Origin: Limnoperna fortunei
Taxonomy: Eukaryota; Mollusca; Bivalvia; Mytilida; Modiolidae
Length of the DNA: 64,000 nt
Reading direction: 5' to 3'
Assembly (NCBI GenBank): GCA_944474755.1
Contig: OX104123.1
Location: 14,884,275 to 14,948,274 of the forward strand
Shown here: one piece after another, positions 1 through 64,000 of the stretch
How the letters are laid out: each line of letters starts with the position of its first letter
Position numbering within the stretch: position 1 is the stretch's first letter
Translations under genes and position numbers: made by a program
The notes under the pieces: generated by a model
Told to the model about the DNA's origin: nothing
Seen by the model: the letters and a program-made list of their open reading frames with translations, nothing else
Database searches by the model: none

Positions 1-1028
1 GTGAAGCTCAAATACTTATCAAAGAAAATTGTTAAAGTACAATACTCTTTGAAAGAACTGAAGTTTGAAACCAATTAAAAGTGTTTGTTTATCAAAAATA
101 TTACGATTTTTCATTATGGGCCGTTGTACATTACTTTTCTTCGTTGTTCACTTCCGGTAATTAGTCACATCCGGTAAATGGCGCGTAATACATCTGAAAG
201 ACGTAAATCGTTTGAAAATATGTTAAATACGCATATTGTTTGCCATTTTTTATTGGAATTACACATTTACTGATAAATTGGTAGTCAGGGTAAAGTATTT
301 GGACCAGATTTACAAGTATTTTATGTGAACCATCGGGCGACTTGAGGGAAATGACAGGGCGACTTCGACTTCGCTTTTGAGGCGCCTTAGGGCGACTTCA
401 GGTCCTTGTAGGGCGACTTTGTCGCCCACTTCGCCCAGTGTGGTGAGCCCTGGTATACTATACATCCACTATACAGAGACAGAAAGAAATGAGTTATCTT
501 TCTTACACCAGAAAATTTCATTATTGTCAAATTTGATAATTTATAAAAAGGCAAAACTTCAATACTAGTTTTCGGATCATCCTGAAAATTGAACTTGACC
601 TGTATTTTATTGTACTGAACAGCTGTGCAAAATATCACTTAAATCCCTTGAGGCGTTTTCAAGTTATCATCTGGAAACCTTCGCGGGACAACGAACGGAC
701 GGATGGACAGACACCTAACCAAACTGAGGGTATAACATAATAACTCGCCACTTCGTACACTTAATACACTCACCTAGTATACCATCCAGTGTGTATGGTA
801 TGATTCCTTTATTCCAATATGTGTCTGAACTGGATACATAGTTTCTCTTTACACCGTTATCTTGGGAAACCTAAAATGTACTGTATATAAGTGAACATTC
901 ACCAAAATTTCTTTCTTTAACATGTAGAACCAAGTAGAGCATAGTACAGTTGTACTGTCTGAATGTTTTATTAAAATTCAGCTATACTGGTACCTCAGCT
1001 AATTTGTCCTACAAAAAAGTATACATTA
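1..1028. other. Intergenic DNA with short repeats
   Basis: I see no supportable gene. At about 335-440 a 'gggcgactt' word recurs five or more times, which explains the short open frames there. At about 560-760 lies a copy of a dispersed family ('cagctgtgcaaaatatcac', then 'cggacggatggacagacac', then 'cgccacttcg'). The same family recurs as a tandem block at 24.3-24.9 kb. Confidence 0.5.
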
Positions 1029-2169
1029 CAGTAGTCCCCCTCTTATACGATCCCCTCGCCGACGACCACCCGCCTCATCCGGCCAAAACCCTGATGCATT
1101 AAGTGTTTCTAACGTAAAATTACCTCTCGCGAACGACCACCCCTCAAACGCGACCAGCGACCACGTTTTCTTGACACAACAACGTAAAATTCCCCTCACG
1201 AACGACCATTTTCACTGACCGGATGTTTATTTTGGAATTCTCGAATGGAACGTGATTTGGTTTTATTATCGTAAACGGGTCCTACTAAACGCAGAGAAAT
1301 GCAGAGAAGTGAAGAGAATTGCATCGTATGTAAACATCGACCAACTGCTTGAAATTGTCAACTAAATATTTTTAGTAAAAATATGGGCTTCTTTATGTTC
1401 ATGTATACAATATAAAACATATTTATATATAATAAACCTTTATTTAATCAAATAAACCATTTTTTAATTACTTCTCTTCACTTCTCTGCACGTCTCTGCA
1501 TTTAGTATGACCGTCGTAAACCAGTTCGGTAACAGTTCAACGACCGGTAAACAAAATGTCGAAATCGCGTAAAAGAAAGATGTCTAAGCTGGATTAAAGG
1601 GGAAAACAAGTAGGATATTGTAGATCAGTTTGATTTCGGTATTACGGAAATCGGGTTTCTTACAAGAAGACTGAAAATTTCAACAAGGAGATAATAGTAC
1701 AATGTACCAACATAATCATGAATCAAAATTTACAACAAACGATCTCAAAAACTTGGGAAACTGGAAACAGAGAAACCTGGATTTTTCCAAACTAAACGGA
1801 ACCTTAATACAATACGAAGTGGAACCTGGGCAGACAATAAAAGTGATAAAAATAATGATAATGCAGATGAAACAGGAACAGAAACTTTCACTGATAAGAA
1901 GACTTGGAATTCTTATACATGTATTATCATTACACATTTTAAACAGATTAAAACTGCATGAATTCTTTTTATTTATACTGAATAATAAAATACAAATATT
2001 TATTATGTGTGATTCTTGATCACTTCACAGTTCTTGTTGCTAATTAATCAACCGACCAAGCTCTATAAACCTGTGTTAGTGTGTGTATATCCCCTCAAGA
2101 AAGACCACCCCCATTATAAGACCACTTTCATGACTCAGATGGGGTGGTCTTATAAGAGGGGGACTACTG
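1029..2169. mobile_element. Tigger/pogo-like DNA transposon fossil with TA target duplication
   Basis: The inverted termini cagtagtccccctcttata (1029-1047) and tataagagggggactactg (2151-2169) are flanked by TA at 1027-1028 and 2170-2171. This is the signature of the Tc1/mariner superfamily. The G/C-run termini with internal 'gaccacc' subrepeats resemble Tigger/pogo ends. At 1556-1597 a stub MSKSRKRKMSKLD followed by a stop resembles the basic start of pogo-type transposases. No full transposase is left. A second inverted-repeat element is nested inside. Confidence 0.75.
1287..1508. mobile_element. Small inverted-repeat element nested in the Tigger-like fossil
   Basis: The left arm 'actaaacgcagagaaatgca' continues as gagaagtgaagaga. 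It is matched in reverse complement by 'cttctcttcacttctctgca' followed by cgtctctgcatttagt near 1470-1507. The arms are about 36 bp and enclose about 150 bp of AT-rich DNA with no coding potential. It is a MITE-like element or local palindrome. Confidence 0.55.
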
Positions 2170-2171
2170 TA

Positions 2172-3169
2172 TAGGGGGAATTTTGGGATCAAATCAAATT
2201 CATCTTTCACTTCTTCCCTTATTTTTCTATATTAGCCATATGAATTTCTAACAAAAATAAGTCCAACTTGGAGATAAAAAGTATCTATCCCAAGTGGAAA
2301 GGTGAGACAAGAAAATCTCAAACCCAAGGGCAAGGATATCTTTGGCAGTGGTCTTGTGAATTTCTTGAACTGGCGTGATTTGATACTTTTTCTCACCAGA
2401 GATTCAGGTTTTTTTAACGCTTTTTTTCAAAATGCTTGGAACACATTTGTATATACATATCTTGATGCTGGTTATGTCACTACACTGTGACATAAAGGAT
2501 CTAAGACCGGTAGGAGGGCAAGACAAGAAAATCTGACACCAAAGTGAAAAGATTTCTGGTCTCCAACAAGGCTATGCCCAGTTGAATACCAAAAGTAGTC
2601 TTTCACAGAGGTGTCTGACATTTTCCCTTCTTGTGTTCCCACCTGTGGTTGATTCTTTTTTCTCACAAATGAAGATGTCAATAAATAGAGTTATCTACCC
2701 TGAAAGTTATCTTATTGTTTGTGTAAATGTGTTTGTTTTGATGTGTTCTGCTATCATCTTGTTGAATAAATTTGGATACAGAAGCTCAGATATATTAATT
2801 GTTTCAAAGTTAATATTACAAGAGGCAGAATAAACATTCACAACACATTTTTACAGGAAAAAGATTGTGAAATTCAAATCTCACTCACGGTTTGAGACAA
2901 GGATATTTCAACCAGCTAAAAATAGGTATTAAGCTGTCTCATTAGCGAGAAAGAGAAATCTCACCAACAGGAATTCATTGCATAGAAATCTTGAGTTTCA
3001 AATTTATATAACTTAATCCTTAACACTCTTATTCCTGCGCCATCTAACCATCTAACTGTAGTAAAATACAAGGCCTAGCCCTGAAGATTTAATCTTCAGT
3101 TGTAAAACTGTACTATGTAGATATGAGTTAAACATTTTAAAACTAAATTATAAGATTTTTTTAAGTCAG
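2172..3169. other. Gene-poor flank downstream of the secreted-protein gene
   Basis: There is no convincing coding region. Two related segments near 2300-2350 and 2515-2565 both contain 'agacaagaaaatct', suggesting a diverged local duplication. The rest is AT-rich, and the 3' UTR of the minus-strand gene should lie in its right end. Confidence 0.35.
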
Positions 3170-3289
3170 TTACGTTACATTGTTTTCCGATGCCATTCCG
3201 TACTGTATCAGTTGCTCTGGGACATATTTATGCTGATCTAAGCCATCTTCTTTCTCTTTCGAATCTAATTCTGGATGCAAACCAATAGG
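3170..3289 (-). CDS. Secreted-protein gene, terminal exon 6
   Basis: The acceptor is tttattttttcag. The exon encodes 39 codons beginning PIGLHPELDSKEKEDG and containing YVPEQLIQYGM, then a TAA stop at 3172-3170. A variant polyadenylation hexamer (ATTAAA on the minus strand) lies near 3089-3094, inside a perfect inverted repeat (ctgaagatt/aatcttcag). It is a candidate 3' end. Confidence 0.76.
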   Translation of the reverse strand, partial: PIGLHPELDSKEKEDGLDQHKYVPEQLIQYGMASENNVT

Positions 3290-6200
3290 CTGAAAAAATA
3301 AAGAAAATGTATATAGGTACAGCTAAGTACTGTGGTTTCATTTTTATTCGTTGGATATCAATTTTCGTGGTTTTTGTGGGTACTATCTACCCACGAATTT
3401 CAAGAACTCGACGAAGCATTATATCCCTGGTTGTTAAATTAACACGGAGGGCATGAACATCATATGTAAACAAAAGATCACAAGCAACTGTATGGAAGTA
3501 AATGTCATGTTTTGTTTTCAAATTTTATACTAAAGATTTAAGCAGCATTGTGATGTTTTGGTCGATAAGAAAGCAACACACACAGGCAAATGTATTATTC
3601 TCATAATATCGTGCACAAACGTGTACTTCAAGAATTAACTATTAACTTCCAGTTGTGTATTTTACGCATCCATACAGAGGATAACAAACAATAATATTAA
3701 ATATTTATCATTTTAAAGTAAATTCATCATTAAAGAAGTAATGGTAACAATTCAAAAAAATTTTTTTGTACTGTGTAAAATGATCGTTGGAATCACAAAA
3801 ATTACTGCCGGTTACGATTAAGTGTTTATTTAATGTCTACAAAGTTAGAAATAAATAACTCGCAATTAAATATAAACAATATTTTAATGTTCTTTGTCAA
3901 TGGTCATTCAATGATTAATTACAGAAAAACATCATGTCGTTCTAATTAACAACAATGGAATTGATGACAGGAATATCAATGCCCTAAGGTTAATACCTCG
4001 GTAAACTTCACACACTAAACAACCGTACAATTAAAGACATAAAAAACTGAATTTAATAATAATAATTGGATGTACTCACATCATAAATATTTGTTGGAAG
4101 AACTAAAACTGTATAACAATGTCACCAAAAATAGCGATTATTTTTTAAAACCAATCCATCATAAAACCATGCAATATGAGCCACAAGGGGTGTTTCAAAT
4201 ATGCATGAAACTTTGTGAACTTGTAAGTCTTACTGATATAAGACTTTATCCAAATTATTTCAACTGAACCCACTCTCTGTAAGGAGCAAGGCTATTTTTA
4301 AATCCGGGAACCAGTTCATCAGCTCAGAAAAATCATTTTTTATGATTTTTCACTAAGTTGAGTTGTAAATAAAATCAACACTATACATATTTCAAACAAT
4401 TTTTTTTTATTATGTGTAAATATGGTTGTCAAATTAACATTACACACATTTTCATTAAAAAACTACAATTTTTAGATGCTGTGCCAAGGGGAGATAATCA
4501 TGTCCCTTTGCCCAATGGAAAAAAACAAAAATATCACATTTTAAAAAACTATTAGTTTCTAATCCAATGGTGATAATTAATATAATTAAATGTTATTACA
4601 GGGTTAAGGCATGGTACAAACTAATAAGAGAATAAAATCAGTGGGCACTCATTTTTTTTTATCTTAGCCAGAGACACAAAAGTGGCGAAATTTTGCTATT
4701 TTTTCTCAAAAACTCTAAAAAATACTAATTTTTAAATGTTAATAATAAAATTGACCATGCTGACACAGCATCAATTATTACACAATTCAGATTGCACAAT
4801 GACATATAATCATTCCAGGAACATTTAAACAAATATTCTTGGCTAACAGTCAACATGAGTATGACCTTCATGTAACCTTGGCATTTTTGCTGTCAATATG
4901 TTACATAAAGTAGTTAGAAGAAGACCTGAATTTTTTCGTTAAATATTCATATATTTAGTATGAGTGAATGTAAACTATTAATTTAAAAATAAAACCTTGA
5001 TTTTAACTTTCTTTCAGATGTTTAATTCTTCTTGAAGGTATGAGGCCAACAAAACAAAGTTTTGGGATATCAGCAATAGCCCAAATTTAATATTAACACC
5101 CAGTCTCTGAGAAAACCATGCAAAACTGTCCATAAGGGGGGTCAACCAAGTTTAATAAATTTGTGTGTGATGAATGAACACTACAAAACATGTTTTTTGA
5201 CAAAATATCTCCTCTGGTATCCAAACCGTTTTGCAATAGCCTTTTAAGTACCAGGAACCAGTTTTCTTGCTTTTTACACTTTTTTTCATGAAAATATCAC
5301 ATTTTCGACAGCTAAAATTTTCAACTGAGACAACTAATGACAAAGAAAACATATTATGTCTTCAATAATGTACAATTGTATTTTATCTTTTAATGAAAAA
5401 GACACAATTATGTTTTCGGACAAAATGAGGAAATAAGGGGAGATAATCCTATAAAACTCATATCTAGAAAAAGCCAATATATGCACACATTCAAAATCCA
5501 GTAGGATGTGCTTCAGTGAATATTTTCTTATGTCACTGGTTCTCTCTTATAGTACCCTAATAGTGTTATTAATTGATGGCATGAAATTGCTGGGCAAATG
5601 ATTTCAGGTATATGTGAGCATACTGCAAAAATGCCCCTTTTTTCATTTTTTTTTCAACAAAATATTGATCTTAGTGCCAAGCTATAATTTATTTTACAAA
5701 AACATTTCATAATTTTACACCATTCTTTTATAGTTAGAGTTAATTAAACTGCAAACTAAGTCATTTTAATCTATAAAAAACAAACCTTTGCACAATAAAT
5801 AAGTCCAATATTCTGTTGAGGATATTACATATACTATTAATTCAATATTTAATGGTTCTTTCAAATAAATAGCAGCTTATGAAAATGCTAATTTTTCTAA
5901 CTATACTGTTGGTTTATGAGACATATAAAAAAATTAACATATTGTGAAGTTTATAGTTACATAAAGTCATAACAATTCATAAATATTCTCTTTTTTTACT
6001 TTAATAAAGGGAGATAATTTGCCTGTTTTTTTTTCATTATTGAGGTTGCTGAACTTTAAAAATTATTTGTTTAGCAAAATACATTATAAGTTAACTGTTG
6101 TAGACCATAACTATGTAAACATTTTATCAATAACAATTTTCTCTATATGCTATGGTTGTTAAGTTATAGGCCAATATTGTAAAAACCCCATTTTAAACAA

Positions 6201-9200
6201 ATGTACACTGCCAGGTTTCAGAAAAAGGTTTTAAACTTTAAATTAAAGATATGCAAATACAAACAGTCTATGCCAATTTTACATTTTAAGCAAATCTGCC
6301 TATTTTGTTTTCCAATACACTACAAAAACATGATTTTAAGCACCTAGATGATGATTCCTACCATATTGGAATTTAATTCATTAAACAGTTTCTGAAAAAT
6401 AGACTGTAACACTGATTTAAATGCAAACAACTGGGAAAACATTAACATACAAACTCCAACAATAGTTTTAAGAACACTTTTAAAAATTGCACACAGGTCA
6501 ATATTATCTTTCTGAACAAGTTGATCCTTCCAAGATTTTAGATAAATGTAGCATTTTTGTAATTTTTGAGATATTTGCAAAAAGCTATGTTTTGGCCACA
6601 ATGTTCTATTTTTACCGATGACAGCCATTTGTTTGACCGGTGTCGTACGTATAATTATAGGTTCCCCCAATTTACTTATCCAGCCGGATACACAAAATTA
6701 ACATTTTGGGTCCGGGGTCTCTATAATGTATGGTCCACCCAATTTACGTATCTGGGTCATTTTTCCTTCTTAATTTTTATTTTTCAAATATGAATATTCA
6801 AGAACGTTCTACACAATAATTTAAATTAGAATATATGCTTTATATTGGTTCAAATAGTGATTATTAAATACAGTTATTGGTGTCAATACTCTGAAATACT
6901 AGATATATATAGGGGATTTATTATTTATGTTATATTATTACAATTTTAACTGATTACAGTACATGCTATGTGACGTCTGGGTTATACATATTAACAGGAA
7001 CAATTAATACTTCCCTTATGTAAATGTATATTTGTTTGGCGACGGTTGTAAATGCAACTAGTTTACATATTAAATAAATGTGCGAACACACTACTGACCT
7101 TCAAAATAAATTATATTTTTTATTTTATGTTCCACCATTTTGTGCCAATTCTGACTAGCTACCACTTTATAATTTTTATGTTCCCCAAGTGGTGTTTCAA
7201 AACATGCAAAATGGAGACCTTAAAAATGGAAAAAAAATATTGTAAGTGAGAATAAAGTTCAATGACTTGCGGGACTTCATATCTTGTTTGCACTTCATAA
7301 AGGAGTCCATGAAGACCAGAGGATCCATTACACCATTTACAATATGGATGCTGTCAGTGGCATAAACTCTAATTATCACCATAATTTGTACGGATCGTTG
7401 ATCTTTGTAAATATGCCTGGAACCTGATATGCACAAGTCTTAAATCGATGGCCTTTATAGTCTTTACCTTAGATCAATGTCTGTATTATCTAATAGTCCA
7501 ATGAGTATCATTATCTCTTAAAATTTCTGCGTATATTTTGATAATTTCTGCACACATGTCTGTTTACATTTGTGTTTAACTTCCTAGGGTTTTAAATGAC
7601 AGAAAATGGCAGACCCGTAAACTGTACATTTCATGGGTTCTGGCCATAAAATTAATATGAAAAGTGGACCTGTAAACTGTAAATTTTAGGGCTCCAGGGC
7701 TATGGAAAAAGTTGAATAAGATATGCGGATCCATAACATAACCTGTAAACTGTACAATTTATGGGTATGGGGCTATTAAATTTATAAACAAAGTAGACTA
7801 CACAGGAGTTTACAGTGGAATTACTGATATAATGTTCCAACCCGAACCTATAACCTGGTCTCCTCTTGCAATATTTTTCATTTAAGCAAGCTACACTTTA
7901 AATATAACATCAGGTCAGGACCTTCCATGCTTGATGCTAAAGATGATATCATCGTCAGAGTACCAGAATACACGGACCCATAGTTATAGACAAAAATCGA
8001 TCGAAAGAGGACCCAAAATATTAACATTAGCAGATTAGGGTCAGGGCGGACCCAGACTTGCAATTATATGACACCGGCAAACTTAACAAACACAAACTTG
8101 ATAGAAGACACCTTGATGTGGCTGGTCAAGTTTCAATTAAATCCTTTTAGCAGTTAAGGAGAAGATTTCAGGAAATAAATATTAGACTATGACAATGATG
8201 ATGGATGCACAGTGATGACAAAAGCTGACATGGACCTCTAGTCCAGGAAAGCAAACTAAAACTCATAAAAATATAACTATATTTATCTATAAATTTATTA
8301 AGAATTAATTAAAATCAAGGGTCTGTTCATATGTGGATTCTTTAAAAGAATGTGTACAGTATTTAGGAATAAAACATCCATTCCATTATCTTTCTTTGTT
8401 CAATCTGTTGATTTCTTTCTCAACACTCCACAATTTCAATATGTTCAGAAAATCAGGACCATCTGAAACATCAAACTAAGTTATCCACGATTTGGTAACT
8501 TGGCAGATGATTCCATGTTTGCTTACTTCATACTCATAGTGAATTACTGAATATGCCAAAGAGACTGGATTTTGATTGCACGATAGCCATTCACTTAGCA
8601 AAACGTTCTAGTTCCATCTGGGTTTCTTTGTTTTTCTAAGCTTGTCAATTACTTATTCATATGATGATCTGTTCACCCTCACAAATTATTTCACATTTTT
8701 GGTATTAACCTTTTTTGACGTCTTCAATCAATGTAAAGAGAGCAATGCCAAAAGCAAAAAAATCATACAGTAGGTAGAAAGGATCATGGAGGAAAATATG
8801 ACAGTCATTTGTTGTAAATAAAAGTACTACTTCAAAAGATAATTTCATTTGATTATGCATAGAAATCCAGTTTTTCTTTTTTGTCCAATTCTTGATCATT
8901 TAGAGTTAGATTTTGTATTAGAAAACAAAAACTGGCAAAAAATTTAGTTTTTGTTTTCAGAAGAAGCACCTTAAGACTGCTTAATTCCATAAACAATTGT
9001 TTGAAACTCTGCTTAACTTTTTCAAAATAAATCAAGGAAAAGCGCTTGTTTTTTCATGATTCCAACACCATTTTTTATGTATTTTATAGGCGGCGCTGTT
9101 TTACAATAAAAACACCCAAAATTTTTTTTCATTCTAGTATAGATTTCTCACATAAACCCTGTTCAGCCTGCAAAGTTTCATTAAAATTGGTTAACCTACC

Positions 9201-12200
9201 ATGTGGACTCATTTTAAGGAAATTGCAAGGTTTTCTAAGAGACTGGGTGTTAAAACATTTTTTGTACATTTGACCTTGCTATCCAGGAATTTATGTATCC
9301 AACGAAATGGATTTTTTCCTCAATCCACGAAAATTAATATCCATGAATAAAAATTGAAGAATGTGTCCATGGGACACGGATGCTCCCGCTAAAGTAAGTC
9401 CCAAACATGAAGTAGTTGTCCAACAGGTCTGAAAGTCGCTTAGGACGTACAACTTGTGATACTGAACCACCCTGCCAAATTTCAAATTGTTCTAATGTAC
9501 GGTTTCTGAGAAAAGCTTGACAGAAATTTTCATACTGGTGTTAACACATTTTCATATCGGCCCAGTTTGACAGAAATTTTCATACTGGTGTTAACACATT
9601 TTCATATCGGCCCAGTTTGACAGAAATTTTCATACTGGTGTTAACACATTTTCATATCGGCCCAGTTGAAAACAGGAACTAGTTGTCCGACAGGTCTGAA
9701 AGTTGCTTAGGATGTACAACTTGTGATACTGAACCACCCGGCCAAATTTCAAATTGTTCTTGTGTACGGTTTCTGAGAAAAGCTTGACGGAAATTTTCAT
9801 ACTCATGTTAACACATTTTCATATCGGCCCAATCACAAACAGGAAGTAGTTTTCCGACAGGTCTGAAAGTCGCTAAGGACGTACAACTTGTGATACTGAA
9901 CCACCCTGCCAAATTTCAAATTGTTCTGATGTATGGTTTCTGAGAAAAGCTTGACGGAAATTTTCATATTCATGTTAGAACATTTTCATATCGGCCCAGT
10001 CGCAAACAGGAAGTAGTTGTCCGACAGGTCTGAAAGTCACTTAGGACATACAACTTGTGATACTGAACCACCCTGCCAAATTTCAAATTGTTCTCATGTA
10101 CGGTTACTGAGAAAAGCTTGACGGAAATTTTCATACTTGTGTTAACACATTTTCATATCGGCTCAGTCCCAAACAGGAAGTAGTTGTCCGACAGGTCTGA
10201 AAGTTGCTTAGGACATACAACTTTTGATACTGAACAACCCTGCCAAATTTCAAATTGTTCTCATGTACGGTTTCTGAGAAAAGCTTGACGGAAATTTGTA
10301 CATACAGACGGACGTATTTACGTACAAATGAAGTCCCAAACAGGAAGTAGTTGTCCGACAGGTCTGAAATTCGCTTAGGACGTACAACTTGTGATACTGA
10401 ACCACTCTGCCAAATTTAAAATTGTTCTCATGTACGGTTTCTGAGAAAAGCTTGACGGAAATTTGTTTGGATGTACGGACGGACTTGAGTAAAACTTAAT
10501 GCCCCCCGACAAGTCGTCGCTGGGGCATAAAAATGAAACCAAAATAAAAAGGTTTTCTTCCATTAATGGCTGACTGTGGGTTTAGATGGCGGAGCTGGGA
10601 TGAGTTTATGCATACTTATCTCAATTAGACATCCTATCAGAATGCCTTAAACAAGATTGTTGTGATGGTAACATAACAACGTTAATGTTTCAGGTGTTTT
10701 GATAAACAATGGAAAGTCTATAGGATGTCGTGATGTAAAAACTGTTCGTTATGCTCTTACTGACATCAGTCTTACATTTTGGCACTTATTATTACGTGTA
10801 CCCCATTTGTACCACAATCTTCGTAACATCACCTAATTAATATCCAATACACATTGGAGTTGATCAACTGTAGCCATGGCTGCTCAAACGAACAAACCAT
10901 CATGTGAGATCCAGCTATATAGCTACTGTGTACAAGTTTGACTGAGTCAGCCAACAATAACCAGATTTAAGATAGGGGTGTGGTCCAGAAATGAAGGAAC
11001 ATTTGGTCAGTGTAAAATTTTTAAAATCCATTACAAAAAAGTATACTTCAAATATATACATACTGTCTTTTCTTCTCCATTCACTTCAACAGCCATTGCT
11101 TCAATCATCTTGGCCAAAATAGAGTCTGGATCGATGTACTGTAAGTTAAAATACACTATAAAGATCTGGTAGAGAGTACTTTAATTTTTAATTACTTTTT
11201 CTGTGGTTGAGAAATGCCATAGCAACCTACATTGAAGTCATTAATTGTTTAATATATTAGTTGATGATAGGACGCCATATTTGAAGGACTGCAATGGTAG
11301 TTAGTTATCTACTATGAATCCCTATATGGATTAATATTATTATGTGGTAGGTGAAGTTTAAGGTAAATAAAAAGGGGGGAAAGAGAAAGAGACATTATTT
11401 TCCATTTGCTTTAAATATATCTTCCTACCTGTTGGTCCAATAACTGGCCTCCATTTTCTGTCCTTTTTTCAAGTTTCTCCTAAAAAAGAAACATTTACAG
11501 TGAAAATAAAAGGAAATCATTAGACTTCCAACCTAACATAGTTTCTGAAGAAGGAAAAAAAAAACAAGGGGTTAAAATTCAAAATGTGTTAAAATCTGCA
11601 ACATTTATAAATATGGAATATGTTACACACTGAACACCTAAAAAAATCAGCTCTTTACCATCATTTTGAATGTAGACGAAAAAAATCTTAAATGGGCACT
11701 TTCCAATTAGGAGATAACTGTATTATATTTGAAGATTTGCCGGCATCAATTGGTGATTTGATAGTTGGAAATTGAGTTTATTGGCAACCTGTAAGCAGAG
11801 CCAGTAAAGGGATATTTCCGACCATCAAATCACCAATTGATGCCGGCAAATCTTCAAATACAATACAGTTATCTCCATTCTAATGCTACGGCAATAAAAA
11901 ACTAATTAACTGATTAAAATTGGAATTTTTTATTTGCCGGAAATAACGTCTGCACTTGTGTTAAAATCTGATGGCATCAATCGTGGAATTGATGCCATGA
12001 AATTATTCACATTATCCAATCAGAATTGATGTTACATCAAGAACTGCATTAGAATTTAAAATTTATTAAATACATCACCAAATTATAATAATACAAATAT
12101 TGTGGTTTTTTATTTGTGTTAATGGGGTTTCACACCATTTTAGCAGTTTTCACAGCTACACAATAAATCAAATCCATTTAAAGACTGTTTTCAATTGTTG

Positions 12201-15200
12201 GTTAGATTATTGGATATAGACCACTTTGGGTAGGTTTACGCCAATAAACTGCGAAGAAGTTTATGTCCATCATAAACCGACCCAAAGTTGTCTATATCCA
12301 ATAATCTAACCAGCAATTGAAATCAATTCTTATATTTTAAACTCAAAAACAATATTTTACAAGTAGTAAAATAATATTTGCAATTTACAATATTTAGTCA
12401 CTTGTTTTGCGGAAGAATCCATATATAGTTAACGTCATAAATACTTGTAATTATAACGTCAACAATCAGTCACGTGATGAAATACCAAGAAAGGTTATAT
12501 GAAATGGACAATCTTGCTTTGCTATTGAGTACTTACTAGAAATTAAAATATTTTTTAATGTACCAAAGCTCCCCAACCCTCCCCCTTATACAGTACCTCC
12601 TCCAAGGACCAATGCTCCGCTACCCTCCCCCTCATACAGTACCTTCGAGGACCAATGCTCCCCTACCCTCCCCCTCATACAGTACCTCCTCCGAGGACCA
12701 ATGCTCCCCTACCCTCCCCCTTATACAGTACCTCCTCCGAGGACCAATACTCCCCTACCCCCCTTATACAGTACCTCCTCCATGGACCAATGCTCCCCTA
12801 CCCTCCCCTTATACAGTACCTCCTCCGAGGACCAATGCTCCCTTACCCTCCCCCTTATACAGTACCTCCTCCGAGGACCAATGCTCCCCTACCCTCCCCC
12901 TTATACAGTACCTCCTCCAAGGACCAATGCTCCCCTACCCTCCCCCTTATACAGTACCTCCTCTGTGGACCAATGCTCCCCTACCCTCCCCCTCATACAG
13001 TACCTCCTCCGGGGACCAATGCTCCCCTACCCTCTCCTTATACAGTACTTCCTCTGTGGACCAATGTTCCCCTACCCTCCCCTTATACAGTACCTCCTCC
13101 GAGGTCTAATGCTCCCCTACCCTACCCCTTATACAGTACCTCCTCCAAGGACCAATGCTCCCCTACCCTCCCCCTTATACAGTACCTCCTCCGAGGACCA
13201 GTGCTCCCCTACCCTCCCCCTTATACAGTACCTACTCCGAGGACCAATACTCCCCTACCCTCCCCCTTATACAGTACCTCATCCAAGGACCAATGCTCCC
13301 CTACCCTCCCCCTTATACAGTACCTCCTCCAAGGACCAATGCTCCCCTACCCTCCCCCTTATACAGTACCTCCTCCGAGGAAGGTCCTCCCCTACCCCCC
13401 TCATATAGTACCTCCTCCGAGGACCAATGCTCCCTACCCTCCCCTTATACAGTACCTCCTCGGAGGCAGGTGCTCCCCTACCCTCCTCTTATACAGTACC
13501 TCCTCCGTGGACCAATGGCCCCTTACCCTCCCCCTTATACAGTACCTCCTCTGAGGCAGGTGCTCCCCTACCCCTCCCCCCCCTCATACAGTACCTCCTC
13601 CGAGGACCAATGCTCCCCTACCCTCCCCCTTATACAGTACCTCCTCAGAGGACCAATGCTCCCCTACCTTCCCCCTCATACAGTACCTCCTCCGAGGACC
13701 AATGCTCCCCTACCATACCCCTTATACAGTACCTCCTCCGAGGACCAGTGCTCCCCTACCCTCCTCCTTATACAGTACCTACTCCGAGGACCAATACTCC
13801 CCTACCCTCCCCCTTATACAGTACCTCCTCCAAGGACCAATGCTTCCCTACCCTCCCCCTTATACAGTACCTCCTCCGAGGAAGGTCCTCCCCTACCCCC
13901 CCTCATACAGTACCTCATCTGAGGACTAATGCTCCCCTACCCTCCCCCTTATACAGTACCTCCTCCTAGGACCAATGCTCCCCTACCCTCCCCCTTATAC
14001 AGTACCTCCTTCTAGGCAGGTGCTCCGCTACCCTCCACCTCATACAGTACCTCCTCCAAGGCAGGTCCCCTACCCTCCCCCTTATACAGTACTTCCTCCA
14101 AGGCAGGTGCTCCCCTACCCTCCCCCTCATACAGTACCTCCTCCGAGGCAGGTGCTCCCCTACCCTCCTACTTATACAGTACCTCCTCCGATGCAGGATC
14201 ATCCCAATCCTCTTTGGAACCATTCTCTACCAAATTCTTGGTTCTTGTGTTCTGAAATATAATGAAATATAATTGTCACAAGTGTAACTTTACATATTAA
14301 CAGGTGAGGGCTGTTTCCAACAACGACCTCTCCCCTCTACAAATTGTTGAGCTGTGTAAATTTATCCTAGACATTAACTTTTAGTGGTTTTTCCACAGAG
14401 AGCAACAATGATTTGTGTTCTTATTTTGGAAAAAAAAATATATGCATAAACATGATAAATGCTGGTCTGTTTTCTTACCATGGATTCATTGGTTCAGTGT
14501 GGTTTAATTTTCATTTTCAGTATTTTTCAGCTAAATAGTAGCATCCATCTTTTATTGGGGTAGGATTTGTTTTGTTCATTTCTTTTTATGAATGGTGTTC
14601 ACTGCCACTTTCATGTTTCAGTTTTTATTGGGGGAGGAAGCCAAAGTACCTGGAGAAAACCTCTAACCTCTATCAATATAGATTGGAGTCAAGCACACCC
14701 TTCTCACAGTGAGACTAAAACCTGCAATCTGTGTTGACAGACCACATGATCAATAGTAAAAGAACTACCTACAGCATCCCCCCACCGAGGCCCCTATATT
14801 GGGGGAGGAAGCCAGAGTACTAGGTTCAAACTCCAGACCTTCGACAAGAAAACTGACAACAGAAAGGTTTGGTAAATATTGGTTGGTTGGAGGTCATTGG
14901 ACACAATCTGGAATGAACATAACTAAAGATAATTGCAGACTGTAGTATTTAATTAGTCCAGTTGTTTCAGAGATTTTTGAAAAAAGTTTAGAAAGCAAAT
15001 ATGCAAAAAATAATTAAAGTCAACTACATGTAAGTATGTTTGCACATACTAGTAGCTGCGGAACTGTAGCTCTTTAGGTCCTTTGGATATTTTTAGTCTA
15101 TGGTTGCAAATAAAAAATAATCGAAAAATGTGTCCATGGGACACAGATACCCCCGTTAAATGAAGTCCCAAACAGGAAGCAGTTGTCCGACAGGTCTGAA

Positions 15201-18200
15201 CGTTGCTTAGGACGTACAACTTGTGATACTGAACCACCCTGCCAAATTTCAAATTTTTCTCTGTCGGATGTACAGTTTGTGAGAAAAGCGTGATGGAAAT
15301 TCGTACATACGGACGGACGTATTTACGTACAAATGAAGTGCCAAACAGGAAGTAATTGTCCGACAGGTCTGAAAGTGGTTTAGGACGTACAACTTGTGAT
15401 ATTGAACCCCCTGCCAAATTGTTCTCATGTTCGGTTTGTTAGAAAAGCTTGTATGTATGGACAAAAGGACGGACACAAGTTAAACTTAATGCCCCAGACA
15501 TGTCGTTGCGGGTGCGTTAAAATGTTAAAGGACCAGAAGAGCTACAGTTCCGCAGCTAGTCTGAACACAGACTATTACTTCTGCAACAGAAACTGTACCA
15601 CTCTCTAAAGTAGAAAACATAACTAGTTAAAAGATACAACCTAGCTCTGTCACATTTGTCATATGCCCAAGATTTGGTAAACAAAGACTGATAAAACAAG
15701 GACAAGTTGCTACACATAGCCAAATGTCCCCCGCCGCTGCAGTTTTTACAGATATTTGGGAAGAGCTAAGCAACTACATGAAAAATAATTAATCAGAATA
15801 TGAAACTCTAGTATAGTGCTTGATCAAGTTTGCTTTCAATATTGCTAAAAAAGGTCCAAGTCCCATAACTCCTAAAAAATGTGACAAATCAAAATGGTGG
15901 TAGTGCACATCTACACATCATAACAATTAATCCTATTATTAAATATCAAAGCAATCCATTGAACAGTTTCCAAGATGCATCCACAAGATCTACCATTGTA
16001 TTATATTGCTGAAATAGTCATTTCTATAACTCCTACACAATTTAATGAATCAAAATGGTAGTAGACTATGCACATCTATACATCATAACAATTAATCCAA
16101 CCAAACATCAAACAATCTGTCAAGCGGTATCGGAGGAGATGCTTCCACCAAATTTCTATTGTATTATACAATCGGATCACCTCGGTTATTTCCGCCTAAG
16201 GTCGGAAAGTAATCTCGGAGGTAAGTGTATGGATATGGACCAAAAATCGGTCCAAATGTGATGCGGTTAGCCTGTTTACACAACAACATTATTTTAGTGC
16301 GATGAAATAGATTATCCTTTTATTATTCAACTGTACAGATCTTTATCGAAGCAGAACTAAAAATCTAATACAAGATTGTATTTTTTAAACTTAAATTTGC
16401 TAACACTGCCAAAAAATTCCTTCTTTGACAACGTTTAAATGGATAAGTATTTGTTTACAATCTGACGTCATCATTAACAATCAACTAAACGCCAATCAAA
16501 TGAATGAACTGAAACGTCACAAACGAACTTGTTTCGTCACAAATTCTTTGAAATCACTAAAAATAGTTCAAAATGGAGATCACTTACCTCCGAGGTCACT
16601 TTCCCGACCCTTGACGGAAATGGCCGAGAGATGTTCCGATTGTTGTATTATACTGCTGAAATGGTCCAAGTCCCATAACTCCAATAAAATTTGATGAATT
16701 AAATAGACAATAGAATATGGACATCTAAAAATCATAAAAATTAATCCTACCAAATATCAAGGCAATAGATCAAGCGGTTTCAGAGGAGTTGTGTCCACAA
16801 AAGTGTAAAGGACGGACACAGACCATTACTACATGTAGGTCCCTCCGTCACGTTGCATCGGGGTACAAATATACACTAGATGTAAAAAATACACAAGACC
16901 TTATTTATTTTTATATAGTCTATTAATACACTTCTGATACGGTATGTATACTGGGCCTGTATGCGAGTTTTACATATATGTATCTGCCATGAGAGATATC
17001 TATCATGGCGTCAACTAATATTGTGGCAGAGGTTATTGTAGTTGACGTTGAAACTGTACTTACCTTTGGTGTTAAAAACAACTGACTTAGTTTTCCTACA
17101 TTATCCGACAAATCTGCAAAAACATTTTCTTAGATTAAAAATATCTGTTAAATTTCAAATTACATTATACCCGGTACATGTACATGTCAACTCTAATTCG
17201 ACCTCTTATATTATAAATTCTGTAAACCAGTAATAGCAGGCAACCAAAGGCGGGAAAGTCATTGACTGGTTGAATAAGTGTTTTGGGTACTTACTCAAAG
17301 TAACAATTCTATATTTATCAAACTTTAATTTTGCAACCCAGTGCTGCACATACAGGAAGCATTAAGGGACATTGCACACTGAGGCTGTGATAATAGTTTT
17401 CGCTCATTGTATAAGAAATAATTTATTTTTCAATATAACAATCATTTTTAACCTAACGTTACATACAAATTTAAAATTACTGAACCAGAATCGAAGACAG
17501 CACTGGATAATTCCAGAATTTCTGTTGCTGATATTCGTTTCAAATGCGATTTTACAAACAGAAATAAAATTATGGTGGGCTGTGATGAGAATCTAGTAGT
17601 TTTTGTTATTATAGCCTATACACACAACCTTATCCATAGTCTCGATCCCCCAAGAAGCAAATATAATTGTGTCTGGGATCATGTTGTTGTAATTTCGCTA
17701 CCAATAGGTGGTAACAAAACAATCATTCTATTTTTAGACCAGGAAATCTATGAAAACATGTCTATACTTACAAAATGACGTCAGTGTGTTTCTCTCTTGA
17801 TTGTGCATTAAATAATAATTGTTTAATTAATTGATGACGGAAGATAACTTAAGTTGTTAGTTTTGTCTGGGACTATATGTTTTTTATGAAAGAAACAGCA
17901 AAATCCAACTGTCTGCAGTGCATCATCTGATGATTTCTGCGAGTCATCAAAGTGTTTTAAATCCTGTTATGCTATTCTAGGTGGCAGATTTATTATCAAT
18001 ACTTTTTATAATCGCAGATTGAGAAAATAAATATATTATCCTTTGGGCATTTGACCTTACTTGTGAGGAAATATATCATGAAGGGAAACTTAGCAAAAAA
18101 ATTAAAATTTGATATGTTGTTCTGTAATCTTAAAATAAAAAGTAACGCTTTTGCTGTTGAATGCTTTATTTTCAAAAGAAAAACTTTTCTATAGTGTATT

Positions 18201-19789
18201 GACCAGTACAGAATGCACGAACCTTGTGAATATCTAAATATGTAACAGAAGGCCTATCTGCGTTCTGGCAGGACTTAGATATACTACTATAACCAGTCTA
18301 AATTTACTGAGCAATTGGAGTATTAGTACTTCTTTAGCTGGCGCACTCCCGAGACAGGCTTATAAATAATTGTTACCGCATACTCTACAAATGACTATAA
18401 ACCATAGGGTGATGGGATGTTGAAGCGGTATTCGATTTAAGTAGAAATAGTAAAATAACATACATTTATTGCTAATGTTTACTTCCAGATTGTTCTTTAT
18501 TAAGCAGGGGGCTTTTTTCCAATGGCAATATAAAATCACAGTGGTACGAGTGGGTTACTAGATTTCTCTATCAAATAACAGTTAAATAATGGAATTTCAA
18601 ATCAGACTTAAAATTCCATAATGTAATTATCAACATGATCAAGATGAGAGTACATTTGCAAAACATGTACACATTCTTCTCCCAACCCCAATTTTACGGT
18701 CTTGACTTGCACGGTAAATGGAAGTTGTTTTGTTTTATGACCTGGTTTTTTTTTAATCCAATCAACAGACAAGAACCTCAAATACACACTGCTCAAGCGG
18801 GTTGAAAATTAGTTTATTTCATATACAAGTCTGCGAATTAGCAAGTGTCTCAGATGAGGGCTATACGGTTACATGTATGTGTGTCAAAAAAGTCATTTGA
18901 TTCATAATGAGCTATCCGAAGACAATATTGTAGACTCGTGAGCACTACAAGTACAATTTAATGTTACAGTAGACAAATATCATGAGTAACAATAAACATG
19001 ATAAAATTTGATTGTTTTGTTTTAAGAAAATTGTGTTGCCTACCTATTCAGAACAAAATATTTTTAGGACTTTACTTGCTCAGTAAACAGTATCAGGTGC
19101 GATCCTAAATATATATATATATATAATTTCTTGAATTCATTTTGTGTTGTTTTCATTTGTGAAAAATCTCGATATAATTTGGCGGGAAAATGCAATAATA
19201 GTTTTTCAATGTCGGTACGGATTTGATCAAAAATACAAGTTTCCTGTGCTGTTTTGGATGGTGTACTAGTCAATGGAAGAGAATTTAAATAATCAAATTG
19301 AAGATCAGTTTGAAAATGTTATGTTTATTTTACAAATATTAAAAGTTATTAACCAGGAATACTGGTCCTAGTTAAAGTCCTAGAAAAGTCATAAGTGTAT
19401 GTTGAAAGCATTTAAAAAAATGACCCATATTTATATAAAATTTCAATTTTCATGACCCATATTTATATTAAATTTCCAGTTAATTTTCATGACCCATATT
19501 TATATAAAATTTCAATTTTCATGACCCATATTTATATAAAATGAACAATTTTCTTATAAACGAAGGCCAAGACTGAAAGTAGTATGAAATAACTTACTGA
19601 TTTACAGATTCCAGATTTTAGCACAATTAAAAAGGAAAACAAATGAAAAGAAAAAAATACACCTCTAACAGTCACTAATCAAGTTATGTGTAAGTACCTA
19701 CCTCCTGATTTATTAGATTTCTTCAAATAATGTGCTTCTGAGCTTAGAAAACATAAGACCAGCATGACCCAGATGTGATGTTCCGCCAT
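3170..19789 (-). CDS. Six-exon gene for a small secreted protein of unknown family
   Basis: The coding exons, in transcript order, are 19789-19702, 17113-17064, 14251-14183, 11479-11429, 11138-11064 and 3289-3170. Each internal boundary has an AG acceptor after a pyrimidine tract and a GT donor (GTAGGT, GTAAGT, GTACTG, GTAGGA, GTATGT). The phases agree throughout: exon 1 ends in phase 1, exon 2 starts with two bases, and all later junctions are phase 0. The product is 150 residues. It has a hydrophobic signal peptide (residues about 1-19, ending SSEA), then an acidic, helix-prone, cysteine-free mature chain with no transmembrane segment. I do not recognise the family. The agreement of six exons in one frame makes a real gene likely. 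Function is unknown, and a secreted or ER-lumen role is inferred only from the leader. Confidence 0.78.
4100..6060. repeat. Diverged kilobase-scale repeats in intron 5
   Basis: Intron 5 of the secreted-protein gene spans 3,290-11,063. Here 'aaaccatgcaa...aagggg' and 'ggaaccagtt' recur at about 4160-4310 and 5110-5260. The word 'ggggagataat' (or 'gggagataatt') occurs near 4489, 5437 and 6007. These look like old copies of one dispersed unit. No coding sequence is supported. Confidence 0.35.
7590..7860. repeat. Imperfect short tandem array
   Basis: The phrase '(c)ctgtaaactgtacatttcatgggttctgg' recurs in diverged form three times at about 60-80 bp spacing (near 7612, 7668 and 7741). It is non-coding and lies inside intron 5. 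Confidence 0.45.
9363..10527 (+). mobile_element. HINE/pearl-like element with tandem-repeat core
   Basis: The element starts at a palindrome (gtgtccatgggacac, 9363-9377). It continues with about six direct units of about 165-170 bp, each containing 'gtccgacaggtctgaaag', a lineage of 'gtgatactgaaccaccc' and 'tctgagaaaagcttgac'. It ends with 'acttaatgcccc' and a hairpin (tgcccc/ggggca, 10500-10526). One region (9512-9668) adds three near-identical 50-bp units. A palindrome at one end, a tandem core and a terminal hairpin fit non-autonomous Helentron-type (HINE, pearl) repeats of bivalves. The class is inferred and was not checked against a library. Confidence 0.55.
11064..11138 (-). CDS. Secreted-protein gene, exon 5
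   Basis: This is a 75-nt, phase 0-0 exon of 25 codons. It includes DPDSILAKMIEAMAVEV, a likely amphipathic helix. The acceptor is ttaacttacag and the donor is ACA|GTATGT. Confidence 0.76.
11429..11479 (-). CDS. Secreted-protein gene, exon 4
   Basis: This is a 51-nt, phase 0-0 exon reading EKLEKRTENGGQLLDQQ. The acceptor is ttcttttttag and the donor is CAG|GTAGGA. It has a KR dibasic pair, but nothing around it looks like a recognised peptide hormone. Confidence 0.74.
11711..11880. repeat. Snapback palindrome 1 in intron 3
   Basis: Long inverted arms share 'gccggcatcaattggtgatt' and extend to 'gagataactgtatt'. They occupy about 11711-11768 and 11823-11880 with a loop of about 55 bp. The structure suggests a foldback MITE. 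A weaker palindrome built on 'gatggcatcaat' follows near 11,970-12,000. Confidence 0.6.
12188..12328. repeat. Snapback palindrome 2 in intron 3
   Basis: Inverted arms of about 50 bp ('ttggttagattattggatat' / 'atatccaataatctaacca', extending through the 'tgggt' side) flank a loop of about 40 bp. The family differs from the palindrome 300 bp away. It is non-coding. Confidence 0.6.
12570..14195. repeat. 46-bp minisatellite, about 36 units, seeded by a splice donor
   Basis: The units run 45-47 bp and are C-rich on the plus strand ('gctcccctaccctcccc' ... 'cttatacagtacctcctcc' ... 'gaggaccaat'). I counted about 36 occurrences of the 'cagtacct' core or close variants. Because the unit is usually not a multiple of three and lacks stops, all three plus frames stay open for hundreds of codons; those proline/tyrosine/serine-rich frames are not genes. 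On the minus strand each unit reads GGAGGAG|GTACTGTATAAG, the same as the 3' end and donor of exon 3 (14183). Confidence 0.9.
14183..14251 (-). CDS. Secreted-protein gene, exon 3 (borders the minisatellite)
   Basis: This is a 69-nt, phase 0-0 exon of 23 codons. It begins NTRTKNLVENG and ends in an acidic DWDDPASEE. The acceptor is atatttcag and the donor is GAG|GTACTG. The last bases of the exon together with the donor match the unit of the minisatellite that fills the adjacent intron, so this junction is effectively the first repeat unit. Confidence 0.75.
14588..14870 (-). mobile_element. tRNA-derived SINE copies (degenerate)
   Basis: Read on the minus strand, this has a B-box-like 'ggttttagtctcactg', the 'agggtgtgcttgactcc' segment, 'gcttcctcccccaataaaaa' and a tail with 'gaaagtggcagtgaacacca'. 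It matches the copies at 35.3, 39.9, 47.5 and 58.7 kb. A second fragment (14798-14870) abuts it. It lies in intron 2 of the secreted-protein gene. Confidence 0.6.
15054..15557. mobile_element. Inverted-repeat element containing a HINE/pearl-like copy
   Basis: The outer arms 'agctgcggaactgtagctct' (from 15054) and its reverse complement (ending 15557) are about 31 bp with one or two mismatches. Inside, 15130-15517 begins with the palindrome gtgtccatgggacac, has about two of the 170-bp 'gtccgacaggtctgaa' units, and ends 'acttaatgccccagacatgt'. This is a shorter relative of the element at 9.4-10.5 kb. Either the HINE-like repeat inserted into a MITE, or the arms belong to the composite. Confidence 0.55.
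15860..16865. repeat. About 170-bp tandem repeat, interrupted by a MITE
   Basis: Three diverged units share 'cccataactcctaaaaaat', 'catcataacaattaatcc', 'aaatatcaaagcaat' and 'agcggtttcagaggag'. The last ends in 'aaaggacggacacagaccat' and a 'cctccgtcacgttgcatcgg' tail. A Mutator-like MITE splits the array at 16169-16642. It is non-coding. Confidence 0.6.
16169..16642. mobile_element. 474-bp Mutator-like MITE with 10-bp target duplication
   Basis: The element begins CAATCGGATCACCTCGG and ends with the imperfect inverse ...CCGATTG; the terminal inverted repeats are about 60 bp. The flanks are identical (ttgtattata at 16159-16168 and 16643-16652). The length of the duplication and of the termini point to a MULE-type non-autonomous element. 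Each terminus contains a splice-donor-like GGAG|GTAAGTG. Confidence 0.7.
17064..17113 (-). CDS. Secreted-protein gene, exon 2
   Basis: This is a 50-nt exon with acceptor tgtttttgcag and a consensus GTAAGT donor. It accepts the phase-1 base from exon 1 (G+AT gives Asp) and reads LSDNVGKLSQLFLTPK, ending in phase 0. Confidence 0.78.
19410..19545. repeat. Short tandem array 'catgacccatatttatataa'
   Basis: There are four copies of a unit of about 36-45 bp ('catgacccatatttatataa' plus an 'aatttcaatttt' spacer). It lies in intron 1 of the secreted-protein gene, close to exon 1. Confidence 0.8.
19702..19789 (-). CDS. Secreted-protein gene, exon 1 (start codon and signal peptide)
   Basis: This is an 88-nt coding exon. 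The ATG at 19789 begins MAEHHIWVMLVLCFLSSEAH, a short N-region, a hydrophobic core and a plausible cleavage site after SSEA. The exon then encodes a basic stretch (YLKKSNKSG) and ends in phase 1 at a GTAGGT donor. This ATG is the first one downstream of the TATA box at 19875-19882. Confidence 0.8.
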
Positions 19790-19874
19790 GTCTTACTGAC
19801 CTCCGGCCTCACCGTTACAAATCGTGTTCACACCGGCTACCCGTCTCCCTTTTAGTAGTTCGCGGACGATTCGA

Positions 19875-19882
19875 TTTATATA
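19875..19882 (-). promoter_or_regulatory. TATA box of the secreted-protein gene
   Basis: The minus strand reads TATATAAA about 85 bp upstream of the ATG at 19789. Transcription would then start near 19,850 with a 5' UTR of roughly 60 nt. The position fits the gene model; use as a promoter is inferred. Confidence 0.5.
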
Positions 19883-19899
19883 TCCATGTAGTCAGAGAC

Positions 19900-21050
19900 A
19901 CACTATGGCATTCAAAATCTCTGTTCGGAATAAACAGATGGATATTTTAAAATACTCTCAAATGAACACAATACTTAAACGTGTTTTTATAGTCTCCGAC
20001 TTCAGGTTACGAATTTTCACGAAAAACTCCATTTAATTTTTTTCTTTATTGCACTCACTAATATTCTTTCTACTTAACTGTCATCTATAAAAGTTTTTTT
20101 AATTACTACTATATCGAGAATATATATTCAAGTTAACTAACAGGTTTCTCGACATGAACTGTATGACAAATAACAAAAATGTCCCCCTCTCCCGTTAATA
20201 TTTCCGAAACAGAAGACGGAGCACATTGTCCACATAAAACTATACAAAAGCGGACCAAATGAAAATTCATAACTCCTCATATTAGCAAAAATATAGTTTG
20301 GAAATAACGCTAAGAAATAAATCTTTCTAAAGTATTATACAATTATACATATGAAATCAAATTAAAACCAAAAATAGTTATACATACGTTCACTTTGAAA
20401 TAATATTCACGTGAAATATGTAGATACAGAGTCAGGGTGACAAGAGTTACATACATAACAAAAACACAGCTGTTATATTTTTTGTTTGTTTCCTGCTGCG
20501 GATCAATTCGAATAATAAAGACAACGTTGTAAGGAATAGTTCATTGTTTGGATGTTGAATCGAGGTTTTACATATTGTTTATATCTTTTTTTATTATTTT
20601 TTTTTCTATTATGCGTCACGATTGCTGTTAATGTCATACAGATAATTCCGCGAATAATAGTGCTGAACATACCCACTTTGATTTATGTACAGTTCAAATT
20701 AAATTGGAACATATACCGGCCATTTCTGTTAAGGGTCGGGAATGATACAATGTTTGTAATATTCGAGTATCGATTTATGACTAAATGAGTTTTCTCATTC
20801 ACAGATTAATTAAATATTATGGTTATGGGAACTTTGTTCTTATATTGAACATAATTTGCTCACAGAATTATCTTTATCTACCCCCCCCCCCTTTTAGGCC
20901 TCGTTCTCAGCGAATCTGGTTTGAATTGTTTGACTATGGGTTAACGTCACTTTCAGTAATTTTTCATCTATATGCAGTTTTTATTTTAAAGGAACGTCAG
21001 AGTTCTTATTGAGAATCGCCGACATTTAGCAGAAAAACGGGCAATTCTGG
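19900..21050. other. Intergenic AT-rich DNA upstream of the secreted-protein gene
   Basis: I see no supportable gene. It includes a poly-C run near 20,881-20,893. The hydrophobic open frame at 20,552-20,788 is T-rich and shows no domain. Confidence 0.4.
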
Positions 21051-21054
21051 TCAG

Positions 21055-21170
21055 TTTGGGTAGAAGTCTAGTACACCTTGATCGAAGTCCGGATCGAACT
21101 CACAGCCCCAGTGTTGACTTATGGGTGATCTTGGACCACTGCCACACCTACGGTCCTACATGTACCAGTA
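21055..21170 (-). mobile_element. tRNA-derived SINE fragment
   Basis: The minus strand contains 'gtggtccaagatcac', 'agtcaacactggggctgtga' and 'gttcgatccggacttcgatc' (B-box-like), then 'gtgtactagacttc'. The head resembles the other SINEs here; the tail is missing. Confidence 0.5.
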
Positions 21171-21309
21171 AGAAGGTCTTAGATAAAATGAAAATTTATT
21201 TAAACTTAAAGGTAGGTATAAGGCTCAAATTTATCTCGAAATACAAATGCTTATTGAGATCTTTCGTATGTTCAGTTATATAAAAATTTCTATTTCTTAA
21301 GCCTAATTA

Positions 21310-21900
21310 GGAAGTTAAGTAAAAGTTCTGTTTCTGTTGGAAAGGAATTTATCCAGTCCAAGTGACAAGTTTAGTAATAGTTCTGTCTCCTCTTGGTAGG
21401 TATTTCAGATTCTCCAGTCTAAATGACAAGCATTGTAAGAGTTGTGTCCATTTTGGGTAATGTATTTCTGCTGTCTGACAAGTTTGGTTATTTGTCCTTT
21501 TTGTTCAAGTTTTTCTTGTACCTGAATGATAAACTCGAAAGAGTTATGTCCCTTTTGAATAGTTATTTTTTCCAGTGTAAAATACGTTTCATAACGAATA
21601 TGTCCCTTTTGAACAGGTATTTCTCACCAGTCCTGATGTCAAGTTTGAAAAGAGTTATGTCTCTTTAGTAGAACTCCTGTCTGATAATTACACAAATAGT
21701 ATGAGGGTAGATATTTCTTTAGCCAGAATGACAAGTTTAGTAGAGTAATGACCCTTAAGTAGGTAATTCTCCAGTTTATAAAAAATGTATGTCCCTTTTG
21801 GGAAAGTATTTCTCGAATCAGAATGACAAGTCAGAGTTCTGTCCCTATTGGTAGGTATTTTTCAAGTCTAAATGACAAGTTTAAACAGAGTTATTTCCGG
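21310..21900. repeat. Degenerate tandem array of about 60-70 bp units
   Basis: The phrase 'gacaagtttagtaa(gag)ttatgtcccttttgg.aggtatttctccagtctgaat' recurs about eight to nine times with many changes. It is non-coding. Confidence 0.6.
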
Positions 21901-23084
21901 TCTTTTCCGTAAAGGATCGGTTTATTTTTAAAGTAAATCGTAACCTTTTGACTACACCAATTTTTTCGGCTTTTATAAAAAATTCACTATATTCTAATTG
22001 AAACCACCAACAAACGTACGTCCTTAAAGATTTTAGTGGTATTAGTTTTTTTTTTTTTTTATGATTTGGTGGTAAATTGTAAGCTTTAAATGGCTGTGTT
22101 CTGACCAACATTTTGACAATTAACAGGCACCAGTTAATAAAAAAAATATATTTAAAAAAAATTGGTCAAAGAGCACTCCTGTCACACGATTCTATGTCTG
22201 TTAAATCTACGTTCCTTTTATCCTCAACGGAACAAACAAATATTTACGACATTTGTAAAATAAAAAGTACGAGAAGAGGACAACTTTACTAAAAACTAAA
22301 TCAGCAATTAGACATCAAACGGGGCATCACGTTACCTACGAAACACTTACAATTGTAGCGCTGTGCATTGATTGCATGCGGTCGCAGTGCAGAAAACGTA
22401 TTTTTTCTTCAGAAGGTCTTCAGGTCTCTCACACTCCTAACAGAGCAAATCCAGCTATATCAGAACACAATGAGTACCAATAACAATTTGGCTGATTTTA
22501 TGTTCAGTGTATTTTTTATTTGGAGTTATATATAAAATTAGGTAAATTCTGTCATAACTATTTACCAGATGTGTGTATCGTCTATGTAAGTTTTTCTCGA
22601 TAGAAAGCAGTAAGCTTTTGGTTTTGTTGTATGCGGGGGTGGCCTTGCAAAGTGTCGAAATATCAAAAGTTTTTATATTCTTCAAGAGACCCAGACCTTA
22701 AGATGTGTACGAGGGCCTTAAAATGTTCAACAATCCACATTTCGATGACAATCCTGTAATGGCAATGGCCGTGTTTTTTTGGAGTTTTGTTTTTATTGCT
22801 GTTGAAATTGGTTGGGTTTAGTGGTAGACCTTTACAATGAAACCCATTTGTTCGTATTGTTTTGCGTAGATTTGGTAGCTTATACAAGGATATTATTATA
22901 TTATATAAAAACATATTAGGATTAAGCAACGTTTAAAACGATTTATGGATGAGTAAACAAGAGCACTTCATTCACAGACGAATAATAGTCCGAAGTGAAT
23001 GAAGAGGTTTTGTTTATACATTCTTAAATTCCTTTTGCATCCGTGTTTAATCCTTATAATTCTTTTAGATTATGAAACAGCATT

Positions 23085-23490
23085 TAATTATCGTACCCGG
23101 CGAGCATACTGTGAGGGTCTCCAATGCTCGACTCTTAAAGCAGCCTAGCGAGCCCCTAGGTGGGAGATATGGAGACCCTCTTGTTAGGGGTAGGGGATTT
23201 TTAGGTCATAATACAGACAGCTTGGCCACGGACCGTAGTGGGTAGCGTGTTTGGAGAGTGCCATGATCCATTCTTGAAATTTAACGACCCTTTGTAGATT
23301 TCTAAAAAGAGTAGGCTCATTGTAACAGACACAAAAAGGCTAAATTATCCCAATACTCTAAATTTTTCAAGTAGCAGTCCACATTTTGTTCCCTATGTCT
23401 CATCCCACCCATTGTTCCGTTGTTTTATTTATTGTCGCATAAATTCTGTCCACTGGACCTAAAGCAAAATCTAATCAATCAATTATTGTA
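23085..23490 (+). mobile_element. Dispersed repeat copy with TCAA tail
   Basis: It shares ordered blocks with 61,490-61,810: 'aggtcataatacagacagct', 'cacggaccgtagtgggtag', 'gtgtttggagag', 'cctttgtagat', and an end 'aatctaatcaatcaatta'. The TCAA-type 3' tail is also seen on the LINE at 48.5 kb. It is probably a truncated non-LTR or SINE copy of a family I cannot name. Confidence 0.45.
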
Positions 23491-24299
23491 CATTTTATTC
23501 AATTCATGTGTTTATTTTGCACAAGATTTTGACGCCATCTGGTTTCTGAAAATAGTCGTGTTAGCATCATTTATCGAAAAAAGATGCATCTTTCAAACAT
23601 CTACCGGAAATTTAAACCAATTGTATGAAAAAAATTCCTGATATGCAAATCAAATAAGAATTATAGAAGTCTAAAACCAATGCTCATAACATTTAGATGC
23701 TGAAATAAGTGGTCACCTTATTACGCTGTCATAAGCTTTAGCGTGTAAGCTTGGAGGGTTGGGGCAAAATGCGATACTGATAAAAAGAGTAATCAATGAG
23801 AGAAAAGACGTAAACGTAAACGTTAAGATGATGAGAAAGGTTTAGTAAATAACAAAGACGCTGATGGAATCACATGCAGAAATTGTGAAAACGGATTGAA
23901 AAAGCGAAGTTGGCAACACAGATCTAGTCGACGATAACGATCAATTAGAAGAAACGAACTTAACATGAAAAAGAGTATTACCGTCATCATAGTACAGGCA
24001 ACTAGAAAAAATAACAAAAACGGAAACAATAAATGTCCTCTTACTACAGTCTACTTTTGTCCTAACGTTAAGAAAGTTTTCATGTTCTTTTCTTTGATAC
24101 CAAACCATGATAAACACATAAACACATAAGGTAAGGTATTTAATGTGACGCCACGTTGAATTGCTTTTAATATTAATAATATCCATGAACACATTTTATT
24201 GAGTTACAAATCATACTATAGGTACAGCAGAGCATGATAACAGTCCATCCCAGAAGACAATTTTGCCTTGACCTTGCACCTATAAAATAATTTTAAATT

Positions 24300-24940
24300 A
24301 ACCTTACTCAAAAGCTAGTAATGGGATTGTGCTGAAATTCAAATTGACCGTCCTCTTATAGTACTTAACAGCTGTACAAAGTTTTAGAAGTAATCATAGG
24401 AAAACTGCCAATGTTTGAATGTTTTTAAAATTGGCCATTCTAAAAAACTACTTTTAAGATTGTGTCGAAAATTGACTTTATCTCCATTTTATAGTAGTTA
24501 GCCGTTGTGCGTGCAATGTTTCAACAAAATCTACTCAGTTGTCACCAACCGTTGACCAGAAAAAAATTAAATTGGCCAACAGCGAAAACTGCAAATTTGA
24601 TTGTGCTAAAAATTGAACTTTATCTTAATTTATTAGTACTTAAAATCCGTGCAAAGTTTAACAATCCTTTGGCGCGTGTTGTCATCTGGCAATCACCAAC
24701 TGTTGACCAATAAATAAAAATGAATATTCGTATGTCGAAAACTGCAAATTGGATTGTGCTGAAATTTCAATTTGCTCTACATTTAAAAGTACTTAACAGC
24801 TGTGCAAAGTTTAAAATCCATTGAATGTGCGTTTTCAAGTTGTCATACTACTGGGGCAATGACTGCCGGACAGATGGACAGACACAAAGCCATACGGAGG
24901 GAATCAGACATAATACTTCGCCACTTTGTGCGTCAGTTTA
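24300..24940. repeat. Tandem copies of a dispersed repeat with 'gacagatggacagacac' end
   Basis: Four diverged units (about 120-150 bp) share 'gattgtgctgaaattcaaat', 'tagtacttaacagctgtgca', 'aaagttt' and 'gttgtcatctgg'. The array ends 'cggacagatggacagacaca', then 'cggagggaatcagacataat'. The same ending follows the single copy at about 560-760. Confidence 0.6.
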
Positions 24941-25061
24941 ACATCTGACTTAAATACTGTCGAATCACAGATTTTAATGGATGAAATCAAAGAATGTTGT
25001 TGGCTTGATCCGCATGTCAAGGTATACATTTTTATACGCTCTTTTCAACGTAGAATATTGT

Positions 25062-25100
25062 TTGTTTGTTTGAATGAGGTTAAACGCCACCTTCATGTTT
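25062..25100 (-). repeat. SINE 3' tail fragment just upstream of gene A
   Basis: The sequence 'tttgtttgtttgaatgaggt' followed by 'taaacgccacctt' is the reverse complement of the 'gtggcgttaaac...caaacaaac' tail of the SINEs in this window. It lies about 40 bp upstream of the TATA box of gene A. Confidence 0.5.
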
Positions 25101-25141
25101 AATTTTAATTGTGCATCTAGAAGCCGGGTATTCGTCATATG

Positions 25142-25148
25142 TATATAA
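25142..25148 (+). promoter_or_regulatory. TATA box of membrane-lectin gene A
   Basis: TATATAA lies 52 bp upstream of the translated ATG, followed by 'ttgttttatttg'. The same block ('gtatataattgttt', or 'gtaaataattgttt') lies 56-62 bp upstream of the ATGs of loci B and C, so the core promoter was duplicated with the genes. With initiation about 30 bp downstream, the 5' UTR would be only about 25-30 nt. Confidence 0.5.
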
Positions 25149-25199
25149 TTGTTTTATTTGTACGAAACATCATTTAAAAGTGTCAATTGTCAGAATAAC

Positions 25200-25461
25200 A
25201 TGGACACCACAAAAGAGTATCTGGAGATAAACAATTACGCAACCACACATGTTTATCAAGAGCTAAGCAATTACACGACTGTTGCGGAAAGTATACCAGC
25301 AGGAAAGGACTCAATATCCAGAAAAGGTTCTAACGCCAAAGCAGTGAATAAATCTTGGAGAAACACGATTGGATTTCTGTGTCTTAATCTTTTTCTTGTG
25401 ATTATTGTTTCCATCTTGACATCTGTAGCCACGATGTATATTGCAAATAGAAAACATGAAG
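25200..25461 (+). CDS. Gene A exon 1: tyrosine tail and transmembrane helix
   Basis: It begins MDTTKEYLEI and encodes 87 codons plus one base, ending GAAG|GTATAA (phase 1). The transmembrane stretch is GFLCLNLFLVIIVSILTSVA, preceded by SWRNT. Homologous exons lie at 34689 and 42567; they share SW(R/K), FxCL, IIVS and the MY(I/V) end. I chose ATG 25200 over the in-frame upstream ATG at 25149 because all three paralogues start M(D/E)TT at this point and because 25149 lies only about 7 bp from the TATA box. Confidence 0.82.
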
Positions 25462-28400
25462 GTATAATTGATAAAAGTATTTAAATGAGAGAATCCATTT
25501 TTTAAATGTATGGTATTGTTTGTCTTTGCAACTACTATGCTTTTCATAAATGCAATAAACAATCTTCGCTAAACAAATCGCTGGTACCGTTGGAAGATGG
25601 TACCCAAACTGCATGTTTAAGATTCCTTCGAAATAACGCAAACGTTAAACGTAAATCAATCAAACCTTAACTTTTATATTAATGTAGTTAATTATTTTAA
25701 GGCTGAGATATGTCTTTTGTGAATTTTTATCTACTATATAAAGTTTTTAAATTTAATAGCAATATTGCAACAAGAAAAAGTCTTAAAAAGTATAGAAGTT
25801 GAAAAAGATCTTAAAGACTATTTAATATCTGATATATATAAAGTTGACACTAGTATTTCAGATAGTAATGCAGACATGGCAGTTTTTAAAAACTTAATTA
25901 ACAAAATCTTTCATTGAGGTAGTCATTGTCTAACTTAACTGCGAAAATTATTTTAATTCTAAGTTTTTTCTCTTTTTCTTTTTGCAAGGTATAGATAACC
26001 TTAGCCGGATTAGGTATAGGGTTTTTGAGTTTTAGTGATAAAAGCTCTATTTTAATTATTTGGATATTAAATAGGTTTGAGCGCGACTGATGAGCCTTGA
26101 TTAGACGAAACGTGCGTCTGGCAAAGTACACTATTAACTTTGGTATCTTTGAAAAAACATTTTATCTTTAATTTTATTAAAAAAGACCAAACTATAACCA
26201 ATACCACTAAAACTATAGCCTGGAAAAAACCCAGTCACTGATCATTTTTTCAATTTATCCATGCTTTGGAAAGCCTGACAAAAATTAATTGATTTGATGC
26301 TTGTTTTATGTCCAGCGGGCAGTATTTCAGCTATATTAATAAGGTGGAGAACAAGTCAACAAACAATAAATCAACGGGAAAAACGTTGACAATAGTATTT
26401 TACATAGTAATGCAGACTTGACAAAATCAGACGTGCATGTTTACATGTTCGTGGATTTGTTTTTTTTTCGTGCATGACTTAAAGCAACTAATTGGCGACA
26501 GGCGCTGCATATTCACCCATGCACATGGGTGACCCATGGTTTGGTTATTGTGTTCGGGTTACTCATTTTTGTTTTTTTTGTTGTTCCCTTTGTGATTTTT
26601 TTGTCGTGTGTGTGTCTCAATACGGATGTTGACAGTAAACTAAGGTGTTTGATATTTGTTGATCGTTCGGTTTTCTCACATTCTGAGATGCAGAAGGACA
26701 TACAATAATTACATTAGGTATGCATTTCATAGAAATCCGTCATTATCATTGGCCAAATTTGGTCACGTGCAATAACATAGCAATAACATAACACTGTGGC
26801 GTAGTATATTTCGATACGTAAATGGACATTTAATTGAATTTTGTCATACATTTCAAGTTCACAGAAAATGTGCTTCAGTCAACGTATTCAACCATCAATG
26901 AAACTTAAAAATAATGCATTTATTTCTAAATTACAACTTTTGGTTAATAGTCTTTAGATACCAGCATAGAATATTACAATATCAAACTATAATTTCTTTG
27001 GGGCATATATATGTTTAAATTTATTTTTAACTTTAAAAACAAAAAATAAATAAAAAAGAAATGAACACCAAATAAGGTCAGAGAACAGAAAAAGCGAAAA
27101 GGTAACGTTCATTGAAGTGACGAACAGTTCGTTATGTCCTGATAACAAAATAATTATCATTGTATCATTGTACTACTGTCAGTAACATTGTTAACATTAA
27201 CGTCTTTATCGGAAAGAACATATATCCGGTTGTGTTCTTAAAACAAACTTGAAACAATAAATAACAATAGATTTTGTCTTATTGTATCCTGTGCTGTTAT
27301 ATAATTATTTAAAAAAAAAACAATCTGGCCTTGACATTTCATTTATTGATATTTATTTATAAATGAATTGTACGAGAATACTGAGTTTTAATTGGCAGAA
27401 AATATTTTCTATCAGAGGATGGAAAAAAGTCATGGTCATGGAGACACGCTCTCTTTGACGTCATATATTATTCCGCTAAACGTTTGTATTGATCTTTTTA
27501 CAAAATGTAAAATTATAAACATTAAATTGTCAATTCCCATTCTTGAATTTATTTATTAGTATAAACCACAAAAAATATTTTCTCCATAACATAATTTCAT
27601 TTTTACACATTGTATAATCTGCGTAGCTTATTATATAAAACACAGCGGGAATTTTTTATCCCTTGATAAAGAAATTATTTTTTGAAGTTCTTTGTAGTTA
27701 AATTACTAATTGTGAACCTTACTCCCCATTTGTTTCCTATAGGTAAAACCACTACGCTAAATAGAAGTCTAACTCAAAAGGGAGAAACCGGTATTATGCA
27801 ACTTGCTTCTCGTTTTAAAGATCACTATCATTCGTTATATATGTCATATTAAAAATAAGATTAACATTGCCCTACAAGACATTAAATAAATCCAAACTAC
27901 TTCATAACGTCTATTGAACACTTCGTGCCAGTTCTAAATTTAATTTAGAGAAAAGGACTATATTTCTGGGACAATCGAATGACATTTTTCATTCTTTAAA
28001 CTGATGTAAGTTAATACAGCATCGGGATATTATCACAAATACAAGATAATCGAGAAAGAGTTGTTTCCTTTGCAACCATAAGTTTGACTGAAAGTGAAAG
28101 AAAACATTTTGTCACAATAAAAGAAATATTGGCAGTTGTTTACTTCATTTAACATTTAAACATTCTTGGTTAATCCAAAGAACTGATCACTTAAATTCAA
28201 AGCTATGTTTTCATGAGAAACACATATTTGTGCTGGGAAGATCAGAGCTCTTCATTTAACAAATGAAATACCATTTTTGAAACCATAAGATGTCACGTGT
28301 TGTAATATTGTCTTTATAAAAATAGTTTCCTTATTTCTGTTATTATTTTTCAAAAATGCATAATATTTTAATAAACAAAACATTTTCATAGCTTTTTTAT

Positions 28401-29564
28401 TATTTACATTCTAATTTTTAGTAATTCCGACGAGAACCGGATGTAAGTACAATATAGTTGTTAGAGTAAACAGATTTCTGTATCACATATATACAGAATA
28501 TATATACAGAATATTTATAATTTAAAAGACAAAAAGACTAGATTTAATTATATATATGGTATGACTATTATATTAGTATACCCTTTGAGCAACATAATGT
28601 ATTTGTGGCAACATAACAGTCAACATAGGTGTCCGTCGAATGAAAAAAAAAAACAAAAAAAAAAAACAAAGAAAACCAGAAAAAATCCTAATATACTGGT
28701 TTTTTCTTACTTATTTATACTTTTGGCACAAAAAATCAATTACATAATGGCAACAAGTTGTAACGTCAATCTGTTCATGTATTGGCTCAAATAACTTTTT
28801 CGCCAAATGTAATTCTTGAAAAAATGTGTTGCACAAATTGTCCAAGAGAAGATCATCGCAATATACCGACTTTTATATCACATTCTATACTATTTGCCCT
28901 TTTATTTAAAAAACAGTTATAGTTATTATTTTCCATACGTAAATAATAATGTAAACTTCTACAAAATACAAAAACACTACACAGTAAAATAATCCTATTT
29001 TTAACAACAGGTTTTAACATATTGATAGTATTAGAGTCGAGTCATGTTTGTGTCAAATCCGTACATGATATTTGAGACTGGTAGGAAAATTATGCATGCG
29101 CTGTAAAATATTTTAAAGTCAGATCAGAAATGTGTTCACGGTTTGCAGAATTGACGTCATGACGGAAATCTTTAAGAAGAAACACAATGTTGATGTGTAT
29201 AATTAACAGTATAATATTACATATTATTTTTAAAGGACATTACAGCCTCATACATTTTTATTGCTGAATTTACATATTTGCATGGTATATTTGTTAAGGT
29301 CAGTCCGGCCAAGCGGAGATGGGGTATACAGAATTGGAAAGAGGCAAGTCTACGACAGTCAATATTACGTTCTACCCACCATTTACTTTCGCTCCAGCAA
29401 TGGTATGGGGTCTCACACATTTAGATTCAATACAAACAGAAAATGTTCGTATAAACGCGGAAGTAATGAACCTTAGTTTGACGAAATTCATTCTGAAAAT
29501 TAATTCTTATAAAAGTACACTTACCTACAATGCAAAGGTGTCATGGATGGCATGCCCAAAGTAA
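25200..29564 (+). CDS. Gene A: type II membrane receptor with ITAM and H-type lectin domain
   Basis: The exons are 25200-25461, 28422-28442 and 29299-29564 (stop TAA at 29562), giving 182 residues. Residues 1-56 are cytoplasmic, 57-81 form one hydrophobic helix, and 95-182 are extracellular. There is no signal peptide, so a type II topology is inferred. The tail contains EYLEINNYATTHVYQEL: Y7-L-E-I, eight residues, Y19-Q-E-L, the canonical ITAM spacing. The ectodomain matches the H-type lectin pattern (discoidin II C-terminal domain, Helix agglutinin): FYPPFTFAPAMVWGLTHLDS, an N-glycosylation NIT, and the closing YNAKVSWMACPK. C95 and C180 may pair. It is probably a galactosamine-type sugar receptor on the surface of a haemocyte or epithelial cell. 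Ligand and signalling are inferred. Confidence 0.75.
26283..26350 (-). repeat. LINE/SINE 3' tail fragment in gene A intron 1
   Basis: 'atgtccagcgggcagtattt' followed by 'cagctatatta' matches the reverse complement of the LINE 3' end at 48,540-48,590 ('cgtccagcaagcgatatttc' then 'agctatattc'). Confidence 0.45.
28422..28442 (+). CDS. Gene A exon 2: 21-nt microexon
   Basis: It is bounded by ctaatttttag and a GTAAGT donor. With the phase-1 G of exon 1 it reads VIPTRTG and hands one T to exon 3, which makes TGT (Cys95). Both phases and the resulting cysteine, which is conserved in the degenerate copy at 38972, support it. A 21-nt exon can arise by chance, so transcript evidence would decide. Confidence 0.55.
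29299..29564 (+). CDS. Gene A exon 3: H-type lectin domain
   Basis: The acceptor is tatttgttaag. The frame opens (C)QSGQAEMGYTELERGKS, comparable to the 'QSG' start of snail H-type lectins. It continues NITFYPPFTFAPAMVWGL, then LDS, and ends VSWMACPK before TAA. The length (about 88 residues) is normal for one domain. Potential N-glycosylation sites are NIT (116) and NLS (152). An AATAAA signal lies at 29721-29726. Confidence 0.82.
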
Positions 29565-29720
29565 ACCTTATTCTAGATCAGCATACAAGCTGGAATACTT
29601 TTTCTTTAAAGAACAATAATATCATTACTTGCTTCCAAGTAAAAATGTACATTATACTGTTTGTTTGTGACAATAAATTGACCAACTACAATATATGTAT
29701 ATTTTTGTGTCCAAAAATTA

Positions 29721-29726
29721 AATAAA
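29721..29726 (+). terminator. Polyadenylation signal of gene A
   Basis: AATAAA lies 157 bp after the stop codon of the H-type lectin exon. Another AATAAA lies near 29672. Either could end the 3' UTR. Confidence 0.5.
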
Positions 29727-29739
29727 AGACCAGGTAGAA

Positions 29740-31140
29740 AAAAGACGGGTGAAGCTAGTAATACAAATAATACGTGTCAATTGCTGAAGTTGCTGTGTTT
29801 TTGTTGGTTCTCGAGCTTGGCCTGTCAAATTGCATGATTGCATTTTTGGGTTTATTGTTTGTGTCTTATTGATTGGCAGCTATTGTCTCTACTGGTTTCG
29901 GAGAACTTTCAGATCACTTCGGGTTTAATATTTTTATCCCATATAGTTTTTATCTCTTTTGGTTTTGCAGTTCTTGTGTAATCTATAGGTTATTTTGAAA
30001 TAAAATCTATTGAACATTATTCATTTAAATACTTGGTTTTTAGTATATAATTTTTATTGAGGCCAGTGTTATATTAGCATGGTTTAACTAAAGATGTTCT
30101 TCAATATCATATGTAGTAAATAATGTAAATATTTTCTGCTTCTGACACATTTGTAATGTGTGACCATAATATTACATATATTGTTACAATAACATATAGA
30201 AGGTGCAATCAGTAGTTCAAGTTTCATTATATCTGTGATCATGTAAAAATATAAGGTGCGCATGTTTCTTCATGTTGCACCTATATCTGGTAACAAAATA
30301 AGAAAGACCCGTTGCCATTTAACAATTACAGTTTTCTTGCAATATATGGTGTTTTTTATTACATTTTTCTACCAGGAGGAAAGAATAAATGTTTATGACT
30401 TGATTGATGCTTTGTTATTGCGACTTCGATAAAAGATCTGTTTAGTTTTTCTGCAGAAAGTCGGTGGTTTTAACCGGGTACACCAGGTTCCTGCCTCCAT
30501 AAAAATGTTGCTGTAAATTTGCTGACTATCATAAAAACAATATTGTCAACGTAATAATATTGCAACATGTGTTCTTCCCGACATTAAGACGTTGATATAC
30601 TGTTTTAACTGTTTGAACATAGCATGCGTAAAACTGTGACCTGGGTATGTAAAGATATAAAACTATAGAAGGGAGAATTAATAACATGGGAGATAATGCG
30701 TACATTAATTTGAAATTGCCCTCTTTCGTCAAATTTAAACAAGTAGGCGCAATATAGAAAAAGGCTAAATATCTGTCTTTACCTAATATTTCATCGTTTT
30801 TCAGCGGCACTTCTTCTCTTTTATACATCCCCTTTTCCGAATTGCTTTATTGTTTGTAACTTGTTTTCGTCTTAAATACAGCTTAAATGTTTCGCGCTGG
30901 AATTACCAATGAATCATTATAAAAAGTTACGTTAATTATACATCTCTATATAAATATAGTGGAGAAAATCTAGCACAAACTTAATAATTAAATCAAAGAT
31001 TGACAATACATCTTATGATTTTCATGTGAAAAGAAAATAATTAAATAAACTGATAGTTTTAAAGGTGGCCAATGAAGACAATGACTAATTTTTGCAAATA
31101 ATAATATTGAACTTCTTGGTTATCCACTGAACTTATCTCA
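29740..31140. other. Intergenic DNA between gene A and locus B, left part
   Basis: AT-rich; I see no exon-like segment with splice sites and no recognisable domain. The minus-strand open frame at 30,529-30,828 has no known motif. Confidence 0.35.
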
Positions 31141-31189
31141 CAGAGTTTCCCAGTTGAATGTGCACATGGTAAGAAGGGAAGCACAGCAT

Positions 31190-31790
31190 TTAGTAAGTTA
31201 CCATCATGAACTAACTTTCCCGTCCAAATGTACTTTTGCTAAATAAGAAATAAGAAATCCATTATGAAATTAAGGATTGAATAAAGTTTAAATATTGACT
31301 CTCAGGCCATTTTATGTAGATCTAATTATCGAAAGTTATATTTGGTTCAAAGCAATAACATCTTGGTACTAAAAGTATGTCCTTCAAATTTCAATATTCT
31401 TGCAGGAAAAAACTGGAGAAAAGAAACTGGTATTGTGTGTGTGTGTCTGTGTCCGGTGTGTGTGTTAAAATAAAATATATTTATAGTCGCAACAGTTTTT
31501 AAGCTTAATAAATGCATTTCACTTCTGTTTCAGTTGAGTAATTTAGCATTTAACAACTAGTTACCATCTTGAACTATTTTCCCACCCAAATGCATTATTG
31601 CTACATAATTCAAGAACTAATTAAATCCAGTATGAAATTAAGGATTGAATAAAGTTTAATTATTGACTATCAGGCCATTTTATGTAGATCTAATTATTGA
31701 AAGTTATGTATTGTTCAAATCAACAACATCTTGGTACTAAAAGTATGTCCCTAAAATATTGCAATAAGCTTGCATGAAGAAACTGGAGAT
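31190..31790. repeat. Direct duplication of about 215 bp
   Basis: 31,190-31,410 and 31,555-31,775 share 'atgaaattaaggattgaata', 'aggccattttatgtagatct' and 'catcttggtactaaaagtat' in order, with about 85% identity by eye. Between them lies a 'gtgtgtgtgtgtctgtgtcc' microsatellite. It is non-coding. Confidence 0.65.
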
Positions 31791-33744
31791 CAAAATGCAT
31801 GTGCTTATTATACAATTATTTCAGACTGATGTCGTATTTTCATATACATGTATATATTTAGATTTCAAAAGTTAATTAGAAAACAAAATACAAATTTCGC
31901 AAATGAAACAATTGCTCATTGATTCCTTTAATTGCAATAGTAACGGGGTTTATTTTTATTTAGCTGTTTAACTTTCAGTTATGCATTACCTTTTCAATAA
32001 TATATCATATATGTTGTTTATAATTTTGACACGCTGTTGTTATTTACTGGAACCTAATGTATATCTTATGTAAAAGCAAGCAGTTGGTGTTTCGAGTTTT
32101 GTACAGTCTCGGATTTTTACCATTTCTGTAATTGTATTTTCATACTTATGTAAGTTTCTAACAACGAGACATAACAACTTTGTTATAAATTCAGTTATTG
32201 GTTCACTTTCTATTAACAAAGTTTTAATTGGATAATTATTTTTAGTACTATGTTTCTATTAATATCCATTAATGAGTATTTACGCTCATTTTTTTCTAGT
32301 CAAAATCGCTTTTTATATAGAGCCACTGTAGCTTACGCACGGCACTAGGTAGGTGCATTCCATCAAAGCACCAATTCACAAGTATTTTTTATACTTTTCT
32401 AACTTCAATATGTAAAAAGGGGGGATACAATATTTTATAGAATTTTTTGCTATTTGCTCTGACACTTCTGGTTGGGCCCACACATTGTTTTGGTTTAATT
32501 TTGAATAAATTATTATTATTTTTAGTTTTCTAAATATTTTTGGTAGGAAAAACAATAGTACATATTTGTAGCTACTTAAAGTCTAGGATTGTATGTAGTT
32601 TTATCTAAAGATTGTTATAAAACGTAGTTGTTAAAACACAAATCCAAATAATGTTAAATTTTAAAATATTTTGTGTAAAATAAAAGTATAAAAACCTTTC
32701 CATCTTTGTTTCCACTTTAGTAGAGACTCAGGTCCAGTGATCGGATCCTTAGTATTTAATTAATAAGGAGGCTGTCTAGTTCACTTACAAAGTCAGCAGT
32801 CAAACCTACGGCTCTGGATGTCATAAAGTGTTCTTTGTCATTCAAAAACCCAAACATAAAAAGTGAAATTGCAAACAATACATAAAATAAAAACACAAAT
32901 CAATACTTAAACGTCAATTTAAATAATCTTCCTATTACACAATGAAGGAATTAATATCAAATTTTATTATGGCAGCAAAACTACAACGAAACATTTTCTT
33001 CAGAATGAAATAAAAAACAGTACTCATTAACTGATCACGAAAAAATGACTAAAGCACCGAGCATTATAAACTTAAACAGATAAACATTTACAAGCTATTC
33101 TTGTTATTGCCTCTTATCCTGTTGATTAAATGTTTGGTGGAGTGTGAAAATGAAAATTTGTGATCTTAGAGGAAAATTTTAAAGGTCAAATGTTCATCTT
33201 TTTAATTTGGTAAAAAAGATTACTTTAACTCTTTGGATCTGTTGACTACCTCAGTGGGATATTTTTTTTTAAATCCATTTCAATGTCTAGATCTATGTCA
33301 TTTTTTCATGCAATCATTGTCATTTTCTTTGAGAATATGTGAACCGTTCACCAAAAACAGCTATGATAAAATCCCATAGCTGTACACGTGAATAAGGTTA
33401 TTATAAAATGTATGTAGGCTATAGTATTTAAACCGTAGATAAAATGGTGTAAATTTAAGCTTTAAATCACTCAATAATGAAATAGAATAATTCCAGCTTT
33501 TTTTGAGAAACTACAAATTAAATCATTTCAAACCTTATCCAGTACACTCACTAAAGCAGGATTTACTCAACCATGTTGACTTTGTTTAAGTTGCTATTGT
33601 AAACTTGGCGTCTGTCTTCAGAATCAATTGATGTATGTAACCCTATTCTTTTGCACATTTTTAATATATATTAATATCCCATAAATGAACTAGTACTTTC
33701 CATCCAAAGCTAACATGTTATTATATGACATTATATTACTAACG

Positions 33745-33960
33745 AGGGCGGTCGAGATTGGGTCCAGTTCTGGTCGAGACACATTCAGTCTTGTCAGAAT
33801 AGTCGAGACTGATTCACACAATAATCAGACTAGTCGAGACTCGGTCGAGTAAAAAATCAGATCATTTCAGAGTAATTCTGACTTTTCAGTCAAATCAAGA
33901 ATTTTGTCAATAAAAGTTATGTAAAATTAAGACCGATTCAGACCGGTCGAGTAAAAATCA
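33745..33960. repeat. 'gtcgaga/gtcgagt' word-rich segment
   Basis: The heptamer gtcgaga, or gtcgagt, recurs six times with 'cagac', 'cagact' and 'tcagtaca' companions. It is an irregular low-complexity array with no coding potential. Confidence 0.5.
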
Positions 33961-34688
33961 GTACAATTCTGTACAAAAACTAACCTTTTTCAGACATTTC
34001 CTGTTTTGTATTGATACCTAAATATATAATGATGATAATGCTTTATATGTGATCGATTACTACAGATGGATTATGAAAACGGTGTTCTTTTTTTAACAAA
34101 TAACGTGGCGAAAGTGGTTATACGGCATGTACAAACTACACAATTAAAGTAATGTTCTTAGATTTGAAAATGATGTCTGCTGTATACGAAACGGATTTGC
34201 TTAACTTTCTCATTCACCAGATTTCACCTTTAGGTTATATTTAGTTTAAGGTCCTCATCCTTTATTTCCTGTATTATTTGTTATTGTTTAGGCACGTTCT
34301 CTTTATTGATTTTTTTATTACGCCTCATTATATCCTGCTTATATACATTAACCTTCTGTGCCGATATAATGCTCACGAAATGGTTTACATCATTAACAAA
34401 AAATAAATTCCAATCATTTCACACTAGTGCTAGGGAACAACCCAAAAATAAGAACCTCTTAAATAGGCCAACTTTATTAACTAATCTACAGTAACGTTCA
34501 TTTGACTAGTATCGGTAACCTACCTTTAAAACATGCTACCCATTGAGGAAAACTTGCCCGGTTTTCCAAACAATGCTATTGTTTGTTTGCAACAAAATCA
34601 CTTCTTAATGCAGAGTGCAGCGATTGTATATAATTGTTTGGTTTGAAAGTTACTTGATTTAAATTTCTCAAACATTTCTCTTAACAAG

Positions 34689-35090
34689 ATGGAGACAACA
34701 CATGAATATATAGATCTCGACAATTACGCGACAATTGAAGAAAATGCTCCAGCTGCAAACAAAGCGGTATCTAAAAAACGTTCTGACGACAAAGATCTAA
34801 AAAACGTTCTGACGACAAAGATCTAAAAAACGTTCTGACGACAAAGATCTAAAAAACGTTCTGACGACAAAGATCTAAAAAACGTTCTGACGACAAAGTA
34901 GTGGATATTTCTTGGAAAAGCAGGATTGCATTTATATGTTTAACTCTTGTACTTATGATAATTGTTTCTGTGTTGACATTTATAGCCATGATGTATGTAA
35001 CAAAAAGAAGATATGAAGGCATCACTTATGATAGTGTATATATCTGTCATATGGGAGCCAATGCTTGGCGTTTCCTCAAGTGAATTATTA
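34689..35090 (+). pseudogene. Locus B exon 1: broken membrane-anchor exon
   Basis: It begins METTHEYIDLDNYATIEEN, parallel to genes A and C (TATATAA at 34627-34633). Then a 26-bp unit ('gatctaaaaaacgttctgac' + 'gacaaa') is present five times at 34770-34899. The four extra copies add 104 bp, shift the frame by two and hit TAA. The transmembrane part survives in another frame (SWKSRIAFICLTLVLMIIVS). The splice donor that reads GAAG|GTA in A and C is GAAG|GCA here. With the decayed lectin exon at 38,972, this locus is most likely dead. Confidence 0.75.
34770..34899. repeat. 26-bp coding minisatellite, five units
   Basis: There are five near-perfect units inside locus B exon 1. Genes A and C have a single equivalent (AAA..TGTTCTGATGGCAAA). 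Copy numbers of one, four or seven would keep the reading frame; the five seen here do not. Confidence 0.85.
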
Positions 35091-35294
35091 CATAACCATC
35101 ATGTATTATCAAACATAAGCTTTCTTAATATCACTTGTTTCTCTTCGGGGTTGAGGTATTCTTTTTACAGTTTATTCAGAAGATTATAGCAAGTACAAAT
35201 ATTAATTACTATAAAAACTTGGATATCGCAGCTAACATTTTTCAACTTAAGTTTGTAATTGAAGTGATATTGTAAATATATTTACGACTTATCT

Positions 35295-35505
35295 GTTTCA
35301 ATTGATCATTTGGTCTGTCAACACTGAGGTTGCAGGTTCGAGTCTCACTTCGGGCAGGGTGCACATGACTACAGTCTTAATTGACAAGGATTGCCAGTTT
35401 TCCTACCGGGAACTCCGGCTTCCTCCCCAAATAAAAACTGGACGCCATGATATAGCTGAAAAATTGCTGAAAGTGGCGTTAAACAATACCAAACAACAAC
35501 AAAAA
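35295..35505 (+). mobile_element. tRNA-derived SINE copy
   Basis: It has a B box 'ggttcgagtctcac', the conserved middle 'gggcagggtgcacatgact', 'cggcttcctcccca', and a tail 'tgatatagctgaaaaattgc' then 'gaaagtggcgttaaacaata'. The 5' A-box part is truncated or degenerate. It is followed by AT-rich (taaaaataat)n DNA to 35,700. Confidence 0.7.
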
Positions 35506-36185
35506 ATATTAATATACATTTTTAAATTTTTAAATTGAATAAAAATATGCATTTGAAAATTATTTTTTTTAAACATTTAAATAAAAAACATAAATTCAAA
35601 TTAACATTTTTTATGTTATAAGTTTCTTTTTAATTGTCAAATTTTAAATAAATATTAATTAAAAAATAATTAAAAATAATTAAAAATAAAATTAAAATGT
35701 AAATTTTACACGTCAAAAATGAAATAAAATAGTCGAGTTATACAGACTGGAAATCCATGTCAACTCAATAAAGGGTGTGATATGGATCCCTAGACCCTTT
35801 GTGAAATGATTTGACTGTATCACATATGCACAGCATATTATTACAGAATATGATAAATATTGGCAAATAGGTGATACATAACAAAATGTATGTGTATCAA
35901 TTGATTTAATCAATAATAAATGTAGTCGCTATATAAATTGCACCTTAATTTAAATGTGACGTGATGAAGAATATATTATACTTAAAACATGAGGTATTGC
36001 TGTGACATCCTTATTTTGTTCACTTTGCTTTGTGTGCTGTGTGTGCGCAGAGGGGGTGCGACAGAGTATCTTTGTAATACAGATACATACATATGGACAA
36101 TGTTGAATTGACCTGAATATTGTATACTAGATATACTACAGATATGAACACGATATTTTTACTATTTGAAACCAAACTGCAGCCG

Positions 36186-36222
36186 TATAACATTTGTGTG
36201 TGTGTGTACGTGCGTGCGCATT
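36186..36222. repeat. (TG)n microsatellite
   Basis: 'gtgtgtgtgtgtacgtgcgtgcgc', an imperfect TG/CG array in the locus B intronic region. Confidence 0.7.
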
Positions 36223-37259
36223 TTGTTTCTTCGTTTTTTATCATGCATTTAGGAACATTTTGAGCTTCAATGCCTACTTTACTGTGTCATTCATAACTTA
36301 AAGTTGATAGTTCTTTGGCAAATAATTCAGATCTTGTGAACAGTTCTGAGTACTTAATAGAGGTACGCTATCCAGCGGCTGACGATCATGTGGCGATATC
36401 ATTGTTTGGAAAATTTATCGCAGCTATCAGCAGCTGCTGGAACCGTTATATAAAGGGTACTGCCTTCCTTTTTCATGTATAGTAACTTTGGTCAATAGAC
36501 GCCATTTTTTGTTAAAATCTTTAACTGGTGCATAAGATAATGAGACCATGTGTACAAATAAAAAGTCACGACAATAAACGATATGGATAGGCACAAACTA
36601 TCCCTATGAATACATTTAGGTTAAAAATGATTTTTTTGTATATAAATAATCAACATTAGAATTCATGTATTTAAGAAATACAAGGGATTTGGAAACACAT
36701 TCAGCTTATAAAAATCATCTCACGAACTTAACAACCTATAGTGTAAAATTATAAATACGCAGCATGGAATAACATTCTTGTAGTATAAATAAACATTATT
36801 TACGAAATAGTTGCTTATACTTACCGTGTATGCAAATTGGAGAAAAGTGGTATGACATGGTTAAAAAATAGCTTTACAAGTTAAGACATATAAGTAATCA
36901 ATAGAATTTTACTGAATTATTACAAAAAAACCAAACTATTTATGCAAAGTATGTACTTTACCAGATGTAATGGCATGGTCAGTGTAATCATTATTTTTTT
37001 TTAAGTAAGTACCAATTTTAAAAGTCTGTTCATCTGATTTGGCACTCTACCAAATGAGTACGGTTGCTCTCTAAAAGTGCACATGGATTCCATTGCCTTG
37101 AAATTTGGCTAACGTTTTTACGTAGCTCTGCTATTCGAAAAATTGTTAAAGCTTAAATTCATCATAACGTTAAAAAAAGACATGTCAAGGTTGAAATCTG
37201 CTATCAAAACATCGTCATCCAAAGTGAGATTGCACGAACTGAAAACGTAAACGTGGCAA

Positions 37260-37868
37260 ACTTTCCCGGCTGTAAAACAGATTCCAGACAAACTGACTCT
37301 ACCAATGACCGCCCGACAAGTGGGCGATAGACGTAAAAATCTGTATCAGCGACGAGTCACGTTTTCAGCTACAAAAAGACGTGATGAGAGCATCCGTGTA
37401 CACCGTCGCAGGATTGAACCTTTCTCCTTCTGTGTCAAGGAAGTTGATACATTGGGTAGAGGTAGCGTTATGATGTGGGCGTCGATGTCTAATTACAATA
37501 AAACATAACAGGTATACGTCCCAGGCAATTCAACTGTTCATAGGTACAGAGACGAAATTCTCCAACCTCACCTGATGTGCTTAGTCGACCGACAGAGGGA
37601 GTTGTTTCAACAGGACAACGCCAGGCCCGACATAACGATATTAACAAGGGACTATCTTGGACAGGACATCATTAACATGCTAACATGGCCTTCTAAATCA
37701 CACGGATTAGAATCCGCATGAACACTTGTGTGATAAAGGTACGCCCCAGAACATCAATCAGCTCCATCAAATGTTGCAACACTTCCACGTAATTACGTAT
37801 GAACATAGCAAAGAGATGCAGAGCAGTGTGTTCAACTGGGGTGGTCATACACCGTATTAACGTAACGT
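37260..37868 (+). pseudogene. Tc1/mariner-like transposase fossil
   Basis: Fragments in several frames follow a Tc1-family transposase in order: an ISDESRF-like first-Asp region (37,340-37,370), RGSVMMWASMSNYNKT, QVYVPGNSTVHRYRDEIL, the second-Asp QQDNARPDI, and WPSKSHGLES in the place of the WPSxSPDLNPIE block. The final acidic residue and following helix are lost. There are several stops and frameshifts. It has inserted in the locus B intronic region. No clear termini are seen. Confidence 0.8.
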
Positions 37869-38971
37869 GACCGAAAGTATTCTTATCTGTGATCTCTTAT
37901 TTTCCAATTTCTAAGGATGGACTGTAATTATTTTTGAATTAAAATCATTGTAAAATCTTTATTTAAATGCATATACTAAAGTTTTTAAAAATCCAATAGC
38001 GTGTGGTTTTTTCTTTTTTCTTTGCATAGTATATTTTGCAATTAATATTCATTTTTTATTGATAGTTTCATGTTAAGAAAAATGTAATCTAAAGGTACTA
38101 GTATGCCTGGAAGATAAAAAATTCGAGCAAATAAATGCATTTTTTCGCATTTGCACAATATATTTCTATATCACGTAAAAGTACATTGACGCAAAATTGT
38201 TTTCTAATTTACATTTAAGAAGAGTTTGAAAAATTTGTGTAAGCTGATAAAATGATGCTAACAAATCAGCTTACTTGTCCATAATGATACGATCAGTGTA
38301 GTTCCTTTACACGAATACATTAAGATGTTAATTTGTTTTGTGCATCTTAATAACTTTGTACAACGAATGTCTGTATATCATAGAATATTAGACAAAAAGC
38401 CAACAGCTGGTTATAAGACACAAAGTCTATCGTGTATTTCTTTTGACAAAAAACTCACTACACGTAATAAGCAACAGAGCAACACTTTTATTGCTATTAT
38501 TCATCGTATAATAAATGTTCCCATGAAAACGATCCATTGAACCGGGGTTAAGGGAAATCTTTGCTAAATGTATATAAAGCACTACCCTTGAGTACGAACA
38601 CACAACGAACAAAGAAATTTTACAAATTACTAAATCTACCGCATGACTTTTTAACCACAAATCAAAAATTTAAACTTTTTATTTGAGTGGTCTGAGACCA
38701 TTGTACAAATTGAAACGTTAATCATTTGAGACCTTCTCGTTTTTCTCAATCAATAATTACAGGTAATTAACGAGTATCTCATTTTCATCATGAAGCGCTA
38801 CCGCGCATCATTGAACGTGCTTCGGTCAACGCTTTCATACGTCAATGAAACTTCAAAAGAATTAATTCAATTCTTAATTATTGCTGAAATTTACATATTT
38901 ATTTTGCATGATTCTTGCAGATTAATAATATTGTACATTAATACTGATATGCGCATACGGTTATTACAAAG

Positions 38972-39200
38972 GCGAGTCTGGTCAAGCTGAGAAAGAGTTT
39001 ACACACTGGGAGACTGGCACTCTAACATAGTCACTTTAGGTTCAGCCCATCATTTACCACCGAAAACAATGGTATGGGGTCTCACAAATTTGGATTCATT
39101 TTATTCACAAAATGTCCGTAAACACTATGAAGAATATAGTGTCAATTCGTAAGGAGGAAAAAATGCTAACGCGTCGTAGATGGCACGTCCACTGGCATCT
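38972..39200 (+). pseudogene. Locus B: degenerate H-type lectin exon
   Basis: After acceptor ttattacaaag it opens (C)ESGQAEKEFTHWETG, matching the start of the gene A lectin exon. It later matches 'atggtatggggtctcacaaa' (MVWGLTNLDS) in a shifted frame. Stops and frameshifts follow, and the VSWxAC end is gone. The upstream 40-60 bp also resembles the gene A intron. It is a decayed copy of the gene A ectodomain exon. Confidence 0.75.
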
Positions 39201-39855
39201 ACAATAAAATTTCTTGAAGGCTCATACGGGGGATTTTTTCTTGTAACATTGGTTTATAAATCTGTCTGGGAGAAATTGGTCAAATTTGCAAAAATCAGTG
39301 TACTCACTGAAATCTTTTGCACACCTGATCTAGAAATCTAGACACCGTATGTATGAGAAGATGAAATATTGCTGTACAAGTGAGGAAAATTTATAATTTT
39401 GAATTTAAAATGGAATCGTTTTTCGTACATGTTTGTGCTGAGATAACCATTGGTGTCATTTTTGAGGTTTAAATCTAAAAATAATGTAGATGAAGCTGTT
39501 TTTGTGCTCTCTTTTACAAAATAATAACTTTAAAGTAGTGATCGCATGGTGTTTCTGCAGCTTCATACCAATCGAAACTATAAAAAGAATAAACTCCATT
39601 ACAAAATATTAGCAAGAACAGAAGTTGAAAATTCATACCAACGATTTTTTATCATTTTAGATCATTGCTGACTATCAGTTTTTAAAGCTATCATTATATG
39701 TTAGAAACTAACAAGTAAAATCTTTTACACTAAGTACCATTTAAATTTTGTGTTCTAAGCGCCAACTTCTTATCAATATTCATCCTCTCTAACTAATACA
39801 TTGTACATATTTTAAGTTGATGCATTAATTTAGAGTTTCTTTTAATTAAAAGGAC

Positions 39856-40112
39856 TTATGGTTAACGTAGTTCGTCTGCTATTGATCACGGGGTCTGTCA
39901 ACACTTAGATTGCGAGTTCGATTCTCACCGCAGGCAGGGTGTACTCGACTCCAATCTGAATTGATAAGGATTGCCACTTTTCCTACCGCAGGTTGGGGGT
40001 TTTCTCTGGGAACATCGGCTTCCTCCCCCAATACAAACTGGATACCATGATATACCTAACAAAATTGCTGAAAGTGGCGATAAACAGAATAAAACAAGCA
40101 AACAATTAAAAC
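39856..40112 (+). mobile_element. tRNA-derived SINE copy, near full length
   Basis: The head is 'atggttaacgtagttcgtct', then 'tgatcacggggtctgtcaac', B box 'agttcgattctcacc', 'aggcagggtgtactcgactc', 'cttcctcccccaatacaaac' and tail 'gctgaaagtggcgataaaca' plus an A-rich end. It is the most complete of the copies here. Confidence 0.72.
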
Positions 40113-40119
40113 GACCTCG

Positions 40120-42500
40120 CTGAGAGAGTTTTGCCAGAGTTTTGGGACACTTTGACGATGAATCTAATATTTATCTAATGAAAAAATAATGGTCGACATA
40201 ATAAGTTTGTTTAAAGACGTTTCACACATTTGATCTGTATATTATTGTAAAAGCAATAGTTTTGTCTTTCAATGTCCCGAATTTGAGATATAATGATAGC
40301 CTAGTTCATATAAGAGTTTGGTTTGTTAATTAGTTTTGTTGGGGTTTTTGTTTGTTTGTTTTTTTTCCATTGTATTGAGAGTATTTGTCTAATAAATGTG
40401 TTCACTTGTACCTCTTTTTTGATAGTTTTTGATCTGTTGATTCTATAACTTTATAACATTTATTTATTTGTCAATTTTGCGCATAAATATGGCTTAAGTA
40501 AACAAACAACGTACAAAGAGATTTCTGAGAAATGTAAATACTTAATCTTAATTTTAAATTGATTTTCATATGAATCTCAAACAAATTTACACTTTAAACA
40601 AGAAAATTTGGGTTTTTCTTTTCAGGACTTCCACTGGAAAAACCCGTATGCAGTTTTAATACTTAAATTGATAAAATGTACACACGACAAACATCAAAAT
40701 GGATAAATTTGTTAAAGATACTTTTCGTGACTTCCGTGCATTGTGTTAAGAGTTGATGTAGTAAGAATTTTTAATGAAGGTTTTACAAAATTAAAATTTG
40801 GTGTTATTATATAATTGCTGCATAACGTTTTATATCTAATAAAATAAATGTTAAAATATAGCTATTATTTTTCCCATGACAATACTTGAAGAGTGCTTTT
40901 TTACCCATCAGTTGCACTTTAGATATATTTAGGACGAAAATTGGCTAACAAATAATGTATCAATAGGAGTAATTATGAGAGAACAATTTGAATGCAATTG
41001 TGACTGCCTATACAAACGTATTTAGAGTTTTGCTAGAGACATATATTTTAGCTTGTCCCTAAATGATCTTCAATTGATTGTATTAAAAATAGATAATAGC
41101 ATATGAATTTGGAAGTATTTTTATTAGCGTATAGCGTTAGATGTTAATATTGAGAATTAAAGCTATTTATCTCACACTGTTGAGACAGAATGGTACACAT
41201 TCCATACTAACTATAAATAACGCGATTAAATTGGCTATGCTAAATATAGCTTCCAAACAAGAAAATTTAAGAAAACGAAGTTCATACTGGCGTGTGTAAT
41301 TTTGGACGATATGAAATGAATTAAGGATAGACGTCAACTGACAACAATCACGAAGACCCCAGACACCGGATAGTGACGCCGGCGACTCAAAATACAAAAA
41401 TCCACGCTCTGGGTGGTCTAGAAATTAGCAATTCTGCATGTTCTGAAAGGAGCAACCGAAAGAAATACTTGTTTTCCATAACAAATGATCCAAAGTATGA
41501 ACTTTAGAACTTTGTTCTGCTTGTGGCCCTTTTCCGAAATAAAAAGTGTTTCAATTGTGTTCATAATAGATAGTTTAGGCGGTGAGAGAGATATATGAAT
41601 AGGATAAAAGTTGGGAAGATATTGGAATGGAAAAAAGATAAATCCATATCAAATTATCTATTGACCATCTTTGATACACATGCATTCCGTCGCTTAAAAT
41701 ACTTATGCACGGGATTGAAATATACTCCATATGACCGTTAAATTCAGTGTCCGTATTTAAAGGTATATTTTTGCAAGATTATAAAGATGTAATACTTTGT
41801 ATGAAGTTAACTACTACAGATGGATCATCGAAGCGTGTGTTTTTGTGTTTTATGCGAATAAATGAAGTAGGTTTTTATATAAATAAAACGGTTTTTCGAA
41901 TAAATAAAGTTGCGCATGTGGTTAAGCGGTTTATACAATTACACAACAAGGTGTTGTACATTGTTATGCACAACTACACAATCAACTTCCGCTTTTCCGA
42001 AAGCTCAAAATTTGAAACCGTTTTGCGCTGGTAGCTTGTAAGAAATTAATCAATTATTAGATATCCCAACTGAAAGGGATATATATTTAATAACGATTCA
42101 GGAATTGTGATTGCAACAACAACCAAAACAAAATAAGAGGTTAATATTAATATTGTACACAATTATTGAAATATCCGTATGTCACTTGTTAATTTGCCAA
42201 TGCACCAGAGTTCAAAACTATGTTATTTTTATTTTAAGTTTGTCATCTCTTATTTCCTGTAATTGTTTTGCTATTTTTGTTTGTTTATGCACGCTTTCTT
42301 TATTGATTTACGATTTGTATCGCACTTGATTGTATCATGTTACATTATCCACCATTTAAACAGTAACTACTTGTAGTATTGCTAAGATAGAATTTAAAAA
42401 ATGCTTCACACAGATGACGCAAAGGAAGACGAGACCATGATGCCGAATAATGCTACTTTGTTTTTAACAAAACCACTTCTAACTGTAGATTACGTCAGTC
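40120..42500. other. Intergenic DNA upstream of gene C
   Basis: No gene is supported in most of this stretch. From about 41,800 to 42,566 the sequence is homologous to 34,050-34,688 upstream of locus B (shared 'tactacagatggat', 'tcttatttcctgta', 'ctttattgat'). The 5' flank was therefore duplicated with the gene. The open frame at 41,747-42,034 falls within this duplicated flank and its counterpart at B is not open. Confidence 0.5.
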
Positions 42501-42505
42501 ATATG

Positions 42506-42512
42506 TAAATAA
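42506..42512 (+). promoter_or_regulatory. TATA-like box of gene C
   Basis: TAAATAA, in the block 'catatgtaaataattgtttt', is in the same position as TATATAA of A and B but with one changed base. A cAMP-response-like 'tacgtcag' is at 42,491-42,498. Function is inferred from position and conservation. Confidence 0.4.
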
Positions 42513-42566
42513 TTGTTTTGTTTGAAAGTTACATGATTTTAAAGTATCAAACTTTTCCCAAGTAAG

Positions 42567-42915
42567 ATGGACACCACACCTGAATATCAAGATCTTAGCA
42601 AAGACAGTACAATTCCAAAGGCATCCAATTATCTGGAGCTAAACAATTATACGAGACCTGAATGTCAAGATCTTAGTAATGACAGTACGATCCCCAAGAC
42701 AACCAATTATCTGGAGCTAAACAATTATACGACAATTGAAGAAAATATTCCAGCAACAAACGAAGCGATATCTAAAACATGTTCTGATGGCAAAGTAGTA
42801 GATATTTCTTGGAGAAGCAGGGTTGGATTTATATGTTTAACTTTTGTACTTGTGATAATTGTTTCTGTGTTGACATTTATAGCCATGATGTATATTACAG
42901 AAAGAATAAATGAAG
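42567..42915 (+). CDS. Gene C exon 1: duplicated tyrosine module and transmembrane helix
   Basis: The exon encodes 116 codons plus one base. EYQDLSKDSTIPKASNYLEL (6-25) and ECQDLSNDSTIPKTTNYLEL (32-51) are a 26-residue direct duplication; the first tyrosine of the second copy has become Cys33. The remaining YxxL/I sites are Y7, Y22, Y48 and Y54. The helix is GFICLTFVLVIIVSVLTFIA. It ends GAAG|GTATCG in phase 1, as in gene A. Confidence 0.82.
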
Positions 42916-45900
42916 GTATCGCTTATGATAGTGTATGAATATGCGATTATATCTGCTCATTAGGGAGCCAATGCTTGGCTTTTCCTCAAGTGAATTATTA
43001 CTAAATCATCATGTAAGCAAACATAATCTTTGTTAATATCACTAGTTTCTCTTCGGGGTTGAGGTATCCTTTTTACAGTTTATTCAGAAGATTATAGCCT
43101 AGTACAAATATTAATTATTAAATAAACTTTGATATCGCAGCTAGCATTTTTCAACTTTGTATTTGAATTGACATTTTTAATATATTTAATACTTATCTGT
43201 TTCTGTCATGATTACATAGTTGCGGAACTTGAATTATAGAAACATATGCAATACTGTCCCTTCCAGGCAACTCCAAGGACCATTATTTCGTCGAAAGACC
43301 GGAAACTTCGTTCACAAATTTTTAATCATAATGGTTGACACCTATATCAAATTTTAATCCAGTGTCTGCAAGTGTTTAAAAAAAGTCTGGAAAGCTGTTA
43401 TTTCCTTAAGTCCAAGATCTAAAAAATCATAATACCGGAACTAAAATCAACAGCACTGAAAATGAGATTCGGTCATCGCTTTTAACATCAATGAAACCTA
43501 AACAAAAATCTTAATTACAACTCTTGTTTAATAGCAGTTAGGTGCGAATATAGAATGTTCCAATTTCAAGCCACGCAAATTCTAGATAATCAAGAAAGAG
43601 TTGTTGTCTTTGCAAGCATAAGTTTGACTTAGAGTTAAATAAAACATTTTATCATAAGAAAAGAAATGTTGGCAGTTGTTTACTTTATTTAACATTTAAA
43701 CATTCTTGGCAAATGTTATAAGAAAAACTGCTTGTCGTTCTACTATAGATACCATTTGGTTATTATTATTATCTTGTGACAATATTACTGCAAATATCTT
43801 TCCCAGTTTTTTAATTCATGGTTTGTGCTACAAGGAGTATTGATACACCTAATAATGACTAATGATGTATGATACCAAACCATCTTTATCAAAACGGCAA
43901 CGCACACGCTACAGAAATGGAAGCAATCGGGATGTTTGGCATGCCATAAACCAACATATACTAACCAATTCTTTTGAAATGCCTGTACTAAGTCAGAACC
44001 ATTGCTGTAGTTGCTATTTTTGTTTTGGTTTTGCAGTTTTTTGGACTTTGAGTAATGGATTATTTTTTTTGACATTTTCGTTGTCACGTGATATTTTGTC
44101 ATTTCTTCGTATTGATAATATTATATGTAATAAATTAAGCACCCTTTAAGTATTTCCGATGTTTGCCAAACATTACCGAGATCTGTTCCCTTGAAAAACA
44201 ATAGACATCCGGGACACCAAATATGATCACGTGGTCTATTATGGTCCGGATACCTTAAGTAAAAAATGACTTGAACGTTTATTAGTTTTATTGGAAGTAC
44301 TGGTCCAACTGCATGTCAATGTCAACAAGGGCAGAAAGGAGAGCGAGGCCAGAGGTGGAGAAATGAGATCAAAGCCACAGGGGGTATTAAAAATTAGTAA
44401 ATTAAATAATTACATAAATGGACCAAGCCATCCTACCTAAACAGATTGTAAGGTTTTAAACACAAAACACACTTTAACTTGTATCTGTCCGTTAAGTGTT
44501 TACTTATGGCTGCACATAATTTAATATGACATTTTTCAGCAAGAATATGCGATAAAGAATGGTCATTGTTTGGAAGATATTGCTACTACTTTGGATCTGA
44601 CTCCAGACGTGGAGTGATTCTCAGGTACATATAATTATTTGAATACTAAACTTATTATGTGAAAATTATAATTATTTATATACAATAACTATTACGTGAC
44701 ATTGTGTTATTAACTCTAATAATTGTTGCTATCTATCTGACACGATTACATGCGAAGATTAACTTAAACTGAATCAGATATGTAAACATTGGTTTAATTT
44801 TACAACCGACGTAATGTTCTATGTGTACTATGTGTATGTGTGCTTTAAAATTCGGAAATGCATGCAGTCGTTTGCAAAACAATCGCATAATAATGTATCT
44901 AATTTTATTTGTATTAATAAATTTTACACATTAAAATAGCTACAATAATTTGAATAAATAAGAGTTTATTATTTAGATCAAATAATTATTGTTTGCATCT
45001 TCACTTGTTGTCTCATCTTATTCATCATCTTAACGCTTGTAACGACTCGATATAACGAGACATATCACGTAAGGAACTTATCCATATGAATATTCCTGTT
45101 TGTAGCTTCATTGTAAACGCATGTCTGGCAATTTAGTTAAAATAGAAGATGCAGGGGAAAACTGGTTCCTGAAATCAGTTACTGAAGGTAACAAAGTTTT
45201 TTTAAAAACATATATTCAAATTAGTACTGAGCATCAATAATTGTAAGTAGACGCATGCACTTGATACAATACAAAAATGAGAGGAAACCTCGGCTGGAAT
45301 AAAATACACAGAAAACTAAAGTAAAGAATTTTGAACCACAGTACGCATTATCGATTAAGGTAGGTGATCAGCAATGGTGAGCTTTTCACAACGATTGTTC
45401 AACCTCAAATATTTAGCCATGTTATTGTCTCAACAAAGAGGAAAGGTATATTACTCAGTACAAATAGATCAAAAGCGATTTGTGGGACAGAATATCTAGT
45501 GTGACGACTCTCGCCACTAGTATCTACATTAGATTTTCAAAGGTGAATCGTTCAATAATCGAAAAATTTTCCACGGCTAGTTTTCAGGTTTAATAACCTT
45601 ACTATCCACGACAAAAAAGGATAGTCTATAAATCGACGCACCAGCACCTTTCAATTTGCCCACGGAACAAATTTTTTTTATTTAAATTTAAAAAAGGAAA
45701 TACAGGACCAGCAGTCCAAGTGATAAAAGTATACAATATATATATCCAAACAAATTAATTAAGTATAATGCAGAAATATGAAAATTCTGTCATAATATCA
45801 GTAAATAAAATTTCAGCTGATCAAACAGTACATAAATTTCACTATGATATGGATATTTAATATTTCAGATATAATAAAAAACGCATGGATTGGAGCTAAT

Positions 45901-46101
45901 GATTTAGATCAGGACGGAACGATGAGGTGGGTATCAGACAATTCAGAAGTTGCTTTGGGCTTTAGCGATTGGGCACCCGGGGAACCAAACAAGCGTTCTG
46001 ACGAACATTGTGCTCAGCTTGTTGAATATGAATCGGGACGTGGATTAAAATGGAACGACGACAAATGTTCTTTACAAATAAAATATATTTGTAAAAAATA
46101 G
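42567..46101 (+). CDS. Gene C: type II membrane C-type lectin with duplicated tyrosine tail (frameshifted)
   Basis: The exons are 42567-42915, 44540-44624, 45106-45187 and 45869-46101, about 249 residues if the frame were intact. The order is a cytoplasmic tail with YxxL motifs (1-82), a transmembrane helix (about 86-109), then a six-cysteine C-type lectin-like domain. The domain has WIGANDLDQDG, EPN (mannose-type), WND and a YIC end. The phases are 1-1, 0 and 1. Exon 2 as given is one base short near 44605-44610: CYYFGSDSR leads out of frame before W-S-D-S-Q, so translation would stop in exon 3. This is either a sequencing or assembly slip or a recent null allele. The domain is otherwise undamaged. 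It is a probable calcium-dependent sugar receptor that signals through phosphotyrosine. Confidence 0.7.
44540..44624 (+). CDS. Gene C exon 2: start of the C-type lectin domain
   Basis: The acceptor is gacatttttcag. It takes the phase-1 G of exon 1 (Ala) and reads RICDKEWSLFGRYCYYFGSD, the N-terminal long-form cysteine pair. The 3' end reads W-S-D-S-Q only in the next frame, followed by CAG|GTACAT. The expected exon would be 86 nt; 85 are present. Confidence 0.78.
45106..45187 (+). CDS. Gene C exon 3: middle of the C-type lectin domain
   Basis: The acceptor is ttcctgtttgtag. It reads LHCKRMSGNLVKIEDAGENW and then FLKSVTE, the usual 'C...G..L..I....E..FL' pattern. It ends GAAG|GTAACA in phase 1. 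Confidence 0.82.
45869..46101 (+). CDS. Gene C exon 4: C-type lectin sugar-binding end
   Basis: The acceptor is tttaatatttcag. It reads (D)IIKNAWIGANDLDQDG, then MRWVSDN, DWAPGEPNKRSDEHCAQL, LKWNDDKCSLQIKYICKK and a stop. EPN and WND are the calcium/sugar motifs of mannose-type C-type lectins. AATAAA follows at 46180-46185. Confidence 0.88.
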
Positions 46102-46179
46102 CTCAAAAACACTAAATGTATACATTGTAATATATATGATACACATATTTTCAGTTTTATGTCAAAAACATCTCGATTT

Positions 46180-46185
46180 AATAAA
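46180..46185 (+). terminator. Polyadenylation signal of gene C
   Basis: AATAAA lies 79 bp downstream of the TAG stop. Confidence 0.55.
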
Positions 46186-46199
46186 AAATGATTTATGTC

Positions 46200-47500
46200 T
46201 TCAAATAATTGTTACTTTTATATGATAAAGTTTGTGTCTTAAATATAATCTTTTGCATTAATAGTAGGTATAAACTATTAAGTTTAAACTCAACATGTGC
46301 CGTGTTCTTTGTTATATGTGTTTTATGCAGATCAAAAACCCGCTGAACAATTACATTTTCATTTCATTTTATAAACCATATATATGTTTTATTTGTGTTT
46401 TGAAGTGTTTTGTGTATATATCGATGTTTCAACATCAAATATTGGTCGATATAGCATAGACTTTAAAAACTCTTTATTATTTGGACATTCTCCGAGGAGA
46501 CCTTAAGAGATATAATTTATAAAAGATCTGAATAAAAAGTAGCTTAAAGTCAGAATGACCGACCAAAAGTCAAGGAAAAATTATTTCTGGATTCAGCTAA
46601 ACATTAAACACAAAACCGACCTAAAGATCTGGGTCAGTAGTTTTCTATTTTTTCACTAGACCTTGTATATCCAGAAACCATATATATCCAGAAGATAATG
46701 GATATATAAAGTAGCTTGATTGAGTCGATGTTTGCTTTACGCGTAGCGAGATTTCTTTCAGTTATATTCAGGAAAAGCACAAATTAACAAACAATACATA
46801 AACTAATAAAGTGATGAATGAGACATAGGGACGACAATTTGAACAGCCGCTGGAAAAGTATGGAAGATTTGGTAGAAGTAGGCCTGTTGTAGCCACCTAA
46901 AGGGATCCTATGTTACCGTGAAAGCCAAATAATTTGGGCCTTTTATTGATGGCGGAAAAAAGTAGTAGAAGTGCTCTTTTATCGACGGCGCTGCCTTTTA
47001 ATGGAGTGGCCCTGACACACACCAGTATCCTGGGCCTCTTACCGATGACGCTGCCATCTGAAATTATTTTTCGTAAACGTATTATATAATCAAACATAGC
47101 TACATTTTAATATCCTGGGTCTTTTAGGGTTTGACCTGTTTTTACAGTTAACTCAGCACGTTTCGACAAGTAAAATTATTGCTTATATTAATCTTAAGTA
47201 GATACAACTTTTTTACTTTTATATACCAATTAATCTTAATTGTTAAACTTCGTAATTTTAACAAATAATTAGCTAATGTCACATCAATACGGAAATACGT
47301 TTCTATTTTGCGGAGCCGGTAAAATAAATAAATTATAGAAATAAAAAAGACTGATGTTTAAGAAACAGGCTCCGGGTACATTCACTATGTTAATTTTCCT
47401 TCACAGCCAAATGACCATTTACTACTTTTCAACACAGTGTTAACATTAAAGTTGCAAGGTGAACCTTACTGAGACAGTTTTCTCGACTCTACTCAAAAAC
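46200..47500. other. Intergenic DNA downstream of gene C
   Basis: No gene is supported. A segment at 46,930-47,070 has three loose repeats of 'gggcctctta.cgatg.cgctgcc'. The open minus frame over it (46,897-47,097) matches nothing I know. Confidence 0.35.
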
Positions 47501-47504
47501 CGCT

Positions 47505-47765
47505 TTGTTTGTTTGTTTGTTTGAATGATGTTTAAAACCATTTGCAGCAATTTTTCAGCTATATCACGGCGTCTAATTTTTTGGGAGGTGGGGAGCTCGA
47601 GTACGCGGAGAGAACCCCAACAGTTGGTAAGAAAACTGGCAATCCTTGTCAATTAAAATTGTATGCAAGTGAAACTCGAACCCGCAACCTCAGTGTTGAC
47701 ACACCACGTGATCAAAATAGACGAACTACCTTAACCACTCGTACACAGAGGTTGGGTGTTTTTAC
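47505..47765 (-). mobile_element. tRNA-derived SINE copy
   Basis: On the minus strand: 'gtggttaaggtagttcgtct' (A-box region), 'tgatcacgtggtgtgtcaac', B box 'gggttcgagtttcac', 'ttgacaaggattgccagttt', then 'gccgtgatatagctgaaaaa', and the tail 'ttgctgcaaatggttttaaa' with (caaa)n. It is near full length. Confidence 0.72.
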
Positions 47766-48119
47766 CGACTACTCTTGCTTCCGTCCCCAAAAACAACTAG
47801 AAGTTCCTAATTATCTCATTGCCCTATAACGTTGTGTTTAATTAGTTTACTAATATTATAAAATGGATATTTCTAATTTCAAAGAATTGAAGATTGAAGA
47901 TAAAAGATATTTGAATAATATTATCATCAATTAGATATCAATTAAAGAATTTTCTGAACGAATAGTGGATGGAATGTAAGTTTATGTATGTTTCAGTGTG
48001 GGTCTATATTTGCAGAACAAGACCTTCTGCTTAGTTAATGTTTTACTGCCGGAAGTAAAACAATTAATAATTAAAATTATTTTAATTTCAAATAAAGTTT
48101 TGTGGAAACAAACAAGGGA

Positions 48120-48480
48120 TATTGTGTTCATGAAAAGATGCAAATGATTAAAACTGAAGGTATCTCGATCTGAAGAAATTTAAATTTTACTTCCTGATTA
48201 TATGATTACAAAAATTCTTCCTCGTTCTAATTTCACTTCAATTGTGTTGATGAAAAGATGGAAATGATTAAATATAACTAAAATTATCACAGTATCTCGA
48301 TAAAAACAAATTTAACTTTTACTTCCTGATTATATGATATCAACAATTGTTCCTCATTCTCATTCTAATTTAACTTCAATTGTGTTGATTGAAAGATATG
48401 AAGATGATTGAATAATTTAACTTCCGGTTTATATCATTACAAAACATCTTCCTCAATTCAATTTCACTTTCAGTATCAAT
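48120..48480. repeat. Three tandem units of about 120-130 bp
   Basis: Each unit carries 'attgtgttgatgaaaagatg', 'tttaacttttacttcctgat', 'tatatgatta.aaaaat' and 'cttcctc.ttctaatttcac'. It is non-coding and lies next to the LINE 3' end. Confidence 0.75.
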
Positions 48481-48762
48481 GCAGAAAAACATTTATTGGA
48501 ATAAGATAAACCCTGCTATCGATTGATTGATTGATTGATTAATTGATGTTTAACGTCCAGCAAGCGATATTTCAGCTATATTCAGGACGTGAGCAATTTT
48601 ATAAATTGATGATGTTTAATAATTAGAAAGTTGGAATAGAAACAACCCTGTCGAAATATAGTAAAACTGTAATCTCACACAATAGTATGAGGGTATATAC
48701 ACATAAAAATAACGTGATTAAAATAATAAAATATGAAATAACAGCATAGTTATGATACAAGA

Positions 48763-49742
48763 TTATATTTTATTATACAAATTAATTTCTTTTAAGAACT
48801 GTAGAATTTTGTCGCCAGCGACAGTTGTAAACAAATTAAAGTAAGAATCCACAGTATAAAAACGTTCCCGAATGTGGGCCACGTCCACACAGTCCATCAA
48901 GACATGCCTGATTGTGTATGGACAGTTGCATGGCAGACACTCGGGTCGTTGATCGTTATTTAAAATATAACTATGAGTCGTCCTGGTATGACCAAGACGA
49001 CACCTGGTTATAACAACTTGGTCTCGACGACTTCTAAAACAATTAAAACTATTTTTGGGAAGTAGTGACTGGATCTCATGAAGTTTGTTATGAACCTCTA
49101 GATCCCAACCACTCTGCCACAAACGAGAAATATATTTAAAAGTTAATGCTTTAAAATCAGTAAAAGGTATGGCACAGTTAATTATATTGTTATTTAAGGC
49201 CTTTTTGGCCTCCTCGTCCACGACTGTGTTCCCATGGATTCCCACATGAATTGGGATCCAGAAAAACACAACCTCTTTACCCAAAGCTACAAGGGCTTTG
49301 TAAATTTGAATAATTTTTAAAATATTAGGGTTCATAACTTTGAAGTTTTCAATAGCAAGAAGACATGACAGAGAATCGGAGCAGATAATAAATTTGTGTT
49401 CGTCTGACGAAGCAACTATTTTCATTACAAGCAGAATAGCTTGCGCCTCAGCAGTAAATACAGATGAGGCAGACGGGAGACGACGAGTTTCAACACGCTC
49501 TCCGAAGACAGCGGCCGAAGCAACTTTATCTTCGTCTTTTGACCCATCTGTATAAATAGTACTATAATCAGGATAACACGATTTAATTTCTGCAAATGTT
49601 GTTGTATTTTTAAATGGTTTGTGTCGGACTTTTTATGTTTTCTTAGATCATAAATAAAGACTGGTTTGGGGTTTAACCAAGGAGGATTATGTGGAATTTC
49701 AATAGCAGCAATTTCATCTAAATTTATACCAGAGTTTTTCAA
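48763..49742 (-). pseudogene. LINE ORF2: RNase H domain and terminal Cys/His motif
   Basis: Across a frameshift near 49,610 the RNase H landmarks are YTDGSKDED, the AEAQAI glutamate, CSDSLSC and HVGIHGNTVVDEEAKKA. A terminal CNCPYTIRHVLMDC motif follows. The end is EINLYNKI and a stop at 48763. Confidence 0.87.
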
Positions 49743-49790
49743 ATGAGGTTTAATTCTGATTCCAAAAGGTTGAATTTTATTTGGATGTTT

Positions 49791-51435
49791 TTAAAAAATA
49801 TTTTCGTAAAGAGGTTTGAAAACACAGTCATGGGCCGGGTTGCTAGGATACGCCTTCAACTTGGTTGCATATTGCAAAGCGAGCTTAACTCTTCTTTGAT
49901 ACAAAGAAGGCTCGCTTGCTTCTACATATAAACTATTTACAGGTGTGGTTTTAAAAGCTCCAAAACATAGTCGCAATCCCTGATGGTGTATAGTATCAAG
50001 GATTTTTACATACGACTTGCGAGCAGAACCATAAATAAAGCAACCGTAATCCAATTTCGATCGAACAAGCGATCTGTAAAGATTCAGTAAAACATCGCAC
50101 TCAGCACCCCAGTCGGTACTGGATACGACTTTTAAAATATCTAATGCTTTAAGGCATTTATTTTTTAACATTTTGATATGGGGTAGAAAGGATAGCCTAG
50201 AATCAAATATGAGACCAAGAAAAGTAGTTTCTTTTACAATTTTGATTCGGGGTCAGGATGCATCTTTCGTTTATTACAAAAATGCATCCCAACGGTTTTT
50301 GCAGTGGAAAATTTAAAACCATTCTCCATTGCCCATTTCTCTATTCTATTTAAACATAACTGCAGTTGCCGTTCAATATTATTCATGTTTTTTCTTTTGT
50401 AACATATGAGGAAGTCGTCAACATAAAGAGAACTATCAATATTATCTTTCAAAACCTGAGCAAGGCTATTAATTTTGATACTAAATAAAGTGACAGAAAG
50501 GATGCTTCCCTGAGGAACACCCATTTCCTGTTCAAAAGGGTCAGATAAAGTAGAATTGACCCTATCTTTAAATTCTCTGTCAGATAAAAAGTTTGAAATA
50601 AAGGTAGGAAGTCTACCTTTCAACCCCATATCAAAAAGATCTTTTAAAAAACCATATTTCCATGTTGTGTCATACGCTTTTTCTAAATCGAAAAAGATAG
50701 ACACAACATGCTCATTTTTTGCAAAGGCGTTTCGAATATACGTTTTGAAACGTACAAGATGATCTAGGGTACTTCGCCCTTGTCTCAAACCACACTGAAT
50801 ATTAAAAAGTAGATTGTTGGATTCTAAAAACCAGACAAGGCGATCATTGATCATCCTTTCCAGGGTTTTACAAAGACAGCTTGTGAGTGCTATAGGCCGA
50901 TAGTTGGACGCTTCCGAGGGATCTTTTCCTGGCTTTGGAATAGGCACAACAGTGGTCATTTTCCATATAGAATGTTGTTAAGAAGATTCAGAAGGCATTG
51001 GAGAGAAGATTGTGGCAGATGTTTGAGAAGTTGGTAATGGATGTCATCTGGACCACATGCTGTGTCGTGAGATTTGTTCAAAGAAGTTTTTAGCTCTTCC
51101 AAAGAAAAAGGTGCATTGTAATCTTCCAAATTTTTTGACTGGAAATTAAGTTTTAATTTTTCTTTTTGAGTTTTGATACGCTGAAAATCCGGATGATAAT
51201 TTCCAGCGGACGAGTGTTTTGCAAATGTTTCGGCCAATTTGTTAGATATATCTGACTCTGATGTTAACAAGTCTTGTCCATCCTTTAAATGATGGACATT
51301 TGCTTTACCGTTTTTACCTCTAATTTTACGAATCATGTTCCAAATTTTATTCATAAAGGTATGGTTATTTAATTTAGACACAAAGTTACGCCAAGAGGTG
51401 CGTCGCCTTTGTTTCGTTACCCTGCGAGCTTTCAC
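49791..51435 (-). pseudogene. LINE ORF2: reverse transcriptase domain
   Basis: The segments 51435-50956, 50959-50234 and 50171-49791 are joined by frameshifts. The RT blocks are VVPIPKPGKD, NYRPIALTS, FFDLEKAYDTTW, GVPQGSILS and the active site YVDDF. The thumb region continues to LKAYPSNPAHD. Confidence 0.88.
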
Positions 51436-51650
51436 CCGAAAAATTCGGAACTGGTTAAGATTATTTTGAGTTGGGTGTTTATTAAAGCGTTGTTCGGCCT
51501 TTTTACGGTCCTCACAGCTGTCATCGAACCATGGTTTACTAGGATGTTTTGGATTTGTCGAGGTCTTAGAAATAGTTTCGTCAGCATTTGAAATAAGTGT
51601 TTCATTGAATTTTAAAATTTGATCAGAAATGGTTTCAAAAGTATCCGAGT

Positions 51651-52385
51651 TCAGTCGTTTATACAGAGTTGTTCAAATAGAGGCCAATTGGCCTTGCCAA
51701 ATTTATACCGAGCGACTCGTTTTGTGTTTGAAGAGTGTAAAGATTCCAAGATAATGGGAAAGTGATCGCTGCCACAGAGATCGTCATGGACTTTCCATGA
51801 GAAACCGGGCAACAGAGAAGGATCTGCTATTGTAAGATCAATAGCCGAATATGATCCATTCTCAGGATGTAAATATGTATTGGTTCCATCATTAAAAATA
51901 CACAGATCCTCCTGATTCATTAAGCCTTCAATAATTTTACCTTTTTCGTTTATTGTGTTACTACCCCATAGAGGGTTGTGTGCGTTTAAGTCCCCAAATA
52001 ATATATATGGGGCTGGTAACTGATCAGTAAGGTGTTTCAACTGATTGAAATTTAATGAAGAATTCGGTTGTATATACACAGAGCATAAAGTAATTGTTTT
52101 GTCTAATGATATTCTAACAGCAACCGCCTGAAGATCAGTGTTGAGATCTACAGGGCTATGTAGAACTTGATCTTTTACAAGAATGGTAGAACCGCCAGTA
52201 GCTCTATCACTCTCGTCTACATATGTGCTGTATATAGAATAGTTTTTTAACGATATGTTATCACTTCGTTTTAGGTTGGATTCTTGGAGGCAAAATGCAA
52301 TAGGAAGAAAGGCTTGAACTAATAATGTAATTTCAAGAAAATTAATCTTAAGACCTCGACAATTCCATTGTATTATTGTACCCAT
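51651..52385 (-). pseudogene. LINE ORF2: AP endonuclease domain
   Basis: It starts MGTIIQWNCRGLK. The catalytic landmarks QESNLK, FGDLNAHNPLWGS and CGSDHFPI are present. The domain nicks target DNA for priming. A frameshift near 51,660 separates it from the RT part. The 242 bp between ORF1 and ORF2 are non-coding spacer. Confidence 0.88.
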
Positions 52386-52627
52386 TATGGTCTGCGAATA
52401 GGGGAACAGCTTTTTGGGCTATTCCGCCGGTTTCTGCTGGGGGATCTACTTTTAGATCCAGTATCTGGGGGTAGTGTATCCCCCCAGATAGTAGTGTCTA
52501 GATGATCGAGACTTCCAAACCTGTTGTGGACCTTAATGGGATCCCGCAGCAGTTTTGGAGTACGATCTCCTTTTTGATTTGAGTTTTTATTTGAGTTAGA
52601 AGAATTAAAATTGGAGTTGGTATTTTT

Positions 52628-53712
52628 TCAATTTTTTTTGGGGCTTCTTGAAGAATTGGTTGAGGATTGAGAGGGTGCTGAAGACGAAACTGTTTGAGAG
52701 GGTGCTGAAGACGTAGCAGTTTGAGAAGATGAAGATTTTCGTGAAGATTGAATGATTTTGTCTGTTGTTTTGACTGGTAATTTCGAAGGTTCCTGTTTGT
52801 CAATGGGCCAGGTGATGATGGTCTGCGTTTCAACTGAAGTGAGAACGCGTTTGGCAACACTGGCATATGACGTTGATGCAGGAGACGAAGGATTATGCGC
52901 TGTATTATACAGACGACGAGCAGGGTAAGAGATGTTTTTTTCAGTTTTTATTTTTTGAATTTCTTTTTCCTTTTTAAAATGCTGACAGTCCTTAGATGAG
53001 GACATGTGGGCTTCACCACAATTAGCACACTTTGGAGTTTTAGTGCAGGTGAAGCCCTCATGTCCTTCTTCTGCACACTTAAAGCAAACCAGGTGACCTC
53101 TGCACTGTCCCTTTCCGTGGCCGAACTTTTGACACTTAAAGCAGCGCACAGGGTTAGAGATGTATGCGCTGACTTTAGCTTTGGAGAGACCAATCTTGAT
53201 GGATTCAGAGACAGTGGGTGTGTTGAAATTCAACAGAAAGGTGTTCAGTTTTACCTGAACACCCTGTCTGTTAGCAATAAATCTTTTTACTTTTGTAACA
53301 CCCTGAGGCTCTAGTTCTGAACAGATTTCGTCGTCTGACAATTCCGAGAGGTCTTCACCTCGGTAACGAATAATCCCTTGACTTGAGTTTAACGTTCTGT
53401 GGGGTGAGCTAATTATATCTTAATCTACAATTTTGGAAAGTTTCAGTAAATTGAGCGATTGTTGTTTTCTACTGCATTCTATTAGCAGGGAACCGGACTT
53501 CATTTTTGTGACGTTTTTAACGTCTCCTGCACATGCCTTGATAGATTTTTCAATGATAAATGGAGATACTTTTGCCAAAGGTTTAGTTGCGTCTTTACTA
53601 GATAATACAAAAATTTAGGCCAACTTTCGTCAACAACCAAATGTTCAAGAGGAAAATCATTTTTTCTTTTTTTTGGACCTTTTTGTGTTAAACGGGGTGT
53701 TTCGGAAGCCAT
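52628..53712 (-). pseudogene. LINE ORF1: gag-like protein with CCHC zinc knuckles
   Basis: The start is MASETPRLTQKGPKKRKN. One extra T in a T-run near 53,620 breaks the frame, and an in-frame TAA lies near 53,418. The C-terminal half reads three knuckles: CFKCQKFGHGKGQC, CFKCAEEGHEGFTC and CANCGEAHMSSSKDC. A Ser/Thr/Gln-rich tail follows. The family binds element RNA in the ribonucleoprotein. Confidence 0.85.
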
Positions 53713-53925
53713 GATAAGAAAATTACGGTTCACCACCCTTGTCACCCACCCGCCACGGAGTGCCAACATGGGCGATGCCTAGAGTCTGCGGATCTCCAGC
53801 AGAAAGCATCAGGTGTTCCAAGGGTGATATACTCAAACAGACGAATTTCTCAATGAACGCATGCCTCGTGCCCGGGGTTACCTGGCGATACAACCGTTCG
53901 AAACTCTGTCTACTTGATTGACCCA

Positions 53926-54575
53926 TGAGCCACCGCCTTCTTAACAGCCTGTTACTGAACAACTTTCGTAGTAAGATACACAAGATAACATCAAGTGACA
54001 AGAAGAATGACGACAAGCTTGTTAAGGGCTCGGCATGACCAGCCGATTGACCGAACCGGGTCCATCCGGCCTCCCGTCTAGTTGAAGATAGGGCCAAAGT
54101 GGTGTATTGAAAATCGAAACCCGCTGATCCGCACTAATGGATGCAGCAGTGAGTGATCTCTCAACCACCAGGATCCCTTCCTCCACCATCACGGGTTGCA
54201 ACACACAGCAAACATGTCGCCTCTATAAAGCTGAGGAGGCTTTGCCCTTCAGCCACCGCCTTCTTTGTAAATCCTTAAAGGAAGCTGTCTATCAACTGGT
54301 TAATACATTTCATGGAATAGTTTGAAAAGAAATAAATGTTATAGAAAAGCTAAAATGAGAAGGATTCACAAAGGGCAAGACGTGACATGCCGATTCATTG
54401 AAGTCAGGGCTAACTCGATTTCCCGTCTAGAAAAAGTAAGGGTTCAGTAGGTTATCGGGACCGTTTACCCGGCCTACTGAAATCCCGTCCTGTAATCGAC
54501 ACGGGTCGCAACACACGACAAGTGTTGCCTCTGTTAGCAGACTCTTACTGCAGGCTGAGGAAGCCATGGGCCTAT
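53926..54575 (-). repeat. LINE 5' UTR: two tandem monomers of about 322 bp
   Basis: 53,926-54,248 and 54,249-54,575 share, in order, 'agccaccgccttctt', 'catg...ccgatt', 'tcccgtctag', 'acgggt.gcaacacac', 'tgt.gcctct' and 'gctgagga'. GC content is clearly higher than in the surroundings. Such monomers act as promoters in some LINEs; that role is inferred here. Confidence 0.55.
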
Positions 54576-54959
54576 TCTCCTGTGCCCCGGGTCCCACACG
54601 GGGTGCCTGCTATCGATAAACTGTTACAAATAAGCATTATTGAATATTCCTCTTTAGTACAATTTTTGACTAAAGCTTATTTAACTGTTAGGTTATTAAG
54701 CGTTTAATTAATCATATAAAATATAATTCAGCTGTATCTAATGCAAGAGATATTACGTACTAGTACAGTAAGTATTAATCCCGCACATTTTTGGTTGCCC
54801 AGAGCAAAGTTTCATTTTTGCACAATATCTTATTATTCTTTTGTATTTTTATTATGTCTCGTTTTCGCTCGATTTCTGATTAATGCAAAACTCATGAGTA
54901 TGCCTGGGTCTATAAATTGTGCAACCAACTTTATTCAATATGGCCGCCGTTGAAAGTAT

Positions 54960-57900
54960 AAGTGTATTTATCAGATATCAGAGTTGGCTACAGTGCTTTC
55001 AATGAACCACTTGATATTCCTGAGCAATTTTGCGAAGTAATTTTGACGCGGACGTCGCCATGTTCCAATTTTACCACAGTGCCACAAACATCAAGTAAAT
55101 CCGATTTCAATGAACATTATTTCTAAACATATTTTAATGTACTGATTTCAATGAAATACTATACAATTAATGCACTTAAACGAGATTAATATGATGTTTT
55201 ATGGAGCAGAGTAGAATAATAATGAACGAGGCGAAGGTAGAATAATATTGGACGAGCCGAAGACTAATTCAATATTATTCTACCCAGCTAAATAAAAGCG
55301 CAAATTGAACTAGATTAAGTCTAGTAATTGTTTTAATACGTATCACTGAGTCATGAAATTGAAATGTACAGGAACATTGCTTTAACGTTTTATTCATTTA
55401 AATTGGAAATAACACTTTATTACATCAATAATTTTAATATTTTAGTAACAGCAAGAATCCAACAATAAACAATATTTAACCATTTAACATCTGTTTCTGA
55501 TGAAAATGATAGTTGCATGTAAATGTTCCTCCATAGTTGTTATTGACTGATAAAACTGGACGTAAATGACCGGATTGAGCAACATTCGCAGCGTATGTTA
55601 ATTAATGCTTGTTGTTCAAACTCTTTGATTGTTCAAAATAAGGAATGAATATCTTACACTCTAGATCCTCCATTTTATTAAGCAAACTGTCAATTGACTC
55701 ACATATGGTGTCCGACATCATCTGCTTTTTCTTTTCAGTATTACATGTATATCCAGTATATGTTTTTCAACTAGTTTTACTGTTGTGTCGGTCACACTCA
55801 TAGTGTGTCGTCCAGGGAATTGGGCGGCATCCAAAACATGTATAATGGTAGCTCGCAAACTTTGATTTGGGTAATGTTTTGAAAAGAGAAAACTCTGAAG
55901 AAATTTGTCCCATCATATTGACTAGCTAATTAGTTCCTAAAGATATAGCAACTCCTTGAAATAGAAATGGACAAAGTGGGTGTAGGTTTTTGTCAATTTC
56001 ACAAAGGTTTTAACTGGACAGACCTCATCAATATCTTAATAGAACAAAGTATGGTCTATCATGTATCGTATATTCAATCATGATTACACATGTGATTTTT
56101 TTTTCAAATTGAATACATGTTCAAAACAGTGGAAGAGGTTTCGACCCGGATTTCATAATAAATGCCTTTACCAAGTCAGAGCAATGACATTTGTCAACAC
56201 TGCTAGTTGCGATGCATTTTTGTTTAATTGGATTGTTACTTTCGATTTTTAAGCCACAATTATATGTATATATTTACTCAAAATACTAGGATATACATAA
56301 GTGGTGACTTCAGCTATTGCGAACAATAAAATACATATATATTTAATTAATTCCTTTTGATTAATACAATCCCCCTGAAGCTGTATTTGGTGTATCTTGG
56401 TGGTTTTTGGTAAGTTGATCGTTGCAGATATAAATATATGTAAGTCCATCACTCTTTGCTGTGCAAGCAAAGTCTGATAGTTTCAGTTCTCTCAAACTCT
56501 CCATACGCCTTCTACAAAATATAGCAATACGTCACAAAATATTTTCAACTGCAAATGTATTTGGTTATTCAAGTCAAAATTTTTTCTTAATGATTTTATT
56601 GATGTTCAAGTTAGTAATATTGGCAATATACTGCACCCACCCAAAATTCGCTTATTAGCACCAGAACCATCCGTACAACCTTCACTCGATGACGTTGCCA
56701 TGTTTACAAACAACAATAAAAATCCAAACATCAGTCAGTAGGACAATTTTGATTGGGTTAAGAGGATTTAAAAAATATTTGATTGGCTATCGTATTTCCG
56801 CTGAAGGCAATGGCAAGTGCTAAGTATTTTCATTCATAAATTTCTCATGAGAGTGCACCTGTTTTTTATTTAGTAGAATGCCTTTTTTTAACCAAAAAGA
56901 AATGGAAAGTCACGTGTATTGGTTTAGGTTAATAGGAAAACTGAAAAATAGCTATTATGTAATAATACTATATACGGGGATTTTACGCCTACTTTTGTGT
57001 TGGCATCTACTTTTGTCTTTTCGTGTAAGTTTTTCGACCCGTTTTCTTAGTATTGCCATATCTGATCGACACGAAACGTTTTCTGTATGTTGGGAGCACC
57101 TGACGTCAAGCATTTAACTTTGAAACATTTGTGTTAGCGTCCCATTTCTTTCGTTCTTCACGTTTTCGAGATCACGAACTTCTCCGACACATTTCTCAGA
57201 GCTGCCTTTATAGATTTGAATGAAGCTTGGTACACAAGTATATCGACACATTGAAGTGTATAATCATCAGTCAGGTGTTTGATAATAGTCGTCACTTTAC
57301 TGCACCCACCCAAAATTGGGGAAATTGTTAACGTGAACTGGTTTCAACGAAAATCTGTGTGAAGGTAGGTTGAAATGTTATAATATGGAGTATAGTACTT
57401 CTTTTTTGCAGCGTTTCAAAATGACGACCAAGAAGGAATCATATTTTCAACGTTATCCAATTTCGACATTATTGGTTTTGTTGCGTTCTTACAACAATTC
57501 AAATTCAAAAGGTTCTGTTATTCTTGTTTTATAAATTCAATCCATTTCTTTTAGGTGTTTTTGGAACCTCTAGTCTGAACGGAAGTCAACTCATGATGTA
57601 GATACCAAAGACAACGGCAAAAGCGGTATTATACAAATGAATTTAAACTGATTCAAATTTCGAATGTCCACACATATACTACAATCAGTCAGGATGTTTT
57701 GCGTATTTTATTCATTAGTAATGTTCTAGTCATAAATGTCCTATAACAGGTACGAGTACAGTGTAAAAACTTTCAGTATCAATACTTCTAATATTCATTA
57801 AATTTATATAATTGGGCTCCCCAGTTAAAGTTTACTATTTTAAAAGAACATTAAGAAAGGGAGAGTAGCTAATACACAACATACTCTGTATATCAGAAAC

Positions 57901-58660
57901 ACAGAGAATACTTGTTGGAAATGAAAAGTAGCCCAGAGAAAATACAATCATCGGAGAACACATTTATGTCAAATGTCCATAAAATATGGAAGAAATACCG
58001 ATAATTCTTAAGTACTGTAACCTCTCAAGTTATCTGATTGTTAGAGTCGGTTCATTCTCATTTGTGCTGAAATTGTATAGATTGGTCGTGAAACACCAAT
58101 AACTTATTGGTAATTAAAGATCCAAATATTTGGGGGGAATTGTCTTTGGGGGTTAATGTACCTATTTTGTATTATCAACATCTCTTAGTTTTCAAATGCG
58201 ATCCGAGGAAATTTTTTTGTATTTTCCAAAAAATGTTACCTACGACAGAACCCAGTTTGTGTAATCAACTCTCATTTTCTATTTCATACCATCACCCACT
58301 TATAAAGGAACGACATATTGATTTATGCACGAGCTTCGAAGCCTGGTCATATCAGTATCGTTAGATTCGAATAAGGAGGAATAACTAGCATATTTACCAT
58401 TGAGTCATTAATATGTAAATAGGTGTGACCTATCAGGCGAGCGATATCCCTTCAAACTTGATCCATAGTCTTACTCTTAGTATATATAGACTGTCCCTGT
58501 TTTAAAGTTTTTAACAGCTTAATACGTTTTTACCTTACATTGATGCACGATTGTTAAATAAGTCATCTGCAACTTTTATGCGGCCACGAGATAAAATAAT
58601 ATCAAATTATTAACTTGACAAGTTATGTGTTTTATTTTTGCATTATAAAACAACTTCAAC
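54960..58660. other. Intergenic DNA with scattered repeats
   Basis: No gene can be supported. A small inverted repeat (gtagaataatattgg / tcaatattattctac) lies at about 55,229-55,284. The phrase 'ctgcacccacccaaaatt' occurs near 56,631 and 57,299, so 56.6-57.3 kb is probably a dispersed repeat with related ends. Confidence 0.35.
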
Positions 58661-58667
58661 CATCCAT

Positions 58668-58860
58668 GGGGGCCTCAATGGTCAAGTGGTTAAGACATTT
58701 TCCTATTGATCACATGGTCTGTCAACCATAATGTTGTTGGTTCAAGTCTCACTGCTGGCAGGGTGCACTTGACTGCAATTATTATCTTATATGACGTTGA
58801 TTACTAGTTTTCCTACCGAATGTGGCGATAAACATTCAAACAAACCAACCAAACAATTAT
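58668..58860 (+). mobile_element. tRNA-derived SINE copy with intact head
   Basis: The A box is 'tggtcaagtggttaagac' and the B box 'ggttcaagtctcac', spaced as in a tRNA gene. 'ggcagggtgcacttgactgc' follows, and the copy jumps to 'tttcctaccgaatgtggcga' with (caaa)n. The middle is deleted. The tRNA origin is clearest in this copy. Confidence 0.72.
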
Positions 58861-58904
58861 ACTATAGATCATTTTATTTCATTAAGGGAGAGGCACGCAA
58901 GAGA

Positions 58905-59085
58905 CTCCTGTCGTGTCTGGAACACCGAGTTTGAAGAGTAGACTTTCAATGTAGGCAAGGATTGAAAGTTTTCATACTAAAGGTCGGGTACTCCAGCATC
59001 CTCCTCCAATACAAACTGTACGCCATGAGATAGTTGAAAAATTGCTGAAAGTGGCGTTGAACAACATTCAAAACAAAGGAACGTA
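58905..59085 (+). mobile_element. SINE copy lacking its tRNA head
   Basis: 'ggcaaggattgaaagttttc' leads to 'ctccagcatcctcctccaat', 'acgccatgagatagttgaaa' and the tail 'ttgctgaaagtggcgttgaa' with 'caacattcaaaac'. Confidence 0.62.
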
Positions 59086-59447
59086 TATTTTTTGGTCCAA
59101 AGATAAGTGAGAGACAGTGATTTCATGCTGTGTCATTACAATCAAAAGAAAGACAAAAATTATGAAATATAAAAATTACACTTTGCATTTGTGAGGCATT
59201 TTGAACAGAAAAATAAAAATAATTTAAATTCAGTGGTTAAAATTAGCATTGTACTGATATATATCCTAGTGATCTGGTAACTTTTTGAAAGCTTTACGAA
59301 AAATTGTCTTGTAAATTGTCTTGTAGGTTAATCTTTTTAAGCATTACATAGCAACAACAGCTGATTAATGATCAGTTATTATCTGTGAGCCTGGTTAAAT
59401 TATCACTGTACATTGCACTTGGTTTAGAACAGTAAAAACTAGATATC

Positions 59448-59665
59448 CGTGTCAGAGATGGAATCCATCTCTGTGGGTGCAGCTGACCTTGAGGTCAAGG
59501 TGAAAGGTCATCAACCATTATATGTGACACATCATCTTGATATTATCTACATGTACCAACATACCAAATATCAAAAGGCTACATCAAAAGATAAAAAGGT
59601 TAAAGTTCGGACAAGATTCGCACAGACAGACGGACAGACTGATGACTATAGGGCATTGACCTAAA
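59448..59665. repeat. Dispersed repeat with 'gaccttgaggtcaaggtgaa' and 'acagacggacagactgatga'
   Basis: This is the common mollusc-type block that creates a short open frame. A related 'aaccttgaagtcaaggtcaa' piece is at 62,488-62,510. It is not a gene. Confidence 0.5.
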
Positions 59666-60182
59666 AAAATAGAAACCTCAAAATAAAGCTTTGTCACTGG
59701 CTTCTAATTCATTTCATGGATTTTTGTGCTTACTTGTTCAGTTGCCTTGATTACAGTTGTGTAGTGTATTTTTTTTAGACATTTTGGCAAAATTGTAGAA
59801 TGGTTTTATTTAATTTGATAGCAATTTTATGAAGTTGTTAAAAATACTACTATATAATAATTCTGTTTAAAAAATGTGCATCACACAATTTAGATTCTTT
59901 TTGAATAACTTTGATGGCCCTTATAAGGGCCAATTTGACAAATTGTTCATTTGTCTCATCTATGTTGCTGCCGTCAAACTGTGTCCAGTCCAACAATCAG
60001 TATCAGTATTTGTATTCCCAACTTTATATATGTGTAGGTTCTGCAAGCAATTGACCATAATTTCAGGATTGATAATTCTGTGTCTTGTTTCTAAAAAATA
60101 TACAGTTAAGATTTAACAATAAAATCATAAAATAATTAATAAAATGTACCAGCTAAAAGAACAAAAAATTTTCATTATAATT

Positions 60183-60208
60183 ATCAATCAATCAATCAAT
60201 CAATCAGT
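60183..60208. repeat. (TCAA)n microsatellite
   Basis: 'atcaatcaatcaatcaatca', six units, possibly the tail of a non-LTR element. The neighbouring 'gtttattggataaaatcaac' is not shared with the other copies. Confidence 0.7.
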
Positions 60209-61479
60209 TTATTGGATAAAATCAACAATGCAATGTAACCCATAATACATGTTAGACATTAAGAATTATATTAAAATACAATAAGAACAAAATAATGTGT
60301 GAAAGTTATCATGGTACAGTTCAGTATTACCAGCCTCTTTACTTGTGTTTATAAACATGTACTTTAGTTAAGGTACAAATATTGGTTGCCTGCATGATAT
60401 AAGCTAAAGCTAAATGGCAGGAACTACTTGCTAACTTTGGAAGACTTATAATTCAATTTTTCAATATATAATTAAAATTTAATCTTACACTTGCTAACGC
60501 AGCGACCGATAACAGAAAGGGGGGGGGGCAGGTGAAAGATTACATTTTAAGTACAGATTGTCACTTGTTTATTTTGGGTATTTAAATTCAGTTAAATGGT
60601 AAGATCGTATAGAGACGCGCAACGCGTTATTTTCCCATTACCCTGATACGAGCAGCGAGAGCGACAGAAAATTCTTATTTATGCCTGTAGCAGAGGCTGA
60701 ACAACCTCACATGTCTGTTTAAAATCAGTTGAAAACATGTACAAATTGTGCAATCATCAAGTAAGAAATTAACACTTACCAATCAACAAGATTGTGTTTG
60801 TTTTTATGTACCAGGATCAGCAGACGAATTTTCACGGCAGACGATCACAAATCATGGCAGCAAATATCAGTTCACGTCAATTATCGCCGGTCAGAAGCAG
60901 ACGAAACTATCGTTGCACGCTGTTTTAATTCACGTCAACTATCGTTGCACGTTTTTTGCATAAAATCAAAAATGAAAATACTTTGGTAAAAAAAATTTAT
61001 GTTTTATAAATATAACATTAAAAAAAAACACATTTCGTCTGTATTTTCTTCTCGTGTCGAGTTTTGCATTTATTTTGACGTAGTTGCGATAACTTACGAG
61101 AAGTCGAGAGTCAAAATAGAGGAAAGAAAATATCCTCCAAACAGAAAAAATACATTAATAAAGGAGAAACATTTGAAGTTGTGTTAAGTTAGTTTCGTTA
61201 ACGAAATTAAAATTCTAGATACCTAGAAGCAGTTTTGATGCATACTTTTCTCCTGCAACGGAGATTTTTGCGATGTTGCGAAATATTGGAGATTAAAATT
61301 GAAAACTTCCGGTTGCAAGAATTTTTTGCAACTCTATAGTCTCATAGTCATAGGGATGCTTCTACCATTAAGCGAGCTATCGCTCGCTATTACAAAGACA
61401 AACCAATATCATTTGACATCGCTTTTGTTCAGCGTTGCTGGTATCATATTGTGAGAGTTCAAACTGATAGACCCGAAGC

Positions 61480-61810
61480 TGCCCATCTCATCCCCGGGTG
61501 GCGGACATGGGACAGCCTCTCTTTGGAGGTGTGTCAGGTCATAATACGGAAAGCCTGACCACGACCACAGTGGGTAATGTGTTTGGAGATTGACACTGTC
61601 CTTGCACTCTAGAGACCTTTTTTGTAGATCTTGATAGGATAAGGCTAGTTGCAAAAGGTCAAATTAACCGCCATGCTTTTCCAGTGGCATTTAAAGTTGT
61701 CCATCTTTCCTGAATTAATGTATTGTTTTTTACCTTGTTATTGTCCTGAATATAGCTGAAATACTCATCGCTAGACGCAAAGCAAACATCTAACCAATCA
61801 ATCAATGTAA
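61480..61810 (+). mobile_element. Dispersed repeat copy with TCAA tail
   Basis: It shares blocks with 23,085-23,490 ('aggtcataatacggaaagcc', 'ccacgaccacagtgggtaat', 'gtgtttggaga'). It ends 'cctgaatatagctgaaatac', then 'aaccaatcaatcaatg'. That ending also matches the 3' end of the LINE at 48.5 kb. Confidence 0.5.
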
Positions 61811-61814
61811 AGCG

Positions 61815-63780
61815 TACGTTCTAAGGAATTAATAAATGTGCAGTGTACTGGTATCTATATGAATTTATACTTTTTTGCCGAAGTGGTATTAAACTTTTAC
61901 TGAACGTGCTGATAACAAAAGTATTACTAATAACTGCAAAAATAGTTTCTCTAGAATGAGTATAACAAATTTTGATTTGAAAAATAGTCTTACTTTATAT
62001 TACGCTGAAATTACGTCCTATTTGCGACGGTTATCCTGTTGCAGTATGTATTAGTAATATGGTGGAAATGGAAACTTTTCTGTTGTATTACACATTAATG
62101 TTAAATTTCCAGTTGCTTACATTTTGGGTTTTATCCTATGCATTGCTAAAAATTGGTAATACTTGTATATCAATAATGTGTATTATGAAGGTAAGTATCA
62201 TCCATTTATGATATGCAAATTTACGCAAAATGTGGATATTCAATTTGTTAAAGTTTAATTTAGAGATTTCAACCCTATACGTATTTAATGCTTTTCTGCA
62301 AAACATTCTTCTGATGAATGGTATTGTTTAGTTGCGATAAACAAGTTTTAACATGCATTTCGGTTATTTTGCACAATTTTAGAAAATACATTCTTTAACC
62401 TTGATCAATATGATATATTTCATATCCATTAATAAAATCACTCTGGTAGTTTGTTTTATTGTAGGCCAAATGGGCGGTAATGGTCAACCTTGAAGTCAAG
62501 GTCAAAAAGGCAAAAGGGAGACAAAGGCGACGGTATCAAACAATTCATTTCTTCTATTTACAACAAAATCAACACTGTTCTGTTATATCTTGTATTGAAT
62601 ACACGGAGATTTATGTTATATTTATAACACAGTTTATGTTATTGGCGGCATTGACTAATCTATTTGTATAGTAAACATTTTGTTTACATTTGTGATATAA
62701 ATTATTAATTAAAGTTATCTTTTTGCCAGTTTTCATTTATATGACACAGTCTTGTGGTTTTGTGCCGATCTCATAAACGGTTATTATAGACATTTTATCC
62801 ATGGCACATAAGTATTGAAATTAAGTGTACAAGTTACACCAAGAACTGATATTCTGCCCGACTGAGACCAGTTACTTTACAGTGTATACGGACGCAAATA
62901 AACCTTAACGAATAAAAAATGCACTATGACAATTTCAGAAATAAATGTTTATGTAGCTAATATTTGACTTCTAGTGTCATCCATAATTGTCAGCCATTTT
63001 CAAAAGTATGAACAACGCGCACTTTTTTAGACCGCACACTCTCCCTCATCCAATTTCATACTTGTAAGAAGGTCGAAACTTATATTGCGATATTTTGTTA
63101 CCATGACCAGTATTTCTTTATATGACCAATATCCTATTGTAATTGGTTTAACTTTTATTTTTATATTAAATACATTTTTACAAAATACAGTTTAAATGTT
63201 TTTTATTGTCTTTTGTATCCTCTTCATCTCCAACTTTGCTCTGCTTGTATAATATTACTCAAAAAGTACCCAAAAGATTAGTAGTTAATATGGTGTACTA
63301 TTCCCTGCAAGCCGAGTTCGCAGAACAGAGGTTGCCAAACATTTCAAATCCTGATCAGAGTTTTTGTAATTTAAAAATTTTCCGGCTTGTTAATTATTTG
63401 GAGCGTGAAATACAAACCTGATAAAACAGTTTTTGTATAAATTGTGACAAATTCGCTTCTCATACTTACAACTCCTATTTAACAAGTTAAAGAATTTCGT
63501 TTGGCTATTTTAATGTGTTACCAGTGTTAAATACATTATTTTGGTTGTCAAAATTAGTGTGCGGTCGTTTAAAGTACGTAGACAATCAATTGATATTTAT
63601 TTATAGATTTAATAGGACATAGTTTAACAGGTTCAACGTATTGGGATCGGATATGTTGTAAATCCGTCATTCAGAAAACCTGTGTCTTGATATGATTCAC
63701 GTTTACTTTAGGTTAAATTGTGTTCCTTTAAACGCTTAAGTGATACAGACTTTTGGTATCGCCCAACTACCCCAATAGTG
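61815..63780. other. AT-rich intergenic DNA
   Basis: I see no exon with credible splice sites or a recognisable domain. Confidence 0.35.
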
Positions 63781-63792
63781 TACTCGTCCATG

Positions 63793-63802
63793 GTATATAA
63801 TA
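63793..63802 (+). promoter_or_regulatory. Possible TATA promoter of a gene running off the window
   Basis: 'ggtatataatac' is followed by about 190 bp of purine-rich sequence with little low-complexity DNA and no ATG, like a 5' UTR. No coding exon is visible before the end at 64,000. Confidence 0.25.
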
Positions 63803-64000
63803 CGTTGTCGGCAGTGATTTGAGGAGTTAAAAGATTATCAGTTTAGAAGACGTTAGTAGTGATAGACAGTTCGAAAGAAGCTCGATTAAAAACAGAAGAA
63901 GTACGAAAGCGCAGAAGGGTTAGTACAGACGAATAGCTCAGCATTCATAGTAGACATTTTATAGCCGTCGATAAAGGTGCAGTGTGCTGAAGAGCATAGG

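What the first reader, a model, noticed from the sequence alone, without database searches (positions are those of the whole stretch)
25200..46101. One membrane-anchor exon paired with two unrelated lectin folds in a tandem cluster
Three homologous anchor exons (25200, 34689, 42567) all end, or once ended, GAAG|G in phase 1. Downstream of A and B lies an H-type lectin exon (B decayed); downstream of C lie three C-type lectin exons whose first accepts phase 1. The anchor and tail stay while the sugar-binding fold is swapped, which recalls lectin-like NK receptor clusters of vertebrates but with exchange of whole folds. This is the most system-like structure in the window.
Basis: partly seen in the sequence, partly recalled or inferred. 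Interest (0 to 1): 0.88.

Follow-up and report, generated by a model that had tools for sequence, protein, structure and literature searches.

The report
Receptor cluster with swapped lectin folds
A row of related cell-surface receptor genes in an animal genome keeps the same membrane-anchoring and signalling tail while the sugar-binding part is usually one protein fold and, in a few copies, a quite different fold that elsewhere belongs to secreted lectins.

Summary
The three anchor exons are homologous and co-oriented, with an H-type lectin exon after A (relic after B) and three C-type lectin (CTLD) exons after C. The window's own genome settles what the window could not. Two searches find the anchor at 15 places, all on contig 13 at 14.91-16.17 Mb, + strand. 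Nearest downstream partners: CTLD at 7, H-type at 3 (one intact), undetermined at 5. Units D, E and I read through as 206-222 aa type II CTLD receptors and unit A as a 182 aa membrane H-type lectin, with GT-AG introns and matching phases. Unit C itself is out of frame by one base. H-type lectins elsewhere start, where I could see it, with signal-peptide exons. A and D are sister anchors sharing their intron to window ~28390; soon after, A has the H-lectin neck microexon (28422-28442). Monophyly of the H-anchors is rejected, so the fold partner changed at least twice, probably by recombination inside phase-1 introns. The tails carry ITAM/ITIM-like YxxL motifs. I read it as a type II lectin-receptor cluster with exon-shuffled recognition domains. 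No transcripts were available; topology, binding and signalling are inferred.

The parts
25200..25461 (+). Unit A anchor exon: ~55 aa N-terminal tail with YLEI-x8-YQEL and YTTV, one TM segment, ends GAAG|GT phase 1
25462..28390 (+). Unit A intron shared colinearly with CTLD unit D (73.8-78.0% identity in the four longest blocks of 193-697 bp, the first of which includes most of the anchor exon)
   Evidence: blocks A+43..3175; identity drops after ~28390, in AT-rich sequence
28036..28174 (+). Relic that resembles a reverse-transcriptase RNase H fragment; genome search found it only in units A, C, D, F
   Evidence: 4 matches; the tool warns that very common words are skipped; Pfam on the F copy only: RT_RNaseH E=2.5e-5, at its cut-off
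28422..28442 (+). H-lectin neck microexon (phase 1 in, phase 1 out), like the microexon before other H-type CRD exons of the genome
29299..29564 (+). Unit A H-type lectin CRD exon with stop codon
   Evidence: H_lectin 7.6e-13; SLL-2 and Helix agglutinins; dN 0.23-0.29, dS 0.76-1.28
34689..35018 (+). Unit B anchor exon, frame-broken by a 26-bp x5 tandem array (34769-34898); GC instead of GT at the donor
38970..39215 (+). Unit B H-type lectin relic (limits approximate)
42567..42915 (+). Unit C anchor exon, open; tail lengthened by a 78-bp x2 repeat; YQDL-x11-YLEL, YLEL, YTTI; phase 1 donor
43454..43714 (+). Intron blocks of unit C colinear with the intron of H unit A; similarity to C's partial duplicate F ends at ~43729
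44540..44624 (+). CTLD exon 1 of unit C (phase 1 in); one base short against paralogue D, so out of frame with exon 2
45106..45187 (+). CTLD exon 2 of unit C (phase 0 in, phase 1 out)
45869..46101 (+). CTLD exon 3 of unit C with EPN and WND motifs and stop codon

Best explanation
This is part of a tandem cluster of type II transmembrane lectin-receptor genes. Each gene has one anchor exon (cytoplasmic tail rich in YxxL/I motifs, then a TM helix) followed by a phase-1 intron and a lectin cassette. The usual cassette is a three-exon CTLD with sugar-site motifs. In units A, B and K it is an H-type lectin cassette; in A this is a neck microexon plus CRD exon, the same pair that elsewhere in the genome follows signal-peptide exons. 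Shown by sequence: the homology, the phases, the read-through frames of A, D, E and I, the shared introns, and that the H-anchors are not one clade. Inferred: the partner was changed by unequal recombination inside homologous phase-1 introns of tandem units. Inferred from tail motifs and known receptor biology: the lectin domain faces outside and binds glycans, and clustering leads to phosphorylation or endocytosis through the YxxL motifs, so swapping the cassette changes sugar specificity while keeping the output.
For: 15 anchor places in two searches, all C13 14.91-16.17 Mb and + strand. Joined frames to the native stop with GT-AG introns: A 182, D 206, E 220, I 222 aa, with H_lectin 3.3e-12 and Lectin_C 7.2e-22, 6e-18, 1.4e-21. 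Anchor tree: A+D 99.4/100, B+C+F 94/92, E+K 54/77; monophyly of A, B, K rejected (AU 4e-60), A+B 6e-7, A+K 6e-74, B+K 0.017. Intron shared between H and CTLD sisters: A/D to ~28390; K/E 82.6% over 625 bp (upstream and anchor) plus blocks of 198 and 408 bp within 1.6 kb behind the K anchor; B/C 75.6% over 779 bp, reaching ~280 bp into the intron. The 139-bp intron relic had 4 genome matches, in A, C, D, F. H-family signal exons and neck microexon. H exon A against 8 relatives dN 0.226-0.288, dS 0.763-1.28. Tails: 23 of 32 Tyr in YxxPhi, shuffle mean 5.1, 0 of 5000 reach it.
Against: No transcript evidence. Of the three H-units only A is intact (B and K decayed). C is out of frame by one base. 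Five of 15 anchors have no assigned partner (F, 15703072, 15722581, 16155324, 16174806). Behind unit K's H relic a third CTLD exon follows at 16141685, 24 kb from the anchor, so the H relic may not have been its only cassette. Anchor dN exceeds dS for A/D, A/I and D/I (3 of 21 pairs), so the anchor of A shows no clear constraint. Introns to the CTLD are 14.5, 9.1 and 10.1 kb in D, E and I. Tail motifs come from related copies. E+K support is weak, and SH (0.19) does not reject B+K. The signal-exon scan missed one of three controls and left four intervals out.
Confidence: 0.82

Rival explanations
1. The lectin exons are separate secreted-lectin genes with their own signal exons that happen to lie downstream of orphan anchor exons.
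For: H-type lectins elsewhere do use signal-peptide exons ending in phase 1; phase 1 is a common phase (general knowledge); some anchor-to-CTLD gaps reach 9-15 kb.
Against: No signal-exon candidate in the C, E, I or A intervals, one in D against two on the control strand; B, G, Hh and K not scanned. The order anchor then lectin, both + strand, recurs at 10 units. A, D, E and I join in frame to the stop.
Confidence: 0.08
2. A combinatorial locus: one anchor exon is spliced, by read-through or trans-splicing, to lectin exons of several units, so fold exchange happens in the RNA as well as in evolution.
For: Units are co-oriented, and splice phases fit in A, D, E, G and I; lectin folds alternate along the array; K has an H relic and then a CTLD exon further down.
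Against: A and C carry similar upstream regions of their own (25134-25211 against 42498-42578, 80%), and AATAAA hexamers follow the H-A and C3 stops within ~110 bases (common by chance in AT-rich DNA), as expected of separate genes.
Confidence: 0.1
3. A dying cluster: decayed receptor remnants whose H/CTLD alternation is only debris of duplications, with no working membrane H-type lectin.
For: B, G, Hh, the lone third CTLD exon at 14961534 and K carry frame breaks or stops, and C a one-base frame break. The anchor of A shows dN above dS against D and I.
Against: A, D, E and I are complete. H exon A has dN well below dS against 8 relatives. A mix of intact genes and pseudogenes is usual in receptor clusters (general knowledge).
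Confidence: 0.15
4. The fold exchange is an assembly artefact: collapsed or misjoined copies of a tandem array.
For: The array is repetitive; a perfect 26-bp x5 array and a one-base loss are the sort of thing assemblies get wrong. Raw reads could not be seen.
Against: Three separate pairs show it: B/C 8 kb apart, A/D 54 kb, K/E 1.1 Mb. The sisters differ by 10-17% in DNA around the anchor (A/D 90% and B/C 89% over 147 nt; K/E 82.6% over 625 bp), which makes misjoining unlikely (inference).
Confidence: 0.04

Closest known systems
VIgLs of gastropods (FREP, CREP, GREP; HREP with H-type lectin)
   Same: One constant N-terminal module combined with different lectin folds in mollusc genes (PMC9334734, passages seen; PMC8878817, passage on HREPs seen).
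   Different: The constant part there is an Ig domain behind a signal peptide; here it is a type II membrane anchor with tyrosine-motif tail, no Ig domain was found in A, D, E, I, and the swap is recorded inside one tandem array.
Vertebrate NK-complex and CLR clusters (Ly49/KLR, DC-SIGN, langerin, CD23)
   Same: Tandem array of type II membrane proteins: N-terminal tail with YxxL-type motifs, one TM, C-terminal CTLD (comparison recalled). Listed PDB sequence matches include phospholipase A2 receptor, mannose receptors, CD23, DC-SIGN and langerin (best 60 of 117; 30).
   Different: CTLDs of C, D, E, I keep EPN/WND; there is almost no stalk between TM and CTLD; some units carry an H-type lectin instead, which I know of in no vertebrate cluster (recalled, not searched).
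H-type lectins (Helix pomatia agglutinin, SLL-2)
   Same: PF09458 CRD; 68 residues aligned to 3wmp and 2ce6.
   Different: Unit A is joined to a membrane anchor; a Trp kept in the other eight copies compared is Tyr in A.
Bivalve C-type lectins
   Same: CTLD family, very numerous (154 in Mytilisepta virgata, PMC5549309, passages seen).
   Different: The passages seen do not describe this anchor family; they say no H-type lectin had been characterised in bivalves by 2017, with six transcripts found.

Membership tests
H-type lectin (PF09458) | Score above the curated family cut-off | tested here: met
   48.8 bits against cut-off 24 for the exon; 46.8 for the joined protein
H-type lectin (PF09458) | GalNAc-type sugar binding by an oligomeric CRD | not testable with these tools
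   a Trp shared by eight relatives is Tyr in A; no assay
C-type lectin domain (PF00059) | Score above the curated cut-off, full-length domain | tested here: met
   D 78.6, E 66.0, I 77.6 bits against 22.6; in unit C only exon 3 passes on its own
C-type lectin domain (PF00059) | Sugar-site motifs EPN and WND (meaning recalled) | tested here: met
   C, D, E and I carry both; G has EPK and WDN
Type II CTLD receptor (NK/CLR-like) | N-terminal cytoplasmic tail, single TM, no signal peptide, C-terminal CTLD | tested here: met
   D, E, I: 19-residue hydropathy maxima 2.66-2.85 in the anchor exon, CTLD to the stop; no topology program was run, orientation is inferred
Type II CTLD receptor (NK/CLR-like) | ITAM/ITIM/hemITAM motif in the tail | tested here: inconclusive
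   ITAM-spaced YxxL/I pairs in 4 of 9 tails (A, C, F, I); ITIM-like hexamers in 5 of 9 (A, C, F, I, Hh); phosphorylation untested
Type II CTLD receptor (NK/CLR-like) | Orthology to vertebrate NK receptors | not tested
   no phylogeny with vertebrate receptors was made
VIgL | Ig-superfamily domain next to the lectin domain | tested here: not met
   Pfam at E<=0.001 found no Ig domain in A, D, E, I; the paper seen says such Ig domains are hard to detect automatically, but no residues are left over for one between TM and lectin in these models

The most novel reading that the evidence does not exclude
Probability: 0.3. Interest if true: 0.88.

Novelty: new variant of a known kind. Interest (0 to 1): 0.72.

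Why it matters
Exon shuffling is usually inferred from old, blurred junctions. Here sister genes with the same anchor and the same intron carry different lectin folds, one junction can be placed within some tens of bases, and relatives of the donor (H-type lectin genes with signal exons) are still in the genome. It gives an invertebrate parallel to the tandem type II lectin-receptor clusters of vertebrates, with a swap of whole folds, and makes a simple question testable: does the recognition domain change while the tyrosine-motif output stays.

Tried and rejected
Relatives in the protein database: one search with the C anchor joined to its third CTLD exon gave 112 candidates and none at E<=1, so comparison rests on the window's own genome. 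A strict signal-exon scan missed both positive controls and was discarded; the relaxed scan is the one used. The ungapped 147-nt tree misaligned unit E, which is one codon shorter; it also rejected H-anchor monophyly (AU 6e-6) but was replaced by the aligned tree (228 columns; B and G enter with their 3' part only). A stalk-like open stretch in A (25762-25914) and D was considered as an exon: it can take phase 1 but ends in TGA and is interrupted in D, so it is not in the gene model. The 139-bp intron block was first suspected to be an independently inserted repeat; four genome matches, all in this cluster, speak against that, with the tool's warning that very common words are skipped. Joined exons, the CTLD pieces and the C reading were cut a few bases off; A, D, E, I and C are the corrected readings. 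The DNA trees were not rerun. The H-exon tree separates A, B and B's duplicate from K and the others (90.3/93) but attaches the distant copies implausibly, so one capture or several is left open. Literature: four searches answered and their listings showed no description of this anchor family; seven failed, so nothing is claimed about absence from print. Passages of PMC5877582 on ITIM concerned an oyster Siglec. HPA sugar-site residues, ITAM/ITIM consensus and EPN/WND meaning are recalled.
Full report
What was checked. A and C end GAAG|GT in phase 1. B ends GAAG|GC and is frame-broken by a perfect 26-bp x5 array. The H-type exon after A is a clear PF09458 member with sequence matches to SLL-2 and Helix agglutinins. 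The H exon after B is a relic. The three CTLD exons after C are real.

The wider cluster. The window is contig C13:14884275-14948274 of a 1.34-Gb, unnamed assembly. Two anchor queries (16 rows, 14; B takes two rows in the first) find the anchor at 15 places, all on C13 at 14.91-16.17 Mb and all on the + strand. I read 264 kb around and including the window. Partners downstream: CTLD for C, D (14963642), E (14992348), G (15056387, decayed), Hh (15067884, third exon with a stop, no second exon found), I (15080372), and for 15728345 by the position of a third CTLD exon at 15736237 only. H-type for A, B (decayed) and K (16117223, H relic with two stops at 16125194). F, 15703072, 15722581, 16155324 and 16174806 are unassigned; F has only a weak first-exon-like piece at 15051355. 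A lone decayed third CTLD exon lies at 14961534, and an H relic at 15040531 in a partial duplicate of the B-C stretch upstream of F. Two further weak anchor fragments (15024572 on -, 15048153 on +) were not counted.

Gene models. Joined at GT-AG sites with matching phases, A (25200-25461, 28422-28442, 29299-29564) reads 182 aa, D 206, E 220 and I 222 aa to the native stop; A also stays in frame if the microexon is skipped. Pfam sees H_lectin in A and Lectin_C over nearly its full length in D, E and I. A 19-residue hydrophobic segment (mean hydropathy 2.59-2.98) lies in each of the five anchors tested, behind 44-85 residues without a hydrophobic start (by eye), hence type II topology by inference. 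The splice phases 1-0-1 fit in D, E, G and I. Unit C does not read through: its first CTLD exon is 85 nt and, with entry in phase 1, leaves the frame that exon 2 needs; the alignment to D shows one base missing. That may be decay, polymorphism or an assembly error.

Origin of the two lectin cassettes. H-type relatives elsewhere (27 match rows in all, K twice) share the acceptor phase where I printed it. In 11 of 11 loci looked at (L010-L016, L018-L021; L017 and L022-L028 not looked at) a microexon precedes the CRD exon, 10 of them with an AG acceptor, L021 without, and unit A has its counterpart at 28422-28442. L012 and L018 carry a signal-peptide exon upstream that the scan finds; L010 has a candidate signal ORF that the scan missed, as it lies beyond its length limit. 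In the other loci the first exon was not found within the 1.5 kb held. So the H cassette, where its start is visible, belongs to secreted lectins. CTLD exon 3 relatives are numerous (150 scored of 381 candidates); their upstream exons were not read.

The exchange. A (H) and D (CTLD) are sister anchors (99.4/100). Their DNA is colinear from the anchor to window ~28390, with 73.8-78.0% identity in the four longest blocks (193-697 bp; all seven blocks 73.8-96.2%), D having several kb inserted. After that identity drops (0.63, then 0.45 per 20 bases) and A meets the H-lectin neck at 28422; the AT-rich sequence blurs both edges. B (H) groups with C and F (94/92). K (H) groups with E (54/77 in the tree, 80% protein identity, 82.6% over 625 bp of upstream and anchor DNA plus intron blocks of 198 and 408 bp). 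Forcing A, B and K together is rejected (AU 4e-60), as are A+B (6e-7), A+K (6e-74) and B+K (AU 0.017, but SH 0.19). The fold partner therefore changed at least twice, perhaps three times, on the anchor tree. The CTLD tree puts C with D (99.7/100), while the anchors put C with E and G against D and I (94.7/93), a second sign of reassortment. The intron of H-unit A and of CTLD-units C and D and of F shares a 139-bp relic resembling a reverse-transcriptase RNase H fragment, with four genome matches, all here (lower bound by the tool's own warning): the introns are most simply the same intron by descent. In C the similarity to F ends at ~43729, just behind that relic. I infer unequal recombination within these introns.

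Constraint and function. H exon A against 8 relatives: dN 0.226-0.288, dS 0.763-1.28. Anchors: dN/dS 0.27-0.93 in 18 of 21 pairs, above 1 for A/D, A/I and D/I, so A, D and I show no purifying signal in the anchor by this crude measure. Tails: 23 of 32 tyrosines are in YxxPhi against 5.1 in shuffles (0 of 5000); ITAM-spaced pairs in 4 of 9 tails, ITIM-like hexamers in 5 of 9. These are related copies, so the shuffle number overstates independence. EPN and WND are kept in C, D, E and I, not in G. I commit to this mechanism: outside lectin domain, glycan-driven clustering, tyrosine-motif signalling or endocytosis; the exchange of cassette alters specificity and not output. Steps shown: sequence, frames, phases, shared introns, non-monophyly. 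Steps inferred: topology, recombination, binding, signalling.

Tests against. The signal-exon scan found nothing in the C, E, I or A intervals and one hit in D against two on its control strand; it finds two of three known or candidate signal exons and did not cover B, G, Hh and K. A and C have similar upstream regions of their own and AATAAA hexamers lie behind both lectin cassettes, which argues for separate genes rather than one combinatorial transcript, without excluding it.

Comparison. Gastropod VIgLs are the nearest precedent for one constant module with several lectin folds, HREPs included (passages of PMC9334734, and PMC8878817), but with a signal peptide and Ig domain. Vertebrate NK/CLR clusters are the nearest precedent for the architecture (recalled). 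A membrane-anchored H-type lectin inside such a cluster, and whole-fold exchange recorded in shared introns, I regard as a new variant; absence from print is not claimed, since seven literature searches failed.

Noticed in passing
window 48763-52418 (-): Non-LTR (LINE-type) element with endonuclease, reverse transcriptase and RNase H pieces in separate frames (Exo_endo_phos_2 3.2e-23, RVT_1 6.7e-35, RNase_H 1.2e-8).
   Followed up: partly
window 37251-37721 (+): Open stretches that look like a Tc1/mariner transposase to the eye; the first piece gave no Pfam match.
   Followed up: partly
window 12562-14191: 46-bp unit repeated 36 times, open in several frames, on a C-rich strand (GC skew -0.325 over 12001-16000).
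   Followed up: no
window 42573-42728: 78-bp in-frame duplication in the C tail that adds a second YxxL module and is shared with unit F.
   Followed up: partly
window 44290-44398; G000 C13 14968118-14971814, 14998590-14998766, 15089874-15090104, 16120766-16121784: A ~100-bp repeat present in C's intron and in several copies in the introns of D, E, I and K.
   Followed up: no
G000 C13 16117223-16141912: Unit K has an H-type relic and, 16 kb further, a third CTLD exon on the same strand: possibly two cassettes behind one anchor.
   Followed up: no
G000 C13 16044276-16044494: A third CTLD exon with one stop lies between the two anchor groups, with no anchor found within 300 kb upstream.
   Followed up: no
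window 25762-25914: Stalk-like open stretch in A and D, phase-1 compatible but ending in TGA; perhaps an alternative last exon or a relic.
   Followed up: partly
window 26285-26375, 46716-46803, 61715-61801 (-): Short dispersed repeat, also beside several H-lectin loci.
   Followed up: no
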